Below are positions 1 to 64,000 of a stretch of DNA of 64,000 bases, one piece after another. How positions within the stretch are numbered: the stretch's first letter is position 1; the number at the start of each line of letters is the position of its first letter. A model generated the notes under the pieces. The model ran no database searches and was not told where the DNA came from. It worked only from the letters and a program-made list of their open reading frames with translations. A program made the position numbers and the translations under genes. Origin of the DNA: Shewanella sediminis HAW-EB3 (GTDB lineage: Bacteria; Pseudomonadota; Gammaproteobacteria; Enterobacterales; Shewanellaceae); contig NC_009831.1 in assembly GCF_000018025.1 (NCBI RefSeq), positions 1,736,001 through 1,800,000 on the forward strand, read 5' to 3'.

Positions 1-16
1 AGGAAGCCGTTTAATT

Positions 17-1429
17 TTATTCATAGTTTTCCCAGGCATCGATCAGATCTTGTTGGAGCTGCTCAACCATCTTTGTTATCTGGCTACTATCCTGTTCCGG
101 TGAAGTTATCTCATCTGAAACTAATCCCGGTAAAAGCCTGCTTGCCCTTTTTATCATCCATAATAGCTCATACTGCATTGCATCAATCTCCTGAAGCTCG
201 AGGTGTGCACCTTCGAAGTCCTCCTCGGTGAGTCTTTGTAGCCATTGTATTATCTCCGGACTACTCAATCCGGAACGATTAAATGTTCTAAAGATATGAT
301 TGCTGGAGTTAATAAATGACCTGCAGTGTTTACCATGGGCACTGGAGCTCAGCTTCTCATTGAACAGGATTAAACCCTGATATAACTTATTGAGCTTTAT
401 TCTCTGCTCAATGAGTCGTTTCGGAAGGATAGGGAAGTCTTCTCTGTTAATCAGGTCGGTTACACCCAGATCTGAGCGATAGATGATATTGTGTATCGCC
501 TGATAAGATTCAAACATGAATGTATTTGAATTTATCTGCAGGTAGGGCACTATGTCGGCCATATTTCTACCCAGGCGGGAGAACTGACGTGTGCGGATAT
601 GGAAAAGAATGTCCGCTAAGCCGATAATCTGACCACAGTATGATAGCTTGTTCTTGAGTAACTCGTTAGGGTAACCCGTTCCATCACAACGTTCATGATG
701 TTCCATTATTCCTCTGAACACCTCTTCATCACACGCATTGACCTCTCCGACAATCGCTTTACTGATAATCATGTGGCGTTCTACAGCGTGCCATTCATCA
801 TCACTATAGCTACCCTCCTTATTCACTATTTCAGGGTCTATGTGCAGCAGACCAAGATCATGAAACAGACCGGTATTGAAGACATTTTGTACCTGATTAG
901 GAGATAGCTCCATTTCGATTGCGATCATGCTACCGAGCCAGCTACTGAATAAGGTTTGTTCAAAAACATTCGGGAGCTGTTCTCTTAAGATGGTGAGCTT
1001 CTGGAGTAATATTCTCGGAACTTGTTGGACGGTACACAGGTGCTTGAGGGTTACGTCAAAATTATTGGTTGTATGTATCTGTGTCAGATCCGGATATTTC
1101 GATAGAAACTCATCGAATTGGCTTAACAATGATTCGTTGGTCAGACAACCTTTAATGCCTATCGAGCTGTCCAGGTTTTTTTGCATCTTGTGGCCGATGA
1201 GGAAATCTAACACTCTTCGCTCTATATTGGCATTTTTCGGAACGAGCAACACGCCAAACTCGTTGTATATGCCTTCGACAGCGACAACGGGCATTTTTTT
1301 ATTAACTGCGGCAAGATGCTCCATGTAACAGTCGGGTTTACATGGATCATAGCTATTGTCTGAATGCGGCATGTTTATCAAGGTGGCTAACCCGTCAGCT
1401 GGTTCATTATTATTTAATAAATAAAGCAT
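17..1429 (-). CDS. HD-GYP domain protein, probable c-di-GMP phosphodiesterase
   Basis: A 470-residue soluble protein with no signal peptide or membrane segment. The middle third carries an HD-GYP pattern: FHDLGLLHID, then a downstream His (ERHMII), then the diagnostic HHERCDGTGYP, then GLADILF. HD-GYP enzymes hydrolyse cyclic di-GMP through a metal centre built by these His and Asp residues, all of which look present. The N-terminal ~140 and C-terminal ~140 residues match no sensor domain I recognise. The gene diverges from the outer-membrane protein gene at 1563, so both promoters must lie in 1430-1562. The HD-GYP call is firm; activity and signal are inferred. Confidence 0.85.
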   Translation of the reverse strand: MLYLLNNNEPADGLATLINMPHSDNSYDPCKPDCYMEHLAAVNKKMPVVAVEGIYNEFGVLLVPKNANIERRVLDFLIGHKMQKNLDSSIGIKGCLTNESLLSQFDEFLSKYPDLTQIHTTNNFDVTLKHLCTVQQVPRILLQKLTILREQLPNVFEQTLFSSWLGSMIAIEMELSPNQVQNVFNTGLFHDLGLLHIDPEIVNKEGSYSDDEWHAVERHMIISKAIVGEVNACDEEVFRGIMEHHERCDGTGYPNELLKNKLSYCGQIIGLADILFHIRTRQFSRLGRNMADIVPYLQINSNTFMFESYQAIHNIIYRSDLGVTDLINREDFPILPKRLIEQRIKLNKLYQGLILFNEKLSSSAHGKHCRSFINSSNHIFRTFNRSGLSSPEIIQWLQRLTEEDFEGAHLELQEIDAMQYELLWMIKRASRLLPGLVSDEITSPEQDSSQITKMVEQLQQDLIDAWENYE

Positions 1430-1562
1430 AGTCCAATTTTTAAGCCGTGTTGTGGTTGTTAAGTATTGAGGTAATTGTTTGGGCTAAAGTGTGTTTTTTG
1501 ATACGGTTCAAGGCGATAGGTGTTAGTATCTATCCGGTCTGTATTTAACAAATGGAATTCAG

Positions 1563-2510
1563 TTGTATCTGAAGATTACTGTTTTACTCACTTGTATATT
1601 TGTCGCTTCAGTGTCAGCCGAAGAGGCTGAACCGACGCCCCCTGCCGAGCCTACAGATGATCCCTGTTTCACAGAGTCCTCTGAAGACGCTGCGCTGGAT
1701 CAGGCCTTCGATTATCTCAATACCAAATTCTGCCAACCGGCGATATGGTTCGATAGCTTCTTTAAGGATGACCGCACCGAAGATGATGCCAGGGCCGGCA
1801 CCATCATACGTTGGTACAATGACTTTTCTTACTACGAGAAAGAGGGCTTTAAATACAGGGCCAATTTAAATGCGCGCTTAAACCTTCCCGGGGTAAATGA
1901 AAGGTTGAAGTTTATTTTTGATTCGACGGGTGAAGATGATCCATTTTCCTTCTTAAAGGGACCTGACGATAAGAGTGAACGAGATATCGGCTTACGCTAT
2001 GACTGGTATGCTAAAGGGCGGGTCAGTTTTAATATCAAAGCCAATTTAAAGCCAAAACTGGAGGCTCGTTGGCGGTACACCTATCCGATTTCAGAGAGTA
2101 CGACTACGCGGCTGACTCAAAAGATTTATCAGGAAAAAAGGGTCACGGGTGAGTCCACGGAGTTTGATATCGAGCACGCTTTTAATCAAGAGTATCTGCT
2201 GCGTTGGACGGCGGCTGCCAGCTTCGAGAATGACCTCGATATCTGGGAGCTGGGCACGAGTCTCAATCTGTATCAATATATCAGTAATACACAGGCGATT
2301 AATTATCGCGCCAGTATTTATGGTGTCGACGAGCCTTACCATTATATCAGTAATGCCAATATCGGCCTGACCTATAGGCAAAACTTTGCCCGTGAATGGC
2401 TTTTCTTCCAGATCACTCCGGAATATAACTGGAGTAAAGAGGTCGATAGCGAACGCCTCAATCAAGCCATCATCACTTTTACCATAGAGATCCTGTTTCA
2501 GAACATCTAG
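1563..2510 (+). CDS. Predicted outer-membrane beta-barrel protein, function unknown
   Basis: 315 residues beginning with a Sec signal peptide (hydrophobic core VLLTCIFVASVSA, cleavage expected after about residue 19) and a Pro/Glu-rich linker. The rest alternates polar and aromatic residues as in a transmembrane beta barrel (for example LRWTAAASFENDLDIWELG), with a long strand-like C-terminus. The start used is TTG; no in-frame ATG precedes the signal peptide, and GGAATTCAG sits just upstream. I do not recognise a named family. It resembles the conserved uncharacterised barrel proteins common in marine gammaproteobacteria. It converges on menA across a bidirectional hairpin. Confidence 0.7.
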   Translation: MYLKITVLLTCIFVASVSAEEAEPTPPAEPTDDPCFTESSEDAALDQAFDYLNTKFCQPAIWFDSFFKDDRTEDDARAGTIIRWYNDFSYYEKEGFKYRANLNARLNLPGVNERLKFIFDSTGEDDPFSFLKGPDDKSERDIGLRYDWYAKGRVSFNIKANLKPKLEARWRYTYPISESTTTRLTQKIYQEKRVTGESTEFDIEHAFNQEYLLRWTAAASFENDLDIWELGTSLNLYQYISNTQAINYRASIYGVDEPYHYISNANIGLTYRQNFAREWLFFQITPEYNWSKEVDSERLNQAIITFTIEILFQNI

Positions 2511-2521
2511 TTTTGTGAGAT

Positions 2522-2553
2522 AAACACCATGGAGTATTTATCCCATGGTGTTT
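2522..2553. terminator. Bidirectional hairpin between convergent genes
   Basis: A perfect 11-bp stem (AAACACCATGG / CCATGGTGTTT) with a 10-nt loop, 12 nt after the stop of the gene at 1563 and 50 nt beyond the stop of menA. The A/T ends of the stem supply short U tracts in both directions. Confidence 0.65.
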
Positions 2554-2603
2554 GAAACCGCCAGCTTAACGAGTCTTAAACCATCAGCTTGATGACTTTA
2601 AGA

Positions 2604-3476
2604 TCACACGAATACCAATCCGATACTGAACAGTCCGCTGAATATCATGGTGAGTTTGGCCGTGTTGCCGAGGAGCGGGTTTAAGGCTTCACCGGAAGTA
2701 TGACTAAACTCACTGTTTAGTTTTCGGGCAAGAATGAGTGATACTCCCGCCAGTAAGACGGGTAACCCTGGCAAGAAACCGAGAATAAAACCACCTATGA
2801 TAAGGGCAAAAGGCAGGAATACCAGTGCTTGGTAGAGCAGTCTGGCTTGTCCCTCTCCGATATGTGCGGCCAGTGTATGTTTACCCGCCTTGATATCGGT
2901 TTGCATATCGCGGGTATTGTTGACCAGCATAATAGCCGCATTCAGAAAGCCTATGGCGCTGCCTAAAATCCAGGCTGCCGTACTGGTGTCACCCGCTTGC
3001 AGGTAATAACTTCCGACAACAGCAACCAGACCGAAAAAGATAAAAGCGGCGACTTCTCCCAACCCATGTGAGGCCAGAGGGTAGGGGCCTCCACTGTAAC
3101 CGAGCGCACCTAATATGGATGCCGCCGCCAGAAAGGCGATCGGCCAACCACCGTGGTAGATAAGGTACGAGCCAACTAAAAGAGCCAGTGCGAGACTGAT
3201 GAATATGGCATTCCTGACTTTATTCGGGGGGAGCAGTCCACCTTGGGTGACTCTCACCGGGCCTATTCGTTCCTCAGTGTCTATCCCACTTTTAAAGTCG
3301 AAGTAGTCGTTTGCCAGATTCACGGCTATCTGCAATAAGATGGCACAAAGCATCGAAGTACAGGCTATAAGCCAGGTGAACTGTTCTGATTGAAGGGCTA
3401 GAATATTTCCCACCAAGAGCGGGCCAATTGCCGCCGGCAGTGTACGAGGCCTAATGGCCAAAATCCAAGGGTTCAT
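2604..3476 (-). CDS. menA: 1,4-dihydroxy-2-naphthoate polyprenyltransferase (menaquinone synthesis)
   Basis: A 290-residue integral membrane protein of the UbiA prenyltransferase superfamily with about eight hydrophobic helices. MenA attaches the polyprenyl chain to 1,4-dihydroxy-2-naphthoate, giving demethylmenaquinone in the inner membrane. The first Asp-rich motif is NDYFDFKSGID and the second is NNTRDMQTD, both in the form typical of MenA rather than UbiA. The N-terminus (NPWILAIRPRTLPAAIGP) is also characteristic of MenA. Length matches the usual ~300 residues. It is transcribed alone, convergent with the preceding gene. Menaquinone is central to anaerobic respiration in Shewanella. Confidence 0.93.
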   Translation of the reverse strand: MNPWILAIRPRTLPAAIGPLLVGNILALQSEQFTWLIACTSMLCAILLQIAVNLANDYFDFKSGIDTEERIGPVRVTQGGLLPPNKVRNAIFISLALALLVGSYLIYHGGWPIAFLAAASILGALGYSGGPYPLASHGLGEVAAFIFFGLVAVVGSYYLQAGDTSTAAWILGSAIGFLNAAIMLVNNTRDMQTDIKAGKHTLAAHIGEGQARLLYQALVFLPFALIIGGFILGFLPGLPVLLAGVSLILARKLNSEFSHTSGEALNPLLGNTAKLTMIFSGLFSIGLVFV

Positions 3477-3897
3477 TTTTTTAATCGTTTTTATAAAGGG
3501 AGTGAACAGCAGTTCTGATGAAGTCTACTGAATGTTAGTCAGCACATGATAACAAGTTTATCAGGTTCAATGAAGTGACCCACTTTGATGTGTGTCTATT
3601 TGAAGATAAATTATTCATTTTTTAACTATCTTAATTTCAATTTTTGACTATCATAAATTCAATTTTTAACAATCTTAAACTGTATGCAATTCTGTTATCT
3701 GGCTCAAAGAAAATAGCCTGTAGATATGCTTTTATAGCTGTCTGAAGGGAATATTTATTGATGGGAGGAGAGATAAATACCCCTTTTAAGAACATATGTA
3801 TGCTCTGGCGCTTTATTAAATGACGTTGTATTGGTAATTGAACTGTCTGTGAGCATGTATCGAATCATTTGAGGCTATTCATTGAGGAAAAGTATCG
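3477..3897. other. Intergenic region between divergent menA and an SDR gene
   Basis: A 421-bp AT-rich gap between divergently transcribed genes. No coding potential is visible. The notable content is three tandem 22-bp repeats at 3614-3679, listed separately. The remainder presumably holds the two divergent promoters, but I could not pick a convincing -35/-10 pair. Confidence 0.6.
3614..3679. repeat. Three tandem 22-bp iteron-like repeats
   Basis: Copies at 3614-3635, 3636-3657 and 3658-3679 are contiguous and exactly 22 bp each, with the shared pattern TTCAWTTTTTRACWATCWTA. The pairs differ at only a few positions. A 22-bp period is close to two helical turns, so repeated protein-binding sites would face the same side of the DNA. 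They lie 219 bp upstream of the SDR start. Confidence 0.85.
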
Positions 3898-4821
3898 ATG
3901 CGTTTTGATAATAAAGTTGCTGTTATTACCGGGGCCGGAACCGGATTGGGGCGTGCTTATGCGATAGCGCTGGCAGAGCGTGGAGCCAACGTGGTTTTGA
4001 TAGATTCGGGTTATGCGGAAAGTGAACCTAATTTAGCTGTGATGAACTACTCCGGACTCGAACGCTGTCACAAGGCGGTTGAGGAGTTAGGTGCCAACGC
4101 CTTGATGTTCAGGCTGGATGTCAGTGATGTCGATGGTATCAAACAAGCAGTCCAAGAGGTGGTCAACCTATGGGGACGCATCGATATTCTGGTGAATAAT
4201 GCCGGGGTTCACACACCTTGTGCGTTTGAAAATCTCACAGTCGATATGTGGCAAACTCAATTAAATGTCGATCTCAGTGGCAGTTTTTATATGACTCAGG
4301 CCATCTGGCCTCTGATGAAACGTCAGGGGTATGGCCGGATTATGATGAGCTGCGCCGCAAGTGGCTTATATGGAGATATGCACGAGACCTCTTTCAGTGC
4401 CAGTAAAATGGGCCTGATTGGTCTGGTAAATAGTCTTTATCTTGAAGGTGTAGAGCATAATATTAAGGTCAACAGTCTTACTCCTCATGCGTTAACCGGT
4501 ATGACTGAGGAGCGTTTAGCAGCATCTGTTAAGCCGCTATTTTCAAAGTCTTCTATTACCGCCAGCATGCTGTTTCTATGCAGCACCGATGCACCGACTG
4601 GTCAGCATCTGCTCACGGCAGCCGGCAGTGTTAGTCACGGTCAGTTTACCGAGTTTAAACCCACCTATTTTGAAGCCGATACCTGCAAACCTGAAACCTT
4701 GCTTAGCAGCTGGGAACAGATCCATCATGCGCTTCCGGTTAATTTACATAAAAGTGGCGAGGATCAGGTGTTGGCCTGGGCGCGGCGTGGTGCAGCGGAA
4801 AGGCACATAGTCATCGAATGA
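3898..4821 (+). CDS. SDR-family protein lacking the usual catalytic Ser and Tyr
   Basis: 307 residues with a clear N-terminal Rossmann fold: the cofactor loop GAGTGLGRAY, then NNAG, then the Asn region LNVDLSGSF. It resembles the dehydrogenase part of peroxisomal multifunctional enzyme type 2 (17-beta-HSD4). The active-site segment reads SCAASGLYG...TSFSASK. Aligned by eye, the catalytic Ser is Ala153 and the catalytic Tyr is Phe166 (codon TTC at 4393-4395), while Lys170 remains. About 50 extra C-terminal residues have no family I recognise. It may be a pseudoenzyme or bind ligand without the classic reaction. tesB follows 87 bp downstream, so co-transcription is possible. Confidence 0.8.
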   Translation: MRFDNKVAVITGAGTGLGRAYAIALAERGANVVLIDSGYAESEPNLAVMNYSGLERCHKAVEELGANALMFRLDVSDVDGIKQAVQEVVNLWGRIDILVNNAGVHTPCAFENLTVDMWQTQLNVDLSGSFYMTQAIWPLMKRQGYGRIMMSCAASGLYGDMHETSFSASKMGLIGLVNSLYLEGVEHNIKVNSLTPHALTGMTEERLAASVKPLFSKSSITASMLFLCSTDAPTGQHLLTAAGSVSHGQFTEFKPTYFEADTCKPETLLSSWEQIHHALPVNLHKSGEDQVLAWARRGAAERHIVIE

Positions 4822-4908
4822 GTTTTCGACTCTCCCTATCTAAAGCTCTGGCATAAAAACTGGTATTTGAGTTAAGCTGTTGGGCTGTTTAGTTGGGAAT
4901 AAATTGCG

Positions 4909-5775
4909 ATGAGTCAGGTATTAAACGATCTATTATCTTTGCTCTCACTGGAGCAAATTGAAGTTGGCTTATTTCGCGGACAGAGCCAGGATCTTGGATT
5001 TGGTCACGTGTTTGGTGGTCAGGTTATGGGACAGGCGTTGAGTGCGGCTAAACAGACCGTTCCTCCTACGCGCAAAGTTCACTCTTTTCACTCGTACTTT
5101 CTTCGCGCCGGAGATGAGAAGCTTCCTATTATTTATGATGTTGAAATCATGCGTGATGGAGGGAGTTTCAGTGCCAGAAGTGTTAAGGCTATTCAGAAAG
5201 GCCGTCCGATTTTTAATATGACCTGCTCATTTCAAGAACATGAAGAGGGGTTTGAACATCAGGCGCAGATGCCGGATGTACCGGGCCCCGATGGTCTGTT
5301 AAACCAGCAAGAGCTTGCCATGACCATGGGGGACAAGGTACCGACCAAAATGTTAGAAAAGTTTATGGCTGACGCGCCCATCGAGATGCGTTTGGTCAAC
5401 CCGGAAAATCCTTTTTATCCCCGTGCCAGAGAGCCTAAACGTAACATTTGGATCCGCGCAAATGGCAAGGTGCCCAGCGACCACTCGGTTAATGAATACC
5501 TGCTGGCATATGCATCTGATTTTAATTTTCTTGTGACTGCCGCACAGCCTCATGGTGTCTCATTTTTAACGCCAGGTATGCGTATGGCTACCATAGATCA
5601 TGCGATGTGGTTTCACCGACCATTGGACTTGAATGACTGGCTATTGTACAGCAATGAAAGTCCCCACGCCGGAGGTGGCAGAGGCTTCGTGAAAGGCCAG
5701 TTTTTTAATCAGGCCGGTGAGCTGGTGGCCTCAGCAACACAGGAAGGCTTGATTAGGTTATCACAGGGCAAATAG
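4909..5775 (+). CDS. tesB: Acyl-CoA thioesterase II
   Basis: A 288-residue double-hotdog thioesterase that hydrolyses medium- and long-chain acyl-CoA to free acid and CoA in the cytoplasm. Family hallmarks are [10 protein letters not shown] and [13 protein letters not shown] in the first hotdog, and [13 protein letters not shown] in the second, whose Asp matches the catalytic Asp of E. coli Tes[17 protein letters not shown] near the C-terminus supplies the conserved Gln region. Length equals the family norm (~286). The gene follows the SDR gene on the same strand. Confidence 0.95.
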
Positions 5776-5787
5776 GCCTGGTGAACT

Positions 5788-5826
5788 AGCTTGTTGAATC
5801 AGCTTGTTGAATCAGCTTGTTGAATT
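5788..5826 (+). repeat. 13-bp tandem repeat x3 after tesB
   Basis: Three contiguous copies of AGCTTGTTGAATC (5788-5800, 5801-5813, 5814-5826; the last ends in T rather than C), beginning 12 nt after the tesB stop codon. No coding or obvious terminator role. Confidence 0.9.
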
Positions 5827-5905
5827 AGTTGGTAAATGAAGGGGATGATCCGATAAAATACGTCGTGAGTCCGAGTCTAAGAAAGTCAGTAGGAAGATAT
5901 TTGTA

Positions 5906-6295
5906 ATGATGAAAAGAGCCCTTGTATTAATTTGTATGATGATGCTTTCTGCCTGTGTCACTGTAACTGAAGATAAACCGATAATCGTCAATGGCGCCGC
6001 AGGTTATCTGGAGAAGATTGCCTTGCCTAATGGAAGTTCAATCACCATTGCTATTATCGATATGGATACACCCGGTGCTATTATCGCTCAGAAGAGCTTT
6101 GATATCGCTCGCGCACCGGTGCCATTTAAATTTATTCTGCCGTCTGATACGGTGAGTTCCAGCATCAACTACGGGGTTGTCTCCATGATTCAATATCAAG
6201 GGGGCGTGATCTTTCAAACCTACGATCGTTTCCCTGTGATAAATAATGGAATATACACGACGGAAGTTGTGATGAAGGCGGTGCCGATTAAGTAG
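5906..6295 (+). CDS. YbaY-family lipoprotein
   Basis: A 129-residue lipoprotein. The signal peptide ends in the lipobox MLSAC, so Cys is the acylated residue. The mature part has the YbaY pattern: YLEKIALPNGSSITIAIIDM, then APVPFKFILPSD, then an antiparallel-strand region. YbaY-type domains are small beta sandwiches on periplasmic or outer-membrane lipoproteins; their function is not established. AGGAAG lies upstream of two adjacent ATG codons, either of which could be used. A paralogue with the same motif order is at 9326. Confidence 0.8.
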   Translation: MMKRALVLICMMMLSACVTVTEDKPIIVNGAAGYLEKIALPNGSSITIAIIDMDTPGAIIAQKSFDIARAPVPFKFILPSDTVSSSINYGVVSMIQYQGGVIFQTYDRFPVINNGIYTTEVVMKAVPIK

Positions 6296-6331
6296 TGAAA
6301 GATTTTCATAGATTTAATACTATTGATATTT

Positions 6332-6354
6332 AAAGGAGCTTAGGCTCCTTTTTT
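6332..6354 (+). terminator. Rho-independent terminator after the YbaY-like gene
   Basis: Stem AAAGGAGC / GCTCCTTT with loop TTAG, followed by a T run, 36 nt after the stop of the lipoprotein gene. Confidence 0.9.
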
Positions 6355-6404
6355 GTTGGGCTTAATTGAAAATAAAGCTGATTTAAAAGAGCGGAGAGCT
6401 GAAG

Positions 6405-6998
6405 TTGAATGACTATGAACAGCAATTAAGACAGTGGATAAACGAATCTCCCCGACATATTCGTGCATTACTGGCAGCGAATGAACTGGCGTTGCCACAA
6501 TGGATGTTGGCGGCGGGTTTTGTACGAAACCTGGCCTGGGATAGGTTGCATGGCTTATCTGTCAGCCCCTTTACAGATATTGACGTGATCTACTTCGACC
6601 CGACGGATCTGTCCAGAGAGGCTGAAAGACGTTATGAGGCCAAATTGAGAGATTTAGTTCCTGAGTATCCCTGGTCAGTTAAAAACCAAGCCAGGATGCA
6701 CCTTAAAAACGGTGATAAGTCTTACTCCTCTACGCTCGATGCCATGGGGTATTGGCCCGAAAAAGAGACGGCTATCGCGGTATCTATAGTCGCAGATGGT
6801 AAAACGGCAGCAGAGGGAGCGTTAACACTGCAATGCGGCACTATAGTATTCAGTTCGGCGTTTGGATTCGAATCACTATTTCAACTTAAGCTCACTCCTA
6901 ACCCTAAACGCCCCCTCACACTGTTTAACCATAGAGTACGCACCAAGGGGTGGCTGGACACATATCCTCGTTTACAAATCCTAGCTCGTATGTCTTAG
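6405..6998 (+). CDS. Nucleotidyltransferase-like protein (DUF925/COG3575 type)
   Basis: 197 residues. Near the N-terminus are WMLAAGFVRNLAWDRLHG and then FTDIDVIYFDPTDL, the pattern of the minimal nucleotidyltransferase fold of the DUF925 family, in which the D-x-D pair is the presumed metal site. The C-terminus (LTPNPKRPLTLFNHR...KGWLDTYPRL) also fits that family. No substrate is known. TTG at 6405 is chosen as the start because GGAG precedes it by about 8 nt and no suitable in-frame ATG exists. It is followed by a 334-bp non-coding gap. Confidence 0.75.
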   Translation: MNDYEQQLRQWINESPRHIRALLAANELALPQWMLAAGFVRNLAWDRLHGLSVSPFTDIDVIYFDPTDLSREAERRYEAKLRDLVPEYPWSVKNQARMHLKNGDKSYSSTLDAMGYWPEKETAIAVSIVADGKTAAEGALTLQCGTIVFSSAFGFESLFQLKLTPNPKRPLTLFNHRVRTKGWLDTYPRLQILARMS

Positions 6999-7332
6999 CT
7001 TTAAAATCAGTATCGACTGATCCCACTCTTCCTCCTGCCAGTTTTTCGGTTGCAGACTGTTGCTGGATTGTTGCGTTTTCAATTGTTTACCTTGATGTTT
7101 TATTACTTGGTGAATCTTGTTGTTTCGGATGTTTGTCTCAAAAACAAAGCCGTATTTATCATGCTTCTTTTGTTTTTTGTGAGCTTGGTCATGTATTTCT
7201 ATCTATAACTGGGTAGGCGGTGCGTTAATTGATCTGGATCAATAAGGTCGTGGTGGGCGTCTGGCAGGATGCACGCGAATGTAAGGTACTTGATAATAAT
7301 AAAGAATTTTCCTGTTGTATTAATGGAGTAGT
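6999..7332. other. Intergenic region upstream of ompW
   Basis: 334 bp without convincing coding potential; an open frame that continues through it is Cys/Ser-rich with no homology I recognise. Its regulatory content is the FNR-type box at 7229-7242. A possible -10 (CAGGAT, 7265-7270) would place that box near -41.5. A better TATAAT match (GATAAT, 7292-7297) would put it near -68. Confidence 0.6.
7229..7242. promoter_or_regulatory. Perfect FNR/EtrA-type box upstream of ompW
   Basis: TTGATCTGGATCAA is a perfect match to the FNR consensus TTGAT-N4-ATCAA, 90 bp before the ompW start. ompW responds to FNR in E. coli, and Shewanella uses the FNR homologue EtrA plus CRP, so anaerobic control is a reasonable inference. 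Confidence 0.75.
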
Positions 7333-7980
7333 ATGATGAACAAAACTATTGTGTCTGGATTAATCGCGGCCGCCCTACTATCTACCGGTTTCGCCTCTTC
7401 TGTTTCTGCCCACCAAGCGGGTGATATAATCATTCGTGCCGGTGTTGCTGTTGTTGCACCTAATGAGTCGAGTCAAGATGTCGCGGGAAATGGTGAGTTT
7501 GGCGTCGATGATAACACTCAGCTGGGTTTGAACTTCGGCTATATGTTGACTGACAATATCGGTATCGAGCTTTTAGCGGCTTCTCCGTTTACTCATGATA
7601 TCTCACTTGATGGTATAGGAAAGATTGCCGAGACTAAGCAACTGCCACCGACCTTAGTCGCTCAATACTACTTCGGTTCTGCCGATTCTAAGCTTCGTCC
7701 ATATATCGGTGCCGGTGTTAACTTCACTAACTTTTTCGACAACGAGTTTACTAACGATCTCGATGGTGCCTTAACAGATCTCAGTGTGGGTAACTCTTGG
7801 GGCGTTGCTGCACAAGTGGGTCTGGATTACCAAATCAACAAAAGCTGGTTGGTGAATGCTTCTGTTTGGTACGCAAAGATTAGCACTGATGTTGATTTCA
7901 AACTGTCAGGTGATGCCGTGACGATTGAAACAGATGTAGACCCATGGGTTTACATGGTAAGTGTGGGTTACACCTTCTAA
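7333..7980 (+). CDS. ompW: OmpW-family outer membrane protein
   Basis: 215 residues with a Sec signal peptide (cleavage after VSA, then HQAGDIIIRAGVAVVAPNESS). The mature part is an eight-stranded barrel of the OmpW family, recognised from LGLNFGYMLTDNIGIELLAASPF, PTLVAQYYF, RPYIGAGVNFTNFF and the C-terminal aromatic VSVGYTF. OmpW forms a narrow hydrophobic channel in the outer membrane and is linked to small hydrophobic compounds, osmotic stress and anaerobiosis. GGAG lies 4 nt before the first of two ATG codons. The FNR-type box upstream supports oxygen-dependent expression. Confidence 0.93.
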   Translation: MMNKTIVSGLIAAALLSTGFASSVSAHQAGDIIIRAGVAVVAPNESSQDVAGNGEFGVDDNTQLGLNFGYMLTDNIGIELLAASPFTHDISLDGIGKIAETKQLPPTLVAQYYFGSADSKLRPYIGAGVNFTNFFDNEFTNDLDGALTDLSVGNSWGVAAQVGLDYQINKSWLVNASVWYAKISTDVDFKLSGDAVTIETDVDPWVYMVSVGYTF

Positions 7981-8021
7981 GTGATATTGCTATCTCACCA
8001 GAGATAAGACACTAGAAAGTA

Positions 8022-8046
8022 AAAAAGGAGCCTCAGGCTCCTTTTT
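8022..8046 (+). terminator. Rho-independent terminator after ompW
   Basis: Perfect stem AAAAAGGAGCC / GGCTCCTTTTT with a TCA loop, serving ompW. Its A-rich left arm may also end transcription of the convergent SDR gene at 8071. Confidence 0.9.
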
Positions 8047-8056
8047 GTTTTAATCT

Positions 8057-8077
8057 TTCGAACCTCGAACCTATTTT
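8057..8077. repeat. Short heptanucleotide array (3 units) at an SDR stop codon
   Basis: Three 7-bp units, TTCGAAC CTCGAAC CTATTTT, in phase with a CTNN core. They overlap the stop codon of the reverse-strand SDR gene. It is the smallest member of the heptad array family described in the findings; taken alone it would not be convincing. Confidence 0.5.
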
Positions 8078-8838
8078 TTCCCTTCGGCTTTGGCCGCGAG
8101 GCGTTCGGCCTTTGTACGCCAGTGTCGGGTGTTGTAGACAAACTCGGGCAATAACTTAGTCAGCCAGGCGACTAAACGCCACCGTTTAGTCACATAGACT
8201 TTTCGTTTCGCTCCCTGCATAGCCTTAATTATCTGCCTTGCAACTTCATCCGGCGGAGAGAGCCATAAACGGCTTTGCTGCATTGCGGCTTTGTCGAGCA
8301 GGCCCAGCTGAATATCAGTGATTGTGATAGGTAACTTTAACCGCTGAGCATGCATGCTCAAACCTTCCAGATAATTAGTCGCAAAGGCTTTTGACGCATG
8401 ATAAGCCACACTTGGACCACCACGCAGGCCGGCAATCGAGTTTACAGCGGCAAGTTGGCCGTAACCTTGCTCTCTGAATAAGCGAAAAGCAGTATTGCAG
8501 ACGGCCGCAAATCCTTGCACATTAACTGTGATGATATCTTGCTCAGGTCCCCAGGGAAGCTGTGGATCATAGCTGTTCAGACCGGTATTAACTAAGACGA
8601 GGTGAGCCCCGCCTAATTGTTGCCACACCTCTTCAAGAGTTGAGATAATGGCTTGAGTCTCTACAATTTGTAATGGAAACAGATGAACTTGGGTTGGAAG
8701 ACTGTCTGCAAACTCTTGAAGTGAATCAGGATCTTGCGCTAGTAACGCAAGTTCGACACCTTGATCGGCGAGTTGTTTTGCGATTTCTCGGCTCAGGAGT
8801 GAGCTAGCACCTACAATTATGGCGGTTGCTTGTGTCAT
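8071..8838 (-). CDS. Short-chain dehydrogenase/reductase with atypical glycine motif
   Basis: 255 residues of classical SDR type. The active site is intact: NSIAGLRGGPSVAYHASK supplies Ser, Tyr and Lys. The cofactor loop is unusual: where most family members read TGASSGIG, this one reads VGASSLLSREIA, with the second and third Gly replaced. The NNAG position also differs (VNTGLN). The C-terminus is basic (TKAERLAAKAEGKK) and preceded by a hydrophobic stretch (WRLVAWLTKLLPEFVY), similar to membrane-associated SDRs of lipid metabolism. Substrate unknown. It converges on ompW; the upstream region holds the MITE at 8907. Confidence 0.85.
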   Translation of the reverse strand: MTQATAIIVGASSLLSREIAKQLADQGVELALLAQDPDSLQEFADSLPTQVHLFPLQIVETQAIISTLEEVWQQLGGAHLVLVNTGLNSYDPQLPWGPEQDIITVNVQGFAAVCNTAFRLFREQGYGQLAAVNSIAGLRGGPSVAYHASKAFATNYLEGLSMHAQRLKLPITITDIQLGLLDKAAMQQSRLWLSPPDEVARQIIKAMQGAKRKVYVTKRWRLVAWLTKLLPEFVYNTRHWRTKAERLAAKAEGKK

Positions 8839-8906
8839 TAGGCTATTCGGCTTGAAATTGGTAGCTTATGATAGGGAGATATGGGGTTCAGGACAAGAGT
8901 TATAGT

Positions 8907-9173
8907 TTATACCAATCGGTATAAAAGTGTGATCGCTCAGCGAGAATTTAGCGCTTCTGAGGCAAGGCAACGAGTGAAGAGCATAGTTATTCTACGTTTA
9001 AGCGCGTTAACACAGCATCGGATGCGCTAAAACTCGCCTTTCTGGAGTATTTTTGGCTTCCTACTTCTGCGTTGAATGACTTCAGAAGGGATCACCATTC
9101 CCTCATCCATTCGCCTTGAATTAGTTTGCCAAAAAAACTCTGAGTAGATCACTTTCTTATACTGATTGGTATT
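8907..9173. mobile_element. MITE-like element with 16-bp terminal inverted repeats
   Basis: The left end ATACCAATCGGTATAA (8909-8924) and right end TTATACTGATTGGTAT (9158-9173) are inverted repeats differing at one base. The ~267-bp element has no ORF. TATAG occurs just outside both ends (8901-8905 and 9174-9178), a possible target duplication. It matches the general look of non-autonomous elements common in Shewanella and related marine genera. It lies in the 469-bp gap between the divergent SDR and YbaY-type genes. Confidence 0.75.
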
Positions 9174-9325
9174 ATAGCTGTCCCGTCTTGAGATAAATTG
9201 GGGACCATAGCTAAATTACAAAAGTGACACTTGAAGAGATCAAAAGTGAAGAAATTAAAAGTAACGATTTTTGATATGGACATGTAGACATCCAGAAGTC
9301 TTGATGTATGATAAGGAGTAAGAAT

Positions 9326-9727
9326 ATGCCAAAGTGGTTTAAGCGAGTGTTACCTTTAGTCGTAGCAGTCGGTGCATTAGCCGGTTGTGCAACACCCAAT
9401 GCGGGCGTAGAGATCCAGGGTGAGGTTTGGTACAAGGAGCGAATCGCTCTGCCACAAGATGCTATGTTAACGGTGGAACTTAAGGATGTATCACTGATGG
9501 ATGCACCGGCAATTGTGCTTGCGCAGATAGAGCGAAGCGATGTCAGTACGCCAGCGCCTTTTCATTTTTTGATAAACAGAGATCAGTTTGAGTCGGGCCA
9601 TACCTATGCCATCGGTGCCAAAATCACCCTCAATGACAAGCTGTTATTCATCAATACTCAAGCATATAACATAGATTTAGGTTCCAGTGAGCCTATGTCA
9701 GTGTTGGTACAGAAGGTCGGTCGCTAA
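9326..9727 (+). CDS. YbaY-family lipoprotein (second paralogue)
   Basis: 133 residues from the chosen ATG, which follows AAGGAG by 7 nt; an in-frame ATG at 9308 lacks such a site. The signal peptide ends in the lipobox GALAGC. The mature part follows the same order as the protein at 5906: WYKERIALPQDAMLTVEL, then DAPAIVLAQIERSD, then PAPFHFLINRDQF, typical of YbaY-type beta-sandwich lipoproteins. Function unknown. metA lies 83 bp downstream on the same strand. Confidence 0.8.
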   Translation: MPKWFKRVLPLVVAVGALAGCATPNAGVEIQGEVWYKERIALPQDAMLTVELKDVSLMDAPAIVLAQIERSDVSTPAPFHFLINRDQFESGHTYAIGAKITLNDKLLFINTQAYNIDLGSSEPMSVLVQKVGR

Positions 9728-9810
9728 GCATTATTGATACAAACATGCTGCGCCGGTCCCTCTGTCTGACACATTTATTTTAATGATATAGATAATGGAA
9801 GAGGCGCGGT

Positions 9811-10755
9811 ATGCCGGTTAAAATTCCCGATGATCTGCCTGCAGCAGAGATCTTAGAGTCAGAAAATATCTTCGTTATGTCTGAGACTCGGGCTGCAAAT
9901 CAAGATATTCGTCCGATGAAAGTGCTAATTCTGAACTTGATGCCGAATAAAATTGAGACCGAAACGCAACTTTTGCGTTTATTGGGTAATACTCCCCTGC
10001 AGGTCGATGTGGATCTGCTCAGAATTCACGATAAAGAGTCCAGACACACCTCAATCGATCACATGAATAACTTTTATCGTGATTTCGAAGCCGTGCGTCA
10101 TAAAAACTATGATGGCTTGATAATCACCGGCGCACCCTTGGGTCAGGTTGAATTTGAAGATGTAAGCTATTGGGATCACATTCGTGAAATTATCGATTGG
10201 TCACAGCAACATGTCACCTCCGTGCTTTTTTTATGCTGGGCGGCCCACGCAGCTCTGTTTCATCTCTACGGACTGAACAGAAAGCTACTTAAGGAAAAAC
10301 GCTCCGGGGTATTTCTGCATAAGCGTACTCACCGACATGTTCCTTTGCTACGCGGATTCGATGATGAGTTCCTGGCCCCGCATTCACGTTTTGCTGAAAT
10401 GGATGTCCAACTTTTAAAAGCGCATCCGGCACTGCAGGTGTTAACTGAATCCGATGAGGCTGGCGCCTATATGGTGCTCAGTACGAATAATCGTAACCTG
10501 TTTGTTATGGGGCACCCGGAGTACCAGAAATCGACACTGAAAGATGAGTATTTCCGCGATCTGGGTGCAGGGTTACAACCTGAGATCCCGCAAAACTATT
10601 TCAGGCACAATGATCCGGGCCAAGACCCCGTTGCTCGCTGGTATGGTCATGGCAGCCTGTTGATCAGCAATTGGCTTAACTATTATGTTTACCAGTTAAC
10701 CCCCTATAACCTGGATGATATGAGTGGCATCACCCCTTGGGAAAATGAGGTTTAA
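9811..10755 (+). CDS. metA: Homoserine O-succinyltransferase
   Basis: 314 residues, full length. MetA transfers a succinyl group from succinyl-CoA to homoserine, the first committed step of methionine synthesis, in the cytoplasm. The nucleophile Cys142 lies in [16 protein letters not shown], at the same number as in E. coli. GHPEY supplies the His and Glu of the triad, and [11 protein letters not shown] is also conserved. Members of this family may use acetyl- or succinyl-CoA; which is used cannot be read with certainty here. I see no riboswitch upstream. It ends before the heptad array at 10771. Confidence 0.95.
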
Positions 10756-10770
10756 TCGGGTGATGAGCTT

Positions 10771-10833
10771 CGAGGTTCTAGGCACGAGGTTCTAGATCCT
10801 CGCCCCTCGCTTCTAAAACCTCGTACCTCGAAG
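10771..10833. repeat. Nine-unit heptanucleotide array with CTAG/CTCG cores
   Basis: From 10771, every seventh base begins one of CGAG, CTAG, CGAG, CTAG, CTCG, CTCG, CTAA, CTCG, CTCG. The period is kept over 63 bp although the other three bases of each unit vary. Because CGAG is the complement of CTCG, the array also folds back on itself (ACGAGGTT against AACCTCGT) and could act as a terminator for metA, which ends 15 nt earlier. Confidence 0.75.
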
Positions 10834-10941
10834 CTTTCTCAGCATTATATTCTCTCCTTAACACCTGAATACCGAATCTGTAAATCCTGAGTGACATCTC
10901 CACCTCATACTTTGGTAGAAGTTTGACCAGCTAACACTTGC

Positions 10942-10957
10942 TTTACGTTCGCGTAAA
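10942..10957. promoter_or_regulatory. LiuR-like palindromic operator of the ivd operon
   Basis: TTTACG-TTCG-CGTAAA is a perfect 6-bp inverted repeat about 106 bp upstream of the thiolase start. It resembles, from memory, the TTTACG/CGTAAA-type sites of the MerR-family regulator LiuR, which controls branched-chain amino acid catabolism in Shewanella and relatives. Assignment to LiuR rests on motif and operon content only. Confidence 0.6.
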
Positions 10958-10973
10958 CGTCACAGTGATATTA

Positions 10974-10989
10974 ATTGAGCAAGATCACA
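10974..10989. promoter_or_regulatory. Possible CRP-type site upstream of the ivd operon
   Basis: ATTGAGCAAGATCACA has a perfect right half (TCACA) and a 3/5 left half of the CRP consensus TGTGA-N6-TCACA. CRP control of a catabolic operon would be sensible. The match is imperfect and also partly FNR-like. Confidence 0.35.
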
Positions 10990-11062
10990 CTTACTATTTG
11001 TTTTTAGATGTTGGTGATAACAGGTTATTTACCGACAGGGCTAATCCATTACCGGAGTAGAT

Positions 11063-12253
11063 ATGAGTACAGAGCAGTCAAACCCAGATATCGTAATCGT
11101 TGCCGCTAAACGTACCCCTATGGGTGGATTTCAAGGGGCATTGTCGAGCGTGGCTTCACCGAAGTTGGCCGCGACGGCCATCAAGGGGCTAATGGATCAG
11201 ACCGGATTGCCTGAAGAGCAGCTCGATGAAGTGTTGATGGGGTGTGTACTGCCTGCGGGACTGGGTCAAGCTCCGGCTCGTCAAGCGACATTAGGCGCTG
11301 GACTCCCTCTGTCTGTTGGTGCGACAACGGTGAATAAAGTCTGTGGCTCGGGTATGAAGACCGTTATGTTGGCTCATGATCTGATTAAAGCTGGCAGTGC
11401 CTCAGTCGTTGTTGCCGGTGGCATGGAGAGTATGAGCCAGGCGCCATACCTACTCGATAAAGCCCGTGGTGGAATGCGTATGGGGCACGGTAAGGTGATG
11501 GACCATATGTTCCTTGATGGCCTCGAAGATGCCTATACCGGTGGTGCCATGGGCACATTTGCTCAAGAGACGGCCGATGATTTCAACTTGACCCGAGAGC
11601 AGATGGATACATTTGCGCTGAGCTCACTCGAAAAAGCCAATGCCGCGATTGAAAGCGGTGCCTTTAAAGAGGAGATAACCCCGGTGACGGTTTCCAGTCG
11701 TCGCGGCGATACCCTTGTCGATACCGATGAGCAGCCGGGCAATGCACGTCCGGATAAGATCCCAAGCTTACGCCCGGCCTTTGCTAAAGATGGCACCATC
11801 ACGGCGGCGAACTCAAGCTCTATCTCAGATGGCGCAGCTGCCTTGATGTTGATGACGGCTGAGCAGGCTAATTCAATGGGATTACCTGTGCTCGCCACCA
11901 TCAAGGGGCATACCACTCATGCACAGGAGCCATCGATGTTTACGACAGCCCCAGTCGGTGCCATGAATAAGCTGCTCGATAAGGTGAACTGGAGCAAGGA
12001 TGATGTGGATCTGTTTGAGATCAACGAAGCCTTTGCCATGGTGACCATGCTGGCTATCTCTGAGCTATCGCTCGATGAATCGAAGGTAAACGTCAACGGT
12101 GGCGCGTGTGCGCTTGGTCATCCTATCGGCTGCTCCGGCGCGCGATTATTAGTGACGTTAATCCATGCCCTTAAGGCGCGTGGCCTTAAGCGAGGCGTCG
12201 CCTCCTTGTGTATCGGTGGTGGCGAGGCGACGGCGATGGCCATCGAAGTCTAG
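11063..12253 (+). CDS. ivdA: Acetyl-CoA acetyltransferase of the ivd operon
   Basis: A 396-residue thiolase. The N-terminal active-site segment is VNKVCGSGMKTVM, whose Cys carries the acyl group. The C-terminal signature GGACALGHPIGCSGAR carries the second Cys and the His of GHP. It cleaves acetoacetyl-CoA or 2-methylacetoacetyl-CoA at the end of leucine/isoleucine breakdown. It is the first of seven genes on one strand with matching pathway roles. The name ivdA follows the operon naming I recall for Shewanella. The upstream LiuR-like palindrome suggests induction by branched-chain acyl intermediates. Confidence 0.9.
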   Translation: MSTEQSNPDIVIVAAKRTPMGGFQGALSSVASPKLAATAIKGLMDQTGLPEEQLDEVLMGCVLPAGLGQAPARQATLGAGLPLSVGATTVNKVCGSGMKTVMLAHDLIKAGSASVVVAGGMESMSQAPYLLDKARGGMRMGHGKVMDHMFLDGLEDAYTGGAMGTFAQETADDFNLTREQMDTFALSSLEKANAAIESGAFKEEITPVTVSSRRGDTLVDTDEQPGNARPDKIPSLRPAFAKDGTITAANSSSISDGAAALMLMTAEQANSMGLPVLATIKGHTTHAQEPSMFTTAPVGAMNKLLDKVNWSKDDVDLFEINEAFAMVTMLAISELSLDESKVNVNGGACALGHPIGCSGARLLVTLIHALKARGLKRGVASLCIGGGEATAMAIEV

Positions 12254-12424
12254 TTCTATCTATTTATTCTATCGCGGGTAACTGTCGCAAGAAAATAAGA
12301 GATGTGAGTTAAGAAGTAGTCACTTACATGTAGCAATCAACAAGACAAGATGACCGACTTTTGTGTGTAAAAACAATAATAATGCCGCAAAATTCGGTTC
12401 GAACCGATCTTAATGGGAAGCAAT

Positions 12425-13930
12425 ATGACAACTCAAGTTAAGCATTATATCGACGGCCAATTTATTCTGGGCCAGGGAGAGCAACAGATTTCGGTAACGA
12501 ACCCTGCAAACAACGAGCAGATAGCGGTGATCAATAGTGCTACCGTCGAAGAGGTGGAAACCGCCGTTGCCAGTGCCAAGGTAGCATTTAAAAGCTGGAA
12601 AGAGGTGCCTGTATCTGAACGTGCACGTGTGATGTTTAACTATCAGCATCTTCTTAAAGCGCACCATGATGAGCTTGCGACGATCTTAGCCCAGGAGACG
12701 GGCAAGACGTTTGATGATGCCAAAGGTGATGTGTGGCGCGGTATAGAAGTGGCTGAGCATGCTTGTAATATAGCGACCCTAATGATGGGAGAAACCGTCG
12801 AGAACGTCGCTCGCAGTATCGATACCTACAGCTATACCCAGCCTCTTGGTGTTTGCGCCGGTATTACGCCGTTTAACTTCCCTGCCATGATCCCGTTATG
12901 GATGTTCCCCCTCGCCATTGCATGCGGTAACACCTTCGTACTTAAGCCATCGGAACAAGATCCAATGACGCCACAACGTCTTGTCGAACTGTTCGAAGAG
13001 GCGGGTGCACCTAAGGGCGTACTGCAACTGGTTCATGGTGATAAGGTTGCCGTGGATGTGCTTCTTAATCATAAAGATATCAAAGCCATCTCATTTGTGG
13101 GATCTGTCGGTGTGGGCCAATACATCTATAAGACGGGTACCGATAATTTAAAGCGCGTCCAGGCCTTTGCCGGGGCAAAAAACCACTGCGTCATCATGCC
13201 AGATGCCAATAAGCAGCAAGTGATAAATAACTTGGTCGGCGCCTCTGTCGGTGCGGCGGGTCAACGCTGTATGGCGTTGTCGGTTGCCGTGTTTGTTGGC
13301 GCTGCTAAAGAGTGGGTTCCTGAGTTGAAAGCGGCGCTGGCTAAGGTTAAGCCCGGGCTTTGGGACGATAAAAATGCGGGTTATGGACCCGTGATAAGCC
13401 CCGCGGCTAAGGCGCGCGTGCTATCTCTCATCGAGCAGGGGAAAAACGAGGGCGCCGAGTGTCTGCTCGATGGCTCAGAGTTTACCGTATCCGGCTATGA
13501 GACAGGTAACTGGATTGGCCCGACTATGTTCACCAAGGTGACTACCGAGATGAGCATCTATAAAGAGGAGATCTTCGGTCCTGTGCTGTGTTGCATGGAA
13601 GCCGATTCATTAGAGGAAGCTATCGACATCGTCAACGATAGCCCTTACGGCAACGGCACCTCTATCTTTACCGCCAGCGGTGCGGCTGCCCGTAAGTACC
13701 AACACGAAATCGAGGTGGGACAGGTGGGTATTAATGTCCCCATTCCGGTACCTCTGCCATTTTTCTCTTTCACCGGATGGAAGGGAAGCTTCTATGGCGA
13801 CCAACACGCTTATGGTAAGCAAGCCGTTCGCTTCTACACCGAAACGAAAACCATCACCTCTCGTTGGTTCGAGTCGCAGATCTCGGAAGCCGAACACGCA
13901 GCGCCAAATATGACTATCGCGCTTAAATAA
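12425..13930 (+). CDS. mmsA: Methylmalonate-semialdehyde dehydrogenase (CoA-acylating)
   Basis: 501 residues of the aldehyde dehydrogenase superfamily. The catalytic Cys282 sits in [12 protein letters not shown], typical of Mms[26 protein letters not shown] and [19 protein letters not shown] are further family marks. The enzyme converts methylmalonate semialdehyde to propionyl-CoA using NAD+ and CoA, the last step of valine degradation. ATG at 12425 is chosen because GGGAAG precedes it closely; an in-frame ATG 12 nt upstream has no such site. Called ivdB in the Shewanella operon nomenclature I recall. Confidence 0.93.
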
Positions 13931-13950
13931 GCCGGTATAGAAAGTAACCC

Positions 13951-13981
13951 GCTGTCTATGAGGTTCAGCCCCATAGGCAGC
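13951..13981 (+). other. Hairpin between mmsA and the acyl-CoA dehydrogenase gene
   Basis: An imperfect 13-bp stem (GCTGTCTATGAGG with CCCCATAGGCAGC; one wobble, one mismatch) and a 5-nt loop, with no T run after it. It lies in the 217-bp intra-operon gap and could mark an mRNA processing or attenuation point rather than a terminator. Confidence 0.5.
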
Positions 13982-14147
13982 AGGATTTAGGCCCGTTTTA
14001 TTCACATAATTAACGCAAGGCACAATAAAAAAAGAGCAGTTCGTCGCCGCTATGAACGACAACCAGCTGAACGATTTAACTTACTATTGGTTCATCGACC
14101 AGCTCTACAGCTAGCTCAATAAAGAATGTGCCGAAGGAGACCTACAG

Positions 14148-15305
14148 ATGGATTTCAATCTGAATGAAGACCAACGTCAGTTTGCCAATCTTGCCCATCA
14201 ATTTTCCCAAGAGGAGTTAGCCCCTTTCGCTTCTAAATGGGATGAGGAACATCACTTCCCTAAAGATGTGATTCAGCGTGCCGGCGAGCTCGGTTTTTGC
14301 TCTCTATACTCACCGGAAAGTGAGGGAGGCATGGGCCTGTCCAGACTCGACTCCTCTATCATTTTTGAGCAACTTTCCATGGGGTGCACCGCAACCACCG
14401 CCATGCTGACCATTCACAATATGGCGACCTGGATGGTCACCAGTTTTGGCTCACAAACATTAAGAGATGCGTGGTCCGAGTCTCTCACCACAGGGCAGAA
14501 GCTGGCTTCTTACTGTTTAACAGAGGCTGGGGCGGGAAGTGATGCGGCATCTTTGAAGACTAAAGCGGTGAGAGATGGCGATGAGTATGTGATCTCCGGC
14601 GCTAAAATGTTTATTTCGGGTGCAGGCGCCACCGAACTCTTGGTTGTCATGTGCAGAACCGGAGAGGCGGGACCAAAAGGGATTTCGGCTATCGTAGTAC
14701 CGGCCGACGCAGCGGGGATCACCTATGGTAAGGCAGAAGATAAGATGGGCTGGAATGCTCAACCTACCCGTGAGATCACCTTCGATAAAGTACGTGTACC
14801 AGTCTCAAACCTACTGGGCGAAGAGGGGCAAGGTTTTACCTTTGCCATGAAGGGACTCGATGGGGGGCGCATTAATATCGCGACCTGTTCAATCGGTACG
14901 GCACAGGCCGCACTCGAACGTGCGACGCAATATATGAATGAGCGTAAGCAGTTTGGTAAACCTATTGCCGCATTTCAGGCGCTTCAATTTAAATTAGCCG
15001 ATATGGCCACCGAACTGGTGGCTGCAAGGCAACTGGTACGCCTGGCTGCATTTAAGCTCGATGAAAAAGATCCCGAGGCAACCGCCTACTGCGCGATGGC
15101 AAAACGCTTTGCCACCGATATCGGTTTTCAGGTGTGTGATGCGGCGCTTCAGCTTCATGGCGGTTACGGCTATATCCGTGAATACCCCTTAGAGCGGCAT
15201 GTACGTGATGTGCGTGTACACCAGATCTTAGAGGGCACGAACGAGATCATGCGTTTGATCATTGCCCGTCGTCTATTGAATGAAAACGCAGGACAGATCC
15301 TCTGA
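14148..15305 (+). CDS. ivdC: Acyl-CoA dehydrogenase, probably isobutyryl/2-methylbutyryl-CoA
   Basis: A 385-residue flavoprotein of the acyl-CoA dehydrogenase family. Visible signatures are CLTEAGAGSDAASLKTKA (flavin and substrate region) and the C-terminal QLHGGYGYIREYPLERHVRDVR followed by LEGTNEIMR, whose Glu is the usual catalytic base in short-chain members. It introduces the alpha-beta double bond in branched short-chain acyl-CoAs and passes electrons to ETF. Position between mmsA and two crotonase-fold genes points to valine/isoleucine substrates. The ATG follows AAGGAG at good spacing. Confidence 0.9.
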   Translation: MDFNLNEDQRQFANLAHQFSQEELAPFASKWDEEHHFPKDVIQRAGELGFCSLYSPESEGGMGLSRLDSSIIFEQLSMGCTATTAMLTIHNMATWMVTSFGSQTLRDAWSESLTTGQKLASYCLTEAGAGSDAASLKTKAVRDGDEYVISGAKMFISGAGATELLVVMCRTGEAGPKGISAIVVPADAAGITYGKAEDKMGWNAQPTREITFDKVRVPVSNLLGEEGQGFTFAMKGLDGGRINIATCSIGTAQAALERATQYMNERKQFGKPIAAFQALQFKLADMATELVAARQLVRLAAFKLDEKDPEATAYCAMAKRFATDIGFQVCDAALQLHGGYGYIREYPLERHVRDVRVHQILEGTNEIMRLIIARRLLNENAGQIL

Positions 15306-15446
15306 TAGATCTACTACGTATCTCTATTGAACCCACTGTGTGGTGTTTGTTTTCAAGCTCTTGAATTTTAATGGTAAACCTTGTTGGAAGTCGAGAAGGT
15401 TAATGGTTCAAAGCAAAGAAGATTAATCGTTGAAAGGAAGCGTTTT

Positions 15447-16220
15447 ATGACAGGAATAATTGAACGTATTGAAGGCCATACCGCCATTCTCACCATGAGT
15501 AATCCGCCGGCCAATACCTGGACAGGCGAAAGCCTGCAAGCCCTTAAAGAAAAGGTGCTTGAGCTTAACGAAAACAGGGATATCTATGCTTTGGTTATCA
15601 CCGGGGAGGGGGAGAAGTTCTTCTCTGCCGGCGCCGACCTTAAGCTCTTTGCCGACGGCGATAAAGGCGTTGCCGCTTCGATGTCTAAACATTTCGGTGA
15701 AGCGTTCGAAGCCTTGAGCCAATTTCGTGGTGTTTCGATTGCGGCGATAAATGGTTATGCCATGGGGGGCGGACTGGAGGTGGCGCTGGCTTGTGATATT
15801 CGTATTGCAGAGGTTCAGGCTGTGATGGCACTGCCGGAAGCGTCGGTGGGATTACTGCCGTGCGCCGGTGGCACTCAAAACTTAGTTGCATTGGTTGGCG
15901 AAGGCTGGGCAAAGCGCATGATTTTATGCGGTGAGCGACTGAAAGCCGATAAGGCCGAGTCTCTTGGCTTGGTTGAAGAGGTGGTTGAAACTGGTGAGTC
16001 TCTGGATGCGGCGATTGCACTGGCCGCAAGAGTCGCCAATCAGAGCCCAAGCAGTGTAGCCGTGTGTAAACAACTTATACAGGCTGGCCGAACGATGCCC
16101 CGAAGTTTGGCATTACCCCTGGAGCGAGAGCTGTTTGTCGGTTTGTTCGATACCGAAGATCAGGCTGAAGGCGTCAATGCCTTCCTGGATAAGCGCAAAG
16201 CCAACTGGAAAAATTGCTGA
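15447..16220 (+). CDS. ivdD: Enoyl-CoA hydratase of the ivd operon
   Basis: 257 residues of the crotonase fold from the chosen ATG, which follows GGAAG by 6 nt; the frame stays open upstream to 15381 but without a better site. ITGEGEKFFSAGADLKLF gives the first oxyanion-hole segment, and YAMGGGLEVALACDIRIAE the second. MALPEASVGLLPCAGGTQNLV carries the Glu expected for hydration. It would hydrate methacrylyl-CoA or tiglyl-CoA in valine/isoleucine breakdown. Its TGA overlaps the next ATG by one base, so translation is probably coupled. Confidence 0.88.
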   Translation: MTGIIERIEGHTAILTMSNPPANTWTGESLQALKEKVLELNENRDIYALVITGEGEKFFSAGADLKLFADGDKGVAASMSKHFGEAFEALSQFRGVSIAAINGYAMGGGLEVALACDIRIAEVQAVMALPEASVGLLPCAGGTQNLVALVGEGWAKRMILCGERLKADKAESLGLVEEVVETGESLDAAIALAARVANQSPSSVAVCKQLIQAGRTMPRSLALPLERELFVGLFDTEDQAEGVNAFLDKRKANWKNC

Positions 16221-17380
16221 TGACAACTCATAAAAATGCAGATGCTGAATTGGTTGCCCAGAGTGATAACAGCGTGGTGTTTCAGACCTTAGGCACCGCA
16301 TCGGGTAAGCAGATAGGTGTCGTGACTCTGAATGTTGAAAAGGCGCTCAACTCGCTTAATCTCACCATGGTTAACGCCATGACCAAACAGTTGCTACAGT
16401 GGCAGAATGATGACGGAATCGCCATGGTGATGCTCGATGGTGCGGGCGAGAAGGCCTTTTGCGCCGGCGGAGATGTCAGGGCTATCTATCATGCATCGAT
16501 CGAGTCGCCCGGTGAGGTGACCGAGCAGGCCGAGACATTTTTTGAGCGAGAATATCGTCTCGATTATCTACTGCATACCTTAGGCAAGCCGGTCATGGTG
16601 TGGGGTGACGGGATTGTCATGGGGGGCGGTCTCGGCCTGATGGCAGGGGCGAGTCACAGGGTTTTGACTGAGCGTTCACGTATCGCCATGCCTGAGGTGA
16701 CCATCGGCCTGTATCCAGATGTCGGTGGTAGCTATTTTCTCAACCGAATGCCGGGTAAAACCGGGCTGTTTCTCGGATTAACCGCCTACAATATGAATGC
16801 CGGTGATGCAAAATATGTCGGGGTGGGTAATCACTATCTCAATAGTGATAGTAAGGAGCCACTACTCGATCACTTAGCCACCCTGAGTTGGGGTGATGAT
16901 TGTAAGTTAAATCATCGCTTGTTAACTGAGCAGCTCAATGCCATGGAGCAAGAGGCCGCTGTGCCATTGCCCCAAGGGCAGTTAGAGGCGAAGCAAACAG
17001 AGATAGATGAGTTGATGACAGGCTCTCTGACTGAGATCGTCGAGCGGGTTTCAAGTGTCGATTGTCATGACTCCTGGCTCGAGCGTCCGCTGAAGACGCT
17101 GCTCTCGGGTAGCCCGCTCAGTTGGCATCTCATCTATCGTCAAGCCCTGCTTGGCACATCGCTCAGTCTGGCAGAGGTATTTAAATTTGAGCTAGGTTGC
17201 AGTGTGAATTGCTGCGCTATCGGGGATTTCAGTGAAGGGGTCAGGGCGCTGTTGATTGACAAGGACAGACAGCCTAAATGGCGTTATCGAGAGGTTTCGG
17301 CAGTACCAAAAGACTTGATAGAGCAATTAATCACGTCTCCATGGGCAGATACGGAGCATCCATTAAAGAGCATGGTTTAA
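16220..17380 (+). CDS. ivdE: 3-hydroxyisobutyryl-CoA hydrolase
   Basis: 386 residues from the ATG overlapping the preceding TGA. The protein has the crotonase fold with the extended C-terminus typical of 3-hydroxyisobutyryl-CoA hydrolases (usual length 350-390). Key segments are LDGAGEKAFCAGGDVRAIY, GDGIVMGGGLGLMAGASHRV and MPEVTIGLYPDVGGSYFLNR, where Glu and Asp match the catalytic pair of this subfamily. It releases free 3-hydroxyisobutyrate, the substrate of the next gene's enzyme, so the pair forms consecutive valine-degradation steps. Confidence 0.9.
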   Translation: MTTHKNADAELVAQSDNSVVFQTLGTASGKQIGVVTLNVEKALNSLNLTMVNAMTKQLLQWQNDDGIAMVMLDGAGEKAFCAGGDVRAIYHASIESPGEVTEQAETFFEREYRLDYLLHTLGKPVMVWGDGIVMGGGLGLMAGASHRVLTERSRIAMPEVTIGLYPDVGGSYFLNRMPGKTGLFLGLTAYNMNAGDAKYVGVGNHYLNSDSKEPLLDHLATLSWGDDCKLNHRLLTEQLNAMEQEAAVPLPQGQLEAKQTEIDELMTGSLTEIVERVSSVDCHDSWLERPLKTLLSGSPLSWHLIYRQALLGTSLSLAEVFKFELGCSVNCCAIGDFSEGVRALLIDKDRQPKWRYREVSAVPKDLIEQLITSPWADTEHPLKSMV

Positions 17381-17385
17381 AACAA

Positions 17386-17460
17386 GTGTCTTAAAAGGAA
17401 TGTTTTAAAAAGAGTGCTTTAAAAGGATTGATTTACAGAGGGTGTCTTAAAAGGAATGTT
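17386..17460 (+). repeat. Repeats after ivdE: a 19-mer duplicated with a degenerate middle copy
   Basis: GTGTCTTAAAAGGAATGTT occurs identically at 17386-17404 and 17442-17460, starting 5 nt after the ivdE stop. Between them is a related GTGCTTTAAAAGGATTGAT. The block fills much of the 172-bp gap before mmsB and ends about 90 bp before its start. Confidence 0.85.
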
Positions 17461-17552
17461 CAGCATGTGAGCGCGAACAAATGAACAGAAAGAGCATGAA
17501 CGACGAATAATGAATTGAGTTTATCTTCAAACTGAAGGCTAAGGAGCATGAG

Positions 17553-18479
17553 ATGACAAGTGTCGCATTTATCGGGTTAGGGCATATGGGGGCGCCGATG
17601 GCTGCCAATTTAGTTAAGGCTGGCTTAACGGTGCGTGTATTCGATCTGGTACCCGAAACGATAAAGTCACTTACGGATCTTGGCGCATTAGCGGCGAGCA
17701 GTGCCTGTGGAGCCGCTGCGGGCGCAGATGTCGTTATCACCATGCTTCCGGCCGGCAAACATGTTCGTTCACTTTACCTCGGCGAAAGCGGTGGAGGTGA
17801 AGGCAAGGGGCTGATTGATGTGGTTGCAAAGGGCACCCTACTGATAGACTGCTCAACCATCGATGCTCAAAGTGCACAGGTAGTGGCGAAGTTTGCCGCC
17901 GAGAAAGAATTGGAGTTTGTCGATGCGCCTGTTTCGGGTGGAACGGCTGGCGCGGCGGCGGGAACGCTCACCTTTATCTGTGGCGGCAGTGACACGGGCT
18001 TCGAGCAAGCTAAAAACATGCTAAGTAACATGGGGGCGAACATCTTTCACGCAGGTGGAGCGGGCGCGGGTCAGGTTGCCAAGATATGTAATAACATGTT
18101 GTTATCTGTCCTGATGGTCGGAACCAGTGAATCTTTGCAGATGGGAATCGATCATGGTCTGGACCCTAAGGTATTATCTGAGATAATGAAGGTAAGTAGT
18201 GGTGGTAATTGGACGCTGGATAAATATAATCCTTGTCCGGACGTGATGGAATCTGTGCCCTCATCGAATGGCTACCAAGGTGGCTTTATGGTGGATTTGA
18301 TGGTTAAAGACCTTGGGTTATCCCAAGAGGCCGCACTGCTTTCGAATTCAAGCACGCCGATGGGAGCCTTAGCGCGCAGTTTATATGTTAACCATGCACG
18401 TCAGGGTAATGGGGAACGTGATTTTTCCAGCATTTTTGAACAGTTTACTAATTTAAAACAGATTAAAAACAAAGGGTAA
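17553..18479 (+). CDS. mmsB: 3-hydroxyisobutyrate dehydrogenase
   Basis: 308 residues of the beta-hydroxyacid dehydrogenase family. The N-terminal Rossmann loop is GLGHMGAPMAANLVKAG. The substrate segment is DAPVSGGTAGAAAGTLTFICGG. The catalytic Lys lies in GAGQVAKICNNMLL. It oxidises 3-hydroxyisobutyrate to methylmalonate semialdehyde with NAD+, feeding MmsA. A good AAGGAG precedes the ATG. Its stop is 4 nt from the next start. Called ivdF in the Shewanella operon nomenclature I recall. Confidence 0.93.
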   Translation: MTSVAFIGLGHMGAPMAANLVKAGLTVRVFDLVPETIKSLTDLGALAASSACGAAAGADVVITMLPAGKHVRSLYLGESGGGEGKGLIDVVAKGTLLIDCSTIDAQSAQVVAKFAAEKELEFVDAPVSGGTAGAAAGTLTFICGGSDTGFEQAKNMLSNMGANIFHAGGAGAGQVAKICNNMLLSVLMVGTSESLQMGIDHGLDPKVLSEIMKVSSGGNWTLDKYNPCPDVMESVPSSNGYQGGFMVDLMVKDLGLSQEAALLSNSSTPMGALARSLYVNHARQGNGERDFSSIFEQFTNLKQIKNKG

Positions 18480-18483
18480 TTCG

Positions 18484-19242
18484 ATGGATTTAAAAGATAA
18501 GGTTGTGGTCATCACTGGTGGCGCCGGTGGATTAGGTCTGGCTATGGCGCTGGATTTAGCTGAAGCGGGTGCTAAGTTGGCGCTTATCGATGTTGATCAG
18601 GAGAAACTTGAATGTGCCTGTGCCGACATCGGTGACAGAGCCGAAGTTCAGGGTTACGCTTTCGATATCACAGATGAAGAAGATGTGGTCGCCGGCTTCG
18701 GTTTCATCATGGAAGATTTTGGCAAGGTCAATGTGTTGATCAACAACGCAGGGATCTTGTTCGATGGCATGTTGGTGAAAGCCAAAGAGGGTAAGGTTAC
18801 CGGACGTATGTCTTTCGAGCAATTTCAAGCCGTGATCAACGTGAACCTCACCGGTACATTCCTGTGTGGCCGTGAAGCGGCGGCTGCCATGATTGAATCA
18901 GAGCAGGAAGGGGTGATCATTAATATCTCCAGCCTGGCTAAGGCGGGCAACGTAGGCCAGACTAACTATTCAGCGTCTAAAGCAGGCGTCGCGGCAATGT
19001 CAGTTGGCTGGGCAAAAGAGTTAGCTCGCTACAATATTCGTAGCGCAGCCGTCGCACCGGGGGTGATTGAAACTGAGATGACTGCAGCGATGAAGCCTGA
19101 AGCACTTGAGCGTCTGGAGAAGATGGTTCCGGTCGGTCGTTTAGGTCAGCCTTCAGAGATCTCTTCGACGGTGAAATTTATCATCGAAAATGACTATGTG
19201 AATGGTCGTGTGTTCGAAATTGATGGCGGGATCCGAATTTAA
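18484..19242 (+). CDS. ivdG: 3-hydroxyacyl-CoA dehydrogenase (SDR, FabG-like) closing the ivd operon
   Basis: A 252-residue classical SDR with GGAGGLGLAMAL, NNAG and an intact catalytic segment NISSLAKAG...TNYSASKAG. It probably oxidises 2-methyl-3-hydroxybutyryl-CoA to 2-methylacetoacetyl-CoA, the substrate of the thiolase at 11063, which would close the isoleucine branch. A FabG role in fatty acid synthesis is less likely because the gene sits inside the catabolic operon. A strong terminator follows 19 nt after the stop. Confidence 0.87.
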   Translation: MDLKDKVVVITGGAGGLGLAMALDLAEAGAKLALIDVDQEKLECACADIGDRAEVQGYAFDITDEEDVVAGFGFIMEDFGKVNVLINNAGILFDGMLVKAKEGKVTGRMSFEQFQAVINVNLTGTFLCGREAAAAMIESEQEGVIINISSLAKAGNVGQTNYSASKAGVAAMSVGWAKELARYNIRSAAVAPGVIETEMTAAMKPEALERLEKMVPVGRLGQPSEISSTVKFIIENDYVNGRVFEIDGGIRI

Positions 19243-19261
19243 GAATATCGGCATCTGTAAT

Positions 19262-19303
19262 CAACCAATAAAAAACGAGCTTAGGCTCGTTTTTTATTGG
19301 TTG
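19262..19303. terminator. Strong bidirectional terminator of the ivd operon
   Basis: A perfect 19-bp stem (CAACCAATAAAAAACGAGC paired with its complement) with loop TTAG. The core ACGAGC/GCTCGT is flanked by A6 on one side and T6 on the other, so it can end transcription in both directions. Confidence 0.95.
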
Positions 19304-19443
19304 CTTGTCCGATAGCAAGTTTCAAATATCTTTCATTTAATCTTCTGATTTTGTGGGTATTTAGTTCGATATTTGACGGTGTCCACTGTCTTTCCGATAA
19401 CTTAGAAATTAAGCTGTATGTCGTGGTAAAAAGTGAACATCAA

Positions 19444-19471
19444 AAAAAACAGCCTCTAGCGACTGTTTTTT
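19444..19471 (-). terminator. Terminator of the small reverse-strand gene
   Basis: Stem AAAAAACAG / CTGTTTTTT with a 10-nt loop; read on the reverse strand it is followed by further T residues, just beyond the stop of the gene at 19480. Confidence 0.85.
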
Positions 19472-19479
19472 GATTTGAG

Positions 19480-19791
19480 CTACTCAACAATACGGTATAC
19501 ATCCCACTTCATAGTACCAGACACAATGTGAGGCTCGAGTTCAATACTCCATTGCTTATGACCATCTAGCTCAGCTAGTTTGTCCCAAGACTCACTTAAT
19601 TCAGCCAGGTTATCGAGAGTAATTTCAGAGATAACTGTTGACTCTAAAGCACCAACAGAACCTGTTAGAATTCTACATTTTCCTTCCCAGCCGATTTGAG
19701 CTCCAAAAATATTTTGCCATTTTGATAGAGAATCAATAACAGCAGGCTTATGTCCAAATTTTGCGTCTATAGACCAACGTGCAACTATCAT
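19480..19791 (-). CDS. Small conserved-looking protein, function unknown
   Basis: 103 residues, soluble, no signal peptide. It begins MIVARWSIDAKFGHKPAVID, and the pattern of a short strand, an amphipathic helix with paired Trp and Lys, then strands is compatible with a dimeric alpha-beta barrel (NIPSNAP/ABM-like). That is only a guess from the alternation of residues. Support for a real gene is a strong GGGAGGG ribosome site close to the ATG and a dedicated terminator. It diverges from the radical SAM gene at 20141; a functional link is unproven. Confidence 0.65.
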   Translation of the reverse strand: MIVARWSIDAKFGHKPAVIDSLSKWQNIFGAQIGWEGKCRILTGSVGALESTVISEITLDNLAELSESWDKLAELDGHKQWSIELEPHIVSGTMKWDVYRIVE

Positions 19792-19870
19792 ATGAATTCC
19801 CTCCCTCTATGTTCATTTCGAAGTAATAAATATAGCCCATAAATTCTATTTATCTAGAGAATGAGTATCA

Positions 19871-20001
19871 TTGCCAACTTTGCTTTGTGCCCATCGGCAT
19901 GAATGCCATCGAACGGCCCCACCATTATTTCAACAATGCGCCTTGAATTGGTTTCGCTCAGGCTGCTCTTAAATCTGCACTTTGAAGTAGAATGGGTATA
20001 G
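19871..20001. mobile_element. Degenerate MITE-like remnant
   Basis: Part of the 349-bp gap between divergent genes. The segment CGCCTTGAATTGGTTTCGC closely follows TCGCCTTGAATTAGTTTGCC inside the MITE at 8907, and the preceding bases (GCATGAATG..., CACCATT...) and the trailing GGGTATAG run in the same order. No intact terminal repeats remain. Nothing else is recognisable in the gap apart from promoters that must exist for the divergent genes. Confidence 0.5.
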
Positions 20002-20140
20002 CTCATTTGCTAGAATCCACTCCTATTTTATGGCAACAATCCTGACATAGAGGGTTGCTGCCACACTTTGTTCGTACTGAGGGTTTCGCACCGTTCATTT
20101 TCAGACAGAGTATTCAGGTTTTACTATTTAAAGGCAGGCT

Positions 20141-22075
20141 ATGACCGTTCTTCTAATGACTCCACCTATGACCCAGCTGAATACGCCCTATCCGGCAACA
20201 GCGTATTTAACGGGTTTTTTACGCTCTCGAGGCTATGAGGCGGTTCAGCGAGATCCTGCTATTGAGCTTTTCCTGGAGATGATGACAGCGCCTGCGCTGG
20301 AGATTATTCGTCAGCATGTGGAAGAAAACTTCGAGCACCTTGAAGACAATGAGCTACCTGATGCAATCTTTAATTTTCTGGCTGAGTTTGACCGTTACCA
20401 TCAGACAGTTGAGAGCGCGATTCGTTTTTTGCAGGGCAAAGATCCAAGCCTTGCGCTGCGTATTAACTCCCGTCGTTTTTTACCAGAAGGGCCAGCGTTT
20501 GACGCTATTGCTCAGATGGAAGCGGTATCCGGCGATGTGTTGCAAGCAGCCTTTGGTAATTTAGGCGTACAAGATAAAGCTAAATATCTAGCAACGCTGT
20601 TTATTAACGATCTCTCAACCGTCATTACTCAGGGGGTTGATCCCTACTTTGAAGTGAGCCGTTATGGTGAGCAATTAGCGGCTGCCAACCCAAGCTTTGA
20701 TAATCTCTACGATACCTTGATGGGCGAACCTAGTTTCAGCTCGGAAATTTTGGAACAGTTAGTTGAGCACTATCTGGAAGAAACTCAACCTAGCGTCGTC
20801 GCGTTAACCGTGCCTTTCCCCGGCAATATGCTGGGAGCCCTGCGTATCGCGCAAACCTGTAAAGCGATCAATCCCGGCATTCCCATCGTAATGGGCGGTG
20901 GTTTTATCAATACCGAGCTGCGTGCGCTGAAGGACCCTCGAGTATTTGAGTTTGTCGACTTTATCTGTCTGGACGACGGCGAACGTCCTTTTATCACGCT
21001 ACTCGAATACTTTGAAGGACAGCGTGAGGTAGACTCACTGATGCGAACCTATCTGCTCGCAGAGGATGAAAATGGGGAGGCCTACGTACACTTCAATGAA
21101 AATACAGAGCTCCAGGATATCCCACAAACTGATGTTGGTGCACCGGTATACGACGGCCTGCCACTTGGGGAATACCTCTCTTTGTGTGAAATGCTCAATC
21201 CTATGCACCGCATCTGGAGCGATGGACGCTGGAATAAACTGACCATAGCTCATGGCTGCTACTGGCGAAAATGCAGCTTTTGCGATGTAAGTCTGGACTA
21301 TATCGACCGTTTTGATGCCGCTAGCGCCGATATTCTGGTGGATAGAATCGAGCAACTCATCGAAGAAACCGGAGAGACAGGTTTCCACTTCGTCGATGAA
21401 GCCCTACCGCCAAAGCTTTTGTTTGCGATGGCAAAGCGGCTCATTGAACGCAATGTGGTGATCAGCTGGTGGGGAAATATCCGCTTTGAGAGGACGTTTA
21501 GCCAAGCGCGTTGCCAGTTGCTTGCTGACTCTGGTTGTATCGCTGTTAGCGGTGGACTTGAGGTGGCATCAGATCGTCTATTGAAACTGATGAAAAAGGG
21601 CGTGAGTGTTGAGCGGGTCGCCCAGGTAACCAAAGCCTTCAGTGATGCAGGTATATTGGTTCACGCCTATTTGATGTATGGCTTTCCAACACAAACCGAG
21701 CAAGAAACCGTTGATTCGCTGGAGATGGTGCGTCAGATGATGAAAGAAGGTTGTTTCCAATCCGCCTACTGGCACCGTTTTGTGGCCACGATTCACAGCC
21801 CTATTGGCATAAACCCGGAGAAGTTTGGCATCACGCTTGCTGAGCGCCCTGAGATCTTATTCGCTGAAAACGATGTGGACTTCACCGATCCAACCGGTAC
21901 GGATCATGAAATGCTTGGCGAAGGGCTTCGTAAGGCGATCTACAACTATATGCACGGTATTGGCTTTGATCAGCCGATGAGTTTCTGGTTTAACCAACCT
22001 GTTGCACGCACTAAGATGAAAAAAGACCTGGTATCAAAAGCGATTAACAATCTCATCACCGGCAATGAAGACTAA
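20141..22075 (+). CDS. B12-binding-type radical SAM protein, substrate unknown
   Basis: 644 residues. The N-terminus (TVLLMTPPMTQLNTPYPATA) and the segment PSVVALTVPFPGNMLGALR...IPIVMGGGFI...FICLDDGERPF follow the cobalamin-binding domain layout of BchE-like radical SAM proteins, though I see no D-x-H-x-x-G. The cluster motif is GCYWRKCSFC (Cys373, Cys378, Cys381), a Cx4Cx2C spacing instead of the classic Cx3Cx2C. A typical radical SAM barrel follows (FHFVDEALPPKLL, ISWWGNIRFE, GLEVASDRLLKLMKKG, LMYGFPTQTEQET). An insert of about 130 residues (roughly 45-175) separates the first strand from the rest of the N-terminal domain. It stands alone with its own terminator and no obvious precursor peptide. 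Confidence 0.85.
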   Translation: MTVLLMTPPMTQLNTPYPATAYLTGFLRSRGYEAVQRDPAIELFLEMMTAPALEIIRQHVEENFEHLEDNELPDAIFNFLAEFDRYHQTVESAIRFLQGKDPSLALRINSRRFLPEGPAFDAIAQMEAVSGDVLQAAFGNLGVQDKAKYLATLFINDLSTVITQGVDPYFEVSRYGEQLAAANPSFDNLYDTLMGEPSFSSEILEQLVEHYLEETQPSVVALTVPFPGNMLGALRIAQTCKAINPGIPIVMGGGFINTELRALKDPRVFEFVDFICLDDGERPFITLLEYFEGQREVDSLMRTYLLAEDENGEAYVHFNENTELQDIPQTDVGAPVYDGLPLGEYLSLCEMLNPMHRIWSDGRWNKLTIAHGCYWRKCSFCDVSLDYIDRFDAASADILVDRIEQLIEETGETGFHFVDEALPPKLLFAMAKRLIERNVVISWWGNIRFERTFSQARCQLLADSGCIAVSGGLEVASDRLLKLMKKGVSVERVAQVTKAFSDAGILVHAYLMYGFPTQTEQETVDSLEMVRQMMKEGCFQSAYWHRFVATIHSPIGINPEKFGITLAERPEILFAENDVDFTDPTGTDHEMLGEGLRKAIYNYMHGIGFDQPMSFWFNQPVARTKMKKDLVSKAINNLITGNED

Positions 22076-22077
22076 TT

Positions 22078-22145
22078 AGCAGTTAAGAGCCTTCAGCGGT
22101 TAGGAGCCCTCAGCAGTTAAGAGTCCTCAGCAGTTAAGAGCCATT
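22078..22145 (+). repeat. 17-bp tandem repeat x4 after the radical SAM gene
   Basis: Four contiguous 17-bp copies (22078, 22095, 22112, 22129) of AGCAGTTAAGAGCCCTC with one to three changes each, starting 2 nt after the stop codon and ending before the terminator. Confidence 0.9.
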
Positions 22146-22180
22146 AGAGTTAGCTGAATACCAACAAATTTAATCTATAA

Positions 22181-22218
22181 AAAAGGCCACTTTCTATTCC
22201 CGAAGAAAGTGGCCTTTT
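22181..22218 (+). terminator. Rho-independent terminator of the radical SAM gene
   Basis: Perfect 15-bp stem AAAAGGCCACTTTCT / AGAAAGTGGCCTTTT with an 8-nt loop; the T run is part of the stem. Confidence 0.9.
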
Positions 22219-22339
22219 GCAGTGGTCAACCATATTTACCCTCTCGTTCATAATCATATATCTACGCCATATTCACCGTCTCGCAGAACCTTCTAAACTT
22301 AAGAATGCACATTCCTCGCCGGGCAGGCGTTAGATAACA

Positions 22340-22756
22340 ATGAAGATAAAAGTTATAAACACACCACCCAATACCAACTCAGCCAGAAGCAAAACAGAAA
22401 AAGTGATCAGCCTTCATTCGAAGGCCAGCAAACCTGATGCTGAACGTCTCTTGAACTGTATCGCTAATCTAGGTGATAATGATCACGTTATTGGGGATTT
22501 TGTATCTATGAGATTTGATAAGAAGATGGATTGGTTGGAAAAAGTAGCTAGAAATGTCATGTTATTTGTAGGGATTTCAGGTGTCCTGGTTATCTATTGT
22601 GGCTTCTTGTTTCTCCTGTTCAGTGGGCGTGATACCACTGTTTTACCTTGGTATCTGCTTATCTCGCCCTGGGTATGCATCTATTTTGGTCTAACCCAGG
22701 CAAAACAATTGGCAGTGATTGAATGGTTTAAGCATAAGATTGTCAGAAAGAAGTAA
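22340..22756 (+). CDS. Small two-helix membrane protein, unknown
   Basis: 138 residues: a hydrophilic N-terminal ~75 residues rich in Asn, Ser and Lys, then two hydrophobic helices (MLFVGISGVLVIYCGFLFLL and WYLLISPWVCIYFGL), then a basic tail (FKHKIVRKK). No family recognised. The ribosome site is weak. It precedes the peptidase gene by 36 bp on the same strand and may be co-transcribed with it. Confidence 0.5.
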   Translation: MKIKVINTPPNTNSARSKTEKVISLHSKASKPDAERLLNCIANLGDNDHVIGDFVSMRFDKKMDWLEKVARNVMLFVGISGVLVIYCGFLFLLFSGRDTTVLPWYLLISPWVCIYFGLTQAKQLAVIEWFKHKIVRKK

Positions 22757-22792
22757 CTGAATGATAAAGCAAGATGAACTTTGGAGGTATCA

Positions 22793-24844
22793 ATGAGATT
22801 TCGCGTGTATATGACCTATCTCTTCTCGGCGTTACTTCTTAGCTTGCTTGTCGGTTGCTCTAAGAAAGAGCCTACCGAACCCACAGAGCTCATCGATAAA
22901 CGCAGTGGTTGCCAGATTGATACCTATGGTAGCTGGACCTCGCCGATATCTGCCAGCGATGTTTACGGGTTATCAGACAATTTTGGTGAGTTACAGAGCG
23001 TCAACGATGCCGTTTATTTTGTACAGTCCGACTCCTCCTCCGATGGTAGGGTCGGTATTAAGCGTCTCGAGCTCGATGGTAGCGTTTCCGAGGTTGTTAG
23101 CACCGATTTTGATGTCCGTTCTAAGGTACACGAATACGGTGGCTCCCCTTTTCTCGGTATTGGCCAGAGTCTGTTCGTCTCTAAGGCCAAAGATCAGCTC
23201 CTCTATCGCATCGCCCCTAATCAAGACCCTGTACCGCTCACCCCCAATGGGACTCGTCATGCCGATTGCGTATCCTATTCCAAAGGCTCCCGTATTATCT
23301 GTGTCAGGGAAGATCATCGCAAGACTGGCATGCCGGTTTCCGGTCTGGTGGCACTGAACCTGAATTTCTCCGGCGAGGGGGAGGTACTCAGTTCAGGCGC
23401 CGATTTTTATTCGGCCCCCAGAGTCTCACCGGATAATAACCAGATGGCCTGGATATCATGGAACCATCCCAATATGCCTTGGGATAATACACAATTATGG
23501 GTCGGTGAGCTTGAGCCTAAGGGAGGGCTGCATAATGCTCGCAGATTGATTGAGGATCGTGAAGGTTCGATCACCCAGCCTCTTTATAGCCCGGACGGTC
23601 AGCTCTATTTTGTCGCCGATTTTAATAATTGGTGGAACCTGTATCGCATCAACTCAGAGGGGGAGCTCGAGCATGTGCTGGACATGGAGGCGGAGTTTGC
23701 CGTTCCAGATTGGAAGTTGGGTAATCATAACTATGCGTTTGAGTCTCACAATACCATCATAGCCAGTTATAGCCACAATGGTGTGGCATCGCTTATCCGT
23801 ATCTTTCTCGATACCGGGTTGACTGAGTCAATCGCGGTGGATTTTGGTGAGATATCCCAAGTCGTGAAAGGCGAAAATGGGATCTATTTTATCGGCGCGA
23901 AAGTGACGCCGGAAAAGGGAATATATAAAGTGAATGGACGTGGCACTCAGCTTGTTTACGCGCCACAGCTGCCGGTACTCGATCCTAACTATGTCTCCAG
24001 AGCCGAAAGTATCAGCTTTGAATCCGGGGAAGGTGAACAGGTTTTTGGTTATTATTATGGCCCGGTCAACCCCGATTTTATCCCTCCTAAGGACTCGAGG
24101 CCGCCACTGCTGGTGATGTTACATGGCGGGCCAACCTATAAGGCAAGTCTCGCATTCAGACGCGACATTCAATTTTGGACCAGCCGTGGGTTTGCGGTGA
24201 TGGACCTCAATTACCGTGGCAGCTCGGGCTTCGGGCGAAAGTATCGCCAAAGTATCTATGGCCGCTGGGGTAAAGCGGATGTCGAAGATGCGGTCAGAGC
24301 GGCGGGTCATCTGGTGAACAAAGGTTGGGTCGATGGTTTGCAACTTGCCATGCGCGGAAACAGCGCGGGGGGGTTAACGGTGCTGTCGGCATTAGCCTTC
24401 TTCGACACCTTTAAAGCCGGTGTGAGTTACGCGGGGATAAGCGACATGGAAGTGCTGAGTAAAGAGGCGCACAAATTTGAGTCAAAATACCTTGAGCACT
24501 TAGTCGGACTCAGCGGCGAAGAGCAGAATATCTATCGTCAACGCTCGCCTCTATATCACCTGGAGGAGCTCGATGAACCTCTACTGCTTATTCAGGGAAG
24601 TGATGATGCGATAGTGGCCGAGAAGCAGTCCAAGCGAGTGTTCAATGCACTTAAAGCCAAGGGCGTGCCCGTTTCATACCTGGCTTTCAATGGTGAGGAG
24701 CATGGGTTGAAGGACCCGCATCACAAGGTCAAAGCACTCGAGGTGGAATTGGCTTTTTACGGCAAGGTCTTTGGTTTTACACCGGCAGGTGAGCAGGCTC
24801 TGCTACAGCTGGAAAATGCCCAAAACCTTAAACATGGCGAATAA
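22793..24844 (+). CDS. S9-family (prolyl oligopeptidase-like) lipoprotein peptidase
   Basis: 683 residues from the ATG preceded by GGAGG at 22783-22787. The signal peptide ends in the lipobox LLVGC, so the mature enzyme is probably membrane-anchored on the periplasmic side. The first ~400 residues look like a beta propeller with TolB-like repeats (APRVSPDNNQMAWISW, LYSPDGQLYFVAD). The C-terminal alpha/beta hydrolase starts at PPLLVMLHGGPT; the nucleophile Ser is in MRGNSAGG, the Asp in LIQGSDDAIV and the His in EEHGLKD. Members of this group cleave short or proline-containing peptides. Confidence 0.88.
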   Translation: MRFRVYMTYLFSALLLSLLVGCSKKEPTEPTELIDKRSGCQIDTYGSWTSPISASDVYGLSDNFGELQSVNDAVYFVQSDSSSDGRVGIKRLELDGSVSEVVSTDFDVRSKVHEYGGSPFLGIGQSLFVSKAKDQLLYRIAPNQDPVPLTPNGTRHADCVSYSKGSRIICVREDHRKTGMPVSGLVALNLNFSGEGEVLSSGADFYSAPRVSPDNNQMAWISWNHPNMPWDNTQLWVGELEPKGGLHNARRLIEDREGSITQPLYSPDGQLYFVADFNNWWNLYRINSEGELEHVLDMEAEFAVPDWKLGNHNYAFESHNTIIASYSHNGVASLIRIFLDTGLTESIAVDFGEISQVVKGENGIYFIGAKVTPEKGIYKVNGRGTQLVYAPQLPVLDPNYVSRAESISFESGEGEQVFGYYYGPVNPDFIPPKDSRPPLLVMLHGGPTYKASLAFRRDIQFWTSRGFAVMDLNYRGSSGFGRKYRQSIYGRWGKADVEDAVRAAGHLVNKGWVDGLQLAMRGNSAGGLTVLSALAFFDTFKAGVSYAGISDMEVLSKEAHKFESKYLEHLVGLSGEEQNIYRQRSPLYHLEELDEPLLLIQGSDDAIVAEKQSKRVFNALKAKGVPVSYLAFNGEEHGLKDPHHKVKALEVELAFYGKVFGFTPAGEQALLQLENAQNLKHGE

Positions 24845-24963
24845 GGTGTTTCTTACTCCCTTTCGCCAGTAGGTCAGTCCAACAGGGCAGGCATTGGCGA
24901 CCGAAAATGGTTAATTCAACTTGGCTTTAACTTGACTCTGTTTAAACTCTACTCTGCATTAAC

Positions 24964-25344
24964 TCAACTTAAACTATTGATGATCGAGCAATCCGGCTGG
25001 TGCCCCCCGCGGCAATCGTCCACCAGATGTTTCAGTTGTGCCTCGAGCGCCTGAAGCTTAATGATCCGCTCACTGACCAGCTCGAGATGTGCCTTAGCTA
25101 AATTTTTAACGTCCTCGGCATCTCTCGCCTGATTAAGTTTAAGGTCAAGTAGTGATCTGCAGTCATCGAGTGAAAATCCGAGCTCTCTGCTGTGGTGGAT
25201 GAATTTTAGTGACTCAATCTGTGGCTGGTCATATTCACGGTATCCGTTTTCACCTCGGGTGGCACAGATGAGTCCGATATCATGATAATAGCGAATACTC
25301 TTAACTGATAATCCTGTCTGTTTAGCAACCTCACCAATTTTCAT
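24964..25344 (-). CDS. cueR: MerR-family copper-responsive regulator (CueR/HmrR type)
   Basis: 126 residues. The N-terminal winged helix-turn-helix is typical (MKIGEVAKQTGLSVKSIRYY...GYREYD). A dimerisation helix follows, then the metal loop CRGGHQPDC. Two Cys separated by seven residues are the Cu(I)/Ag(I)/Au(I) signature of CueR, as opposed to the Cys patterns of MerR or ZntR. It diverges from copA with a CueR-type promoter in between, which makes copper control of copA the clear reading. Confidence 0.92.
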   Translation of the reverse strand: MKIGEVAKQTGLSVKSIRYYHDIGLICATRGENGYREYDQPQIESLKFIHHSRELGFSLDDCRSLLDLKLNQARDAEDVKNLAKAHLELVSERIIKLQALEAQLKHLVDDCRGGHQPDCSIINSLS

Positions 25345-25401
25345 CTTTTGTCCTCTCTTCTATCCTCATTGGGCTATTTTTAAATTACGTGAAAAAGATG
25401 T

Positions 25402-25432
25402 TTGACTCTCCCATTAGGGGAGACATTACGCT
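25402..25432 (+). promoter_or_regulatory. CueR-type promoter of copA with 19-bp spacer
   Basis: A -35 TTGACT (25402-25407) and -10 TACGCT (25427-25432) are separated by 19 bp, the over-long spacer that MerR-family activators correct by distorting DNA. Between them is the dyad TCTCCC-ATTAG-GGGAGA, centred at 25415. Confidence 0.85.
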
Positions 25433-25484
25433 TGTTTTAGTCCTTATACCAATGAATTATTAAAGGGTCTGGAGAAACTATCTT

Positions 25485-27743
25485 ATGACAAGCATGACTT
25501 TATATGTACCTAAAATGAACTGCGCCAGCTGTGTTGCCAAGATTGAGGGGGCGTTTGCAAAGTTAGCTCGGGAGGCATCGGGGGAAAAAGTCGATGCGCG
25601 GGTGAACCTGGGTGAAAAACAGGTGCTGATCAACGGCGATATCACCAGCGAATTGGCCATAGCAACGGTAGCCAGTGCCGGCTATGACAGCGAATTGGTG
25701 CTCGATGCTAAGCTTGCTTCCGAGACCAAGGTTAAAGAGGAAAATGTTGAGTACCGTACTCGTATTATTCAGTCGGCCCTGGGTCTGGGCCTTGGTATTC
25801 CTATGATGCTATGGGGCTTGTTAGGCGGCGAAATGATGGTCAACAGCCCTGGTCAGCAACTCATGTGGGGCGCAATGGGCTTGGTCACCTTAGTGCTTCT
25901 GGTCACTACCGGAGGACATTTTTATCAGGGTATGTGGCGTGCCCTCAAGGCTGGCGCGGCCAATATGGATACCCTGATTGTGCTGGGCACCACAAGCGCC
26001 TGGCTTTATTCCATGATAGTGGTGTTGATGCCTGGCGGGTTTCCGGCCGAGGCCCGGCATGTCTATTTTGAAGCCAGTGTGATGATCTTAGGTTTAATCA
26101 ACTTAGGTCATGCCCTTGAGCTCAGGGCTAAAGGCAAAACCGGTGAAGCGGTACAAAGGCTCATAGGTTTGCAGTCAACGACCGCTATCAGAGTGACCGA
26201 TTCAGGTGATGAAGAGGTTGAGATCGCTTCTATCAAGATAGGTGATCGTCTCAGACTCAAGCCCGGAGACAGAGTCGCACTCGATGGTGAAGTGTTATCC
26301 GGTCATTCACAGCTTAATGAGTCTATGTTGACCGGTGAGCCTGTTCCTGTGAATAAATCTGTAGGAGATGCTTTGAGTGCCGGGACCGTAAATGGCAACG
26401 GTAGCTTAATATTTGGTGTGACTGCAGGGTTAAACGATACCCGTCTGGCGAAGATCATCGAGTTAGTTCAACAGGCGCAAACATCCAAGTTGCCTATTGG
26501 TCGCCTGACAGACAAAATCTCCGCCTACTTTGTTCCTGTCGTGGTGTTAATTGCACTGGCTGCGTCATTTATCTGGTTTATGGCAGGTCCGGCGCCTCAG
26601 CTGTCTCATGCGCTTATCGTTCTGACCAGTGTGTTAATCATCGCCTGTCCCTGCGCCTTAGGTTTAGCGACGCCAATGTCGATAATGGTGTCGGTGGGTA
26701 GGGCGGCTCAGATGGGAGTGCTGATAAAGAACGGTGAGGCGCTGCAGACGGCGAGCAAGGTTAGCTGCGTGGTACTCGATAAAACCGGCACCATCACCTT
26801 AGGTAGACCTTTGGTTACCGATATACTGCTGGCATCTGGAAATATCAGTATCGATGAGCCGGGTGGAATCGAGACCTTGTTAACAAGCGTTGCGAGTCTG
26901 GAGCAACACTCAGAGCACCCGCTAGCCGATGCTATGTTAAGCGAAGCAAAATCTCGGAAGTTATCCTTGGTTGAGCCCGAAGCGTTTACCAATTATCAAG
27001 GTAAGGGCATTGTCGGTGTTGTCGATGGTCAACAGCTGGCCGTAGGTAATATGGAGCTGATGAAAATGCAGAGCGTCCGCAACATGGATGCGCTGGAAGA
27101 TGAGGTCATAGAGTTTGCCGAGATGGGGAAAACCCCGGTATTTGTCGCCCTGGAAGGTGCTTTGACGGCGGTCATCGCCATTACAGACCCGTTAAAACCC
27201 GATGCCTTCGATGCTATCTCGGCGTTGAAACAATCGGGTAAGCGCGTGATTTTACTCAGCGGAGATAATCTTAAAACGGCGAATGCAGTGGCCAAGCAGG
27301 TGGGAATAGAGGAGGTGATAGCCGGAGTGTTACCCGAGCAGAAGCAGCAGCATATTATCGACCTTAAAAGCAGCGGTGAGATTGTTGCCATGGTGGGAGA
27401 TGGGATCAACGATGCGCCGGCTCTGGTCAGCGCAGACGTGGGAATTGCCATGGGAGATGGCACGCAGGTGGCGATAGAGAGCGCCGACCTGACCTTCCTT
27501 TCCGGCAGATTATCTGTCCTGGCCGATACCTTCTCCCTGGCTAGTGCGAGTATGCGAAACATTAAGCAGAACCTGTTCGGTGCCTTTATCTATAATAGTT
27601 TAGGCATCCCCATTGCCGCAGGCGTATTGTTTCCCTTTACCGGTATGCTGCTTAGCCCCGTTATCGCGGGAGGGGCGATGGCATTGTCTTCGCTGACTGT
27701 GGTCACTAATGCTAATCGGTTAAGACACCAGAAGTTGAATTAA
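25485..27743 (+). CDS. copA: Copper-exporting P1B-type ATPase
   Basis: 752 residues. One N-terminal heavy-metal domain carries MNCASC at about residues 7-12. Eight membrane helices are expected; the transport motif is CPCALG in helix six, the phosphorylation site is DKTGT, the phosphatase loop is LTGEP and the hinge is GDGINDAP. The HP dipeptide (SEHPLAD) of heavy-metal ATPases is present. It pumps Cu(I) from the cytoplasm to the periplasm. The CueR-type promoter explains its regulation. One metal-binding domain instead of the two in E. coli CopA is a common variation. Confidence 0.95.
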   Translation: MTSMTLYVPKMNCASCVAKIEGAFAKLAREASGEKVDARVNLGEKQVLINGDITSELAIATVASAGYDSELVLDAKLASETKVKEENVEYRTRIIQSALGLGLGIPMMLWGLLGGEMMVNSPGQQLMWGAMGLVTLVLLVTTGGHFYQGMWRALKAGAANMDTLIVLGTTSAWLYSMIVVLMPGGFPAEARHVYFEASVMILGLINLGHALELRAKGKTGEAVQRLIGLQSTTAIRVTDSGDEEVEIASIKIGDRLRLKPGDRVALDGEVLSGHSQLNESMLTGEPVPVNKSVGDALSAGTVNGNGSLIFGVTAGLNDTRLAKIIELVQQAQTSKLPIGRLTDKISAYFVPVVVLIALAASFIWFMAGPAPQLSHALIVLTSVLIIACPCALGLATPMSIMVSVGRAAQMGVLIKNGEALQTASKVSCVVLDKTGTITLGRPLVTDILLASGNISIDEPGGIETLLTSVASLEQHSEHPLADAMLSEAKSRKLSLVEPEAFTNYQGKGIVGVVDGQQLAVGNMELMKMQSVRNMDALEDEVIEFAEMGKTPVFVALEGALTAVIAITDPLKPDAFDAISALKQSGKRVILLSGDNLKTANAVAKQVGIEEVIAGVLPEQKQQHIIDLKSSGEIVAMVGDGINDAPALVSADVGIAMGDGTQVAIESADLTFLSGRLSVLADTFSLASASMRNIKQNLFGAFIYNSLGIPIAAGVLFPFTGMLLSPVIAGGAMALSSLTVVTNANRLRHQKLN

Positions 27744-27896
27744 TAATCCTGGGTGCTTAAATTGAATTGTCGGTGGTCACGTAATCTTGATAATTTAAGC
27801 CTGATCTACTATACTTTCGCGCTTGATTTTGCTCACTCAAGCGCTGGCAGCGTGAGTTCGCCGCGCATCGCATAACTGAATTCGGAATACTTAAAC

Positions 27897-29495
27897 TTGA
27901 TTACTACAGCTAATATCACCATGCAGTTTGGCGCTAAGCCACTGTTTGAAAACCTCTCAGTCAAATTTGGCGGCGGAAACCGATACGGTCTGATCGGCGC
28001 CAACGGCTGTGGTAAGTCAACATTTATGAAGATCCTTGCCGGCGACCTTGAACCAACATCGGGTAACGTCTCATTAGATGTGAACGAACGTTTGGGTAAA
28101 TTGAGCCAGAACCAGTTCGGTTACGAAGAGTTTAACGTCGTCGATACCGTTATCATGGGTCATGCTGAACTTTGGGAAGTTAAAAAGGAACGTGACCGTA
28201 TCTACTCTCTGCCAGAAATGACAGAAGAGGAGGGGATTAAGGTTGCCAACCTTGAGATGGAATTTGCTGAGATGGACGGTTATACCGCCGAATCTCGTGC
28301 CGGCGAACTCTTAATGGGTGTCGGTATCGGTGTCGAACAACATTTCGGTTTGATGAGCGAAATTGCACCGGGCTTCAAGCTACGTGTACTTTTGGCACAG
28401 GCACTGTTCTCCGATCCAGATGTGTTGCTTCTCGATGAGCCTACCAACAACTTGGATATCGATACGATTCGTTGGCTACAAGAGATGCTTAATCAGCGTA
28501 ATAGCACCATGATCATCATCTCGCACGATAGATATTTCTTGAACTCTGTTTGTACCCATATGGCTGACTTGGATTACGGTGAACTACGCCTATTCCCTGG
28601 TAACTATGATGAGTACATGATGGCAGCTCAACAATCGCGTGAGCGTTTGATGTCGGACAATGCGAAGAAGAAAGCCCAGATTGCTGAACTTCAAGGCTTC
28701 GTTGCCCGTTTCTCGGCTAACGCATCTAAAGCTAAACAGGCGACATCACGTGCTAAGCTCATCGACAAGATTAAGCTTGATGATATTAAAGCATCGAGCC
28801 GTGTGAACCCGTTTATCCGATTCGAGCAAGAGAAGAAATTGTTCCGTAACGCCTTGGTTGTGGAAGAGCTAACCAAAGGATTCGATGAAGGCCCGCTGTT
28901 TAAAGACATGAATCTCATGGCTGAAGTGGGCGAGCGTATTGCTATTTTGGGTGACAACGGTGTGGGTAAGACCACCTTACTGCGTACCTTAGTTCACGAT
29001 ATCCCACAAGATAGCGGTACGATTCAATGGTCTGAAAACTCATCGGTTGGTTACTACGCACAGGATCATGAGTCAGATTTCGAAAACGACATGACCTTGT
29101 TCGAGTGGATGAGCCAATGGCGTAAGCCGGAAGATGACGACCAATCGGTTCGTGGCTACTTAGGCCGCATGCTATTTGGTTCTGATGACATTAAGAAGTC
29201 TGTTAAAGTGCTTTCTGGTGGTGAGAAAGGCCGTATGTTATTTGGTAAGCTTATCATGCAAAAGCCAAATATCTTATTGCTGGATGAACCAACTAACCAC
29301 ATGGACATGGAATCAATCGAGTCATTGAACAACGCACTAGAGATGTACGAAGGGACATTACTGTTCGTCAGCCATGACCGTGCTTTTGTATCATCTCTGG
29401 CAACTCGCATCATAGAGATCAGCAAAGATGGTATCAATGATTTCAAGGGAACTTACGATGAGTTCCTGGTAAGCAAAGGTGTTGTTGAAGGCTAA
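27897..29495 (+). CDS. ybiT: ABC-F family ATPase YbiT
   Basis: 532 residues with two ABC domains in one chain and no membrane part. Walker A motifs are GANGCGKST and GDNGVGKTT; both halves have LLLDEPTN Walker B sequences. The linker of about 80 residues is rich in Lys and Arg, as in ribosome-binding ABC-F proteins. The sequence follows E. coli YbiT closely from its first residues ([20 protein letters not shown]), so the TTG at 27897 is the best start. ABC-F proteins act on ribosome-bound tRNA; YbiT's exact role is not settled. Confidence 0.93.
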
Positions 29496-29520
29496 ACCTT
29501 TCACGCTAATGAATTAGTGA

Positions 29521-29549
29521 AAAGCCTCAGAGAGATCTGGGGCTTTTTT
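29521..29549 (+). terminator. Rho-independent terminator of ybiT
   Basis: Stem AAAGCC-CAGA / TCTG-GGCTTT with a single mismatch and a GAGA loop, followed by a T run. Confidence 0.85.
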
Positions 29550-29555
29550 ATGTCT

Positions 29556-29734
29556 GGCCATAAATGTTCCATTCATTTATTGGCATTTCCACCATCCTTG
29601 GCAGTCAGAACATTTATGTCTGTTTGGCAGGGATGCATATAAACAGACGTTATGGCCGGAACACTCTCATAAATAGAAAGGTATATTTCCCAAGGATGGG
29701 TAGAAATATACGTTATGTCTGGAACATTTATGCC
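29556..29734. mobile_element. Composite palindromic element with terminal inverted repeats
   Basis: The left end GGCCATAAATGTTCC (29556-29570) and right end GGAACATTTATGCC (29721-29734) are inverted repeats. Inside are two hairpins: TCTGTTT / AAACAGA (29619-29625, 29641-29647) and TATATTTC / GAAATATA (29682-29689, 29703-29710). Each is followed by CGTTATG-x-CYGGAACA and has a GGATG-type loop. There is no ORF. It looks like a compound REP/MITE element lying between ybiT and nupC. Confidence 0.65.
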
Positions 29735-29768
29735 TAGGGCCTAGGGCCTAGAATCTAGATCCTAGACC
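29734..29768. repeat. Five-unit CTAG heptanucleotide array
   Basis: CTAG begins at 29734, 29741, 29748, 29755 and 29762, exactly 7 bp apart; the three bases that follow vary (GGC, GGC, AAT, ATC, ACC). The array abuts the right end of the palindromic element and lies 41 bp past the stop of the reverse-strand nupC gene. Confidence 0.85.
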
Positions 29769-29808
29769 CCTGTTTACACTTTATCTCAAAGTAGTAGACC
29801 GACGGGTA

Positions 29809-31020
29809 TTAAGCAATACTGAAAAATATTCCGGCTAAAACTGCACTCATCAGGTTAGCCAATGTGGCGGCAAGAACGGCCTTAAAGCCTAAGTTTGCCA
29901 CATCAGCGCTGCGCTCCGGTGCCATCACACCTATACTGCCGAGCTGAATCGCAATTGAACCTATGTTGGCAAAACCACATAGAGCGAAGGTGATGATGAT
30001 CTGAGAGTGAGCCGAGAGTTGATCTTTCACCGAGACAAAGTCCATGAAGGCGACAAATTCATTCAGGATAAGCTTCTGCCCGATGAATCCCCCTGCCTGC
30101 ATCATCTCATTGGCAGGTACACCTATGATAAAGGCTACCGGTGCGAAGAGATAACCCAGCAAGCTCTGAAGCGTGACACCTTCGAAGTTGAACCATAAAC
30201 CCAATTGTTCCAGCCCAGCGTTAAACATCGCGATGACGCTGATAAATGCGATAAGCATAGTACCGATAGCCACGGCTACCCGCATACCATTCATGGCGCC
30301 GGAGGCTAAGGCGTCGATGGCATTGCTGTGCTCACTCTGGTTCATATCGATTGCCTGGCCTGCGTCAGGAGTCTCGACTTCCGGTACCAGTAGCTTTGCC
30401 ATCATCAGACTGCCCGGTGCGGCCATAAAGCTCGCCGCGATAAGGAACTTAAGGTCGACACCTAAACCCGCATATCCACCTAAGACACTACCCGCTACCG
30501 ATGCCATTCCGCCGGTCATAACGGCAAAGAGCTCCGAGCGGGTCATTTGGGGCAGGAAAGGCTTAACCAAGAGTGGTGACTCACCCTGGCTCAGAAATAT
30601 GTTGCCAGTGGCGACCAGAGACTCTGCGCGGCTGATGCCTAGTAACTTTTGTAGTGCTCCGCCAATGATTTTTATCACCCACTGCATGATGCCGAAGTAG
30701 TACAACATGGAGATGAGGGCACTGATGAATATCACCAGAGGTAATACTCTAATCGCAAATATGAATCCTGTGCTGGCCAGATCGCCAAACAGAAATTTAA
30801 TGCCTTCGTCGGCAAATCCTAATACCGATGCGACGCCTTGACTGACGCTGCCCAGTACCTGTTGTCCCATAGGGACGTAGAGAACCAGGGCTGCAAAGCC
30901 TGCCTGAAGGGTTAGTGCACCGATAACGGTACGCCATTTTATTGCACTGCGATTTTCAGAGAAAATCCAGCCACAGAGTATAAGAAAAAAGATCCCGGCC
31001 AAGCTAATCAACAACTGCAT
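29809..31020 (-). CDS. nupC: Concentrative nucleoside transporter (NupC family)
   Basis: 403 residues, strongly hydrophobic with about ten membrane segments. CNT-family marks are NIFLSQGESPLLVKPFLPQM, GGMASVAGSVLGGYAGLG, VPANEMMQAGGFIGQKLIL.EFVAF and the C-terminal ALCGFANIGSIAIQLG. It imports nucleosides driven by a Na+ or H+ gradient. Length fits the bacterial family (~400). Its probable promoter lies far upstream (see 31021-31289), implying a long untranslated leader. Confidence 0.92.
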   Translation of the reverse strand: MQLLISLAGIFFLILCGWIFSENRSAIKWRTVIGALTLQAGFAALVLYVPMGQQVLGSVSQGVASVLGFADEGIKFLFGDLASTGFIFAIRVLPLVIFISALISMLYYFGIMQWVIKIIGGALQKLLGISRAESLVATGNIFLSQGESPLLVKPFLPQMTRSELFAVMTGGMASVAGSVLGGYAGLGVDLKFLIAASFMAAPGSLMMAKLLVPEVETPDAGQAIDMNQSEHSNAIDALASGAMNGMRVAVAIGTMLIAFISVIAMFNAGLEQLGLWFNFEGVTLQSLLGYLFAPVAFIIGVPANEMMQAGGFIGQKLILNEFVAFMDFVSVKDQLSAHSQIIITFALCGFANIGSIAIQLGSIGVMAPERSADVANLGFKAVLAATLANLMSAVLAGIFFSIA

Positions 31021-31289
31021 GATTTATCCAAATTTGAACTACAAAGGAGTAAGTCGAAGATGATCGTATGCTTGTATTGATGACACTGGGGCTTGCTTTG
31101 GATAAAGCGACATTTGACGTCGCCAAGTGAAGACACTTAGACGATCGATTTGAGTTGTCCGGCCATTAATATAAGAAAGGATCACCTTTAAAACTTATAA
31201 AAGTTTTGCCGGTCCAACTCCGTGGGTCGATCACTTGTCCTTGTAACAGCCGGCATTGAACTTGAGGTTCGAGCCGGAAAAGGATTATA
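31021..31289 (-). promoter_or_regulatory. Long leader region of nupC with candidate promoter
   Basis: On the reverse strand a good -10, TATAAT (31289-31284), lies about 265 nt before the nupC start, with only weak -35 candidates. If used, it gives a leader of roughly 255 nt containing several inverted repeats, including CCGGC...GCCGG near the 5' end and AAAACTT-TTAT-AAGTTTT further down. I do not recognise a known riboswitch class in it. Confidence 0.4.
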
Positions 31290-31417
31290 CAAAAATCGGA
31301 AAAGATTAAAAGCAATTAATGTTGTTAAATTACAGTCTGGCTGGATTTTAGGCTGGTTGGTGGTTTTTTATGGGGTTTAATACTGAGTTTAGTGTGTTTG
31401 TTGAAATATTATTACTT

Positions 31418-31466
31418 GGCTAGAGGCTAGAGGCTAGAGGCTAGAGGCTAGAGGCTAGAGGCTAGA
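31418..31466. repeat. Seven-unit heptanucleotide array (GGCTAGA)7
   Basis: Seven perfect contiguous copies of GGCTAGA over 49 bp. It lies in a 574-bp gap between the nupC leader and the end of the aminopeptidase gene. The only other structure nearby is a short hairpin, TGGACT / AGTCCA, at 31515-31532. Confidence 0.98.
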
Positions 31467-31555
31467 AGTGATGTTGATATGACCCCTTAAAAGTGGACAC
31501 CTTATATAAGTGCTTTGGACTGCCACTAGTCCACTTTACCTAGAGGAGAAAAGTT

Positions 31556-31575
31556 AAGGCCTGCAGGCAGGCCTT
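31556..31575 (-). terminator. Terminator of the M17 aminopeptidase gene
   Basis: Perfect stem AAGGCCTG / CAGGCCTT with a 4-nt loop, 20 nt beyond the stop codon on the reverse strand; a TTAACTTTT tract follows in that direction. Confidence 0.75.
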
Positions 31576-31594
31576 GCTAGGGGAAATTTATTGA

Positions 31595-32956
31595 CTACTT
31601 ACTGAAACGCGTCTGCAAGTAGTCAAATACTGCACGAATACCGAATGCTTCACCGCCAATAGGGCGACCCGGCAGTTTACGGTTATTCCAGGCCATCACA
31701 TCGAAGTGGCTCCAGCTGATATCTTCATCGACAAAGGCTTCGAGATAGAGGGCTGCGGTAATCGCGCCGCCGAACGGCACCTTGCCACAGTTGGCGAGAT
31801 CGGCGATATCACTGCCGGTCAGCTCAAAGTAAGGCTTATGTAGTGGCATGCGCCAGATTGGATCCTGAACATTAAGGCCCGACTGAGTCATGTCTATAGC
31901 CACCTGATCGTCATTACTGAAGAACCCTGGTAGCTCAGTCCCCAGCGCGATACGCATTGCACCGGTGAGGGTGGCGAAGTCTATCATCAGCTCAGGCTTA
32001 TCATTGTTGGCTTCGGCGAGAGCGTCACACAGGACCAAACGGCCCTCTGCATCGGTATTATCGATTTCTACCGTGATCCCTTTACGGGTTTTAATGACAT
32101 CACCGGGTCTGAACGCATTGGCGGATACCGCATTTTCTACCGCAGGAACAAGCACACGGAGGCGGATCGGCAGGTTACTGGCCATGATCTGATGTGCTAA
32201 GCCGATAACGTGGGCGGCGCCGCCCATATCTTTTTTCATCAGACGCATACCCGCGCCAGGTTTAAGATCCAGTCCACCGGAGTCGAAGCACACACCTTTA
32301 CCGACTAAGGTGACTTTCGGCGCATCTTCATCACCCCAGGTAAGGTCGATAAGACGTGGCAGGTTCTCACTGGCGCGGCCTACCATATGGATCGTCGGGT
32401 AGTTCTGCTCCAGCAGTTCGTCACCCACAATCTGTGTTACCTTTGCGCCAAATTCGTTAGCTAAACCTTCCAGGATTTCACCTAAATGCTGTGGCATCAT
32501 GTCTGCAGCCGGCGTGTTAACCAGGTCACGTACGATAGAGACAGAGCGCACCATCTTCAGTGCTTCATCGGCTTGAGCCTGAGTCGGCAGCACCAGCTGA
32601 GGAAAGACCTTTTCACTGGCCTTATATCTATCGAAGGTATAGGCACCCAGTCCCCAGCTAAATGCGGCGACCTTTATCTGCTCCTCGCTGCCGGTAATTG
32701 CGAATTGTCCTGCGGGAAGCTGGTTAACGAGATCGCCACATAACCAGTAAGATTCAGTCTCAGCGCTAACTAAAATAACTTGAGCCAGTTCGCCATTTGC
32801 TGCGGGAATAAGGCTCATGCCCTTACCGGAAAATTGTGTGCTGCTTAGCCAGTTTTGTGTTTGCTGTTCCTGCTGGGCCAACCAGTCTGCATAAGAATCT
32901 GTGTGTAAGATGGTCAGTGGTGTTCCTGGAACGCCTGAAATCAGTAAATCAGTCAT
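31595..32956 (-). CDS. Leucyl aminopeptidase family (M17) metallopeptidase
   Basis: 453 residues. The C-terminal catalytic domain has the M17 metal and active-site segments: KGVCFDSGGLDLKPGAGM, then KKDMGGAAHVIGLA, then the signature NTDAEGRLVLCDAL. Two zinc or manganese ions are bound by the Lys, Asp and Glu in these segments. The N-terminal ~150 residues differ from E. coli PepA, and the chain is about 50 residues shorter, nearer PepB in size. It removes N-terminal residues from cytoplasmic peptides. Confidence 0.9.
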   Translation of the reverse strand: MTDLLISGVPGTPLTILHTDSYADWLAQQEQQTQNWLSSTQFSGKGMSLIPAANGELAQVILVSAETESYWLCGDLVNQLPAGQFAITGSEEQIKVAAFSWGLGAYTFDRYKASEKVFPQLVLPTQAQADEALKMVRSVSIVRDLVNTPAADMMPQHLGEILEGLANEFGAKVTQIVGDELLEQNYPTIHMVGRASENLPRLIDLTWGDEDAPKVTLVGKGVCFDSGGLDLKPGAGMRLMKKDMGGAAHVIGLAHQIMASNLPIRLRVLVPAVENAVSANAFRPGDVIKTRKGITVEIDNTDAEGRLVLCDALAEANNDKPELMIDFATLTGAMRIALGTELPGFFSNDDQVAIDMTQSGLNVQDPIWRMPLHKPYFELTGSDIADLANCGKVPFGGAITAALYLEAFVDEDISWSHFDVMAWNNRKLPGRPIGGEAFGIRAVFDYLQTRFSK

Positions 32957-33145
32957 GTGGGACTCGTACTCTCTGCTGGTAGTTAAAATAGTTAGGGAAG
33001 AGTGAACAATTCATTATTATACAATATTACAGTAGGGTAACAGGCTATGAATTCAGGGGAAAGCGGGCAGGGGATTTAGGTATCACAATATTGACAGCAG
33101 TACTATGCATCAGCTGTGCGGAGCGCTTTATAAATAGCTTACAAA

Positions 33146-33544
33146 TTACTCTTTACTGCCTGCTAATACCGGAGATTTTCGCTGTCTTTTTCTCCCAGAC
33201 ATATTGTTAAATGAGCTGGGTAATACATCGACTCCGACAATTTTACCCAGCTTAACCACTATGGGGATAGTGATCGGAGCGAAAGGCAATACTGCAAACA
33301 TGCCAAGTCCCAGTCCTTTTAACAGATCCCCGAATTGCCTGTTAGCTTCTCGCAGCTCTTCGCGATTGGCCTGCTTTCGGGTGTAACGCTTGTAGGTGAC
33401 CAACATCTCTTTGGTCTCCTGTTTTTCCTGCGCTAACGCTTCCTTGAGGATGATTAGATCGCGTTTTATACGTATCGAAAAGCGCCGCTTGCTGATGCGG
33501 AAAACTCGAATGGGCGCTTTATGAACATGGGCGTATATTTTCAT
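33146..33544 (-). CDS. Small LETM1-like membrane protein
   Basis: 132 residues, very basic at the N-terminus. A predicted amphipathic helix (about residues 30-70) is followed by one hydrophobic stretch, LGLGMFAVLPFAPITIPIVV, then KLGKIVGVDVLPSSF and a basic tail. The layout of a hydrophobic helix followed by a lysine-rich LPSSF segment resembles the LETM1 family core (mitochondrial cation/proton exchange proteins), but the protein is much shorter. The resemblance is by eye. Transcribed alone on the reverse strand. Confidence 0.65.
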   Translation of the reverse strand: MKIYAHVHKAPIRVFRISKRRFSIRIKRDLIILKEALAQEKQETKEMLVTYKRYTRKQANREELREANRQFGDLLKGLGLGMFAVLPFAPITIPIVVKLGKIVGVDVLPSSFNNMSGRKRQRKSPVLAGSKE

Positions 33545-33925
33545 GGCGCAGATTGTCTCACAGGCAGTCTCATTGGCATAGTTATGCTTTCTCCTTTGTG
33601 TAAGTAATTCTTTAGATTGTCATGTTTCTACTCTTTAAATCTAGTTTATAGGAAGCGGATGAGTGGAATGACCATTGGTCTCATATTGTTTCCATTCTTT
33701 TCAGTTTGTCATTTTCAGTCTTAGGCCTGTCATAAAGCAGGCATAAACCTTTTCGTATGAAGATTCAGGTGTAAACAAATAGTAACGGCGCAGTGAGAGA
33801 GTTTTTAGCCATTATCTTTGGTTTTGCGACCAGCCACTCTGGTTCAATGAATTGATTCATGTAATATCCGCGCACGTTGATAAACATTGAAGTTTATTTA
33901 GTTACTAATACGAAGAGATCCGGTT
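33545..33925. other. Intergenic region between divergent genes
   Basis: 381 bp with no ORF worth calling, no repeats and no clear operator. It must carry promoters for the small LETM1-like gene (leftward) and the POT transporter (rightward). Confidence 0.5.
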
Positions 33926-35407
33926 ATGTGGAATAGGTTGAACAGTTCGATGATGATTTGCCAAATGATGTTTGGCATGTCTTTTTACGGTGTCATGGTG
34001 ATATTGACCCGTTTCTTTCTGGAAGATCTGAACTATTCAGAAGCCGATACCATGATGGTCGTCGGTGCTTTTTCTGCTATCGGCCCACTGTTCGCTATTG
34101 CCGGCGGTTTCATCACCGACAAATTTCTCGGGGCTTATCGCTCCCTGACTCTGGCCTTCGTCTGTTTCGCCGCAGGTTATGGTTTGCTGGTGCTGGGCGC
34201 ATCGTTAATCAATGTGCCTCTTAGTCTGGCGGGTATTGCCCTGGCCAGTTACGCCAGAGGCTTGATGTTCCCCTCTTACTCACCGCTTTTCAAGCGAACC
34301 TTCGCGACCGAAGAGGCCTTCGAGAGCGGTTACGCGGTTAACTACTCCATCAACAATATTGGTGCCTTTATCAGCCAATACCTGTTTCCGTTGATCGTGT
34401 TAGTCATAGGCTTCAGTGGCAGCTATCTCTTGTGCGCTGGTATGGCTCTGTTGGCCTTTGTGTTGATGCTGATAACCCGCAAACCATTACTTGAGGTCAG
34501 CTCGGAGATAGACAGACAGCCCGTCAGTATCAAGAACTGGGTGCTGTTTTTAATCAGTTCGGCCGCCATGATTGGTTTGGTCTTCTTCATGTTCTCTAAC
34601 ATGGATATCGGTAAGAATATCGTTTATGCGATAGGTCTGGGTGCCATTGGTTACTTTATTTCGATAATGGTTAAATCGGAAAAGCGTGAGTCACTGAGAA
34701 TGGGTACCATATTAATTATGGTGCTGCTTACTATCGCATTTTTTGTCTACTATGGTCAGATGATGACCTCGATGACGTTAGTTACTATCAACACGATGCG
34801 CGGCGATCTGTTCGGGATCATTCCTATTGCGCCGGAGGCATCGATGGCCATGAACCCTATGTGGTGTATGGTAGCTGGCCCGTTGCTCGCGCTGGCCTTT
34901 TCAGCCATGGAGAAACGCAATATTCATTTTACTATCGCGACTAAGGTAGGCTTTGCCTTTATCTTTACCGCCATCGCCTTTGGCATATTGACCTTAGCCG
35001 TTATGACCGTAGGTAGTGATGTTATTATTCGCCCCGAAGTGTTTTTGGTTATCCATTTCTTTCTGGCGTTTGCGGAAGTGATCGTTGGCAGCATGGTCGT
35101 CGCCTTCATACTGTCTGTGGCGCCTAAGCATATCGAAGCTTTCTCGGTAAGTCTGTTTTCGGTTGCCACGGCGCTCAGTGGTGTCGTTGGTGCCGTGTTC
35201 TCAACCTCTATCGCCGTTGAAAAGGGGCAGGCTATCACACAGGAGATCGTGCGTAGTCTGTATGGTGACTACTTCGGTATATTGACCATTATGGCTGTGG
35301 TTATGGTGGGTGTCGCATTTGCCGCATCTAAGCTTATCAAGAAGATGTTGGCTAACGATGAAGACCCGACTCAAGGCTTGAGTGAAGATAAGATGGCGAA
35401 CGCTTAG
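33926..35407 (+). CDS. POT/PTR2-type major facilitator transporter
   Basis: 493 residues with about fourteen hydrophobic segments. The N-terminus (FGMSFYGVMVILTRFFLEDLNYSEADT) and GPLFAIAGGFITDKFLGAYRSLT match the proton-dependent oligopeptide transporter layout. The usual ExxERFxYY of helix one is altered to QMMFGMSFYG, so the proton-coupling Glu residues appear absent and the substrate cannot be assumed to be peptide. YARGLMFPSYSPLF and the SINNIGAF segment are consistent with the family. It has its own hairpin terminator. Confidence 0.8.
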   Translation: MWNRLNSSMMICQMMFGMSFYGVMVILTRFFLEDLNYSEADTMMVVGAFSAIGPLFAIAGGFITDKFLGAYRSLTLAFVCFAAGYGLLVLGASLINVPLSLAGIALASYARGLMFPSYSPLFKRTFATEEAFESGYAVNYSINNIGAFISQYLFPLIVLVIGFSGSYLLCAGMALLAFVLMLITRKPLLEVSSEIDRQPVSIKNWVLFLISSAAMIGLVFFMFSNMDIGKNIVYAIGLGAIGYFISIMVKSEKRESLRMGTILIMVLLTIAFFVYYGQMMTSMTLVTINTMRGDLFGIIPIAPEASMAMNPMWCMVAGPLLALAFSAMEKRNIHFTIATKVGFAFIFTAIAFGILTLAVMTVGSDVIIRPEVFLVIHFFLAFAEVIVGSMVVAFILSVAPKHIEAFSVSLFSVATALSGVVGAVFSTSIAVEKGQAITQEIVRSLYGDYFGILTIMAVVMVGVAFAASKLIKKMLANDEDPTQGLSEDKMANA

Positions 35408-35432
35408 GGGGAACGGGGAATCGCTGCATAGG

Positions 35433-35460
35433 TCATTCCTCTCATCATTGAGAGGAATGA
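35433..35460 (+). terminator. Hairpin terminator after the POT-type transporter
   Basis: A perfect 12-bp stem, TCATTCCTCTCA / TGAGAGGAATGA, with loop TCAT, 25 nt after the stop; a weak T tract follows. It may serve the convergent rnhA gene as well. Confidence 0.7.
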
Positions 35461-35526
35461 TTTCAACCCCTCATAAGCTTGAGCAATCAGCTAAGGGGTG
35501 GAGATAGGTTAAGCGAAAATGGAATG

Positions 35527-36282
35527 TTAGCCAGCTCTCAGGCTTAGAATCGATGCGAGTTCAATCGGTTCGGGGTAGCGGCAAAACTGCGTGTCTTTCC
35601 GGTCGATAGCATATATCGACATTCTGTCGGCTAACTCATTGCCTTCAATGCCCACGTGAGCCGCCACATGCGAGATCTGGAGCTTCTCTTTTATCTCTTC
35701 ATATATGGCGTGGGATATCTGGATTATTTCAAGGTTTTTAATATCACCTGCAGTTTTTCTCTTCCAGCCTTTCTGCTTCCAACCGTAGGCCCAGTTGGTG
35801 ATACAGTTAATGGAGTATTGGGAGTCACTCAGGATATGAACACTCTTGCCTTGTTTAAGGTTGTCCTGAGCGATTAGAAGCGCTTGATGTAGCGCATTTA
35901 ACTCAGCGGTGTTATTGGTGCCGAAGGCGTTATAGAGTCCATACCAAAGCTCTGATAGTTCACCATTGCGGTAAACGGCGATACCTGAGCCGGCCTTTCC
36001 GGGGTTGGGTTCACAGCCCCCATCTGTATATATCTCTACATCATACTTTGTGGTGTTTTCAGGCGCGCTGGCCTTCTTTAGTGTCGAAGCTGGCTTAGGA
36101 GATGTTTTTCTGGCAAGAGTCGATGTTGCTCCCTTGCCAAAAGCCGCTTCGGCTTCGGCTTGGCTGGGAAAAGATTTATAGCGTGCCCCCGGAAATTTAT
36201 CGACCAACTTTTTAGTCTGATCCCAGGTCGTGAAGATCCCTGTTTCTCTGCCTTGCCACACTACGTAAAACTTCTTCGCCAT
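35527..36282 (-). CDS. rnhA: Ribonuclease HI with N-terminal hybrid-binding domain
   Basis: 251 residues. The N-terminal ~45 residues (KKFYVVWQGRETGIFTTWDQ...FPGARYKSF) form the viroplasmin-like RNA/DNA hybrid-binding domain seen in eukaryotic RNase H1 and some bacteria. After a Ser/Lys-rich linker comes the catalytic domain: YTDGGCEPNPG, NTAELNALHQAL, LSDSQY and ELADRMS provide the D-E-D-D metal ligands. It degrades the RNA strand of RNA-DNA hybrids. A shorter single-domain RNase HI may exist elsewhere in the genome. Upstream on the same strand are DUF1415 and lysE-type genes. Confidence 0.93.
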   Translation of the reverse strand: MAKKFYVVWQGRETGIFTTWDQTKKLVDKFPGARYKSFPSQAEAEAAFGKGATSTLARKTSPKPASTLKKASAPENTTKYDVEIYTDGGCEPNPGKAGSGIAVYRNGELSELWYGLYNAFGTNNTAELNALHQALLIAQDNLKQGKSVHILSDSQYSINCITNWAYGWKQKGWKRKTAGDIKNLEIIQISHAIYEEIKEKLQISHVAAHVGIEGNELADRMSIYAIDRKDTQFCRYPEPIELASILSLRAG

Positions 36283-36431
36283 TGTTATCTCTTCTATCTA
36301 TGAGTAGGGCACATATTCTTATGATATGCCTGCCTGCTGAATGCTGTTCAAACTTACTTGTTAAAAATTTACCTGTTAACGAGTAAGGACCAGTATTGAT
36401 TCTCTAAACCTTTATGGAACTAATTATGAAA

Positions 36432-37040
36432 CTACCTCTTTTTTCCCATGCAACCAGACAATAATTTCGCGAAAAAATCACAGCCTTTCTTCTGGGAGAA
36501 CTCGATGTTGCGTTCCGGAATCGATTCCGGATCATCATAATTTGCCAGAGCCTGCTCCATGCTGGTTTCGCGTATGATATGCATGGTCGGGTATGGCGAA
36601 CGGTTAGTGTAGTTTGATGGGTCATCCATAGCTTCACCATCGAAACAGTAATCGGGGTGGAAACTCGCGAGTTGATATACCCCCTCATAGCCTTGCTCGA
36701 TAAGCAGATCATTAGAGATATCGACGAGATCCAGATAGGGGTAAAACCCTTCGAACCCTCGGGGGACGATAAATAGGGTAGTTTCAATCTCGGGGTGAGC
36801 ATCCAAGTGCTGACATTCTGTGATCAAGGCCTCGAGCACATTGTGCATCTTAGCCTCATCGATAACGGCATAACGAATGCTGCGACGCTCAACTTCACGG
36901 CGAGCGAAAGGGCAGATGTTGTATTTCATGATCACACGTTCGACCCAGTTTTGCGTGTGCTGGGCTATGGCTTTAAGTTCAGTGTCCTGCTCTTGGTCTC
37001 TCATTTTATTCTTCTCTTGGTCCAGCTCTGGCTGTGTCAT
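36432..37040 (-). CDS. DUF1415 family protein
   Basis: 202 residues from the ATG chosen because AAGG precedes it; a GTG 18 nt upstream is an alternative with a poorer site. Soluble, no signal peptide. The core has NWVERVIMKYNICPFARRE, then TTLFIVPRGFEGFYPYLDL, then FHPDYCFDG and NRSPYPTMHIIRE, the recognised DUF1415 pattern with conserved Cys, His and Arg. No activity is established. It starts 33 bp after the LysE-type gene and is probably co-transcribed with it. Confidence 0.85.
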   Translation of the reverse strand: MTQPELDQEKNKMRDQEQDTELKAIAQHTQNWVERVIMKYNICPFARREVERRSIRYAVIDEAKMHNVLEALITECQHLDAHPEIETTLFIVPRGFEGFYPYLDLVDISNDLLIEQGYEGVYQLASFHPDYCFDGEAMDDPSNYTNRSPYPTMHIIRETSMEQALANYDDPESIPERNIEFSQKKGCDFFAKLLSGCMGKKR

Positions 37041-37073
37041 TGCGGCAGCCTTGCTCACTCTATGGATATCGGC

Positions 37074-37667
37074 TTATGGGGCGATAATAGGGATGATAGA
37101 TGCTACAAGCAAGAGTGCCATAGAGATGTTGAAGATTTTTTGTTGGCGGCTATTTCTTAATAACCGTTTTAAGCCCACTCCGAATCCTAACCAGATGAAG
37201 GCGCTGGGTATGGCCACGCATAAAAAAACGGTCGCTATGGTCAGTACTTGAGGCGGCAATGGAGATTGCACACTCGTGAACGCGGCAATCGCCCCGATGG
37301 ACATTATCCAGGCCTTTGGGTTCACCCACTGAAAAGCGGCGGCTTGTATAAAGCTCAAAGGATCGGGTGTGTTCTTGCCCTCTAGTTTACTGCTGCTATT
37401 AGCAATCAGCCAGGCGAGGTAGAGAAGATAAGATATACCGGCATACTTAATTATTGAGTGAATGATGGGGTATGCCTGAAACACTGTGCTCAAGCCTAAA
37501 CCTATTGCGAGTACCATAGCGGGAAAACCGATGCAGACTCCTGACAGATGGGGAAGACTTCTCTTCACACCAAAGTTGACACCAGAACTCATGAGCATGA
37601 TGTTATTGGGGCCGGGGGTGATTCCAGATGAGAATGCAAAAAGTGCAATAGTTAAAACCAGTTCCAT
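37074..37667 (-). CDS. LysE/RhtB-family amino acid exporter
   Basis: 197 residues with six hydrophobic helices. The N-terminal signature FSSGITPGPNNIMLMSSG and the following GVKRSLPHLSGVCIGF are typical of the LysE/RhtB group. FQWVNPKAWIMSIGAIAAF in the middle is also conserved. These inner-membrane carriers export amino acids or derivatives, such as threonine, homoserine or leucine, which cannot be told apart here. No regulator is adjacent. Confidence 0.9.
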   Translation of the reverse strand: MELVLTIALFAFSSGITPGPNNIMLMSSGVNFGVKRSLPHLSGVCIGFPAMVLAIGLGLSTVFQAYPIIHSIIKYAGISYLLYLAWLIANSSSKLEGKNTPDPLSFIQAAAFQWVNPKAWIMSIGAIAAFTSVQSPLPPQVLTIATVFLCVAIPSAFIWLGFGVGLKRLLRNSRQQKIFNISMALLLVASIIPIIAP

Positions 37668-37862
37668 GTAGATCCGCTATTGGAGATATAAAATTGTATT
37701 TTAACGGAATTCTTCGATGAGCTACAGAGTAGATGTTAGTCGCACACAATTTGAATACTCGCCAATACTTTTTAGTTAACTAATTGTAATTACTTATGAG
37801 TCAGCTTAGGTTAATCTTTAACTGGTTATTATTGGATTATATTTAAGAGGGAATCTTACATC

Positions 37863-38426
37863 ATGTTCAAAAAACTCAGCTGCTTATTGTTAACATTTAT
37901 GTTGACCGCCTGTGTCACTGTCGATGTGCCTAAGTCCAAGCCTACGCGCGCCACTATGGTGACAACCGGAGATTTGGGCTTCCTGTCACAAAGCACTCCC
38001 CGTTTTGCATGGCACCCAGCATTGGCCAGAGTGGCAACAGAGAAGGGAGTCAATGATGATAAAGTTGTCGACCTTATGCGCACGGCGATGACTAAAGTGA
38101 TGGAAGCTAAAGGTTATCATCTGGTCTCTATCGATGACTCACCCGATCTACTGTTAGGTTTTGGTATCGCACTGGAATCAGAGATGAGCGATGCGGAGAT
38201 ACTCGACAGAGCGGGTCTGGTTCCGGGCTTGTCTACTATCGGAGTCGATGCCGATAAGCATGAAAAAGGGTCGGTGTTGGTGGCGCTGTTTCATCCACGT
38301 ATGGCAGAGCCTGCATGGCGCGTACTCGCGCAGGGATTCACCGATTCAGAACAGGACAAGGATGAGCGTCAGCAGCGAGTCGACGAGCTGGTCTCACTCA
38401 TGTTAGGGGCTGTGCCGTCTATTTAG
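37863..38426 (+). CDS. DUF4136-type lipoprotein
   Basis: 187 residues. The signal peptide ends in the lipobox FMLTAC, so it is lipid-anchored. The mature part has the DUF4136 pattern: TPRFAWHPALARVATEKG, MRTAMTKVMEAKGYHLVSIDDSPDLLLGFGI, and a C-terminal WRVLAQGF...RVDELVSLML. In this family a small alpha/beta periplasmic domain with a helix pair is expected; function is unknown. It stands alone and is followed by a long gap. Confidence 0.8.
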   Translation: MFKKLSCLLLTFMLTACVTVDVPKSKPTRATMVTTGDLGFLSQSTPRFAWHPALARVATEKGVNDDKVVDLMRTAMTKVMEAKGYHLVSIDDSPDLLLGFGIALESEMSDAEILDRAGLVPGLSTIGVDADKHEKGSVLVALFHPRMAEPAWRVLAQGFTDSEQDKDERQQRVDELVSLMLGAVPSI

Positions 38427-38838
38427 TTAACTCGCTTATTTGAGTTTAGCCGTAGCTGTTAGCCGTATGAATTGGAGCTGCACTTAGCAAGAATACTTAG
38501 CTAAATATCAGTGTATCGAGTCAAAACTCTTGTTTGTTTAATTTATGCCTCTTTTTACCTGAATAGTAAGAGGGGGCTTAGTCATTTTCAGATAATTTTA
38601 CAAATTGACATCTTTAGTTACACTTTTATGCCTGTTGAGCGCAGTTATTCCAGACCTTTACCTCTTTGTTGGTAGTTTTTACCTCATGAATTTTAATACT
38701 TTTATCTTATTGCATAATCCTTGTTTTGGTCTATATAGCATTCATCGCTAAAGGCCAACGTCTATAGACGTTTTAATTTTATTAAGTCAGAAATCCGGCT
38801 CCTACAATTTGAATTGAAGCAGTAAAAAATTGTGAGGT
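38427..38838. other. Intergenic region upstream of the acidic-loop protein gene
   Basis: 412 bp, AT-rich, with no ORF. It contains a short inverted repeat, AACGTCTATAGACGTT (38758-38773), about 75 bp before the next start, which could be an operator or part of the leader. No terminator for the lipoprotein gene is obvious. Confidence 0.5.
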
Positions 38839-38844
38839 GTGGCG

Positions 38845-39813
38845 ATGAAACTTTTAAAATTACCTATTTTATTAATGACATTGATTTTCAGTGTGGCTTG
38901 TTTGGCTGCGGGAAATCCCAGACCGGGATTTCCCCACGATACATTGATTTTCCATGTTAAGAAGGCCGCCAGTGGTTTGGTGAACTGCGGTGATGGTGGT
39001 CATGCAGCATTTGTTCGTTATGTTGAAACCGATGAAGGTCCCGTTATTGTGCCGGTAGATATCTTTATCACTATGGTTGATTGGGTTGGTGTTGATTCCG
39101 ATTCCGATGGTAGCTATCACGAAGATCCTGCTGACGGTATTGATAATGATGGCGATGGTGCTATTGATGAAGATGGTTATGAGCCAGGTGCTCTGACCCG
39201 CTTTACCGATTGTGATGGTTTGGATAATGATATTAGGCTACAGATGCGTGATACCGACCCTCGTGCGGGTTGGATATCTACCCAAGAGTGGTTTATTCGG
39301 GGAATAGGAAGACCGGAACAAGAGTTTTCTTTTTGGACCAATGCCGATCAGATGGTATGTGAGGTTGTCGATGAAGAGGTTGTTTGTTCCTTTTCTGATG
39401 ATCGAGACGATTGGATAGAGTTAGGTTTTGTCAGCACTGCTAGCTATAACGATGAGAAGTGTGTGAAGCAGGTATCTCTTAAAGGTAAGAACAGTAAGAA
39501 AGGTGGTGGCAAAACGGAATTTTGTGATATTACTGAAGAGTTTATGGTCGATATCGATGTCGATGGTGACCTTGCTTTCGATGGAGGGGATGATGATGGT
39601 GATGTGGATATAGCCAATCAGTTTATCTTCTCCGTAAGCTGCCTGGATCTTACTGGGGATCTATATGTTGTAGCTCCAGAAGATTGCGAGTTGAGCCGAA
39701 TTATTTGGGAAGTAGACAATAGCACCACCAGTAAGGCAAAGGCTCAGGTGTTTGTGGGACATACCGGTGAAGTTAAGATTCAGAAAGGGAAAATACATGG
39801 AAAGCATAAGTAG
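38845..39813 (+). CDS. Secreted protein with Ca-binding-type acidic loops, unknown function
   Basis: 322 residues from ATG 38845, chosen because GAGGTG ends 5 nt before it. A signal peptide ends near LAAG. Two clusters of Asp/Asn/Gly repeats, DGIDNDGDGAIDEDG (residues ~95-112) and DIDVDGDLAFDGG...DDDGDVD (~235-255), look like thrombospondin type 3 or dockerin-style calcium loops. Several paired Cys suggest disulphides. The C-terminus is basic (KGKIHGKHK). No family is recognised and there is no sorting signal. Terminators at 39851 and 39906 close the gene. Confidence 0.75.
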   Translation: MKLLKLPILLMTLIFSVACLAAGNPRPGFPHDTLIFHVKKAASGLVNCGDGGHAAFVRYVETDEGPVIVPVDIFITMVDWVGVDSDSDGSYHEDPADGIDNDGDGAIDEDGYEPGALTRFTDCDGLDNDIRLQMRDTDPRAGWISTQEWFIRGIGRPEQEFSFWTNADQMVCEVVDEEVVCSFSDDRDDWIELGFVSTASYNDEKCVKQVSLKGKNSKKGGGKTEFCDITEEFMVDIDVDGDLAFDGGDDDGDVDIANQFIFSVSCLDLTGDLYVVAPEDCELSRIIWEVDNSTTSKAKAQVFVGHTGEVKIQKGKIHGKHK

Positions 39814-39850
39814 ACGTTAGATACTTCTAGCCGTTAATAACGTCGTTAAA

Positions 39851-39880
39851 AATCGCAGTCAGATTAATCTGGCTGCGATT
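39851..39880 (+). terminator. First of two tandem terminators
   Basis: AATCGCAG-CAGA / TCTG-CTGCGATT stem with a TTAA loop and one mismatch; T7 follows 8 nt later. Confidence 0.8.
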
Positions 39881-39905
39881 GCCTCTATTTTTTTACTCGC
39901 TTTTA

Positions 39906-39935
39906 CGGGACCGGTTAATACCGGTCCCGTTTTTT
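39906..39935 (+). terminator. Second tandem terminator
   Basis: Perfect 10-bp stem CGGGACCGGT / ACCGGTCCCG with loop TAAT, directly followed by T6. Two strong + strand terminators in a row insulate the convergent TonB receptor gene. Confidence 0.92.
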
Positions 39936-39971
39936 ATTAATCAGTTATAAACAAGCCTGATTTAGAGCATC

Positions 39972-42122
39972 TTAGAAGCTCGCCTTAACTCCAAGGTTTA
40001 CCGTGGTTCCCAGACCCTTAGTGTTATAACCCTTGTAGGTAAATGCCTGGGAGCGGGCCGAGTAGTAGTCTTCATTGAGCAGGTTTTCTACACCCAGTGA
40101 CAGTTGCCAGTTATCAATCCTGTAGCTGCTGCTGAGGTTGACCAGATTATAGCTGCTCACAGGCCCCTGGGAACCGACATAGTTACCGTTTGTCGGCTCG
40201 AAGCGATCGCGGTCGCCCACATAGAGGTAATTAATGCCTAGGTTAGCCGCATCAAACGGCTGCCAGTCGATGCCGGCGGTAAATTTGGGGGCTGAGATTG
40301 CCTTACCGTCGAGATAGACGTCATTCTCGGTATCTTTACCCTCAATCCAGCTGTAAGTGACGTTGCTGCGTAAGTGATCCTGAATCTGATAGCTCAATTG
40401 TGCCTCATAGCCCCAGATCTTCTGTGGTGCACGTACCGGCATGTACACGCCGGTAGCTTCATCATATTTGTTACCCGTCCCCAGATCTGAGTTACTGCGG
40501 TATACGGCCAGCTCGTAGGTGAAATCGTTAAATTGTCCCGAGAAGCCCACTTCGTAGTTATCGACAACCGAGGCTTCTGTGCGGATAAGCGAGATATCAT
40601 CGACCGTTGCGGTGCGCAGCAAGCGGCCTAAGTCTGAGATATCGGCACCTTGGGAGAAGCTTACAAAGGGGCTGAAGTGCTCATTCATGTTGTACCTGAC
40701 ACCTAAGTTAAAGGTCGTGGTGTCGTAATCGATATCTCCCCCTTTAACGTCCATGGGGACCGAGCAGGTATTTGCATCGCGGCATACCTTCAGGGTCTCA
40801 TAATTATCGACGGTGAGATCCACCCTATCCTGACGTACCCCGGCTTTAACAATCCAGTCATTGTCTATGATGATTTTTGCCTGCAGATAAGCCGCAAGGT
40901 TGGTCATGTCGATCTCCGGTACCCAGATGCGTCCATCATCCAGTGGTTGAGAGCTGACGTCGTTGAGTGCATCCAGACCATAGATGAAGCTGACTTCGAC
41001 ATTATCCCAGTCTATCTGAGTATTAAGGTTAACTCGCAACCCTTTCTTGTCGGATTTAATCAGTGACTGGCCGCCGGCGTAGCCTTCACTGGGATTGGAG
41101 AGGTTGGTCGAATAGAAGAACATGTTTTCGATGATCTGGGCGTAGCCGTCGACCGTTAACTGAGTATTGGCAAACAGTTCATCGTCAATATACTTGAGCA
41201 TAAGGTTATGGTTACCGCGCGGCCCCTGCGGCGCTCCGAGCCTTGGGTTACCGCTAGTATCTTTGATGGCATAGGTTTTTACGCCGGTATTGACGCTCCC
41301 GACCACATCGACATAATCCGCTTCCTGCTGGGCCTCGTAGTAGTTATAGGTGAGTTGCAGGTACTTCTCTTCATCGAACGCATAGCCCAGCTTAGTGAAC
41401 AGGTTCTTGGACTTGGCCTCTGACAGACCATACTTCAGGCCTATGACATCACCCTCTGCATCACGTTGCAGGCCGGTCTCTTCGATAGCGCCACTGAGCA
41501 CATAGCTGAAGTTATCATTGGTACCGTCTATCGAGGCATCGAAACGATAACCCGGTGTATCTTCAAATTTTACCGCGCTGAACTTACTCGAAGCGCCTAA
41601 CTCTAGCCTGGCCTTGTCGTCGTTAGTGGCTTTTTTCGTGATGTAGTTGATGATACCGCCTGAAGCGCCGTTACCATAGATAGAGGTCGCGCCCTTGATC
41701 ACCTCGATGCGTTCGATAGCCCCGGCATCGATGGAGCGAATACCCAACTGACCATTTCTCAGTGGTGTCGATTGAGGTACTCCATCGATCATGATTAGCG
41801 CCTGACGGCCACGCAGGCTTTGCCCTGAGTTGCTCGAAGTCCCTGAGCTTGGTGCCATGCCAGGTACACGAAATGCGAGGATGTTTTGTAGCTCAGAGCT
41901 GACCAACATATCTTGCTTTAGCGACTCGTTGTCGATCAGGGTAACCGAAGAGGGGACCTCATCGATTCGCTCTACCGAGCGGCTCCCCGTTATTATCATA
42001 CGCTCCATTGACTGAGCTGTAGCGTATGTCTTATCTGCTGCGTGGGTGGCGAAAGAGGGAAGGGTAAGACAAAGCAATGCACAATGAGTGGCAAGGGCTG
42101 TCTTGCTTAATGAAAACGGCAT
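39972..42122 (-). CDS. TonB-dependent receptor, iron-regulated
   Basis: 716 residues. A signal peptide (cleavage near residue 29) precedes a TonB-dependent plug domain: ERIDEVPSSVTLIDNESL, then LIMIDGVPQ, then ERIEVIKGATSIYGNGASGGIINYITK. A 22-stranded barrel follows, ending in GLGTTVNLGVKASF with the terminal Phe expected of outer-membrane barrels. The layout suggests a ferric siderophore receptor, but the ligand is not readable. A strong Fur box sits 33-47 bp upstream of the start. No tonB, exbB or siderophore genes are adjacent. Confidence 0.9.
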   Translation of the reverse strand: MPFSLSKTALATHCALLCLTLPSFATHAADKTYATAQSMERMIITGSRSVERIDEVPSSVTLIDNESLKQDMLVSSELQNILAFRVPGMAPSSGTSSNSGQSLRGRQALIMIDGVPQSTPLRNGQLGIRSIDAGAIERIEVIKGATSIYGNGASGGIINYITKKATNDDKARLELGASSKFSAVKFEDTPGYRFDASIDGTNDNFSYVLSGAIEETGLQRDAEGDVIGLKYGLSEAKSKNLFTKLGYAFDEEKYLQLTYNYYEAQQEADYVDVVGSVNTGVKTYAIKDTSGNPRLGAPQGPRGNHNLMLKYIDDELFANTQLTVDGYAQIIENMFFYSTNLSNPSEGYAGGQSLIKSDKKGLRVNLNTQIDWDNVEVSFIYGLDALNDVSSQPLDDGRIWVPEIDMTNLAAYLQAKIIIDNDWIVKAGVRQDRVDLTVDNYETLKVCRDANTCSVPMDVKGGDIDYDTTTFNLGVRYNMNEHFSPFVSFSQGADISDLGRLLRTATVDDISLIRTEASVVDNYEVGFSGQFNDFTYELAVYRSNSDLGTGNKYDEATGVYMPVRAPQKIWGYEAQLSYQIQDHLRSNVTYSWIEGKDTENDVYLDGKAISAPKFTAGIDWQPFDAANLGINYLYVGDRDRFEPTNGNYVGSQGPVSSYNLVNLSSSYRIDNWQLSLGVENLLNEDYYSARSQAFTYKGYNTKGLGTTVNLGVKASF

Positions 42123-42154
42123 GGTATTTCCTGGTAGGTTACAAAGAGATGCGG

Positions 42155-42169
42155 ATGATAACCATTCTC
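42155..42169 (-). promoter_or_regulatory. Fur box upstream of the TonB-dependent receptor
   Basis: ATGATAACCATTCTC matches 13 of 15 positions of the Fur core ATGATAATCATTATC. It lies between 33 and 47 bp upstream of the start codon, the usual operator position for iron-repressed genes. Confidence 0.8.
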
Positions 42170-42241
42170 GATTGAGTTTGCAGGAACTTTACATCTGTTG
42201 CATTTTTGTTGTGCTTGCAGGGCTTTGAAGCCGGAATAAAA

Positions 42242-42265
42242 AAGGACAGTATAAATACTGCCCTT
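42242..42265 (-). terminator. Terminator of the PEGA-domain gene
   Basis: On the reverse strand: stem AAGG-CAGTA / TACTG-CCTT with a short loop, followed by T6, 26 nt after the stop codon. Confidence 0.9.
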
Positions 42266-42290
42266 GTTACTTGTACCATTCGTATTAATT

Positions 42291-43454
42291 TTAGGGCGTA
42301 ACAGCTGTAGTTTGCCAACCATCGCTACGTTTTTGCTCGTAGAGTTCGGTCCAGACTGTCTGATCTCTATCTATCGTTAGTTCACGTTGGTAAGTCTGAT
42401 AACCTTTCTTACTTATTTTAAATTGGTGTGGTCCACTTGGAAGCATCACATCCATAGGAGTACTGCCATAATCGACGCCATCGACGACGACTCTGTCACC
42501 GTAGACGTTTGAACGTATTGTCACACTGAGCCACTTCTTCGAACTGGTATAGTTGTTATCTGTTGCGATCGAGACAGATTTACTTTTTGGCTCGACACAG
42601 TAACTTTCCTTGAGTTCTAAAAGTTGGCAGGCGGCAATATTTGAGGGGTGGCTACGCATTTCAGACTGAATTTGAGTGACGAAGTTACTGCTGCCATTAA
42701 ATTCATTTTTTAACGTTTGGCTATTCATGACATGGATGTTAAAAGACACATCGTCGGCATGGACCTTTGCTAATTCAGATTCTGTTAAACTATCAATCAG
42801 CTTAGCTTTGAAAACTCTAACCGCTTTTTGCATAGTAAGGATTTTTCCTTGCTCTGCACATTCGGCTAATGTCATTTTAAGATTACAAGTAACGGTATGA
42901 GAGACATCAACCGAGTCATTAAAGGTTAGCTCTTTTTCGATACGTTTTACACGGGCACCTTTTTTAAGTTCTTTAAGCTGTGCTATTTCGTGGCTTATGG
43001 AGGCCTGGCGCTTTTTACTACCTTCGATAATGGCTGTCTGCTCTGTTATCGAATGAGCGATGAGCTGTTTTTCCTTCTGGCTATCTTGCAGTGATTGCCA
43101 TGCTTGTTGATATCTGTTTTTGGTGGCAGTAATGTCAGCTGAAGGATCATTAAGTAGTGCCTTAAATTGATTATCTAGCTGCTTTTGTGCTTTTTTTCTG
43201 TTCTTTTCTGCGTCAAGGACAGCCGTTGCCGCCTTTTCCTGTTGACTTAATAGTGTGCGCTGCTTCTTGTTATAGACAATAATTTCTTCAGCTAAGATAG
43301 TTTGTTGTCGCTGTACACCTTTAATCTTCTGGCTCAAAACAGAAACAGGGTTATCGGTAGCGTGAGCAGCAGGAATAGATAACTCTCCGGCTGTTGCTTG
43401 TAGAAAAAATGGTGACAATGCGAAAATGAACGTCTGAATAACTCTATTAGTCAT
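42291..43454 (-). CDS. Periplasmic coiled-coil protein with C-terminal PEGA domain
   Basis: 387 residues. A signal peptide (ALSPFFLQATAG) is followed by a long Gln/Lys-rich coiled coil (about residues 35-180) containing SQQEKAATAVLDAEKNRKK. A middle part with three or four Cys comes next. The last ~70 residues form a PEGA domain (VVVDGVDYGSTPMDVMLPSG, KKGYQTYQRELTI), a small beta fold thought to bind surfaces or polysaccharide. The arrangement suggests an exported scaffold or envelope protein. No partner gene is evident. It has its own terminator and is separated from the receptor gene by 168 bp. Confidence 0.75.
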   Translation of the reverse strand: MTNRVIQTFIFALSPFFLQATAGELSIPAAHATDNPVSVLSQKIKGVQRQQTILAEEIIVYNKKQRTLLSQQEKAATAVLDAEKNRKKAQKQLDNQFKALLNDPSADITATKNRYQQAWQSLQDSQKEKQLIAHSITEQTAIIEGSKKRQASISHEIAQLKELKKGARVKRIEKELTFNDSVDVSHTVTCNLKMTLAECAEQGKILTMQKAVRVFKAKLIDSLTESELAKVHADDVSFNIHVMNSQTLKNEFNGSSNFVTQIQSEMRSHPSNIAACQLLELKESYCVEPKSKSVSIATDNNYTSSKKWLSVTIRSNVYGDRVVVDGVDYGSTPMDVMLPSGPHQFKISKKGYQTYQRELTIDRDQTVWTELYEQKRSDGWQTTAVTP

Positions 43455-43968
43455 ACGTCTCTTGCCCTTTAGTCTATTTAATTGATCAAGGAAATTAAAT
43501 ATTGCTAACCAATATATAATTTAAGTATTTACGATTTTAGCACGCAAATAACAATTGATATTTAGCATCTGATCACAAATTTAGTATTAAAAAGGTGTGT
43601 GTAACAAGTTCCACATATAGCTAACATTGATATTTTTAAGTGTAAAAAAATCAAATTTGAATGTTGGTACAATAAATGAGCAGTCTAGTGTTGGTGAAAT
43701 ATATCAGTCGGTGAAATAAATACTGATATTTGACAGTTAATCATGGTGTTGACGATATGTTGATATGGGTTTACAGCAGGCTTGATAGGCTGATACTTAT
43801 TAGATAAGGTTAATTCAGAGAATGGCAAAATAAGATTGCTGGATCTTTATTCTTTGGCGATAGTTATGTATTGGGTTATCTGAGATATAAATAAAAACTA
43901 ATTTAGCCTATTTTAACCAATGCTCAGTTATTTGGGCATTGGTTAAAAGGGATATTTCATTTTCGCTT
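43455..43968. other. AT-rich intergenic region
   Basis: 514 bp between two reverse-strand genes. It holds the promoter of the PEGA gene and, at its right end, the hairpin after the chemoreceptor gene. I see no ORF, repeat or recognisable operator in it. Confidence 0.5.
43911..43948 (-). terminator. Hairpin after the chemoreceptor gene
   Basis: A 13-bp perfect stem TTTTAACCAATGC / GCATTGGTTAAAA with a 12-nt loop, 20 nt past the stop. The U tract is only that of the stem, so termination efficiency is uncertain. Confidence 0.65.
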
Positions 43969-46032
43969 TTAAGCGAGCTTAAACTTACTGACTAACACAT
44001 TGAGTTGCTCGTTAGCTGCCGAAAGGTTTTGAGTGCTTAGCGCCGTTTGTTGGCCGTTTTGTAATAGCTCAAGTGCCATGGCCTCTATGGTGTGCATATT
44101 TCGGCTAATCTCATCGGTTACTGCACTTTGCTGCTCGGATGCCGTCGCGATTTGACTGCCTAAATCGTTAATTTCCACGATAGAACCTGTCATGGTATCA
44201 AGGCTGGTGGTGACGCGTGAGGTATTTTCTGCCACCTTCTGGCAGCTATTCTTAGTCTCGGTCATCACTTTTTCTGCCGTTGCCGCATCGCGTCGTAATG
44301 TGGACAAGATCTCCTCTATCTGAGCGGTACTCGATTGTGTACGAGAGGCGAGCGAGCGTACCTCATCGGCGACGACCGCAAATCCTCGTCCCTGTTCTCC
44401 GGCGCGGGCGGCTTCGATGGCGGCATTGAGAGCGAGCAGATTAGTCTGTTCGGCGATCCCTCCTATAACGTCGAGTACCGATACGATCTGCTTGGTGTTC
44501 TCGCTCATGGTATTGATGCTGCTGGTCGCCGTATTCATCTCCTCTACGAGAGCAATGACACTGTTTGAAGCATCGACAACGGTGACCTTAGAGGCTTTAG
44601 CTTCTTCATTGGCTTGTTGGGTGCTCGACGCCGTTTGCACCGCACTTTGGGCCACGGCTTCTGCTGAGGCGTTCATCTGAGTGATCGCCGTAACTGCGAG
44701 TTCAGTCTCTGAGGTGTGACTATTGAGGGCCTGGCTGTTTCGTTCAGATTGGCCGTTAAGTTGCGTGATCCCTTCGGTGATCTCTTTAGAGGATTTAGAG
44801 ATATCGAGCATCATATCTTGAAGGTAACTGATAAAATTATTCACCGAATGACCTATATCTGCAAGCTCATCACGGGTAGCGATCTCCAATCGAGAGGTCA
44901 GATCTGCTTCGCCGGTGGAGAGGGTCTCTATGCGCTCTTTAAGTACGACCATATCTGTGATTATCTTGTTCAGCAGCCATACACAGAAAATAAGCGCAAG
45001 GACGATAAGTACACTCGTTACCGCGATACTCTGGTAGATTTTACTGTCAAATATCTCACGGGTTCCTTCGGTCAGTCCCTGTTGAATAGAGGTGACATCG
45101 GACTCATAGGCGCCGGTGCCAATGACCCAATTCCACTCGGGGAGGATCTTCCTGACGTATGAGATTTTGGCCTCGGCGCTATTCGCCGAAGAGGAGGCCG
45201 GGAGCAGGACGAAGGCCTCAGGCTGCTCACCCAAGGCTTGCTTTGCCTTATCGGTGTTTGCTGTTTGTTGACCTATGAGGCTTTTTTGAGAGTGGGCCAG
45301 GATTTTACCGCTGGTATCTTGTATCCAGAACTCACCACTTTCACCATATTTTGCTGCCATAACGGTCTGTAGTGCGGCCGTTACCTTATCCTGTTTCAGG
45401 GTGCTGATGTACTCACCGGTAGCAATGACCAGATTGAGTGGTTCAAAATAGAAGGAGGCAGAGAGCTTCTCTTCGACCTTCCCTGTGGTTGGATTGGAGA
45501 AGAAGTAGCTGGTGAAACCTACCTTATTTTCTTTGGCGGCGGCTACAATATTTCGAGCGTAATAATTGCCTTTTTCATCGACAACATCACGACTATTTCC
45601 CATCGATACACCACCAATACCGGCGGCTTCGTTTGTCAGGGTGTCTGCGTCATAGGCAAACAGGTAACGGCCCTTTCCCCACTGATATTCGTTGATAAAG
45701 GTATAGACCATCATATCGGGATCATCGGTGAGATTATTCTCGTACATGCGATTTATGATACCGCGAAACATGACAATCTCATCGCCCAGAGCCTGTCTGA
45801 TATTTTCTACTCTGGACTGTTGATAGAAGTCGTTGACCGAACGGCTGAGCGTATCCACCTGACCGATAAGATTCTGTTTTACCAGGCTTTCGACTTTATT
45901 GCTGATATTAAGCTCTTCTTGTTTGAGAACCGCCTGTTCAATCACGATCATGTTGACGATGAAGTAGCCGGAAACAGCAACGAGTAAGGCACCTACTAAT
46001 ATGATTAATTTAGCTTTAATTGTCATTTTCAT
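43969..46032 (-). CDS. Methyl-accepting chemotaxis protein with Cache sensor
   Basis: 687 residues from the ATG preceded by AGGGTGG; the frame is open 33 nt further up but without a site. Order: membrane helix (about residues 8-28), periplasmic double Cache-type sensor ([15 protein letters not shown]..., [36 protein letters not shown]), second helix near 340, HAMP region, then a signalling domain with the conserved tip [20 protein letters not shown] and [13 protein letters not shown]. It signals to CheA/CheW. Ligand unknown; Cache_2-type sensors often bind small organic acids. No C-terminal CheR-tethering pentapeptide is visible. Confidence 0.92.
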
Positions 46033-46065
46033 GAAAACCACCCTAGGATGAATTCGATAAGACAT

Positions 46066-46454
46066 AAGAAAAATCTAATGAATATTAAGAGCCAAAAAAC
46101 AGTTAAATACAACATGGTGGTTGCAAAAGTGTGAACCCGGTGTAACTACGACAGCTCAAATGGGATCTGATTAACAAATATATTGAAAATGCCAGGCCGT
46201 AGATGAAGATGAATTGTGAAACATTATCCCTGGGAGAGTGAAGCTAACTAATTGGGAGTTATATATATTAGTGCAATATAGTATATGACGATTCTGAAAT
46301 TTTGAGAGGCTGGATAAAATGAATACTTGGGTAGAGGCGGGTGAGCATACCGGGGTTTTAAAGTATGCCGTCATTGTTAATTTTTTCTAAAGGGGAGATG
46401 AGCATGAGCCGGATTTCTCCTGTAAAGGGGGACCGGCCCATGAGCCCCGATCGG
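46066..46454. other. Intergenic region with nothing recognisable
   Basis: 389 bp between two reverse-strand genes. One short open frame inside it has no ribosome site and an unlikely composition. No repeat or clear terminator was found. The promoter of the chemoreceptor gene must be at its left end. Confidence 0.5.
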
Positions 46455-47294
46455 TTAGCCGACACTTATCTCATAGGAGGTAAACTTGCGTAGGTTGATG
46501 ACGCCGGTGTCGAAGATAAGATATTGCCCCTTAATTCCCTGCAAAACCCCGCTAACGATAGGATTTTTATCAAAATTATGTGACGTTATCTTTGTCGGGA
46601 ACTCAGTGACAGGGAAATGTATCTCCTGAATATCTTCATTGAGCTTCTCGATGGCGTATTCGCCATGGGCCATACAAATCTCATGAATTTTACTCTCAAC
46701 CTGGGGTAAAAGCTCGGTAGCGTGAGCTTTAAGATCGATATTTTCCGCATTACCTTTGAGCATAGTGCGCCAGTTGGTCTTATCAGCAATCAACTTCGCC
46801 AACTCGACTTCCACTAAACCTGATATCTGTCTTGTCGATACCTTTAAAATGGGTAAGCCCTGAGTGGCCCCCTGATCTATCCAACGTGTTGGTAACTGGG
46901 TATGACGGGTGATGCCGACCTTGAGACCCGATGTATTTGACAGGTAGACATAGTGAGGGACGAAACAGTTGTCTTCTCCCCACTGTGGCTCACGACAGGT
47001 ACCTTGGTCAAAGTGACAGGTTTCGGGCTTCATGATGCACATATCGCAACTTGCCAGCTTCTTCATGCAGACAAAACAGTGTCCTTGAGAATAACTTTTT
47101 TTGGTCTTTTTGCCGCAGTTACTGCAGCAAATTTTGCCGGTATGCGTCAAGGTAACTCTAGTGCCGATAAGAGGGTTCATGGCTAACAGCTCATCACCTA
47201 TGGGCAGTTGGTATTCTACCCGCCCATCATTATCTAGTGTGGCGCGCATTTTTTTTATCGTACCTGAGACAGTACCTAACATTGAACCTGACAT
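46455..47294 (-). CDS. DUF2797 family zinc-finger-like protein
   Basis: 280 residues from the ATG preceded closely by AGGAA; another in-frame ATG at 47309 is possible. The N-terminal half has three Cys pairs, CCSNCGKKTKKSYSQGHCFVC and CDMCIMKPETCH, suggesting zinc binding. It is followed by HYVYLSNTSGLKVGITR...RWIDQGA, which resembles the GIY-YIG endonuclease fold. Together these are the DUF2797 pattern. Whether it cuts nucleic acid is not known. It lies between the chemoreceptor and the GcvR-like gene, all on the reverse strand. Confidence 0.82.
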   Translation of the reverse strand: MSGSMLGTVSGTIKKMRATLDNDGRVEYQLPIGDELLAMNPLIGTRVTLTHTGKICCSNCGKKTKKSYSQGHCFVCMKKLASCDMCIMKPETCHFDQGTCREPQWGEDNCFVPHYVYLSNTSGLKVGITRHTQLPTRWIDQGATQGLPILKVSTRQISGLVEVELAKLIADKTNWRTMLKGNAENIDLKAHATELLPQVESKIHEICMAHGEYAIEKLNEDIQEIHFPVTEFPTKITSHNFDKNPIVSGVLQGIKGQYLIFDTGVINLRKFTSYEISVG

Positions 47295-47494
47295 AGCTGT
47301 TCCTAGCATAAATATGCCCTATTAAAGATAAAGCATAGAATTGAGCAAGACATTGAGCTGGCGTTAACGACCAGTCTTCTGGATAGGTCACAGTCTAACA
47401 GATTGTTTAAACGACCTCTGATAGATTTTTTCGATTGCTACCAGTAAAAAGAGACTTGAAAGAAGTAGGAAAGCTGAGTGGCATATTCATGAAG

Positions 47495-47517
47495 GAGAGT
47501 GAGTGGATCTCACTCTC
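47495..47517. terminator. Hairpin after the GcvR-like gene
   Basis: A perfect 9-bp stem GAGAGTGAG / CTCACTCTC with a 5-nt loop, 30 nt beyond the stop of the reverse-strand gene. It lacks a strong T tract. Confidence 0.55.
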
Positions 47518-47546
47518 TTTGAGCTGGTCTTTAAGTATTTAACAGT

Positions 47547-48047
47547 TTAAGTGCTGATTTTATCCAGAACCACATCATCACCTATTTCATATAGCGCACT
47601 CGAAAGCAGCTCCTCTTGTTCGGGGGTTTTTATTCCAAGATCGAAATTAGCTCTGAAGAGGGGCACACCCGTGTGGCTCGCGCTCTCATAACGCGTGCTG
47701 AAGTGTTCAATATTAATTCCAAGTGCACTGATCTTGTTTGAAATATCATGTACTAAGCCTGGTCTGTCATAGGCCACGAGTGAAAAACTAAAGTGTTTAA
47801 TCTGATGTGGGTTTTTATTGGTTTTAGCATAGGTCATGCTTAAACCTTCTATACACTCTAAGTTTTCGGCCAGAATATCCCAGTTAGAAGCCGGGACCTC
47901 TAAAAGGAGTATGGCCGCAAAAATTCCGTCGATATGACGAAGTTCAGAATCGAGCCAATTACCACCATGACGGCTAACCGCGTGCGCGATCTGTTCGACT
48001 AACCCTTTTCTATCGGCTACCTGTAGGGTGACTAAGTATCGTAACAT
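47547..48047 (-). CDS. GcvR-like protein with two ACT domains
   Basis: 166 residues made of two ACT-type domains: LVTLQVADRKGLVEQIAHAVSRHGGNW (residues 4-30) and FSLVAYDRPGLVHDISNKISALGINIEHF (about 87-115). This is the layout of GcvR, which represses the glycine cleavage genes with GcvA when glycine is low. No DNA-binding domain is present, as expected. A GcvA gene is not in the window, so the role is by family only. It diverges from pstC. Confidence 0.8.
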   Translation of the reverse strand: MLRYLVTLQVADRKGLVEQIAHAVSRHGGNWLDSELRHIDGIFAAILLLEVPASNWDILAENLECIEGLSMTYAKTNKNPHQIKHFSFSLVAYDRPGLVHDISNKISALGINIEHFSTRYESASHTGVPLFRANFDLGIKTPEQEELLSSALYEIGDDVVLDKIST

Positions 48048-48104
48048 GTTGATTTAGCTCCTTTGAATAAATATTATCTCTGGATTTGTACCTTGTAACA
48101 CTAG

Positions 48105-48134
48105 TGTCATCTTTACGTCATATAATTCGACACA
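48105..48134 (+). promoter_or_regulatory. Three-unit Pho box upstream of pstC
   Basis: Three PhoB half-sites 11 bp apart: TGTCAT (48105), CGTCAT (48116) and TCGACA (48127), separated by AT-rich spacers TTTA and TAAT. The consensus unit is TGTCAT-N5. The array ends about 95 bp before the pstC start, fitting phosphate-starvation activation by PhoB. Confidence 0.8.
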
Positions 48135-48229
48135 TCAGAATAATGAGAGTGTTTCTAAGCTATTGTTAGCACAGCAATTGAAACAATCCCAGTGAAAACT
48201 CTACTGACTATTTAATAAACGAGGTTCTA

Positions 48230-50488
48230 ATGGTAACTCAGGTAATAAAACCTGATCCAAAGGCTAAAAACCTACTGATGAGTAAAGGCTCGAGTAGAAG
48301 GGCTATTCAGGACAGATTAACCCAAGTGGGGGTGACGATTGGGGGGACGATGGTATTTGTCGCTCTGCTATTGATCTTCTTTTATCTGCTATACGTTGTT
48401 AAACCAATCTTCGATGGCGCCGAAGTCGCTCCACTGGTCAGTGTCGATGTTGCGAATGATACGAGTCCGGCATTGATGGTTGGCAGTGATGAACAAAATG
48501 AGATCATCTACCGCGTATCAGAGTCTGGTCGGGTCGATTTTTATGATGTGAAAAATGGCCAGTTAATCGAAACACAAACGCTTTCTCTTCCTCAAGGTGT
48601 AGAGGTTGTTGGCAGTGCGTCTTCGGTGGTCAGTGAGCAACGATTTGCCTTGGGCCTAAGTAATGGTCAGGTGTTACTTGCAGGTATCGACTTTGGCGTG
48701 ACCTATCCGAATAACCAACGCGTGATCACTCCGAACTTAAGATACCCAGCCGGAAGAGAGCCGTTCGCTGTCGATGAGAAGGGCTCACCGCTCAATAATC
48801 TGATCTTTGGTTATAGCAGTGACAAGATGAGCTTCGCCTATCAAGACCAGGATGATCTTTGGCATCTCACCCGCCAGGAAGGCGAAGAGAACATGATGAC
48901 CGAAGAGGTTGAATGGATTGCGACAACGGGCTTGATCAATGATGCGCCGCAGGATGTCCAGCAAAGATTAATGACTCCTGATCAGCGTCAGCTTCTATTG
49001 AGAAGCGGTGATAAGCTGTTTATCTATAATATTCGTGACGCCGATGATATCTCCTTACAACAAGTGCTTGAGTTAGAATTGGCTAAGGCGAAGGTCACCG
49101 ATGTGAGTCTACTTGCCGGGGCGAGCTCTATCTTGGTTAGCTATGATTCGGGCCTGGTTGCGCAGTACTTTCAAGTCAATGGTGAGCGGGGGCGTCAATA
49201 CCGGGAGATCCGTTCATTTGACACTTCCTCATCGGTTGCCAGCGTTGCCAGCGAATTTTATCGAAAGAGCTTCGTGACAGTGAGTGAAAAAGGTGATCTG
49301 ACACTCCTGTATACCACCAGTGAACGTGAGTTATTTTCAGAGCCTTTTGGCCTTAACAATCCTAAAAAAATCGGTTTCAGTCCAAGAGCTAACGCGCTTG
49401 TGGTGGAGGCTGGATCTAAACTGCATCTATTTACCGTTGAAAACTCTCATCCTGAGGTTTCCTGGAGTGCGATGTGGAGTAAGGTTTGGTATGAAGACTA
49501 TCCGGAACCTAAATATGTATGGCAATCGACATCCGGTTCCGATGACTTTGAGGCTAAGTTAAGTCTGATGCCATTGGCTTTCGGAACCATGAAGGCCGCG
49601 CTTTATGCCATGCTGTTTGCCACTCCACTGGCGATTGCCGGCGCGATCTATACCGCCTATTTCATGTCTCCAAAGATACGTTCCATAGTGAAGCCGACGA
49701 TTGAGATAATGGAAGCTTTACCTACCGTGATCTTGGGTTTCTTAGCGGGACTCTGGCTTGCGCCTCTGATTGAAGACAATTTGCCGGGTATTTTGGTGTT
49801 GCTCTTGCTGCTACCTTTATCGATTCTGGCCACGGCATTTGCCTGGCATAACCTGCCTGGAAAGTGGAAACAGCGTCTGCCTGAAATTTATCAGGAACTG
49901 ATGCTATTGCCTGTGATTATCTTTATCGGTTGGTTCTCCTTCGCTATTAGTCCCGCCATCGAAGTTGCCTTCTTCCATGGTGACTCGCGTATGTTTATTA
50001 CTAATGAACTGGGGATCACATTCGATCAGCGTAATGCGTTAGTTGTCGGTATCGCTATGGGGTTCGCGGTTATTCCGACTATCTTCTCGATTGCCGAAGA
50101 CGCTGTGTTCTCAGTGCCTCGCCACCTGTCAAATGGTAGCTTAGCCTTAGGCGCGACTAACTGGCAGACCTTGACCCGAGTGGTCTTGCTTACGGCGAGT
50201 CCGGGTATCTTCTCTGCGATAATGATGGGTCTGGGTCGCGCGGTGGGAGAGACCATGATCGTGCTTATGGCAACGGGTAATACTGCCATCATGGAATGGA
50301 GTGTATTCGAAGGTATGCGGACACTGGCCGCTAACATTGCTGTAGAGATGCCTGAGTCGGCGATTGGCAGTTCACACTACCGGGTGCTTTTCCTTGCAGC
50401 CTTTGTTCTGTTTATTTTCACCTTCTTCTTCAACACCATAGCTGAAGTGGTGAGACAGCGTCTGCGTGAACGTTATAGTTCACTGTAA
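48230..50488 (+). CDS. pstC: Phosphate ABC transporter permease PstC, long form
   Basis: 752 residues, more than twice the length of E. coli PstC (319). One N-terminal helix (about residues 35-65) is followed by a periplasmic insert of roughly 380 residues, then the permease core with five or six helices: ALYAMLFATPLAIAGAIYTAYF, PTVILGFLAGLWLAP, and the cytoplasmic EAA loop LSNGSLALGATNWQTLTRVVLL. PstC and PstA form the membrane channel for phosphate import. The long form is, from memory, usual in Shewanella and some vibrios. It heads pstC-pstA-pstB-phoU; pstS is not in the window. Confidence 0.93.
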   Translation: MVTQVIKPDPKAKNLLMSKGSSRRAIQDRLTQVGVTIGGTMVFVALLLIFFYLLYVVKPIFDGAEVAPLVSVDVANDTSPALMVGSDEQNEIIYRVSESGRVDFYDVKNGQLIETQTLSLPQGVEVVGSASSVVSEQRFALGLSNGQVLLAGIDFGVTYPNNQRVITPNLRYPAGREPFAVDEKGSPLNNLIFGYSSDKMSFAYQDQDDLWHLTRQEGEENMMTEEVEWIATTGLINDAPQDVQQRLMTPDQRQLLLRSGDKLFIYNIRDADDISLQQVLELELAKAKVTDVSLLAGASSILVSYDSGLVAQYFQVNGERGRQYREIRSFDTSSSVASVASEFYRKSFVTVSEKGDLTLLYTTSERELFSEPFGLNNPKKIGFSPRANALVVEAGSKLHLFTVENSHPEVSWSAMWSKVWYEDYPEPKYVWQSTSGSDDFEAKLSLMPLAFGTMKAALYAMLFATPLAIAGAIYTAYFMSPKIRSIVKPTIEIMEALPTVILGFLAGLWLAPLIEDNLPGILVLLLLLPLSILATAFAWHNLPGKWKQRLPEIYQELMLLPVIIFIGWFSFAISPAIEVAFFHGDSRMFITNELGITFDQRNALVVGIAMGFAVIPTIFSIAEDAVFSVPRHLSNGSLALGATNWQTLTRVVLLTASPGIFSAIMMGLGRAVGETMIVLMATGNTAIMEWSVFEGMRTLAANIAVEMPESAIGSSHYRVLFLAAFVLFIFTFFFNTIAEVVRQRLRERYSSL

Positions 50489-50567
50489 TGATGAGTAATG
50501 GAAATGATGACTAGATATATGAAAATGAATATGTGTGTTTTCGAGCTAGGATGTTGGAGTATTCGTC

Positions 50568-50666
50568 ATGGGTAAGTGGTTTAAGTCTGGTTCTCCTTGG
50601 GCTTACAGAATGAATGACTGTGGTGCTGTTTTTGTGCAAGGATTTTGGAGTATGAATCATGGGTAA
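50568..50666 (+). other. 32-codon decoy ORF from a duplicated pstA start
   Basis: ATG at 50568 repeats the first eleven codons of pstA (MGKWFKSGSPW) and their upstream GTTGGAGTATTCGTC, 91 bp before the true start (GATTTTGGAGTATGAATC). After Trp11 the frame diverges and stops at TAA 50664-50666, which overlaps the pstA start codon region (ATG 50659). If translated it would couple to pstA. It may be only a relic of local duplication. Confidence 0.6.
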
Positions 50667-52311
50667 GTGGTTTAAATCCGGGTCTCCGTGGATATGGATG
50701 ACTGGTGGGGCGGTGAGCATCAGCTTAATTGCCGTACTGGGATTATTGTTGATGATTGCCTGGCGTGGCCTCAGCTATTTCTGGCCTGCAGAAATTTATC
50801 AGTGGGAGCTGAACGATCCAGAAGGTGATCGTTACACCTTAATTGGTGAAATATATGATAAAGAGGAGGTGCCAACCGAGCGTCTTATCTCTGCGGGTCA
50901 TGTGTTTAAGGAGACGCCAGGTGAAACGGTGACGCGTTATCTGGTTAAAACCGGTAACCGTGAGTTCGTTGGATTGGATTTTCGCTGGATATTAGCGACA
51001 GATATCATCTCGCGCACTCAACCTGAAAATATTGCCGTGATTGAGAGAAGTAAAAACGGTGATTTCTATGGTTACCCGATTGCAGTGGTTGAAGATGGAA
51101 AGCGACTCGCCCTCGATGATATCGAGGCCTCTTTTGAGGCGCATATCGAACGTGCCGTAGAGCTCAATGATCAAGCGGTAACACTGCAAAAGAGTGAAAT
51201 CGGGTCGATAAACCATGAAATGGAACAGCTTCGTTTACGGGAAAGACGTTATGAGTTAGATGGTCAACTCACCGAGGGGCGCAAGGCGGAAATTGCAATT
51301 AAGCAAGCGAGCTTGCAGGCTGAATACTTGCTGCTGGAGAAGTCCTTCTTTGCCCTTCGCACCGAAGCGGCACGAGACTCGGTGATCATCAAAGATATGC
51401 GCGGCGAAGAGGTCGTGCTCAAACTCGATACGATTTTAGATGTTACCTATTCCAATCGTATCAGCCTGATAGGAAAAATCGGCCACTGGTTTGTCGGTAT
51501 CGGCCGGTTTGTCAGCGATGACCCACGGGAAGCGAATACTGAAGGCGGTGTATTCCCGGCTATCTTCGGTACGGTGTTTATGGTGATGTTGATGGCGGTT
51601 ATTGTGACCCCTTTTGGCGTTATCGCGGCGATCTATTTGCATGAATACGCTAAGAAAGGGCCTGTGACTAAGATGATCCGTATTGCTGTGATTAACTTAG
51701 CGGGTGTGCCATCGATTGTGTATGGTGTATTCGGCCTTGGCTTCTTCGTCTATATGTTTGGTGGCACGTTAGATCAACTCTTTTACCCTGAGGCGCTGCC
51801 TGCCCCGACTTTTGGTTCGCCGGGCGTGCTCTGGTCTGCATTAACGTTGGCGATTTTGACTCTGCCTGTGGTGATAGTTTCAACCGAAGAGGGACTGAGC
51901 CGCATTCCCAGTGCCGTACGTCAAGGCAGTTTAGCGCTTGGGGCTACAAAAGCTGAGACACTTTGGCGCATTGTTATCCCCATGGCGAGTCCGGCCATTA
52001 TGACGGGATTGATTCTGGCGGTGGCCCGCGCCGCCGGTGAAGTTGCTCCATTGATGCTGGTGGGAGTCGTAAAGCTAGCACCGACCTTGCCAATCGACAT
52101 GAATTTCCCATTTGTGCACTTGGAACGTAAGTTTATGCACTTAGGTTTTCACATTTATGATGTGGGTTTTCAAAGCCCTAACGTGGAAGCCGCGAGACCT
52201 TTGGTCTATGCGACTTCGTTCCTGCTCGTTTCAGTCATCGTGTCATTAAACTTGACTGCTATCGGCGTACGCAACCATTTACGCGAGAAGTATCGCTCGC
52301 TTGAGCATTAA
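50659..52311 (+). CDS. pstA: Phosphate ABC transporter permease PstA, long form
   Basis: 550 residues against about 300 in E. coli. One helix near residues 15-37 is followed by a periplasmic insert of about 250 residues with a coiled coil (QLRLRERRYELDGQLTEGRK). The core follows: GVFPAIFGTVFMVMLMAVIV, AVINLAGVPSIVYGVFGLG, and the EAA loop VRQGSLALGATKAETLWRIVIP. The ATG is preceded by TTGGAG at usual spacing. Its start is duplicated upstream. It pairs with PstC. Confidence 0.93.
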   Translation: MGKWFKSGSPWIWMTGGAVSISLIAVLGLLLMIAWRGLSYFWPAEIYQWELNDPEGDRYTLIGEIYDKEEVPTERLISAGHVFKETPGETVTRYLVKTGNREFVGLDFRWILATDIISRTQPENIAVIERSKNGDFYGYPIAVVEDGKRLALDDIEASFEAHIERAVELNDQAVTLQKSEIGSINHEMEQLRLRERRYELDGQLTEGRKAEIAIKQASLQAEYLLLEKSFFALRTEAARDSVIIKDMRGEEVVLKLDTILDVTYSNRISLIGKIGHWFVGIGRFVSDDPREANTEGGVFPAIFGTVFMVMLMAVIVTPFGVIAAIYLHEYAKKGPVTKMIRIAVINLAGVPSIVYGVFGLGFFVYMFGGTLDQLFYPEALPAPTFGSPGVLWSALTLAILTLPVVIVSTEEGLSRIPSAVRQGSLALGATKAETLWRIVIPMASPAIMTGLILAVARAAGEVAPLMLVGVVKLAPTLPIDMNFPFVHLERKFMHLGFHIYDVGFQSPNVEAARPLVYATSFLLVSVIVSLNLTAIGVRNHLREKYRSLEH

Positions 52312-52316
52312 AAACA

Positions 52317-52369
52317 TATACCCAAACGGGAGCTCTGAAACGAGCATTTTTAAGTGGCTTGAGTATATA
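52317..52369. repeat. Short palindrome-ended repeat, copy 1 (pstA-pstB gap)
   Basis: A 53-bp unit starting TATACCCAA and ending TTGAGTATATA, closely related to the unit at 53283 (shared CTCTGAAA-GAG and AAGTGGCTTG). The ends are imperfect inverted repeats, resembling short dispersed elements of Shewanella and Vibrio. It lies within the pst operon. Confidence 0.75.
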
Positions 52370-52390
52370 TCGCCACCCAATGGCATAAAT

Positions 52391-52409
52391 AGAGCGGCCA
52401 AGCCGCTCT
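52391..52409 (+). other. Intra-operon hairpin before pstB
   Basis: A perfect stem AGAGCGGC / GCCGCTCT with a CAA loop, 22 nt before the pstB start and without a T run. It could protect mRNA 3' ends or attenuate between the permease and ATPase genes. Confidence 0.6.
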
Positions 52410-52430
52410 GTTAAAGTGATAGGATATAAA

Positions 52431-53249
52431 ATGATTTCCATAGATAAGTCCGCTATGAACACAAATTCAGTCGATCTGAACAATTTGAGCCAGGAAGAGA
52501 CAGCCCTGGAGATCCGCAACCTGGATCTAAAATACGGTGATAAACAGGCACTTTTCGATGTATCGATGAAGATCCCCGAAAAACAGGTTACCGCATTTAT
52601 CGGGCCAAGTGGTTGTGGTAAATCCACACTGCTGCGCTGCATCAACCGAATGAATGATCTGGTTGATAACTGCCATATTGGCGGGGAAATTTTGCTCAAC
52701 GGGCAAAATATCTACGACAAACAAGTCGATGTCGCCTCTCTGCGCAGAAATGTCGGTATGGTGTTCCAGCGTCCAAATCCTTTTCCTAAATCAATTTATG
52801 AAAACGTCGTTTACGGCTTGCGTCTGCAAGGGATAAATAATCGACGCGAACTGGATGATGCTGCCGAACAATCTTTGCGTGGCGCCGCCATTTGGGATGA
52901 AGTGAAAGACAGGTTACATGACAATGCGTTTGGCCTTTCCGGTGGTCAGCAGCAGCGTTTGGTGATTGCCCGTGCGATTGCCATCGAGCCAGAGGTTTTA
53001 CTTCTCGATGAGCCAACATCGGCCCTGGATCCTATTTCGACACTGACGATTGAAGAGTTGATCACCGAGCTTAAATCTAAATACACAGTCGTGATCGTGA
53101 CCCATAACATGCAACAGGCGGCGCGCGTCTCGGATCAAACTGCCTTTATGTATATGGGGGAGCTGGTTGAATATGCCGATACTAACACCATATTTACGAC
53201 GCCAAGAAAACGTAAAACAGAAGATTACATCACGGGTAGGTACGGGTAA
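52431..53249 (+). CDS. pstB: Phosphate ABC transporter ATP-binding protein
   Basis: 272 residues from the ATG preceded by AGGA; a GTG 15 nt upstream is less likely. Walker A is GPSGCGKST, the Q loop [15 protein letters not shown] is specific for PstB, the signature is LSGGQQQRL, Walker B is [11 protein letters not shown] and the switch His is in VTHNMQQ. It energises phosphate import by the PstSCAB complex on the cytoplasmic face. It is flanked by two copies of a short repeat. Confidence 0.96.
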
Positions 53250-53282
53250 TAGAACTGATCAGTTTTCAGACCCGACTCTTGT

Positions 53283-53333
53283 GTACCCAGACGACCTCTG
53301 AAATGAGAATTTTGAAGTGGCTTGGGTATATAT
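53283..53333. repeat. Short palindrome-ended repeat, copy 2 (pstB-phoU gap)
   Basis: A 51-bp relative of the unit at 52317, starting GTACCCAG and ending CTTGGGTATATA. The two copies bracket pstB. It ends 35 bp before the phoU start. Confidence 0.75.
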
Positions 53334-53368
53334 GGGCATTAACAGAATTGGAAAAGGTTTAAATTGCA

Positions 53369-54079
53369 ATGGAAAATATGAATTTAAGTAAGCACATCTC
53401 TGGTCAGTTTAATGCCGAGCTGGATGATATCCGTAATCGTGTCTTAGCTATGGGCGGTTTAGTCGAACGTCAACTGGAACAGTCTCTGGATGCCCTAAGT
53501 ACATTGGACTCTGAGTTGGCGCAGAAAGTTATCGATGGCGATCATAAGGTCAATGGTATGGAAGTGGCCATAGATGAAGAGTGTACCCGTATCATTGCCA
53601 AGCGTCAGCCTGCTGCGAGCGATTTACGTTTAGTACTTGCGATATCGAAAACGATTACCGATCTGGAGCGCATCGGTGATGCTTGCGTGAAGATAGCTAA
53701 GGCTGCAATGGATAAACGCTCTAAAAACCAGCAGCCACTACTGGTAAGCATCGAGAACATGGGACGTCACGCGACGCGTATGCTCAATGCCACTTTAGAT
53801 GCTCTGGCGCGTATGGACGCCGAAGTGGCACTCGAGCTGCATAAAGAAGACATTAAGTTAGATAAAGAGTATGAAGGGATCATTCGCCAATTAATGACCT
53901 ATATGATGGCCGATCCACGTTCAATTCCCGAAGTGTTAGATGTGCTTTGGGCTGCAAGGGCTGTTGAGCGAGTGGGTGACCGTTGCCAGAATATCTGTGA
54001 GTACATCATCTATTACGTGAAAGGGAAAGATGTGCGCCATGTCTCCTATGAAGAGATGGAGAAAGACCTTAATTTTTAA
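53369..54079 (+). CDS. phoU: Phosphate signalling regulator PhoU
   Basis: 236 residues of two PhoU repeats, each a three-helix bundle with acidic metal motifs: [19 protein letters not shown] sequence near residue 60, [22 protein letters not shown] near 90-110, and [22 protein letters not shown] near 200. PhoU links transporter activity to the PhoR kinase and restrains the Pho response when phosphate is plentiful. It closes the pst operon. phoB and phoR are not in the window. Confidence 0.95.
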
Positions 54080-54516
54080 TTTGCTTAAGAATAGTGAAAC
54101 CTAAAAATAAAATCTTTTTAAAACAAGCGGCTACGGAGTTGCTTGTTTGTTTTTATAACGTCAGCTCAGATTTAAGGCTGAATTTAATGTATAATATACT
54201 TATCTTTGTGTATAGACAGATTGTATTCAATAGTGCCGGACTGATTAAATTTATTGGATTTGGTCGCTATTTAATGGGATTTGTTGTTTTTAGCTTTTCG
54301 GTTAACGATGAGTTTAAAAGCATTGGCGTAGAAGCCTGGCTTAAAAGAACCTTAGCGTAAAACCTGAGTATATAGCCTTTTTGGCGTTCACAAATTGTGA
54401 TTTCCGGCGCAGTTACAGTTATGCAAAACTGTATGATGCCTCACCGTCTAATGTTGGCCGGGATCTCTTGTAGTTGAGTGAGCTGTATCAACTATGTGCT
54501 AATCTTCGAGAGTTTT
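54080..54516. other. Intergenic region between phoU and the BCCT gene
   Basis: About 437 bp. It contains the pst operon terminator (54121-54155). A GTG-started open frame overlapping that terminator has no convincing ribosome site and is not called. Promoter elements for the BCCT gene are expected but not identified. Confidence 0.5.
54121..54155 (+). terminator. Terminator of the pst operon
   Basis: Stem AAACAAGC / GCTTGTTT with a 12-nt loop, followed by GTTTTT, 41 nt after the phoU stop. Confidence 0.85.
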
Positions 54517-56484
54517 ATGTCGATCAAAACCAGTATTAATCCTCCTGTTTTTTTCTCTTCCGTTTTTATCATAGCGTTAATGGTGTTTGTCGGGGCTATC
54601 TGGCCACAGCAGGCACAAATTGTATTTAAGTCAGCCCAGTCTTGGTTCGAACTTAAGGCCGGTTGGCTTTACATCTTAGGTGTTGCCATCTTCCTTATCT
54701 TTATCATCTTTGTGATGGTGAGTCGTTTCGGTGATATTAAGTTAGGACCGGATCACGCCGAACCCGATTACAGCTACAAAAGCTGGATAGCCATGCTGTT
54801 TTCAGCCGGCATGGGCATCGGCTTGATGTTCTTTGGTGTTGCCGAACCTGTTATGCACTATTTAGCTCCACCGGATGCGACTCCTGAGACGATTCAGGCC
54901 GCTAAAGATGCAATGAAGATCACTTTCTTCCATTGGGGGATCCATGCCTGGGCCATCTATGCGGTTGTCGCACTTAGTCTGGCTTATTTCTCCTATCGGC
55001 ATAAGCTACCTCTACTGCCACGAAGTGCCCTTTATCCTCTGATTGGTGAACGTATCTATGGGCCTATAGGGCATGCTGTCGATACATTTGCCGTTATCGG
55101 AACCATGTTTGGTGTGGCCACATCTCTGGGTTTTGGTGTGTTACAAGTTAACTCAGGGCTAAACTATCTGCTCGGTGTGCCGGTAAATGCTTACGTCCAA
55201 GTTGGGCTTATTATCGCGATTTCATTGATTGCGACACTCTCAGTTTTCTCCGGGTTGGATAAAGGAGTTAAACGACTCAGTGAATTGAACTTAGGTTTAG
55301 CAATATTACTACTAATTTTTGTGCTGATCTTTGGACCTACCGTTGAGCTACTACAGGCCTTTGTACAAAATACCGGAGGATATTTGAGTGATATTGTCGG
55401 TAAAACTTTTAACTTGTATGCCTACGAGCAGAAAAATGATTGGATTGGGGGTTGGACCTTGCTCTACTGGGGCTGGTGGATCTCATGGTCCCCATTTGTA
55501 GGAACCTTTATTGCCAGAGTTTCCCGTGGCCGTACCATCAGAGAGTTTTTGGTGGGTGTGTTATTCGTACCTACTGCGTTTACCTTCTTGTGGATGACAG
55601 TATTTGGTAACACGGCGATAGATGCGATCATGGACCATGGTGCAAGCTATCTGACGGAAGCTGTTTCAAGTGATGTCTCCGTTGCCTTGTTTGTCTTTTT
55701 TGAGCATATGCCATTTTCCACTCTGCTATCGACGATAGCCTTGTGTCTGGTTATCACCTTCTTTGTTACTTCGTCCGATTCGGGGTCACTGGTTATCGAT
55801 AACCTAACATCGGGTGGCGATCATGAAGCACCTGTATGGCAGCGTGTCTTTTGGGCGCTACTTCAGGGCGTTGTCGCTTCTGTTTTATTGCTTGCCGGCG
55901 GCCTGCAAGCACTACAAACGGTAGCGATTGCCAGTGCATTGCCTTTTTTGTTAGTCATGCTCTTGATGTGTTTTGGTTTGTACAAGGCACTCCAGGATGA
56001 CTGGCTTAAGATCAACAGCGTGCAGCTTCATAATACGAGTGTACAGTTCACCAAAACTAACGTGAATTGGGAAGACCATATCGATGTGTTAGTGTCTCAT
56101 CCGAGTAAAGAAGATGCACAAAATTTTCTCGACAATGTGGCCACGCCGGCGCTGACTAAGGTGTGTAAGAGCTTTATCAGTAAAGAGATCCCTGCAGAGT
56201 TGTTGCATTTTGAAAATCGTATTCGTTTCGTTATCGCCAACGAGGAATATGATGACTTTGCCTATGGTCTACGGGTACGTGCATTTACCATCATCAACCC
56301 AATCGAGAGTGAACTCGATGAAGGTGAAACCGATTATTATCGGGTCGAGGTGTTCCTTGAGCATGGCGGTCAACATTATGATGTGATGGGCTTCACTCAA
56401 GATCAGATCTTGGCAGATGTGGTGACCCAGTATGAAAAGTATCTGCATTACCTGCACCTATCCAGTTCAGAATACTTAGGTTAA
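54517..56484 (+). CDS. BCCT-family betaine/choline/carnitine transporter
   Basis: 655 residues from the ATG closely preceded by GAGAG; the frame extends 39 nt upstream without a better start. Twelve helices are expected. Family signatures are MLFSAGMGIGLMFFGVAEP, FFHWGIHAWAIYA and the aromatic box WGWWISWSPFVGTFIARVSRG. The C-terminal ~130 residues are cytoplasmic (residues ~520-655), longer than in many members, and could sense osmotic or ionic state. It imports quaternary ammonium compounds driven by Na+ or H+; the actual substrate is not readable. Confidence 0.92.
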   Translation: MSIKTSINPPVFFSSVFIIALMVFVGAIWPQQAQIVFKSAQSWFELKAGWLYILGVAIFLIFIIFVMVSRFGDIKLGPDHAEPDYSYKSWIAMLFSAGMGIGLMFFGVAEPVMHYLAPPDATPETIQAAKDAMKITFFHWGIHAWAIYAVVALSLAYFSYRHKLPLLPRSALYPLIGERIYGPIGHAVDTFAVIGTMFGVATSLGFGVLQVNSGLNYLLGVPVNAYVQVGLIIAISLIATLSVFSGLDKGVKRLSELNLGLAILLLIFVLIFGPTVELLQAFVQNTGGYLSDIVGKTFNLYAYEQKNDWIGGWTLLYWGWWISWSPFVGTFIARVSRGRTIREFLVGVLFVPTAFTFLWMTVFGNTAIDAIMDHGASYLTEAVSSDVSVALFVFFEHMPFSTLLSTIALCLVITFFVTSSDSGSLVIDNLTSGGDHEAPVWQRVFWALLQGVVASVLLLAGGLQALQTVAIASALPFLLVMLLMCFGLYKALQDDWLKINSVQLHNTSVQFTKTNVNWEDHIDVLVSHPSKEDAQNFLDNVATPALTKVCKSFISKEIPAELLHFENRIRFVIANEEYDDFAYGLRVRAFTIINPIESELDEGETDYYRVEVFLEHGGQHYDVMGFTQDQILADVVTQYEKYLHYLHLSSSEYLG

Positions 56485-56540
56485 GAGCTAGGTTAATCGA
56501 GACAGGGTAAATATTTTGTCTCAAATACCCGGTTAAAATC

Positions 56541-56578
56541 AAACAGCCCTGATGGTATCATTAGGGCTGTTTTTTTAT
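56541..56578 (+). terminator. Terminator of the BCCT gene
   Basis: Long near-perfect stem AAACAGCCCT-ATG / CAT-AGGGCTGTTT followed by T7. Confidence 0.93.
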
Positions 56579-56670
56579 ATTCACTCATTTAACGATTAAT
56601 CATCGTGTCAGGAGCCTCTGCGGGGTTCGTTTAACAATGGGTCTGAATAAGCGTTTAAACATAATTCGAG

Positions 56671-57042
56671 ATGAAAGATATGTCAGCAAACCAAGGCCCA
56701 AGTAAGTTAGATAAAGTATTGGCAGAAGCCAGAGAGTATAAAGCGAAACGAGAAACGGGTTATCGAGAGCAAGCGCTTAAGCTCTACCCCTGGGTCTGCG
56801 GTCGTTGCACGCGAGAGTTCAATAATGCCAACTTACGTGAGCTCACTGTGCATCACAGAGATCATAATCATGATAATAACCCATCTGATGGGTCTAACTG
56901 GGAGTTATTGTGCCTATATTGCCACGATAATGAACACTCTAAATTTGAAGAGTTGATCCAATACGGCGCGACTAAAGAAGCTAAGGTCGAAGCGGCAACC
57001 TACAATCCTTTTGCAGACCTCAAAGGCATGATGAAAAAGTAA
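56671..57042 (+). CDS. yajD: HNH nuclease-like protein YajD
   Basis: 123 residues. The HNH core is YPWVCGRCTREFNNANLRELTVHH...NPSDGSNWELLCLYCHDNEHSK: two CxxC pairs for zinc and the His-Asn-His set. The segment from YREQALKLYPWVCGRC to the C-terminal YNPFADLKGMMKK follows E. coli YajD almost throughout, so orthology is likely. No activity has been assigned to YajD that I know of. A second ATG 9 nt downstream is an alternative start. Confidence 0.92.
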   Translation: MKDMSANQGPSKLDKVLAEAREYKAKRETGYREQALKLYPWVCGRCTREFNNANLRELTVHHRDHNHDNNPSDGSNWELLCLYCHDNEHSKFEELIQYGATKEAKVEAATYNPFADLKGMMKK

Positions 57043-57125
57043 AAGTTAGCTTGTAAAATACCTGAAAGGGTTTCTGGCTTTGAGAGGAAGAGATATGCGG
57101 TATATCTCTATCTCTTTAGCAGGAG

Positions 57126-57374
57126 TTACCCTGTTACTAATGCCTCTTCCTTCAGGCGAGCAGCCACCTCCTGCCATCTATCCTTGCTTATTTTTTCACT
57201 GTTTAGCCCTTTGCCTAACTCAGCTTTACGGCCGGGGATCTTCTTCCAGACCTGGGCTTTAAAGGCATCATCGGCTTTACTCCAGCCGACGATTTCATCG
57301 ATATTTCGATAACAGCCCATGCAGATATCATCTTCGTTTACACCGCACTTCGCCACACAAGGAGATTGAATCAT
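57126..57374 (-). CDS. DUF1289 family small Cys-rich protein
   Basis: 82 residues. The N-terminus is the DUF1289 motif, QSPCVAKCGVNEDDICMGC followed by YRNIDEIVGW, with four Cys arranged as CxxxC...CxxC, probably binding a metal ion. A basic helical tail follows. Function unknown. It is convergent with yajD. Confidence 0.88.
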   Translation of the reverse strand: MIQSPCVAKCGVNEDDICMGCYRNIDEIVGWSKADDAFKAQVWKKIPGRKAELGKGLNSEKISKDRWQEVAARLKEEALVTG

Positions 57375-57674
57375 GTCATTTCCATTTATAATTTAGAGTC
57401 ATATTCTTATTGGTGGTGATTTTAATGTTCTTCGTCATAGTATTCAAGGTGAATTGGTGTTAGGTGGTTGGGGTGGCTGAATTGTTTGTTATGTGAGTCA
57501 TCATTCTTAAGCGAAGTAAAAGCGGGCTAGATTTTTACTAAATATTACCTTAATGAATAACCAATAGTGGGATCATTTATAGGTGATAAGCGGTTAATAA
57601 GTTAAACTTACAAACGAATTAATTTACTTTTTATACTAATTTTTCAATGGATTGGAAAAATAATTGGGGGCTTT

Positions 57675-58853
57675 ATGAAAGTGTTATTACGCTTAACGGT
57701 GATGGCTATGCTTGGTCTGCTTACATCAGCATGTTCATTATTGGAAGTTAAGCTAGAAAGTGGTATCGAACCACTGCCTCAAGAACAATTGAATATGCGG
57801 GTATTCAGTCGCGATTTTAGCAGTTCTTTTTATAGCAAGGTCGAGCTCACGGCCGATGAGATCGCATCCTTTGAAGACGCCGGTGAGCAATATATTTATC
57901 TCAAATCCAATGCATTGATGTGGAAGATCTATTCTGAACAGGCGCTGCAGAGGACTATTTTTCAAACCTCACCTGTCGCAGCAATGGTTGATACCTGGGC
58001 ATTTACGGCGCAGATGACCGCCTTCTATGAGACTGGTGCCGGTCGGTCTCTTTTTGGTTTACAGCAAACACTCGCTATTGAGGCAAGCAGGGCATTACAG
58101 TCACAGTTTGAATCTACAGTTAAAGGCTTCCTAACGTCGACTGAATTTCAGAAAAATCGTGATTTTATCGAACAATACGTCGTTGTTAATCCGCTGACCG
58201 AGATGACCTTTAGCCGGAAGTCGGCATTTAATGATTGGTTAAAATTCAGGGAGATAAACGAATTTGAAGCGGTGACAACCTTCGGTTCAGTGCCGGAGGT
58301 GATGAGTGATATCTCTGATCGTATGGCGATGATCTCTGAGCAGATGCCAAAAATTCTTGGCTGGAAGGCTGAACTCTATGCATTGCACTCTAATATCAAT
58401 GCCGAGGAGATACAGAAGACGTTGAATCATATCAGCGTCACATCGGCCAAATTCCAGGAACTTATGGCACAAAGCCCCGAGATGATGCAGACATTGGCTG
58501 TCGATATGCGTCGTGAATTAACTCCCTTATTGCAGCAGCTCAGTGATTCAACTGATAGTAAATTAGCCCAGTTATCTACAGAGCGACAAGCGTTGGAGTT
58601 AATGGTTAAGAGTGAACGTATTGCTTTAGAAGATATGGTCGCAAGAGAGCGTGTTGCTGCTGCCGCCAATTTAGATGAACTTTCTAAGCATACTGTCGAG
58701 GTCGTATTTCAAGAGCTGACAAAAACACTCAAGAGTTTGATCTTATACTTTGTGCTTTTCCTCCTAGTGGTGTTCTTTGCCCCCTTAGGTTTGGGTGTCT
58801 GGCTAGGTAAGCGTATGGAAGTTAAGAAGGCGCAAAAAGCACATGAGCTATAA
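57675..58853 (+). CDS. Lipoprotein with coiled coil and C-terminal membrane helix, unknown
   Basis: 392 residues. The signal peptide ends in LLTSAC (Cys20) with Ser at +2, which would send the lipid anchor to the outer membrane. A helical region follows; residues ~290-345 form a coiled coil with repeats such as ERQALELMVKSERIALEDMV. A strong hydrophobic helix (FVLFLLVVFFAPLGLGVWLG, about 358-378) and the basic tail KRMEVKKAQKAHEL suggest insertion in the inner membrane with a cytoplasmic end. No family recognised. A tandem repeat begins exactly at its stop codon. Confidence 0.7.
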   Translation: MKVLLRLTVMAMLGLLTSACSLLEVKLESGIEPLPQEQLNMRVFSRDFSSSFYSKVELTADEIASFEDAGEQYIYLKSNALMWKIYSEQALQRTIFQTSPVAAMVDTWAFTAQMTAFYETGAGRSLFGLQQTLAIEASRALQSQFESTVKGFLTSTEFQKNRDFIEQYVVVNPLTEMTFSRKSAFNDWLKFREINEFEAVTTFGSVPEVMSDISDRMAMISEQMPKILGWKAELYALHSNINAEEIQKTLNHISVTSAKFQELMAQSPEMMQTLAVDMRRELTPLLQQLSDSTDSKLAQLSTERQALELMVKSERIALEDMVARERVAAAANLDELSKHTVEVVFQELTKTLKSLILYFVLFLLVVFFAPLGLGVWLGKRMEVKKAQKAHEL

Positions 58854-58878
58854 GTTTTAAGTTTTAAGTTTTAAGTTT
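58851..58878 (+). repeat. Heptanucleotide array (TAAGTTT)4 at a stop codon
   Basis: Four perfect contiguous copies of TAAGTTT; the TAA of the first copy is the stop codon of the preceding gene. Confidence 0.97.
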
Positions 58879-59020
58879 AGAACGAGCCTGAACGCTGTCA
58901 TCCATAAACTCTTTATTTTAAAGCGGGTGACGGCGGTTGAGTTAACAGCTATTGATTTATATTCTTCGTGACTCGTGATTTTTTCCGAGTATGCATCTGG
59001 GTACTTCTGCTTTATAATCC

Positions 59021-59167
59021 TACCTAGTACCTAGTACCTAGTACCTAGTACCTAGTACCTAGTACCTAGTACCTAGTACCTAGTACCTAGTACCTAGTAC
59101 CTAGTACCTAGTACCTAGTACCTAGTACCTAGTACCTAGTACCTAGTACCTAGTACCTAGTACCTAG
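59021..59167. repeat. Twenty-one-unit heptanucleotide array (TACCTAG)21
   Basis: 147 bp of perfect TACCTAG repeats, the largest array in the window. It lies 49 bp before the methyltransferase start and fills most of the 362-bp gap after the preceding lipoprotein gene. Each unit contains CTAG. Perfection over 21 copies implies recent expansion and likely length variation between isolates. Confidence 0.99.
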
Positions 59168-59215
59168 TAGCTTGCGTGTAGAGCTCAACGCTGCCTCTGA
59201 TATCTTGTAAAGAGA

Positions 59216-60514
59216 GTGACCACTATCCAGTTTATGCCTAACAATCCGCTAAAGCCCCAGCAAAAGACCGCGCACAAGACCCAACAAAGCGCCTTATTTA
59301 AAAGGCTTGATACCTTGTTAGTTCAAAGTCGTGACTTATGGCAAGTTAAGGCATTCGAGTGCACGTCGCTTCCATGGGGGACTCAGTTCCCGCGTTTAGC
59401 CGAGCGTGTCTGGTCGATTGCTGATGAAGATATTGATGATGTCGACAGAGGGCAGTCTTCCCTTATTGCCGTACTATTGCCCTCCCTGACTGAAGATCTG
59501 ATGGAGGCTGGACTCGAGTGGGAGTTGAGTCTGTTGGACATCACATCGCCATTGTGCGGTGAGCCAGACAAAGCGTTATTGTCCCATAGAGAGCTGCCCG
59601 ATAGTGAGCTATCTCATTTCAGCGCGGGTATTAAGGGACGTAAGTGGGAACAGATTAATGCTTTCGCAGGGCAATTAACTCGGTGTGATAGTGACGTGTT
59701 GGAATGGTGTGCCGGTAAGGGGCATTTAGGGCGTTTGATTGCAAAGGCCCATAATCGTTCTGTCGTCAGTCTCGAGTGGCAACAAAGCTTGTGTGAAGCC
59801 GGTACTGACTTTGCCGAGCAGTGGCATCTACCACAAACCTTCATTTGCGCCGATGCGTTTGCAGCCAAGCAAAGCCAGTTAAAAGTTAATCAACAGGCCG
59901 TTGCACTGCATGCTTGTGGTGATCTTCATGTCGAGCTGATTCGGTTAGCCTCAGTGGCCGGGACCAGGAATATTGCATTTTCACCTTGTTGTTATCACCT
60001 TATTCGTGCCAAAGAGTACGAAGCTCTTAGCAGAGGTGCGCGTAACAGCGCGCTGAGCCTGAGCCGACATGATCTGCAATTACCACTGCAACAAAGTACG
60101 ATTGCCGGCAGTAAGCAACAGGAGCTGAGGCATCGGGAGATCGCCTGGCGCCTTGGATTTGATTCATTGCAGCGCGAGGTTCGAGGTTGCGAGAAATACC
60201 TGCCAATTCCTTCGATAAAGCAGAGTCAGCTCAGTGGTGACTTTAATGCTTTTTGTCTCTGGGCCGCACAAACAAAATCAGTTCCTTTACCAGAGAATAT
60301 AAATTTTGAGTATTTTGAACAATCAGGTTTGAAACGTCAGCGATTGACCAGAAGAGTCGATCTGGTTGCTCACCTTTTTCGAGCCGTGCTGGAACATTGG
60401 TTGTTACTGGATAGAGTTTGTTTTCTTGAAGAGCAAGGCTATAGTGTCTCCCTCAGGAAATTTTGTTCAGAGCGGGTTACACCGCGTAATTCATTAATTC
60501 AGGCCGAAAAATAA
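59216..60514 (+). CDS. SAM-dependent methyltransferase, METTL25/RRNAD1-like
   Basis: 432 residues. The SAM-binding motif is EWCAGKGHLGRLIA (about residues 161-174), followed by SVVSLEWQQ, ALHACGDLHVELI and FSPCCYHLI. The last two are typical of the Methyltransf_32/RRNAD1 group, where the CCY/CCH segment replaces a classic NPPY. The substrate is unknown; an RNA or protein target is possible. GTG at 59216 is used as the start, 49 bp after the heptad array; ATG at 59234 is an alternative. Expression may therefore be affected by array length. Confidence 0.8.
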   Translation: MTTIQFMPNNPLKPQQKTAHKTQQSALFKRLDTLLVQSRDLWQVKAFECTSLPWGTQFPRLAERVWSIADEDIDDVDRGQSSLIAVLLPSLTEDLMEAGLEWELSLLDITSPLCGEPDKALLSHRELPDSELSHFSAGIKGRKWEQINAFAGQLTRCDSDVLEWCAGKGHLGRLIAKAHNRSVVSLEWQQSLCEAGTDFAEQWHLPQTFICADAFAAKQSQLKVNQQAVALHACGDLHVELIRLASVAGTRNIAFSPCCYHLIRAKEYEALSRGARNSALSLSRHDLQLPLQQSTIAGSKQQELRHREIAWRLGFDSLQREVRGCEKYLPIPSIKQSQLSGDFNAFCLWAAQTKSVPLPENINFEYFEQSGLKRQRLTRRVDLVAHLFRAVLEHWLLLDRVCFLEEQGYSVSLRKFCSERVTPRNSLIQAEK

Positions 60515-60773
60515 ACAAAAAAGCGTTTAAATGACAAAGTTAAATCTAAGTCACTGTTTATTAAGGTTAGCCGGGTTATTGTGTGAGCGTTTTCTAATCA
60601 AAGAACCGCTACTTTGTAGTTAAGCATTGAGTTAATTGGTGAATAAATCGGACCTTGGACGGTTTTTTATTGAATCATTAGCTTTTTCTTGCTCAAATGT
60701 CGGGTTAACACTAAATAACAATATTTATTGGCTATCGAAGCGCCGATAATAGTGAGCGAAATAATACTGTTTA

Positions 60774-61823
60774 ATGAAATATTCCCGAGTATTTATCAAT
60801 AGCCTGGCATATGAACTGGCACCCGAAGTGGTGTCCACTTCCGAATTAGAATCTCGATTGGCACCGCTATATAAGAAATATCGCATTCCTATGGGGCAGC
60901 TTGCCGCATTAACGGGGATCCAAGAGCGTCGCTGGTGGCCCAAAGGCCACAGACTGTCCGACGGAGCCTTGGCTGCGGCGCATAAAGCCATCAATGAAAC
61001 TGGCGTTCAAGTTGGTGATTTAGGTGCAGTCGTCTATACCGGTGTGTGCCGCGACCAGCATGAGCCTGCAACGGCGTGTCGCATAGCCGCCGAACTTGGC
61101 GTGTCAAAAGATACGGCAATCTATGATATCAGTAACGCCTGTTTAGGTGTCTTGTCCGGTATCTTAGATATTGCTAACCGCATTGAGTTGGGGCAGATTA
61201 AGGCCGGTTTAGTTGTCTCTTGTGAATCGGCACGTCATATTGTCGATATCACCATAGATAATATGCTGGCCGATCCTACCATGCAGAATTATGCTCAGTC
61301 TTTGGCGACCCTTACCGGTGGTTCGGGTGCTGTTGCGGTGCTTCTGACCGATGGTAGCTTGCCTCTTCAAGGCGAACGTCAACACCAACTATTAGGTGCC
61401 AGTCACCGTTCTGCTCCTGAACACCACAATCTTTGTCAGTGGGGCTTACAGGAGGCAGGTGTGCATCTTTATCGTGAATTTATGCGTACCGACGGTGTCA
61501 CCTTGCTGAAAGAGGGCGTTGAACTGGCACGTGACACTTGGAGCCATTTCTTAGATCAACGAAATTGGTTGGTTGAGCAGGTCGACAAAGTGATCTGTCA
61601 TCAGGTGGGGGCGTCAAACCGACGCCAAGTGCTTAATGCGCTCAATATTCCTCAAGAGAAAGAGTTTCCTACCTACCAATTGCTGGGCAATATGGGCACG
61701 GTATCTCTGCCTGTTACAGCCGCGATGGCCCACGATCAAGGTTTCCTTCAGAAGGGCGATCAGGTAAGTTTCCTCGGTATTGGCAGTGGCTTAAACTGTA
61801 TGATGCTTGGAATTAAGTGGTAA
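60774..61823 (+). CDS. oleA: OleA, thiolase-superfamily beta-ketoacid synthase for long-chain olefins
   Basis: 349 residues of the KAS III/OleA type. The nucleophile Cys123 is in ISNACLGVLSG, His276 in CHQVGASN and Asn306 in GNMGTVSLP. The start RWWPKGHRLSDGA is typical of OleA. It joins two fatty acyl-CoAs head to head into a 2-alkyl-3-ketoacid, the first step of long-chain olefin synthesis. In Shewanella the final product is the polyunsaturated C31 hydrocarbon. No obvious ribosome site precedes this ATG. oleB and oleC follow in order. Confidence 0.93.
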   Translation: MKYSRVFINSLAYELAPEVVSTSELESRLAPLYKKYRIPMGQLAALTGIQERRWWPKGHRLSDGALAAAHKAINETGVQVGDLGAVVYTGVCRDQHEPATACRIAAELGVSKDTAIYDISNACLGVLSGILDIANRIELGQIKAGLVVSCESARHIVDITIDNMLADPTMQNYAQSLATLTGGSGAVAVLLTDGSLPLQGERQHQLLGASHRSAPEHHNLCQWGLQEAGVHLYREFMRTDGVTLLKEGVELARDTWSHFLDQRNWLVEQVDKVICHQVGASNRRQVLNALNIPQEKEFPTYQLLGNMGTVSLPVTAAMAHDQGFLQKGDQVSFLGIGSGLNCMMLGIKW

Positions 61824-61986
61824 CGCCTGGTCAGTTAATCTATCGCTGATCTTGACTGATAATAAGCTGCTAACTCGGTAATTCGTTTTTCACGGTTGCC
61901 GGGTTTCTCTTATTGACTCGGTGTTAGCACGATATAATTTATGGCTCATAATCTGGCCATCAAAATAAGAAAATTTAGGAAGAGTC

Positions 61987-62874
61987 ATGTTAGACACTCT
62001 GTTTCCCTTCAAGCGCAATTATTTAGACCGAAATGGCAATAAGTTACAGTACGTGAACGAAGGGCAAGGTGAACCAGTTGTTATGGTTCATGGTAATCCT
62101 AGCTGGTCTTTCTATTATCGTAACGTGGTTACCGCCTTGAGCGGCAATCACCAGTGTATCGTCCCCGACCATATAGGTTGTGGTTTATCGGATAAGCCCG
62201 ACGATAGTGGTTATGACTACACCCTTAAGAATCGTATTGACGATCTTGAGGCGCTGCTCGAACACTTAGGTGTGAGAGAGAATATCACCCTAATCGTGCA
62301 TGATTGGGGGGGAATGATTGGTATGGGTTACGCGGCTCGTTATCCTGAGCGTATCAAGCGTCTTGTCGTGCTCAATACCGGTGCCTTCCACCTTCCTTCA
62401 TCTAAACCTTTTCCATGGCCGCTGTGGATTTGCAGAAATACCCTGTTGGGTACAGCATTAGTGCGTGGGTTTAATGCCTTTTCATCGATCGCATCCTATG
62501 TTGGCGTGAAACGTAAGCCTATGTCGAAAGAGGTCAGAGAAGCCTATGTCGCTCCCTTTAATTCATGGGCCAATCGTATCTCTACATTGAGGTTCGTCCA
62601 GGATATACCGCTTAAGCCTGGCGATCGAAATTATGAGTTGGTGTCGGAAATTGCAGCGAGTCTGCCAAAGTTTGCCAAGGTGCCTACGCTTATCTGTTGG
62701 GGCTTGAAAGATTTTGTCTTCGATAAACACTTTCTTGACCAGTGGAAAGTAGAGATGCCTCACGCAGTGGTGCATGAATTTGCCGATTGTGGGCATTATA
62801 TTCTTGAAGATGCGGGCGATGAGGTGGTAGGTCATATCACAGACTTTATGACAAGTGATCCTGTCGCTGTTTAA
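61987..62874 (+). CDS. oleB: OleB, beta-lactone decarboxylase
   Basis: 295-residue alpha/beta hydrolase of the haloalkane dehalogenase group. The nucleophile Asp106 is in VHDWGGMIGMG, the oxyanion segment is HGNPSWSFYYRN and the His270 is in CGHYILEDA. OleB removes CO2 from the beta-lactone formed by OleC, giving a cis-alkene. AGGAAGAGTC precedes the ATG. It is 163 bp after oleA and 96 bp before oleC. Confidence 0.93.
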   Translation: MLDTLFPFKRNYLDRNGNKLQYVNEGQGEPVVMVHGNPSWSFYYRNVVTALSGNHQCIVPDHIGCGLSDKPDDSGYDYTLKNRIDDLEALLEHLGVRENITLIVHDWGGMIGMGYAARYPERIKRLVVLNTGAFHLPSSKPFPWPLWICRNTLLGTALVRGFNAFSSIASYVGVKRKPMSKEVREAYVAPFNSWANRISTLRFVQDIPLKPGDRNYELVSEIAASLPKFAKVPTLICWGLKDFVFDKHFLDQWKVEMPHAVVHEFADCGHYILEDAGDEVVGHITDFMTSDPVAV

Positions 62875-62911
62875 TACTCGCAGTTATTTTTACGGCGAGA
62901 GGATAAAATAA

Positions 62912-62941
62912 AAATAAGCGGTCAATATTGACCGCTTATTT
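62912..62941. other. Perfect 30-bp palindrome between oleB and oleC
   Basis: A self-complementary AAATAAGCGGTCAAT half-site repeated in inverse with no loop bases. It begins 37 nt after the oleB stop and ends 29 nt before the oleC start. The 3' half ends in TTATTT, so an RNA hairpin would be weakly terminator-like; as DNA it could be a dimer-binding operator. Confidence 0.85.
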
Positions 62942-62970
62942 ACGAATAGCACTGAGAAAGGTCATCGAAC

Positions 62971-64000
62971 ATGTCAGCCTCTTTAACTGCCAGCCACTCT
63001 TCAAAGGTGAATAACAGTGAACCCGGCGCTAATCTCTGCCGCCATCTCAATCACGCCGCTTCAGATATCCCCACAGAACTTGCCGTTGCGGTACAACACG
63101 CATCCGGTTCAATATTTTCTGCTACATCTCTAAATTATAAAGAGCTCACCTTTGCCGAGCTCGATAGTCTCAGTGATAAGCTTGCCCATGCTTTAAATGC
63201 ATATGGGATCAAACGTGGCATGAAAGCCGTGTTGATGGTGACACCTAGCCTGGACTTTTTCACTCTGACCTTCGCACTCTTTAAAGCCGGGATTATTCCA
63301 ATTCTTGTGGATCCGGGAATGGGAGTTAAGAATCTCAAGCAGTGCTTTATCGAATCTCAGCCCGATGCATTTATCGCCATCCCTAAGGCGCACCTGGCCA
63401 GAAGATTATTTTCCTGGGGTAAAGACTCGGTTAAGCATCTTGTGACTGTAGGCGGCTGTGGATTATGGGGTGGGGTGAGTCTGGATACCTTGATGGAAGG
63501 TGTCACATCAGCCTCATCTGGAAGCGCCTATGAGATGGTTTGGCTCGATGAAGATGAGATGGCCGCAATCTTGTTTACCAGCGGCAGTACCGGCACGCCA
63601 AAGGGCGTGGTTTATTCTCATAAGATGTTTGAAGCGCAGATAACTGCGTTAAAGAATGATTACGGTATCGCCCCCGGTGAACGGGACTTAGCGACCTTCC
63701 CACTGTTTTCTCTGTTTGGCCCGGCGCTTGGTATGGCCTCAATTGTGCCGGAAATGGATGCCAGTAAGCCTATTACCGCTAATCCGGATTATCTGTTTGC
63801 CGCGATAGGGAAATATCAATGCTCTAATATGTTCGTCAATCCGGCCTTGATTGAACGATTAGGCCAAGCGGGTGTAACACAAACGCAGATACATAAATTA
63901 TCGAGTATCAAACGGGTTATCTCTGCCGGCGCGCCGGCGACCATTGCCTCGATTAAGCATTTTAGTCAGATGTTAAATGATGGCGTCGAGGTGCTTAACT
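62971..64000 (+). CDS. oleC: OleC, beta-lactone synthetase (cut by the window edge)
   Basis: Open from ATG 62971 (GAGAAAGG about 10 nt upstream) to the last base with no stop, 343 codons visible of an expected ~550. It belongs to the AMP-forming acyl-CoA synthetase superfamily: the P-loop [13 protein letters not shown] lies at residues 200-212 (from 63568) and is followed by [11 protein letters not shown]. OleC uses ATP to close the 2-alkyl-3-hydroxyacid into a beta-lactone, the substrate of OleB. oleD, the ketoreductase, is expected just beyond the window. Confidence 0.93.

Follow-up and report, generated by a model that had tools for sequence, protein, structure and literature searches.

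Intergenic heptamer tandem repeats with a recurrent CTAG core in a Shewanella genome

Between its genes, the Shewanella genome studied here carries a family of heptamer tandem repeats, which we consider rather likely to have been made by slippage and tolerated in the 3′ flanks of genes. We show that in this lineage the tetramer CTAG, or more loosely Y-N-A-G together with its complement, stays constant and that the three spacer bases vary.

Results

Period seven stood out. In the window, i.e., the whole stretch of 64,000 nucleotides that was analysed, exact self-matches extending over 12 or more positions occurred four times at period 7 and at no other period from 2 to 12. A larger sample of 1.244 Mb, made up of the window and 59 stretches of 20 kb and covering 22.5% of the genome, held 20 runs of at least 13 matches at period 7, located at 17 places, versus 3, 4, and 4 at periods 6, 8, and 9, another 3 at period 12, and none at periods 5, 10, and 11. 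The first-pass annotation had named a lack of excess over periods 6, 8, or 9 as the result that would speak against a repeat family; the excess was found. At a strict threshold, all 21 of 21 period-7 regions were intergenic, compared with at most three intergenic regions for any other period from 4 to 12, nine for period 13, and 16 for period 14, a multiple of 7. Genome-wide, the triple CTAG-N3-CTAG-N3-CTAG was counted 199 times, its analog at spacing 8 never, and at spacing 6 once.

CTAG is scarce in the window, as had been presumed, with 87 occurrences where a Markov estimate predicts 130; of these 87, 35 belong to the arrays. The arrays are enriched for a CTAG core. CTAG doublets at spacing 7 numbered 12, every one at a different place, versus 1.8 expected. 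Doublets at spacings 5, 8, and 12 numbered 12, 19, and 11 but fell to 3, 2, and 3 without the repeated rRNA and tRNA-Glu copies; being mostly such copies, they were rejected as an array signal. One core recurred at 9 of the 17 exact-array places in the 1.244 Mb, and CTAG did not figure among the 12 most frequent words listed for periods 6, 8, and 9. Arrays of CTCG, CGAG, and TAAG occur alongside those of CTAG. Among degenerate triples, CTAG stays constant and the spacers change in 7 of 23 in this genome and in 8 of 23 in the congener G028; the 74 named Shewanella loci yielded 26 such degenerate triples, none of them with CTAG. Different loci have spacers in common, in both orientations. Among the matches listed of the 199 CTAG triples, from which the spacers were drawn with repeat rows of uniform arrays omitted, an AAC/GTT spacer was present in 12 of 22 CTAG arrays, a number reached in 0 of 5000 random draws. 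This reuse across loci agrees with a common process.

Six window sites were checked by direct reading and TRF, and each was compared with G016 and G117. All six had been annotated as strict 7-bp sites; five are real period-7 arrays, whereas 8057..8077 has merely two exact units. That last site (minus strand) holds two to three TCGAACC heptads (TAGGTTCGAGGTTCGA on the minus strand; 2.1 exact units), and the stop codon 8073-8071 of a short-chain dehydrogenase gene (8071-8838, minus strand) falls inside them. At the orthologous place G016 has about one unit and G117 four to five units with other spacers; taken alone, this site is a weak case for an array. At 10764..10840, 3′ of the homoserine O-succinyltransferase gene 9811-10755, degenerate heptads form an inverted repeat with a CGAG/CTAG left arm and a CTCG/CTAA right arm. 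Direct reading of 10771-10833 gave nine units with the cores CGAG, CTAG, CGAG, CTAG, CTCG, CTCG, CTAA, CTCG, and CTCG, so that this is an inverted repeat and not a simple array. Its RNA folding z was −3.8 versus 60 dinucleotide shuffles, and in L031, L033, and L034 heptads are kept at this place with different units. Between convergent genes, 29732..29768 consists of five heptads that all carry CTAG but have four different spacers among them, and the same place in G117 has CTAG heptads too, but different ones. Seven exact GGCTAGA units make up 31418..31466, an array that is missing at the orthologous place in both G016 and G117.

The remaining arrays lie close together. Four exact TAAGTTT units at 58851..58878 (plus strand) are without CTAG or CTCG; their first TAA doubles as the stop codon of the ORF 57675-58853, and at the orthologous place G016 has about one unit, whereas G117 has two. 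The same intergenic stretch contains a seed, TCGTGAC-TCGTGA, at 58966..58978 (plus strand), with 1.9 units here, 2 in G016, and 12 in G091. At 59021..59169, 21.3 exact TACCTAG units end about 50 bp 5′ of a methyltransferase-like ORF (59216-60514); G016 and G091 lack an array there, and G117 has five CTCGTAC/CTCGTAG units. For the 58851-59169 stretch, the comparison with relatives covered 18 of 30 loci, among the matches listed. Rfam returned zero matches within the window. The first-pass annotation was right that units are uniform within the youngest arrays and differ between arrays, and at orthologous loci of the sister species G016, G117, and G091 the arrays were absent or different.

The arrays were described as dispersed, intergenic, and near gene ends, and so we found them. 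Of 30 period-7 regions in 864 kb (a 31st, consisting of masked bases, was dropped), 29 were intergenic and one lay in a gene. The gene pairs around 28 arrays were 13 convergent, 13 co-directional, and 2 divergent, an enrichment of convergent pairs over background intergenic regions (86, 283, and 108, respectively; P 0.0007). Arrays often start at, or adjoin, a stop codon. Sense-strand CGAG/TAAG-type pairs 3′ of genes numbered 81 at spacing 7 versus 27-49 at spacings 4-6 and 8-13, with 69 at spacing 14, and before genes they showed no excess (42 at spacing 7 versus 27-56). Pairs of CGAG, TAAG, or CTAG were densest in the first 20 nt past stops, with 61 of the 177 pairs found within 140 nt. CTAG pairs at spacing 7 were not limited to 3′ flanks, with 67 behind versus 47 before genes, two counts that share sequence since these flanks overlap in co-directional pairs. 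Phase-variation contingency repeats are located in coding or promoter DNA and switch a gene; that merely one of the 30 regions was in a gene and 2 of the 28 lay between divergent genes would speak against this type, and 13 of the 28 lay between co-directional genes.

Across the genus, 96 of 129 genomes have a CTAG triple and 33 have none; counts range from 0 to 327 per genome, and summed over the genus, step 7 accounts for 4956 triples, step 8 for 220, and step 6 for 64. CTAG triples were found elsewhere in the order too. A mixed set from other families gave a palindrome count of 19/23, which we regard as biased and did not use because the set was partly picked at known CTAG places; L222, picked in this way, was likewise omitted from the blind sample. 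A scan of viral contigs, run without a control, returned at least 120 stretches. Arrays differ between sister species, and at several places an array of many units in one sister is represented by just one or two units in another. Judged from sequence comparison, the orthologous loci show arrays that would have been born from one- or two-unit seeds, with units apparently replaced in a species-specific manner. The step of exactly seven, as first proposed, applies to this genome, but not to G014, G015, and G028, where 7- and 8-bp units are mixed around the same CTAG. A fixed 7-nt polymerase footprint is thus insufficient.

Discussion

The arrays would arise during replication, when adjacent heptads undergo slipped-strand mispairing or unequal exchange, and fold-back copying could produce the inverted arms. 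Arrays might then persist past stop codons, where they would do least harm, and may turn over fast, mostly without function; the arrays of this family probably have none. Plain slippage of arbitrary seeds leaves unexplained the one core, the AAC/GTT reuse, and the constant CTAG with 7- and 8-bp steps. As a guess, CTAG might act as a realignment anchor by its self-pairing and deformable step. A self-complementary tetramer was present in 16 of 20 runs here (15 of 17 places), compared with 9.7 of 20 after shuffling and none of 500 shuffles as high, for runs that are not independent. Its frequency was not significant in the 74 named Shewanella loci (9/14 versus 6.9) or in G028 (2/4 versus 2.2). 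A mini-hairpin model, in which such a tetramer plus a 3-nt loop makes seven, was therefore set aside and is kept merely as a guess. Several array palindromes simply follow from the YNAG core, and neither GATC nor CATG appears among the listed exact period-7 runs. No effect emerged when untrimmed regions were tested for column clustering (258.6 versus 282 ± 29), but since these regions included flanks, we regard the test as uninformative.

Alternatively, a nicking or restriction enzyme, a transposase-like protein, or a binding protein could recognise CTAG and make or keep the arrays, and the spacer would then be a passive 7- or 8-bp linker. We regard this as unlikely, even though CTAG stays constant while spacers and step length vary, triples in the genus concentrate at step 7, then 8, then 6, and loci have spacers in common in both orientations. 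Against it, CTCG, CGAG, and TAAG arrays coexist with the CTAG ones, a candidate gene was not found, and Vsr matches occur in 7 of 129 genomes (6 above the cut-off), with none in this genome, so that Vsr was rejected as a cause. The wider form of the idea, that in Shewanella and related families such a process sets CTAG every 7 (or 8) bp, with passive spacers and units that move between loci and invert, seems to us slightly more doubtful still. If it were true, the arrays would, given the scarcity of CTAG elsewhere, be the chromosome's main CTAG clusters, and a dedicated protein would make or read them. Loss of SbcD was also discarded as a cause, as all 129 genomes have an SbcD match; two SbcD score groups differ in median CTAG triples (4 in 42 genomes versus 23 in 87), a difference inseparable from kinship. 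Nor is the array distribution explained by whether a genome has Y1_Tnp, SbcD, or Vsr. The one seeding mechanism originally postulated is partly supported: the spacer reuse fits a common process, whereas a dedicated machine finds no support in these candidates or in the array flanks, which on comparison had no common defined end.

That functional 3′-end hairpins, as terminators or mRNA stabilisers, later slipped into arrays is quite improbable in our view. The arrays are located 3′ of genes, and among 13 stretches folded, z versus shuffles was −3.8 for metA, −3.0 for L150, −5.0 for L160, −3.2 for L033, and −2.9 for L031; the CTAG doublet L214 forms a stem followed by a T-run, resembling a terminator, and bases next to CTAG doublets pair too in 7 of 12 (P 0.014). 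The two long uniform arrays tested, however, were less stably folded than their shuffles, with z +4.7 for 59015-59190 and z +2.2 for 31415-31470. Moreover, array flanks (4/23) and other flanks (102/567) are equally rich in sites that resemble a terminator, so that the arrays do not fit intrinsic terminators, in which a GC-rich hairpin is followed by a T-run at the 3′ end. Even less probable, we think, is that the heptads belong to, or spread through, a REP/RAYT system. This genome does have a REP family, GTAGGAGCGGCTTTAGCCGCGA, at 115 places within two mismatches, and one Y1_Tnp gene. At 31 REP sites, exact matches in 30 loci, CGAG-type heptad pairs were present within 100 bp before 10 and within 100 bp after 6, compared with 35 of 523 for the 3′ flanks of genes (P 6e-5 for the 10), and CTAG triples are more numerous where a genome has a Y1_Tnp match (median 19.5 versus 7; P 0.004, uncorrected for kinship). 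But CTAG triples also occur in 35 of 55 genomes without such a match, and the Y1_Tnp model also covers IS200/IS605-type transposases. Moreover, a REP adjoins one region alone among the array regions listed, and the arrays lack a GTAG hairpin as well as the single, often GTAG-tagged palindrome of 20-40 bp that characterises REP/RAYT elements, which are linked to a Y1 transposase. Finally, a 7-bp step puts TAG or TAA in all three frames, CTAG and TTAA provide stops on both strands, and stop codons mark the start of several arrays, yet a role as all-frame stop signals is almost certainly wrong: sense-read CTACGAG/CTACGGG arrays behind genes (L142, L168) are without a stop in any frame, and the CTACGAG arrays contradict a stop-codon function.

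We favour slippage in tolerant 3′ flanks. Why longer bacterial tandem repeats favour length seven has been an open question since at least a 2007 survey, as far as later accounts of it go. In Shewanella such arrays abound, are young, and vary greatly from species to species, and their constant core allows core and step length to be told apart. This makes the length-seven question testable by cross-species association and laboratory evolution. In addition, the arrays could double as fast strain markers.

Comparison with known repeat systems

The STRRs of cyanobacteria are tandem heptanucleotide repeats, and our arrays are like them as tandem heptamers, by description and not by sequence. For Calothrix, three tandem heptanucleotides are mentioned in PMC4692102. 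The first-pass annotation erred in supposing that nothing of the kind had been described, as a heptamer excess (PMC4679880) and the Xanthomonas GGGAATC repeats (PMC4692102), similar in most of their anatomy, were already known. A description of Shewanella heptamer or CTAG arrays was not found in the literature, among the matches listed from open papers. According to Mrazek, Guo and Shah (2007), as retold in PMC4679880, most bacterial genomes have heptamers as their most abundant class of long simple repeat, and polymerase slippage was suggested for this. The Shewanella arrays share the excess of unit length 7, but a fixed 7-nt polymerase footprint leaves the constant CTAG and the 7/8 mixture unexplained. 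TAACTGA direct repeats of Beggiatoaceae, cyanobacteria, and Bacteroidetes, with 169 sets in one draft genome, are reported to lie mostly immediately upstream of start codons (PMC4679880). There are likewise many dispersed heptamer sets per genome here; however, TAACTGA as portrayed is one fixed unit near starts, whereas Shewanella units are varied and commonest behind stop codons, and TAACTGA is absent among the 61 exact period-7 runs listed. REPs, as characterised in PMC3733652, are single extragenic palindromes of 20-40 bp that form hairpins, many of them GTAG-tagged. On that account, they resemble the arrays in being extragenic and hairpin-forming, and they occur in the same genome, often adjacent, but are not 7-bp tandem arrays.

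The closest likeness is to the dispersed, mostly intergenic 7-nt repeats GGGAATC/(GGGANTN)n of Xanthomonas and GGGGA(T/C)T of Nostoc outlined in PMC4692102. The Xanthomonas heptamers are placed there on average 28 nt behind the next 5′ ORF, with inverted pairs and with long arrays at different genes in two sister species. In terms of this account, the Shewanella arrays likewise have over-represented 7-nt units, intergenic and close behind the upstream ORF, that are part conserved and part variable, form inverted pairs, and are conserved neither in position nor in length between sister species. In contrast to the type so outlined, their core is CTAG and not a G-tract, there is no quadruplex (among the units read, a run of four G or C occurred solely in ACGGGGA at L220), the spacer is exchangeable, and some species add 8-bp units. 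New here is thus the constant CTAG core with exchangeable spacers, which looks like a novel variant.

Results

Direct reading and TRF confirmed only in part that six sites of the window keep a strict 7-bp phase, as the first-pass annotation had stated. Exact arrays, or exact runs within them, lie at 29732-29768, 31418-31466, 58851-58878 and 59021-59169. The stretch at 10771-10833, behind the homoserine O-succinyltransferase gene metA (9811-10755; product 98% identical to its S. canadensis counterpart), comprises nine degenerate units, and 8057-8077 barely exceeds two exact units. Period 7 gave four exact runs with 12 or more matches in the window; every other period from 2 to 12 gave none. Further tandem repeats in the window have units of 13 bp (5788-5825), 28 bp (17372-17460) and 17 bp (22078-22142).

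The period-7 excess persisted in the S. sediminis genome, a single contig of 5,517,674 bp in which the window covers 1736001-1800000. A spread sample totalling 1.244 Mb, made up of the window and 59 stretches of 20 kb each, contained 20 exact period-7 runs at 17 places, against four runs for the next best periods. A looser scan of 864 kb gave 21 period-7 regions, all intergenic; period 6 gave six regions (one intergenic), period 9 six (three intergenic) and period 12 seven (three intergenic). Period 13, with nine intergenic regions in the 864 kb, also stood above its neighbouring periods. Period-7 regions were sparse far from position 0, with 3 across 320 kb compared with 34 across 924 kb (P 0.007, bins picked post hoc). 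Their density followed a non-monotonic trend with distance, and the nearest 280 kb held 6 (Spearman P 0.38).

CTAG is the leading core, present at 9 of the 17 exact-array places. The triple CTAG-N3-CTAG-N3-CTAG matched 199 places in the genome, and the same pattern read backwards none; at spacing 8 there was no CTAG triple, at spacing 6 one. Among the matches listed, 1831822-2778305 is free of CTAG triples. Across 129 genomes of the genus, step 7 gave 4956 places in 96 genomes, compared with 220 in 32 for step 8 and 64 in 35 for step 6. Order-wide, 91 of 394 genomes (30 of the 394 being Shewanella) from 23 of 114 genera had matches; the triple is thus no private trait of one species. CTAG was also the commonest word of degenerate triples, i.e., the same tetramer three times at step 7 with spacers differing by two or three bases, both in S. 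sediminis (7 of 23) and in the Shewanella genome G028 (8 of 23). It was found in none of 26 degenerate triples from 74 named Shewanella metA loci (top word TTTT, 5) and in none of 21 from other families, a partly chosen set. Further cores are CGAG/CTCG, CGGG, TAAG/CTTA and TTAG, or in a looser formula Y-N-A/G-G. Spacer choice is non-random, since AAC/GTT occurs in 12 of 22 CTAG arrays.

The exact 7-bp period held in S. sediminis but not in the congeners G014, G015 and G028, where 8-bp units occur as well. Locus L280 (G014) combines CTAGTTC with CTAGATTC, and L283 (G015) CTAGCTC with CTAGTTTC, both in irregular alternation; two unit lengths in irregular order around a fixed CTAG resemble a two-letter record. 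L281 (G028) has one flank in common with L280 and spacers GAAT and GAA, and L282 (G028) and L284 (G015) are 8-bp arrays throughout. A 12-bp tandem array, CAACGGCTAGTT, with CTAG in every unit, lies at L050:11202-11388 of an uncultured Shewanella.

With genes called by a simple in-house hexamer method (709 across 864 kb and 943 across 1.244 Mb), the neighbours of 28 array regions were convergent in 13 cases, co-directional in 13 and divergent in 2. One of the convergent regions falls within a predicted gene, and some regions with low scores may be due to chance. In the background, intergenic regions 60 bp or longer numbered 86, 283 and 108, respectively (P 0.0007). The proposed location near gene ends was supported by sense CGAG/TAAG-type pairs behind genes, which peaked at spacing 7 (81 vs 27-49 at spacings 4-6 and 8-13) and there exceeded the complementary type (52, P 0.015); before genes they featured no spacing-7 excess (42 vs 27-56). 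Several arrays start at a stop codon: 58851 is in the TAA of its ORF, and 8071-8073 is the stop of another. Spacing-7 CTAG pairs numbered 67 behind and 47 before genes, with co-directional flanks overlapping in the count, and CTAG itself is therefore less strictly 3'.

Absence or difference in sister genomes, as anticipated, was found at orthologous places. Where S. sediminis has the 21-unit array at 59021, G016 and G091 carry no array and G117 has five CTCGTAC/CTCGTAG units; the 31418 array is missing in both G016 and G117 together with about 120 bp of adjacent DNA. The place at 29732 holds CTAG heptads with different spacers in G117 and other DNA in G016. TAAGTTT at 58851 is present in four copies in S. 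sediminis, one in G016 and two in G117, and TCGTGAC, at 58966, in 1.9 copies in S. sediminis, 2 in G016 and 12 in G091. Heptads follow metA in S. sediminis, G016 and G117; in G117, AGCTATA is repeated about ten times and CTTAAAA four times. As both unit numbers and unit kinds differ, arrays hence expand from seeds and are swapped lineage by lineage at persistently favoured places.

The metA stretch reads CGAG, CTAG, CGAG, CTAG, then CTCG, CTCG, CTAA, CTCG, CTCG. Thirteen stretches were folded, each in comparison with 60 shuffles; z was negative for L160 (-5.0), metA (-3.8), L033 (-3.2), L150 (-3.0), L031 (-2.9) and five others (-2.5, -2.4, -2.4, -1.5, -0.5), and positive for 59015-59190 (+4.7), 31415-31470 (+2.2) and L154, which has a single arm (+1.7). 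Pairing-capable bases flank both cores in 7 of 12 CTAG doublets (P 0.014).

Discussion

Arrays differ in unit number from small seeds at orthologous places, turn over, lie between genes and largely 3', and keep a constant core. Heptads probably mispair by strand slippage, inverted arms would arise by fold-back copying, and the arrays are probably selectively neutral. PMC6511876 describes CTAG as a highly polymorphic tetranucleotide in simulations; we may speculate that this polymorphism eases strand realignment. A fixed 7-nt polymerase footprint was suggested by Mrazek and colleagues, as retold in PMC4679880. The constant, however, is CTAG, with a step of 7 or 8, which speaks against such a footprint as the whole account.

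Genomes with a Y1_Tnp match were richer in CTAG triples (P 0.004, 129 genomes, kinship ignored), yet 35 of 55 genomes had triples despite no such match. S. sediminis has a single Y1_Tnp match (4472072-4472401) and 115 places of the repeated extragenic palindrome (REP) family GTAGGAGCGGCTTTAGCCGCGA within two mismatches (e.g., L182-L211); among the matches listed, many REP places cluster at 4.42-4.63 Mb, a region also holding the Y1_Tnp match. Heptad pairs stood just before 10 of 31 REP sites read vs 35 of 523 gene 3' flanks. SbcD matched in all 129 genus genomes; its two score groups (42 and 87 genomes) had median CTAG triples of 4 and 23, inseparable from kinship. Vsr matched in 7 of the 129, with no match in S. 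sediminis. A similar word, TTGATATGACCCC..AAAGTGGACAC, resembling an insertion-sequence end, follows two unrelated CTAG arrays (window 31470-31501, behind array 31418, and the right flank of L281). Tandem tRNA genes occur at L177:11712-13541 and 15598-16587, ten for tRNA-Glu at 216-/178-bp spacing and nine for tRNA-Val.

Among the literature matches listed, none describes these arrays for Shewanella. They have their pattern in common with known bacterial heptamer repeats of the Xanthomonas type, whereas the G-rich core is found in the latter alone; we thus place them within this known kind, as a variant.
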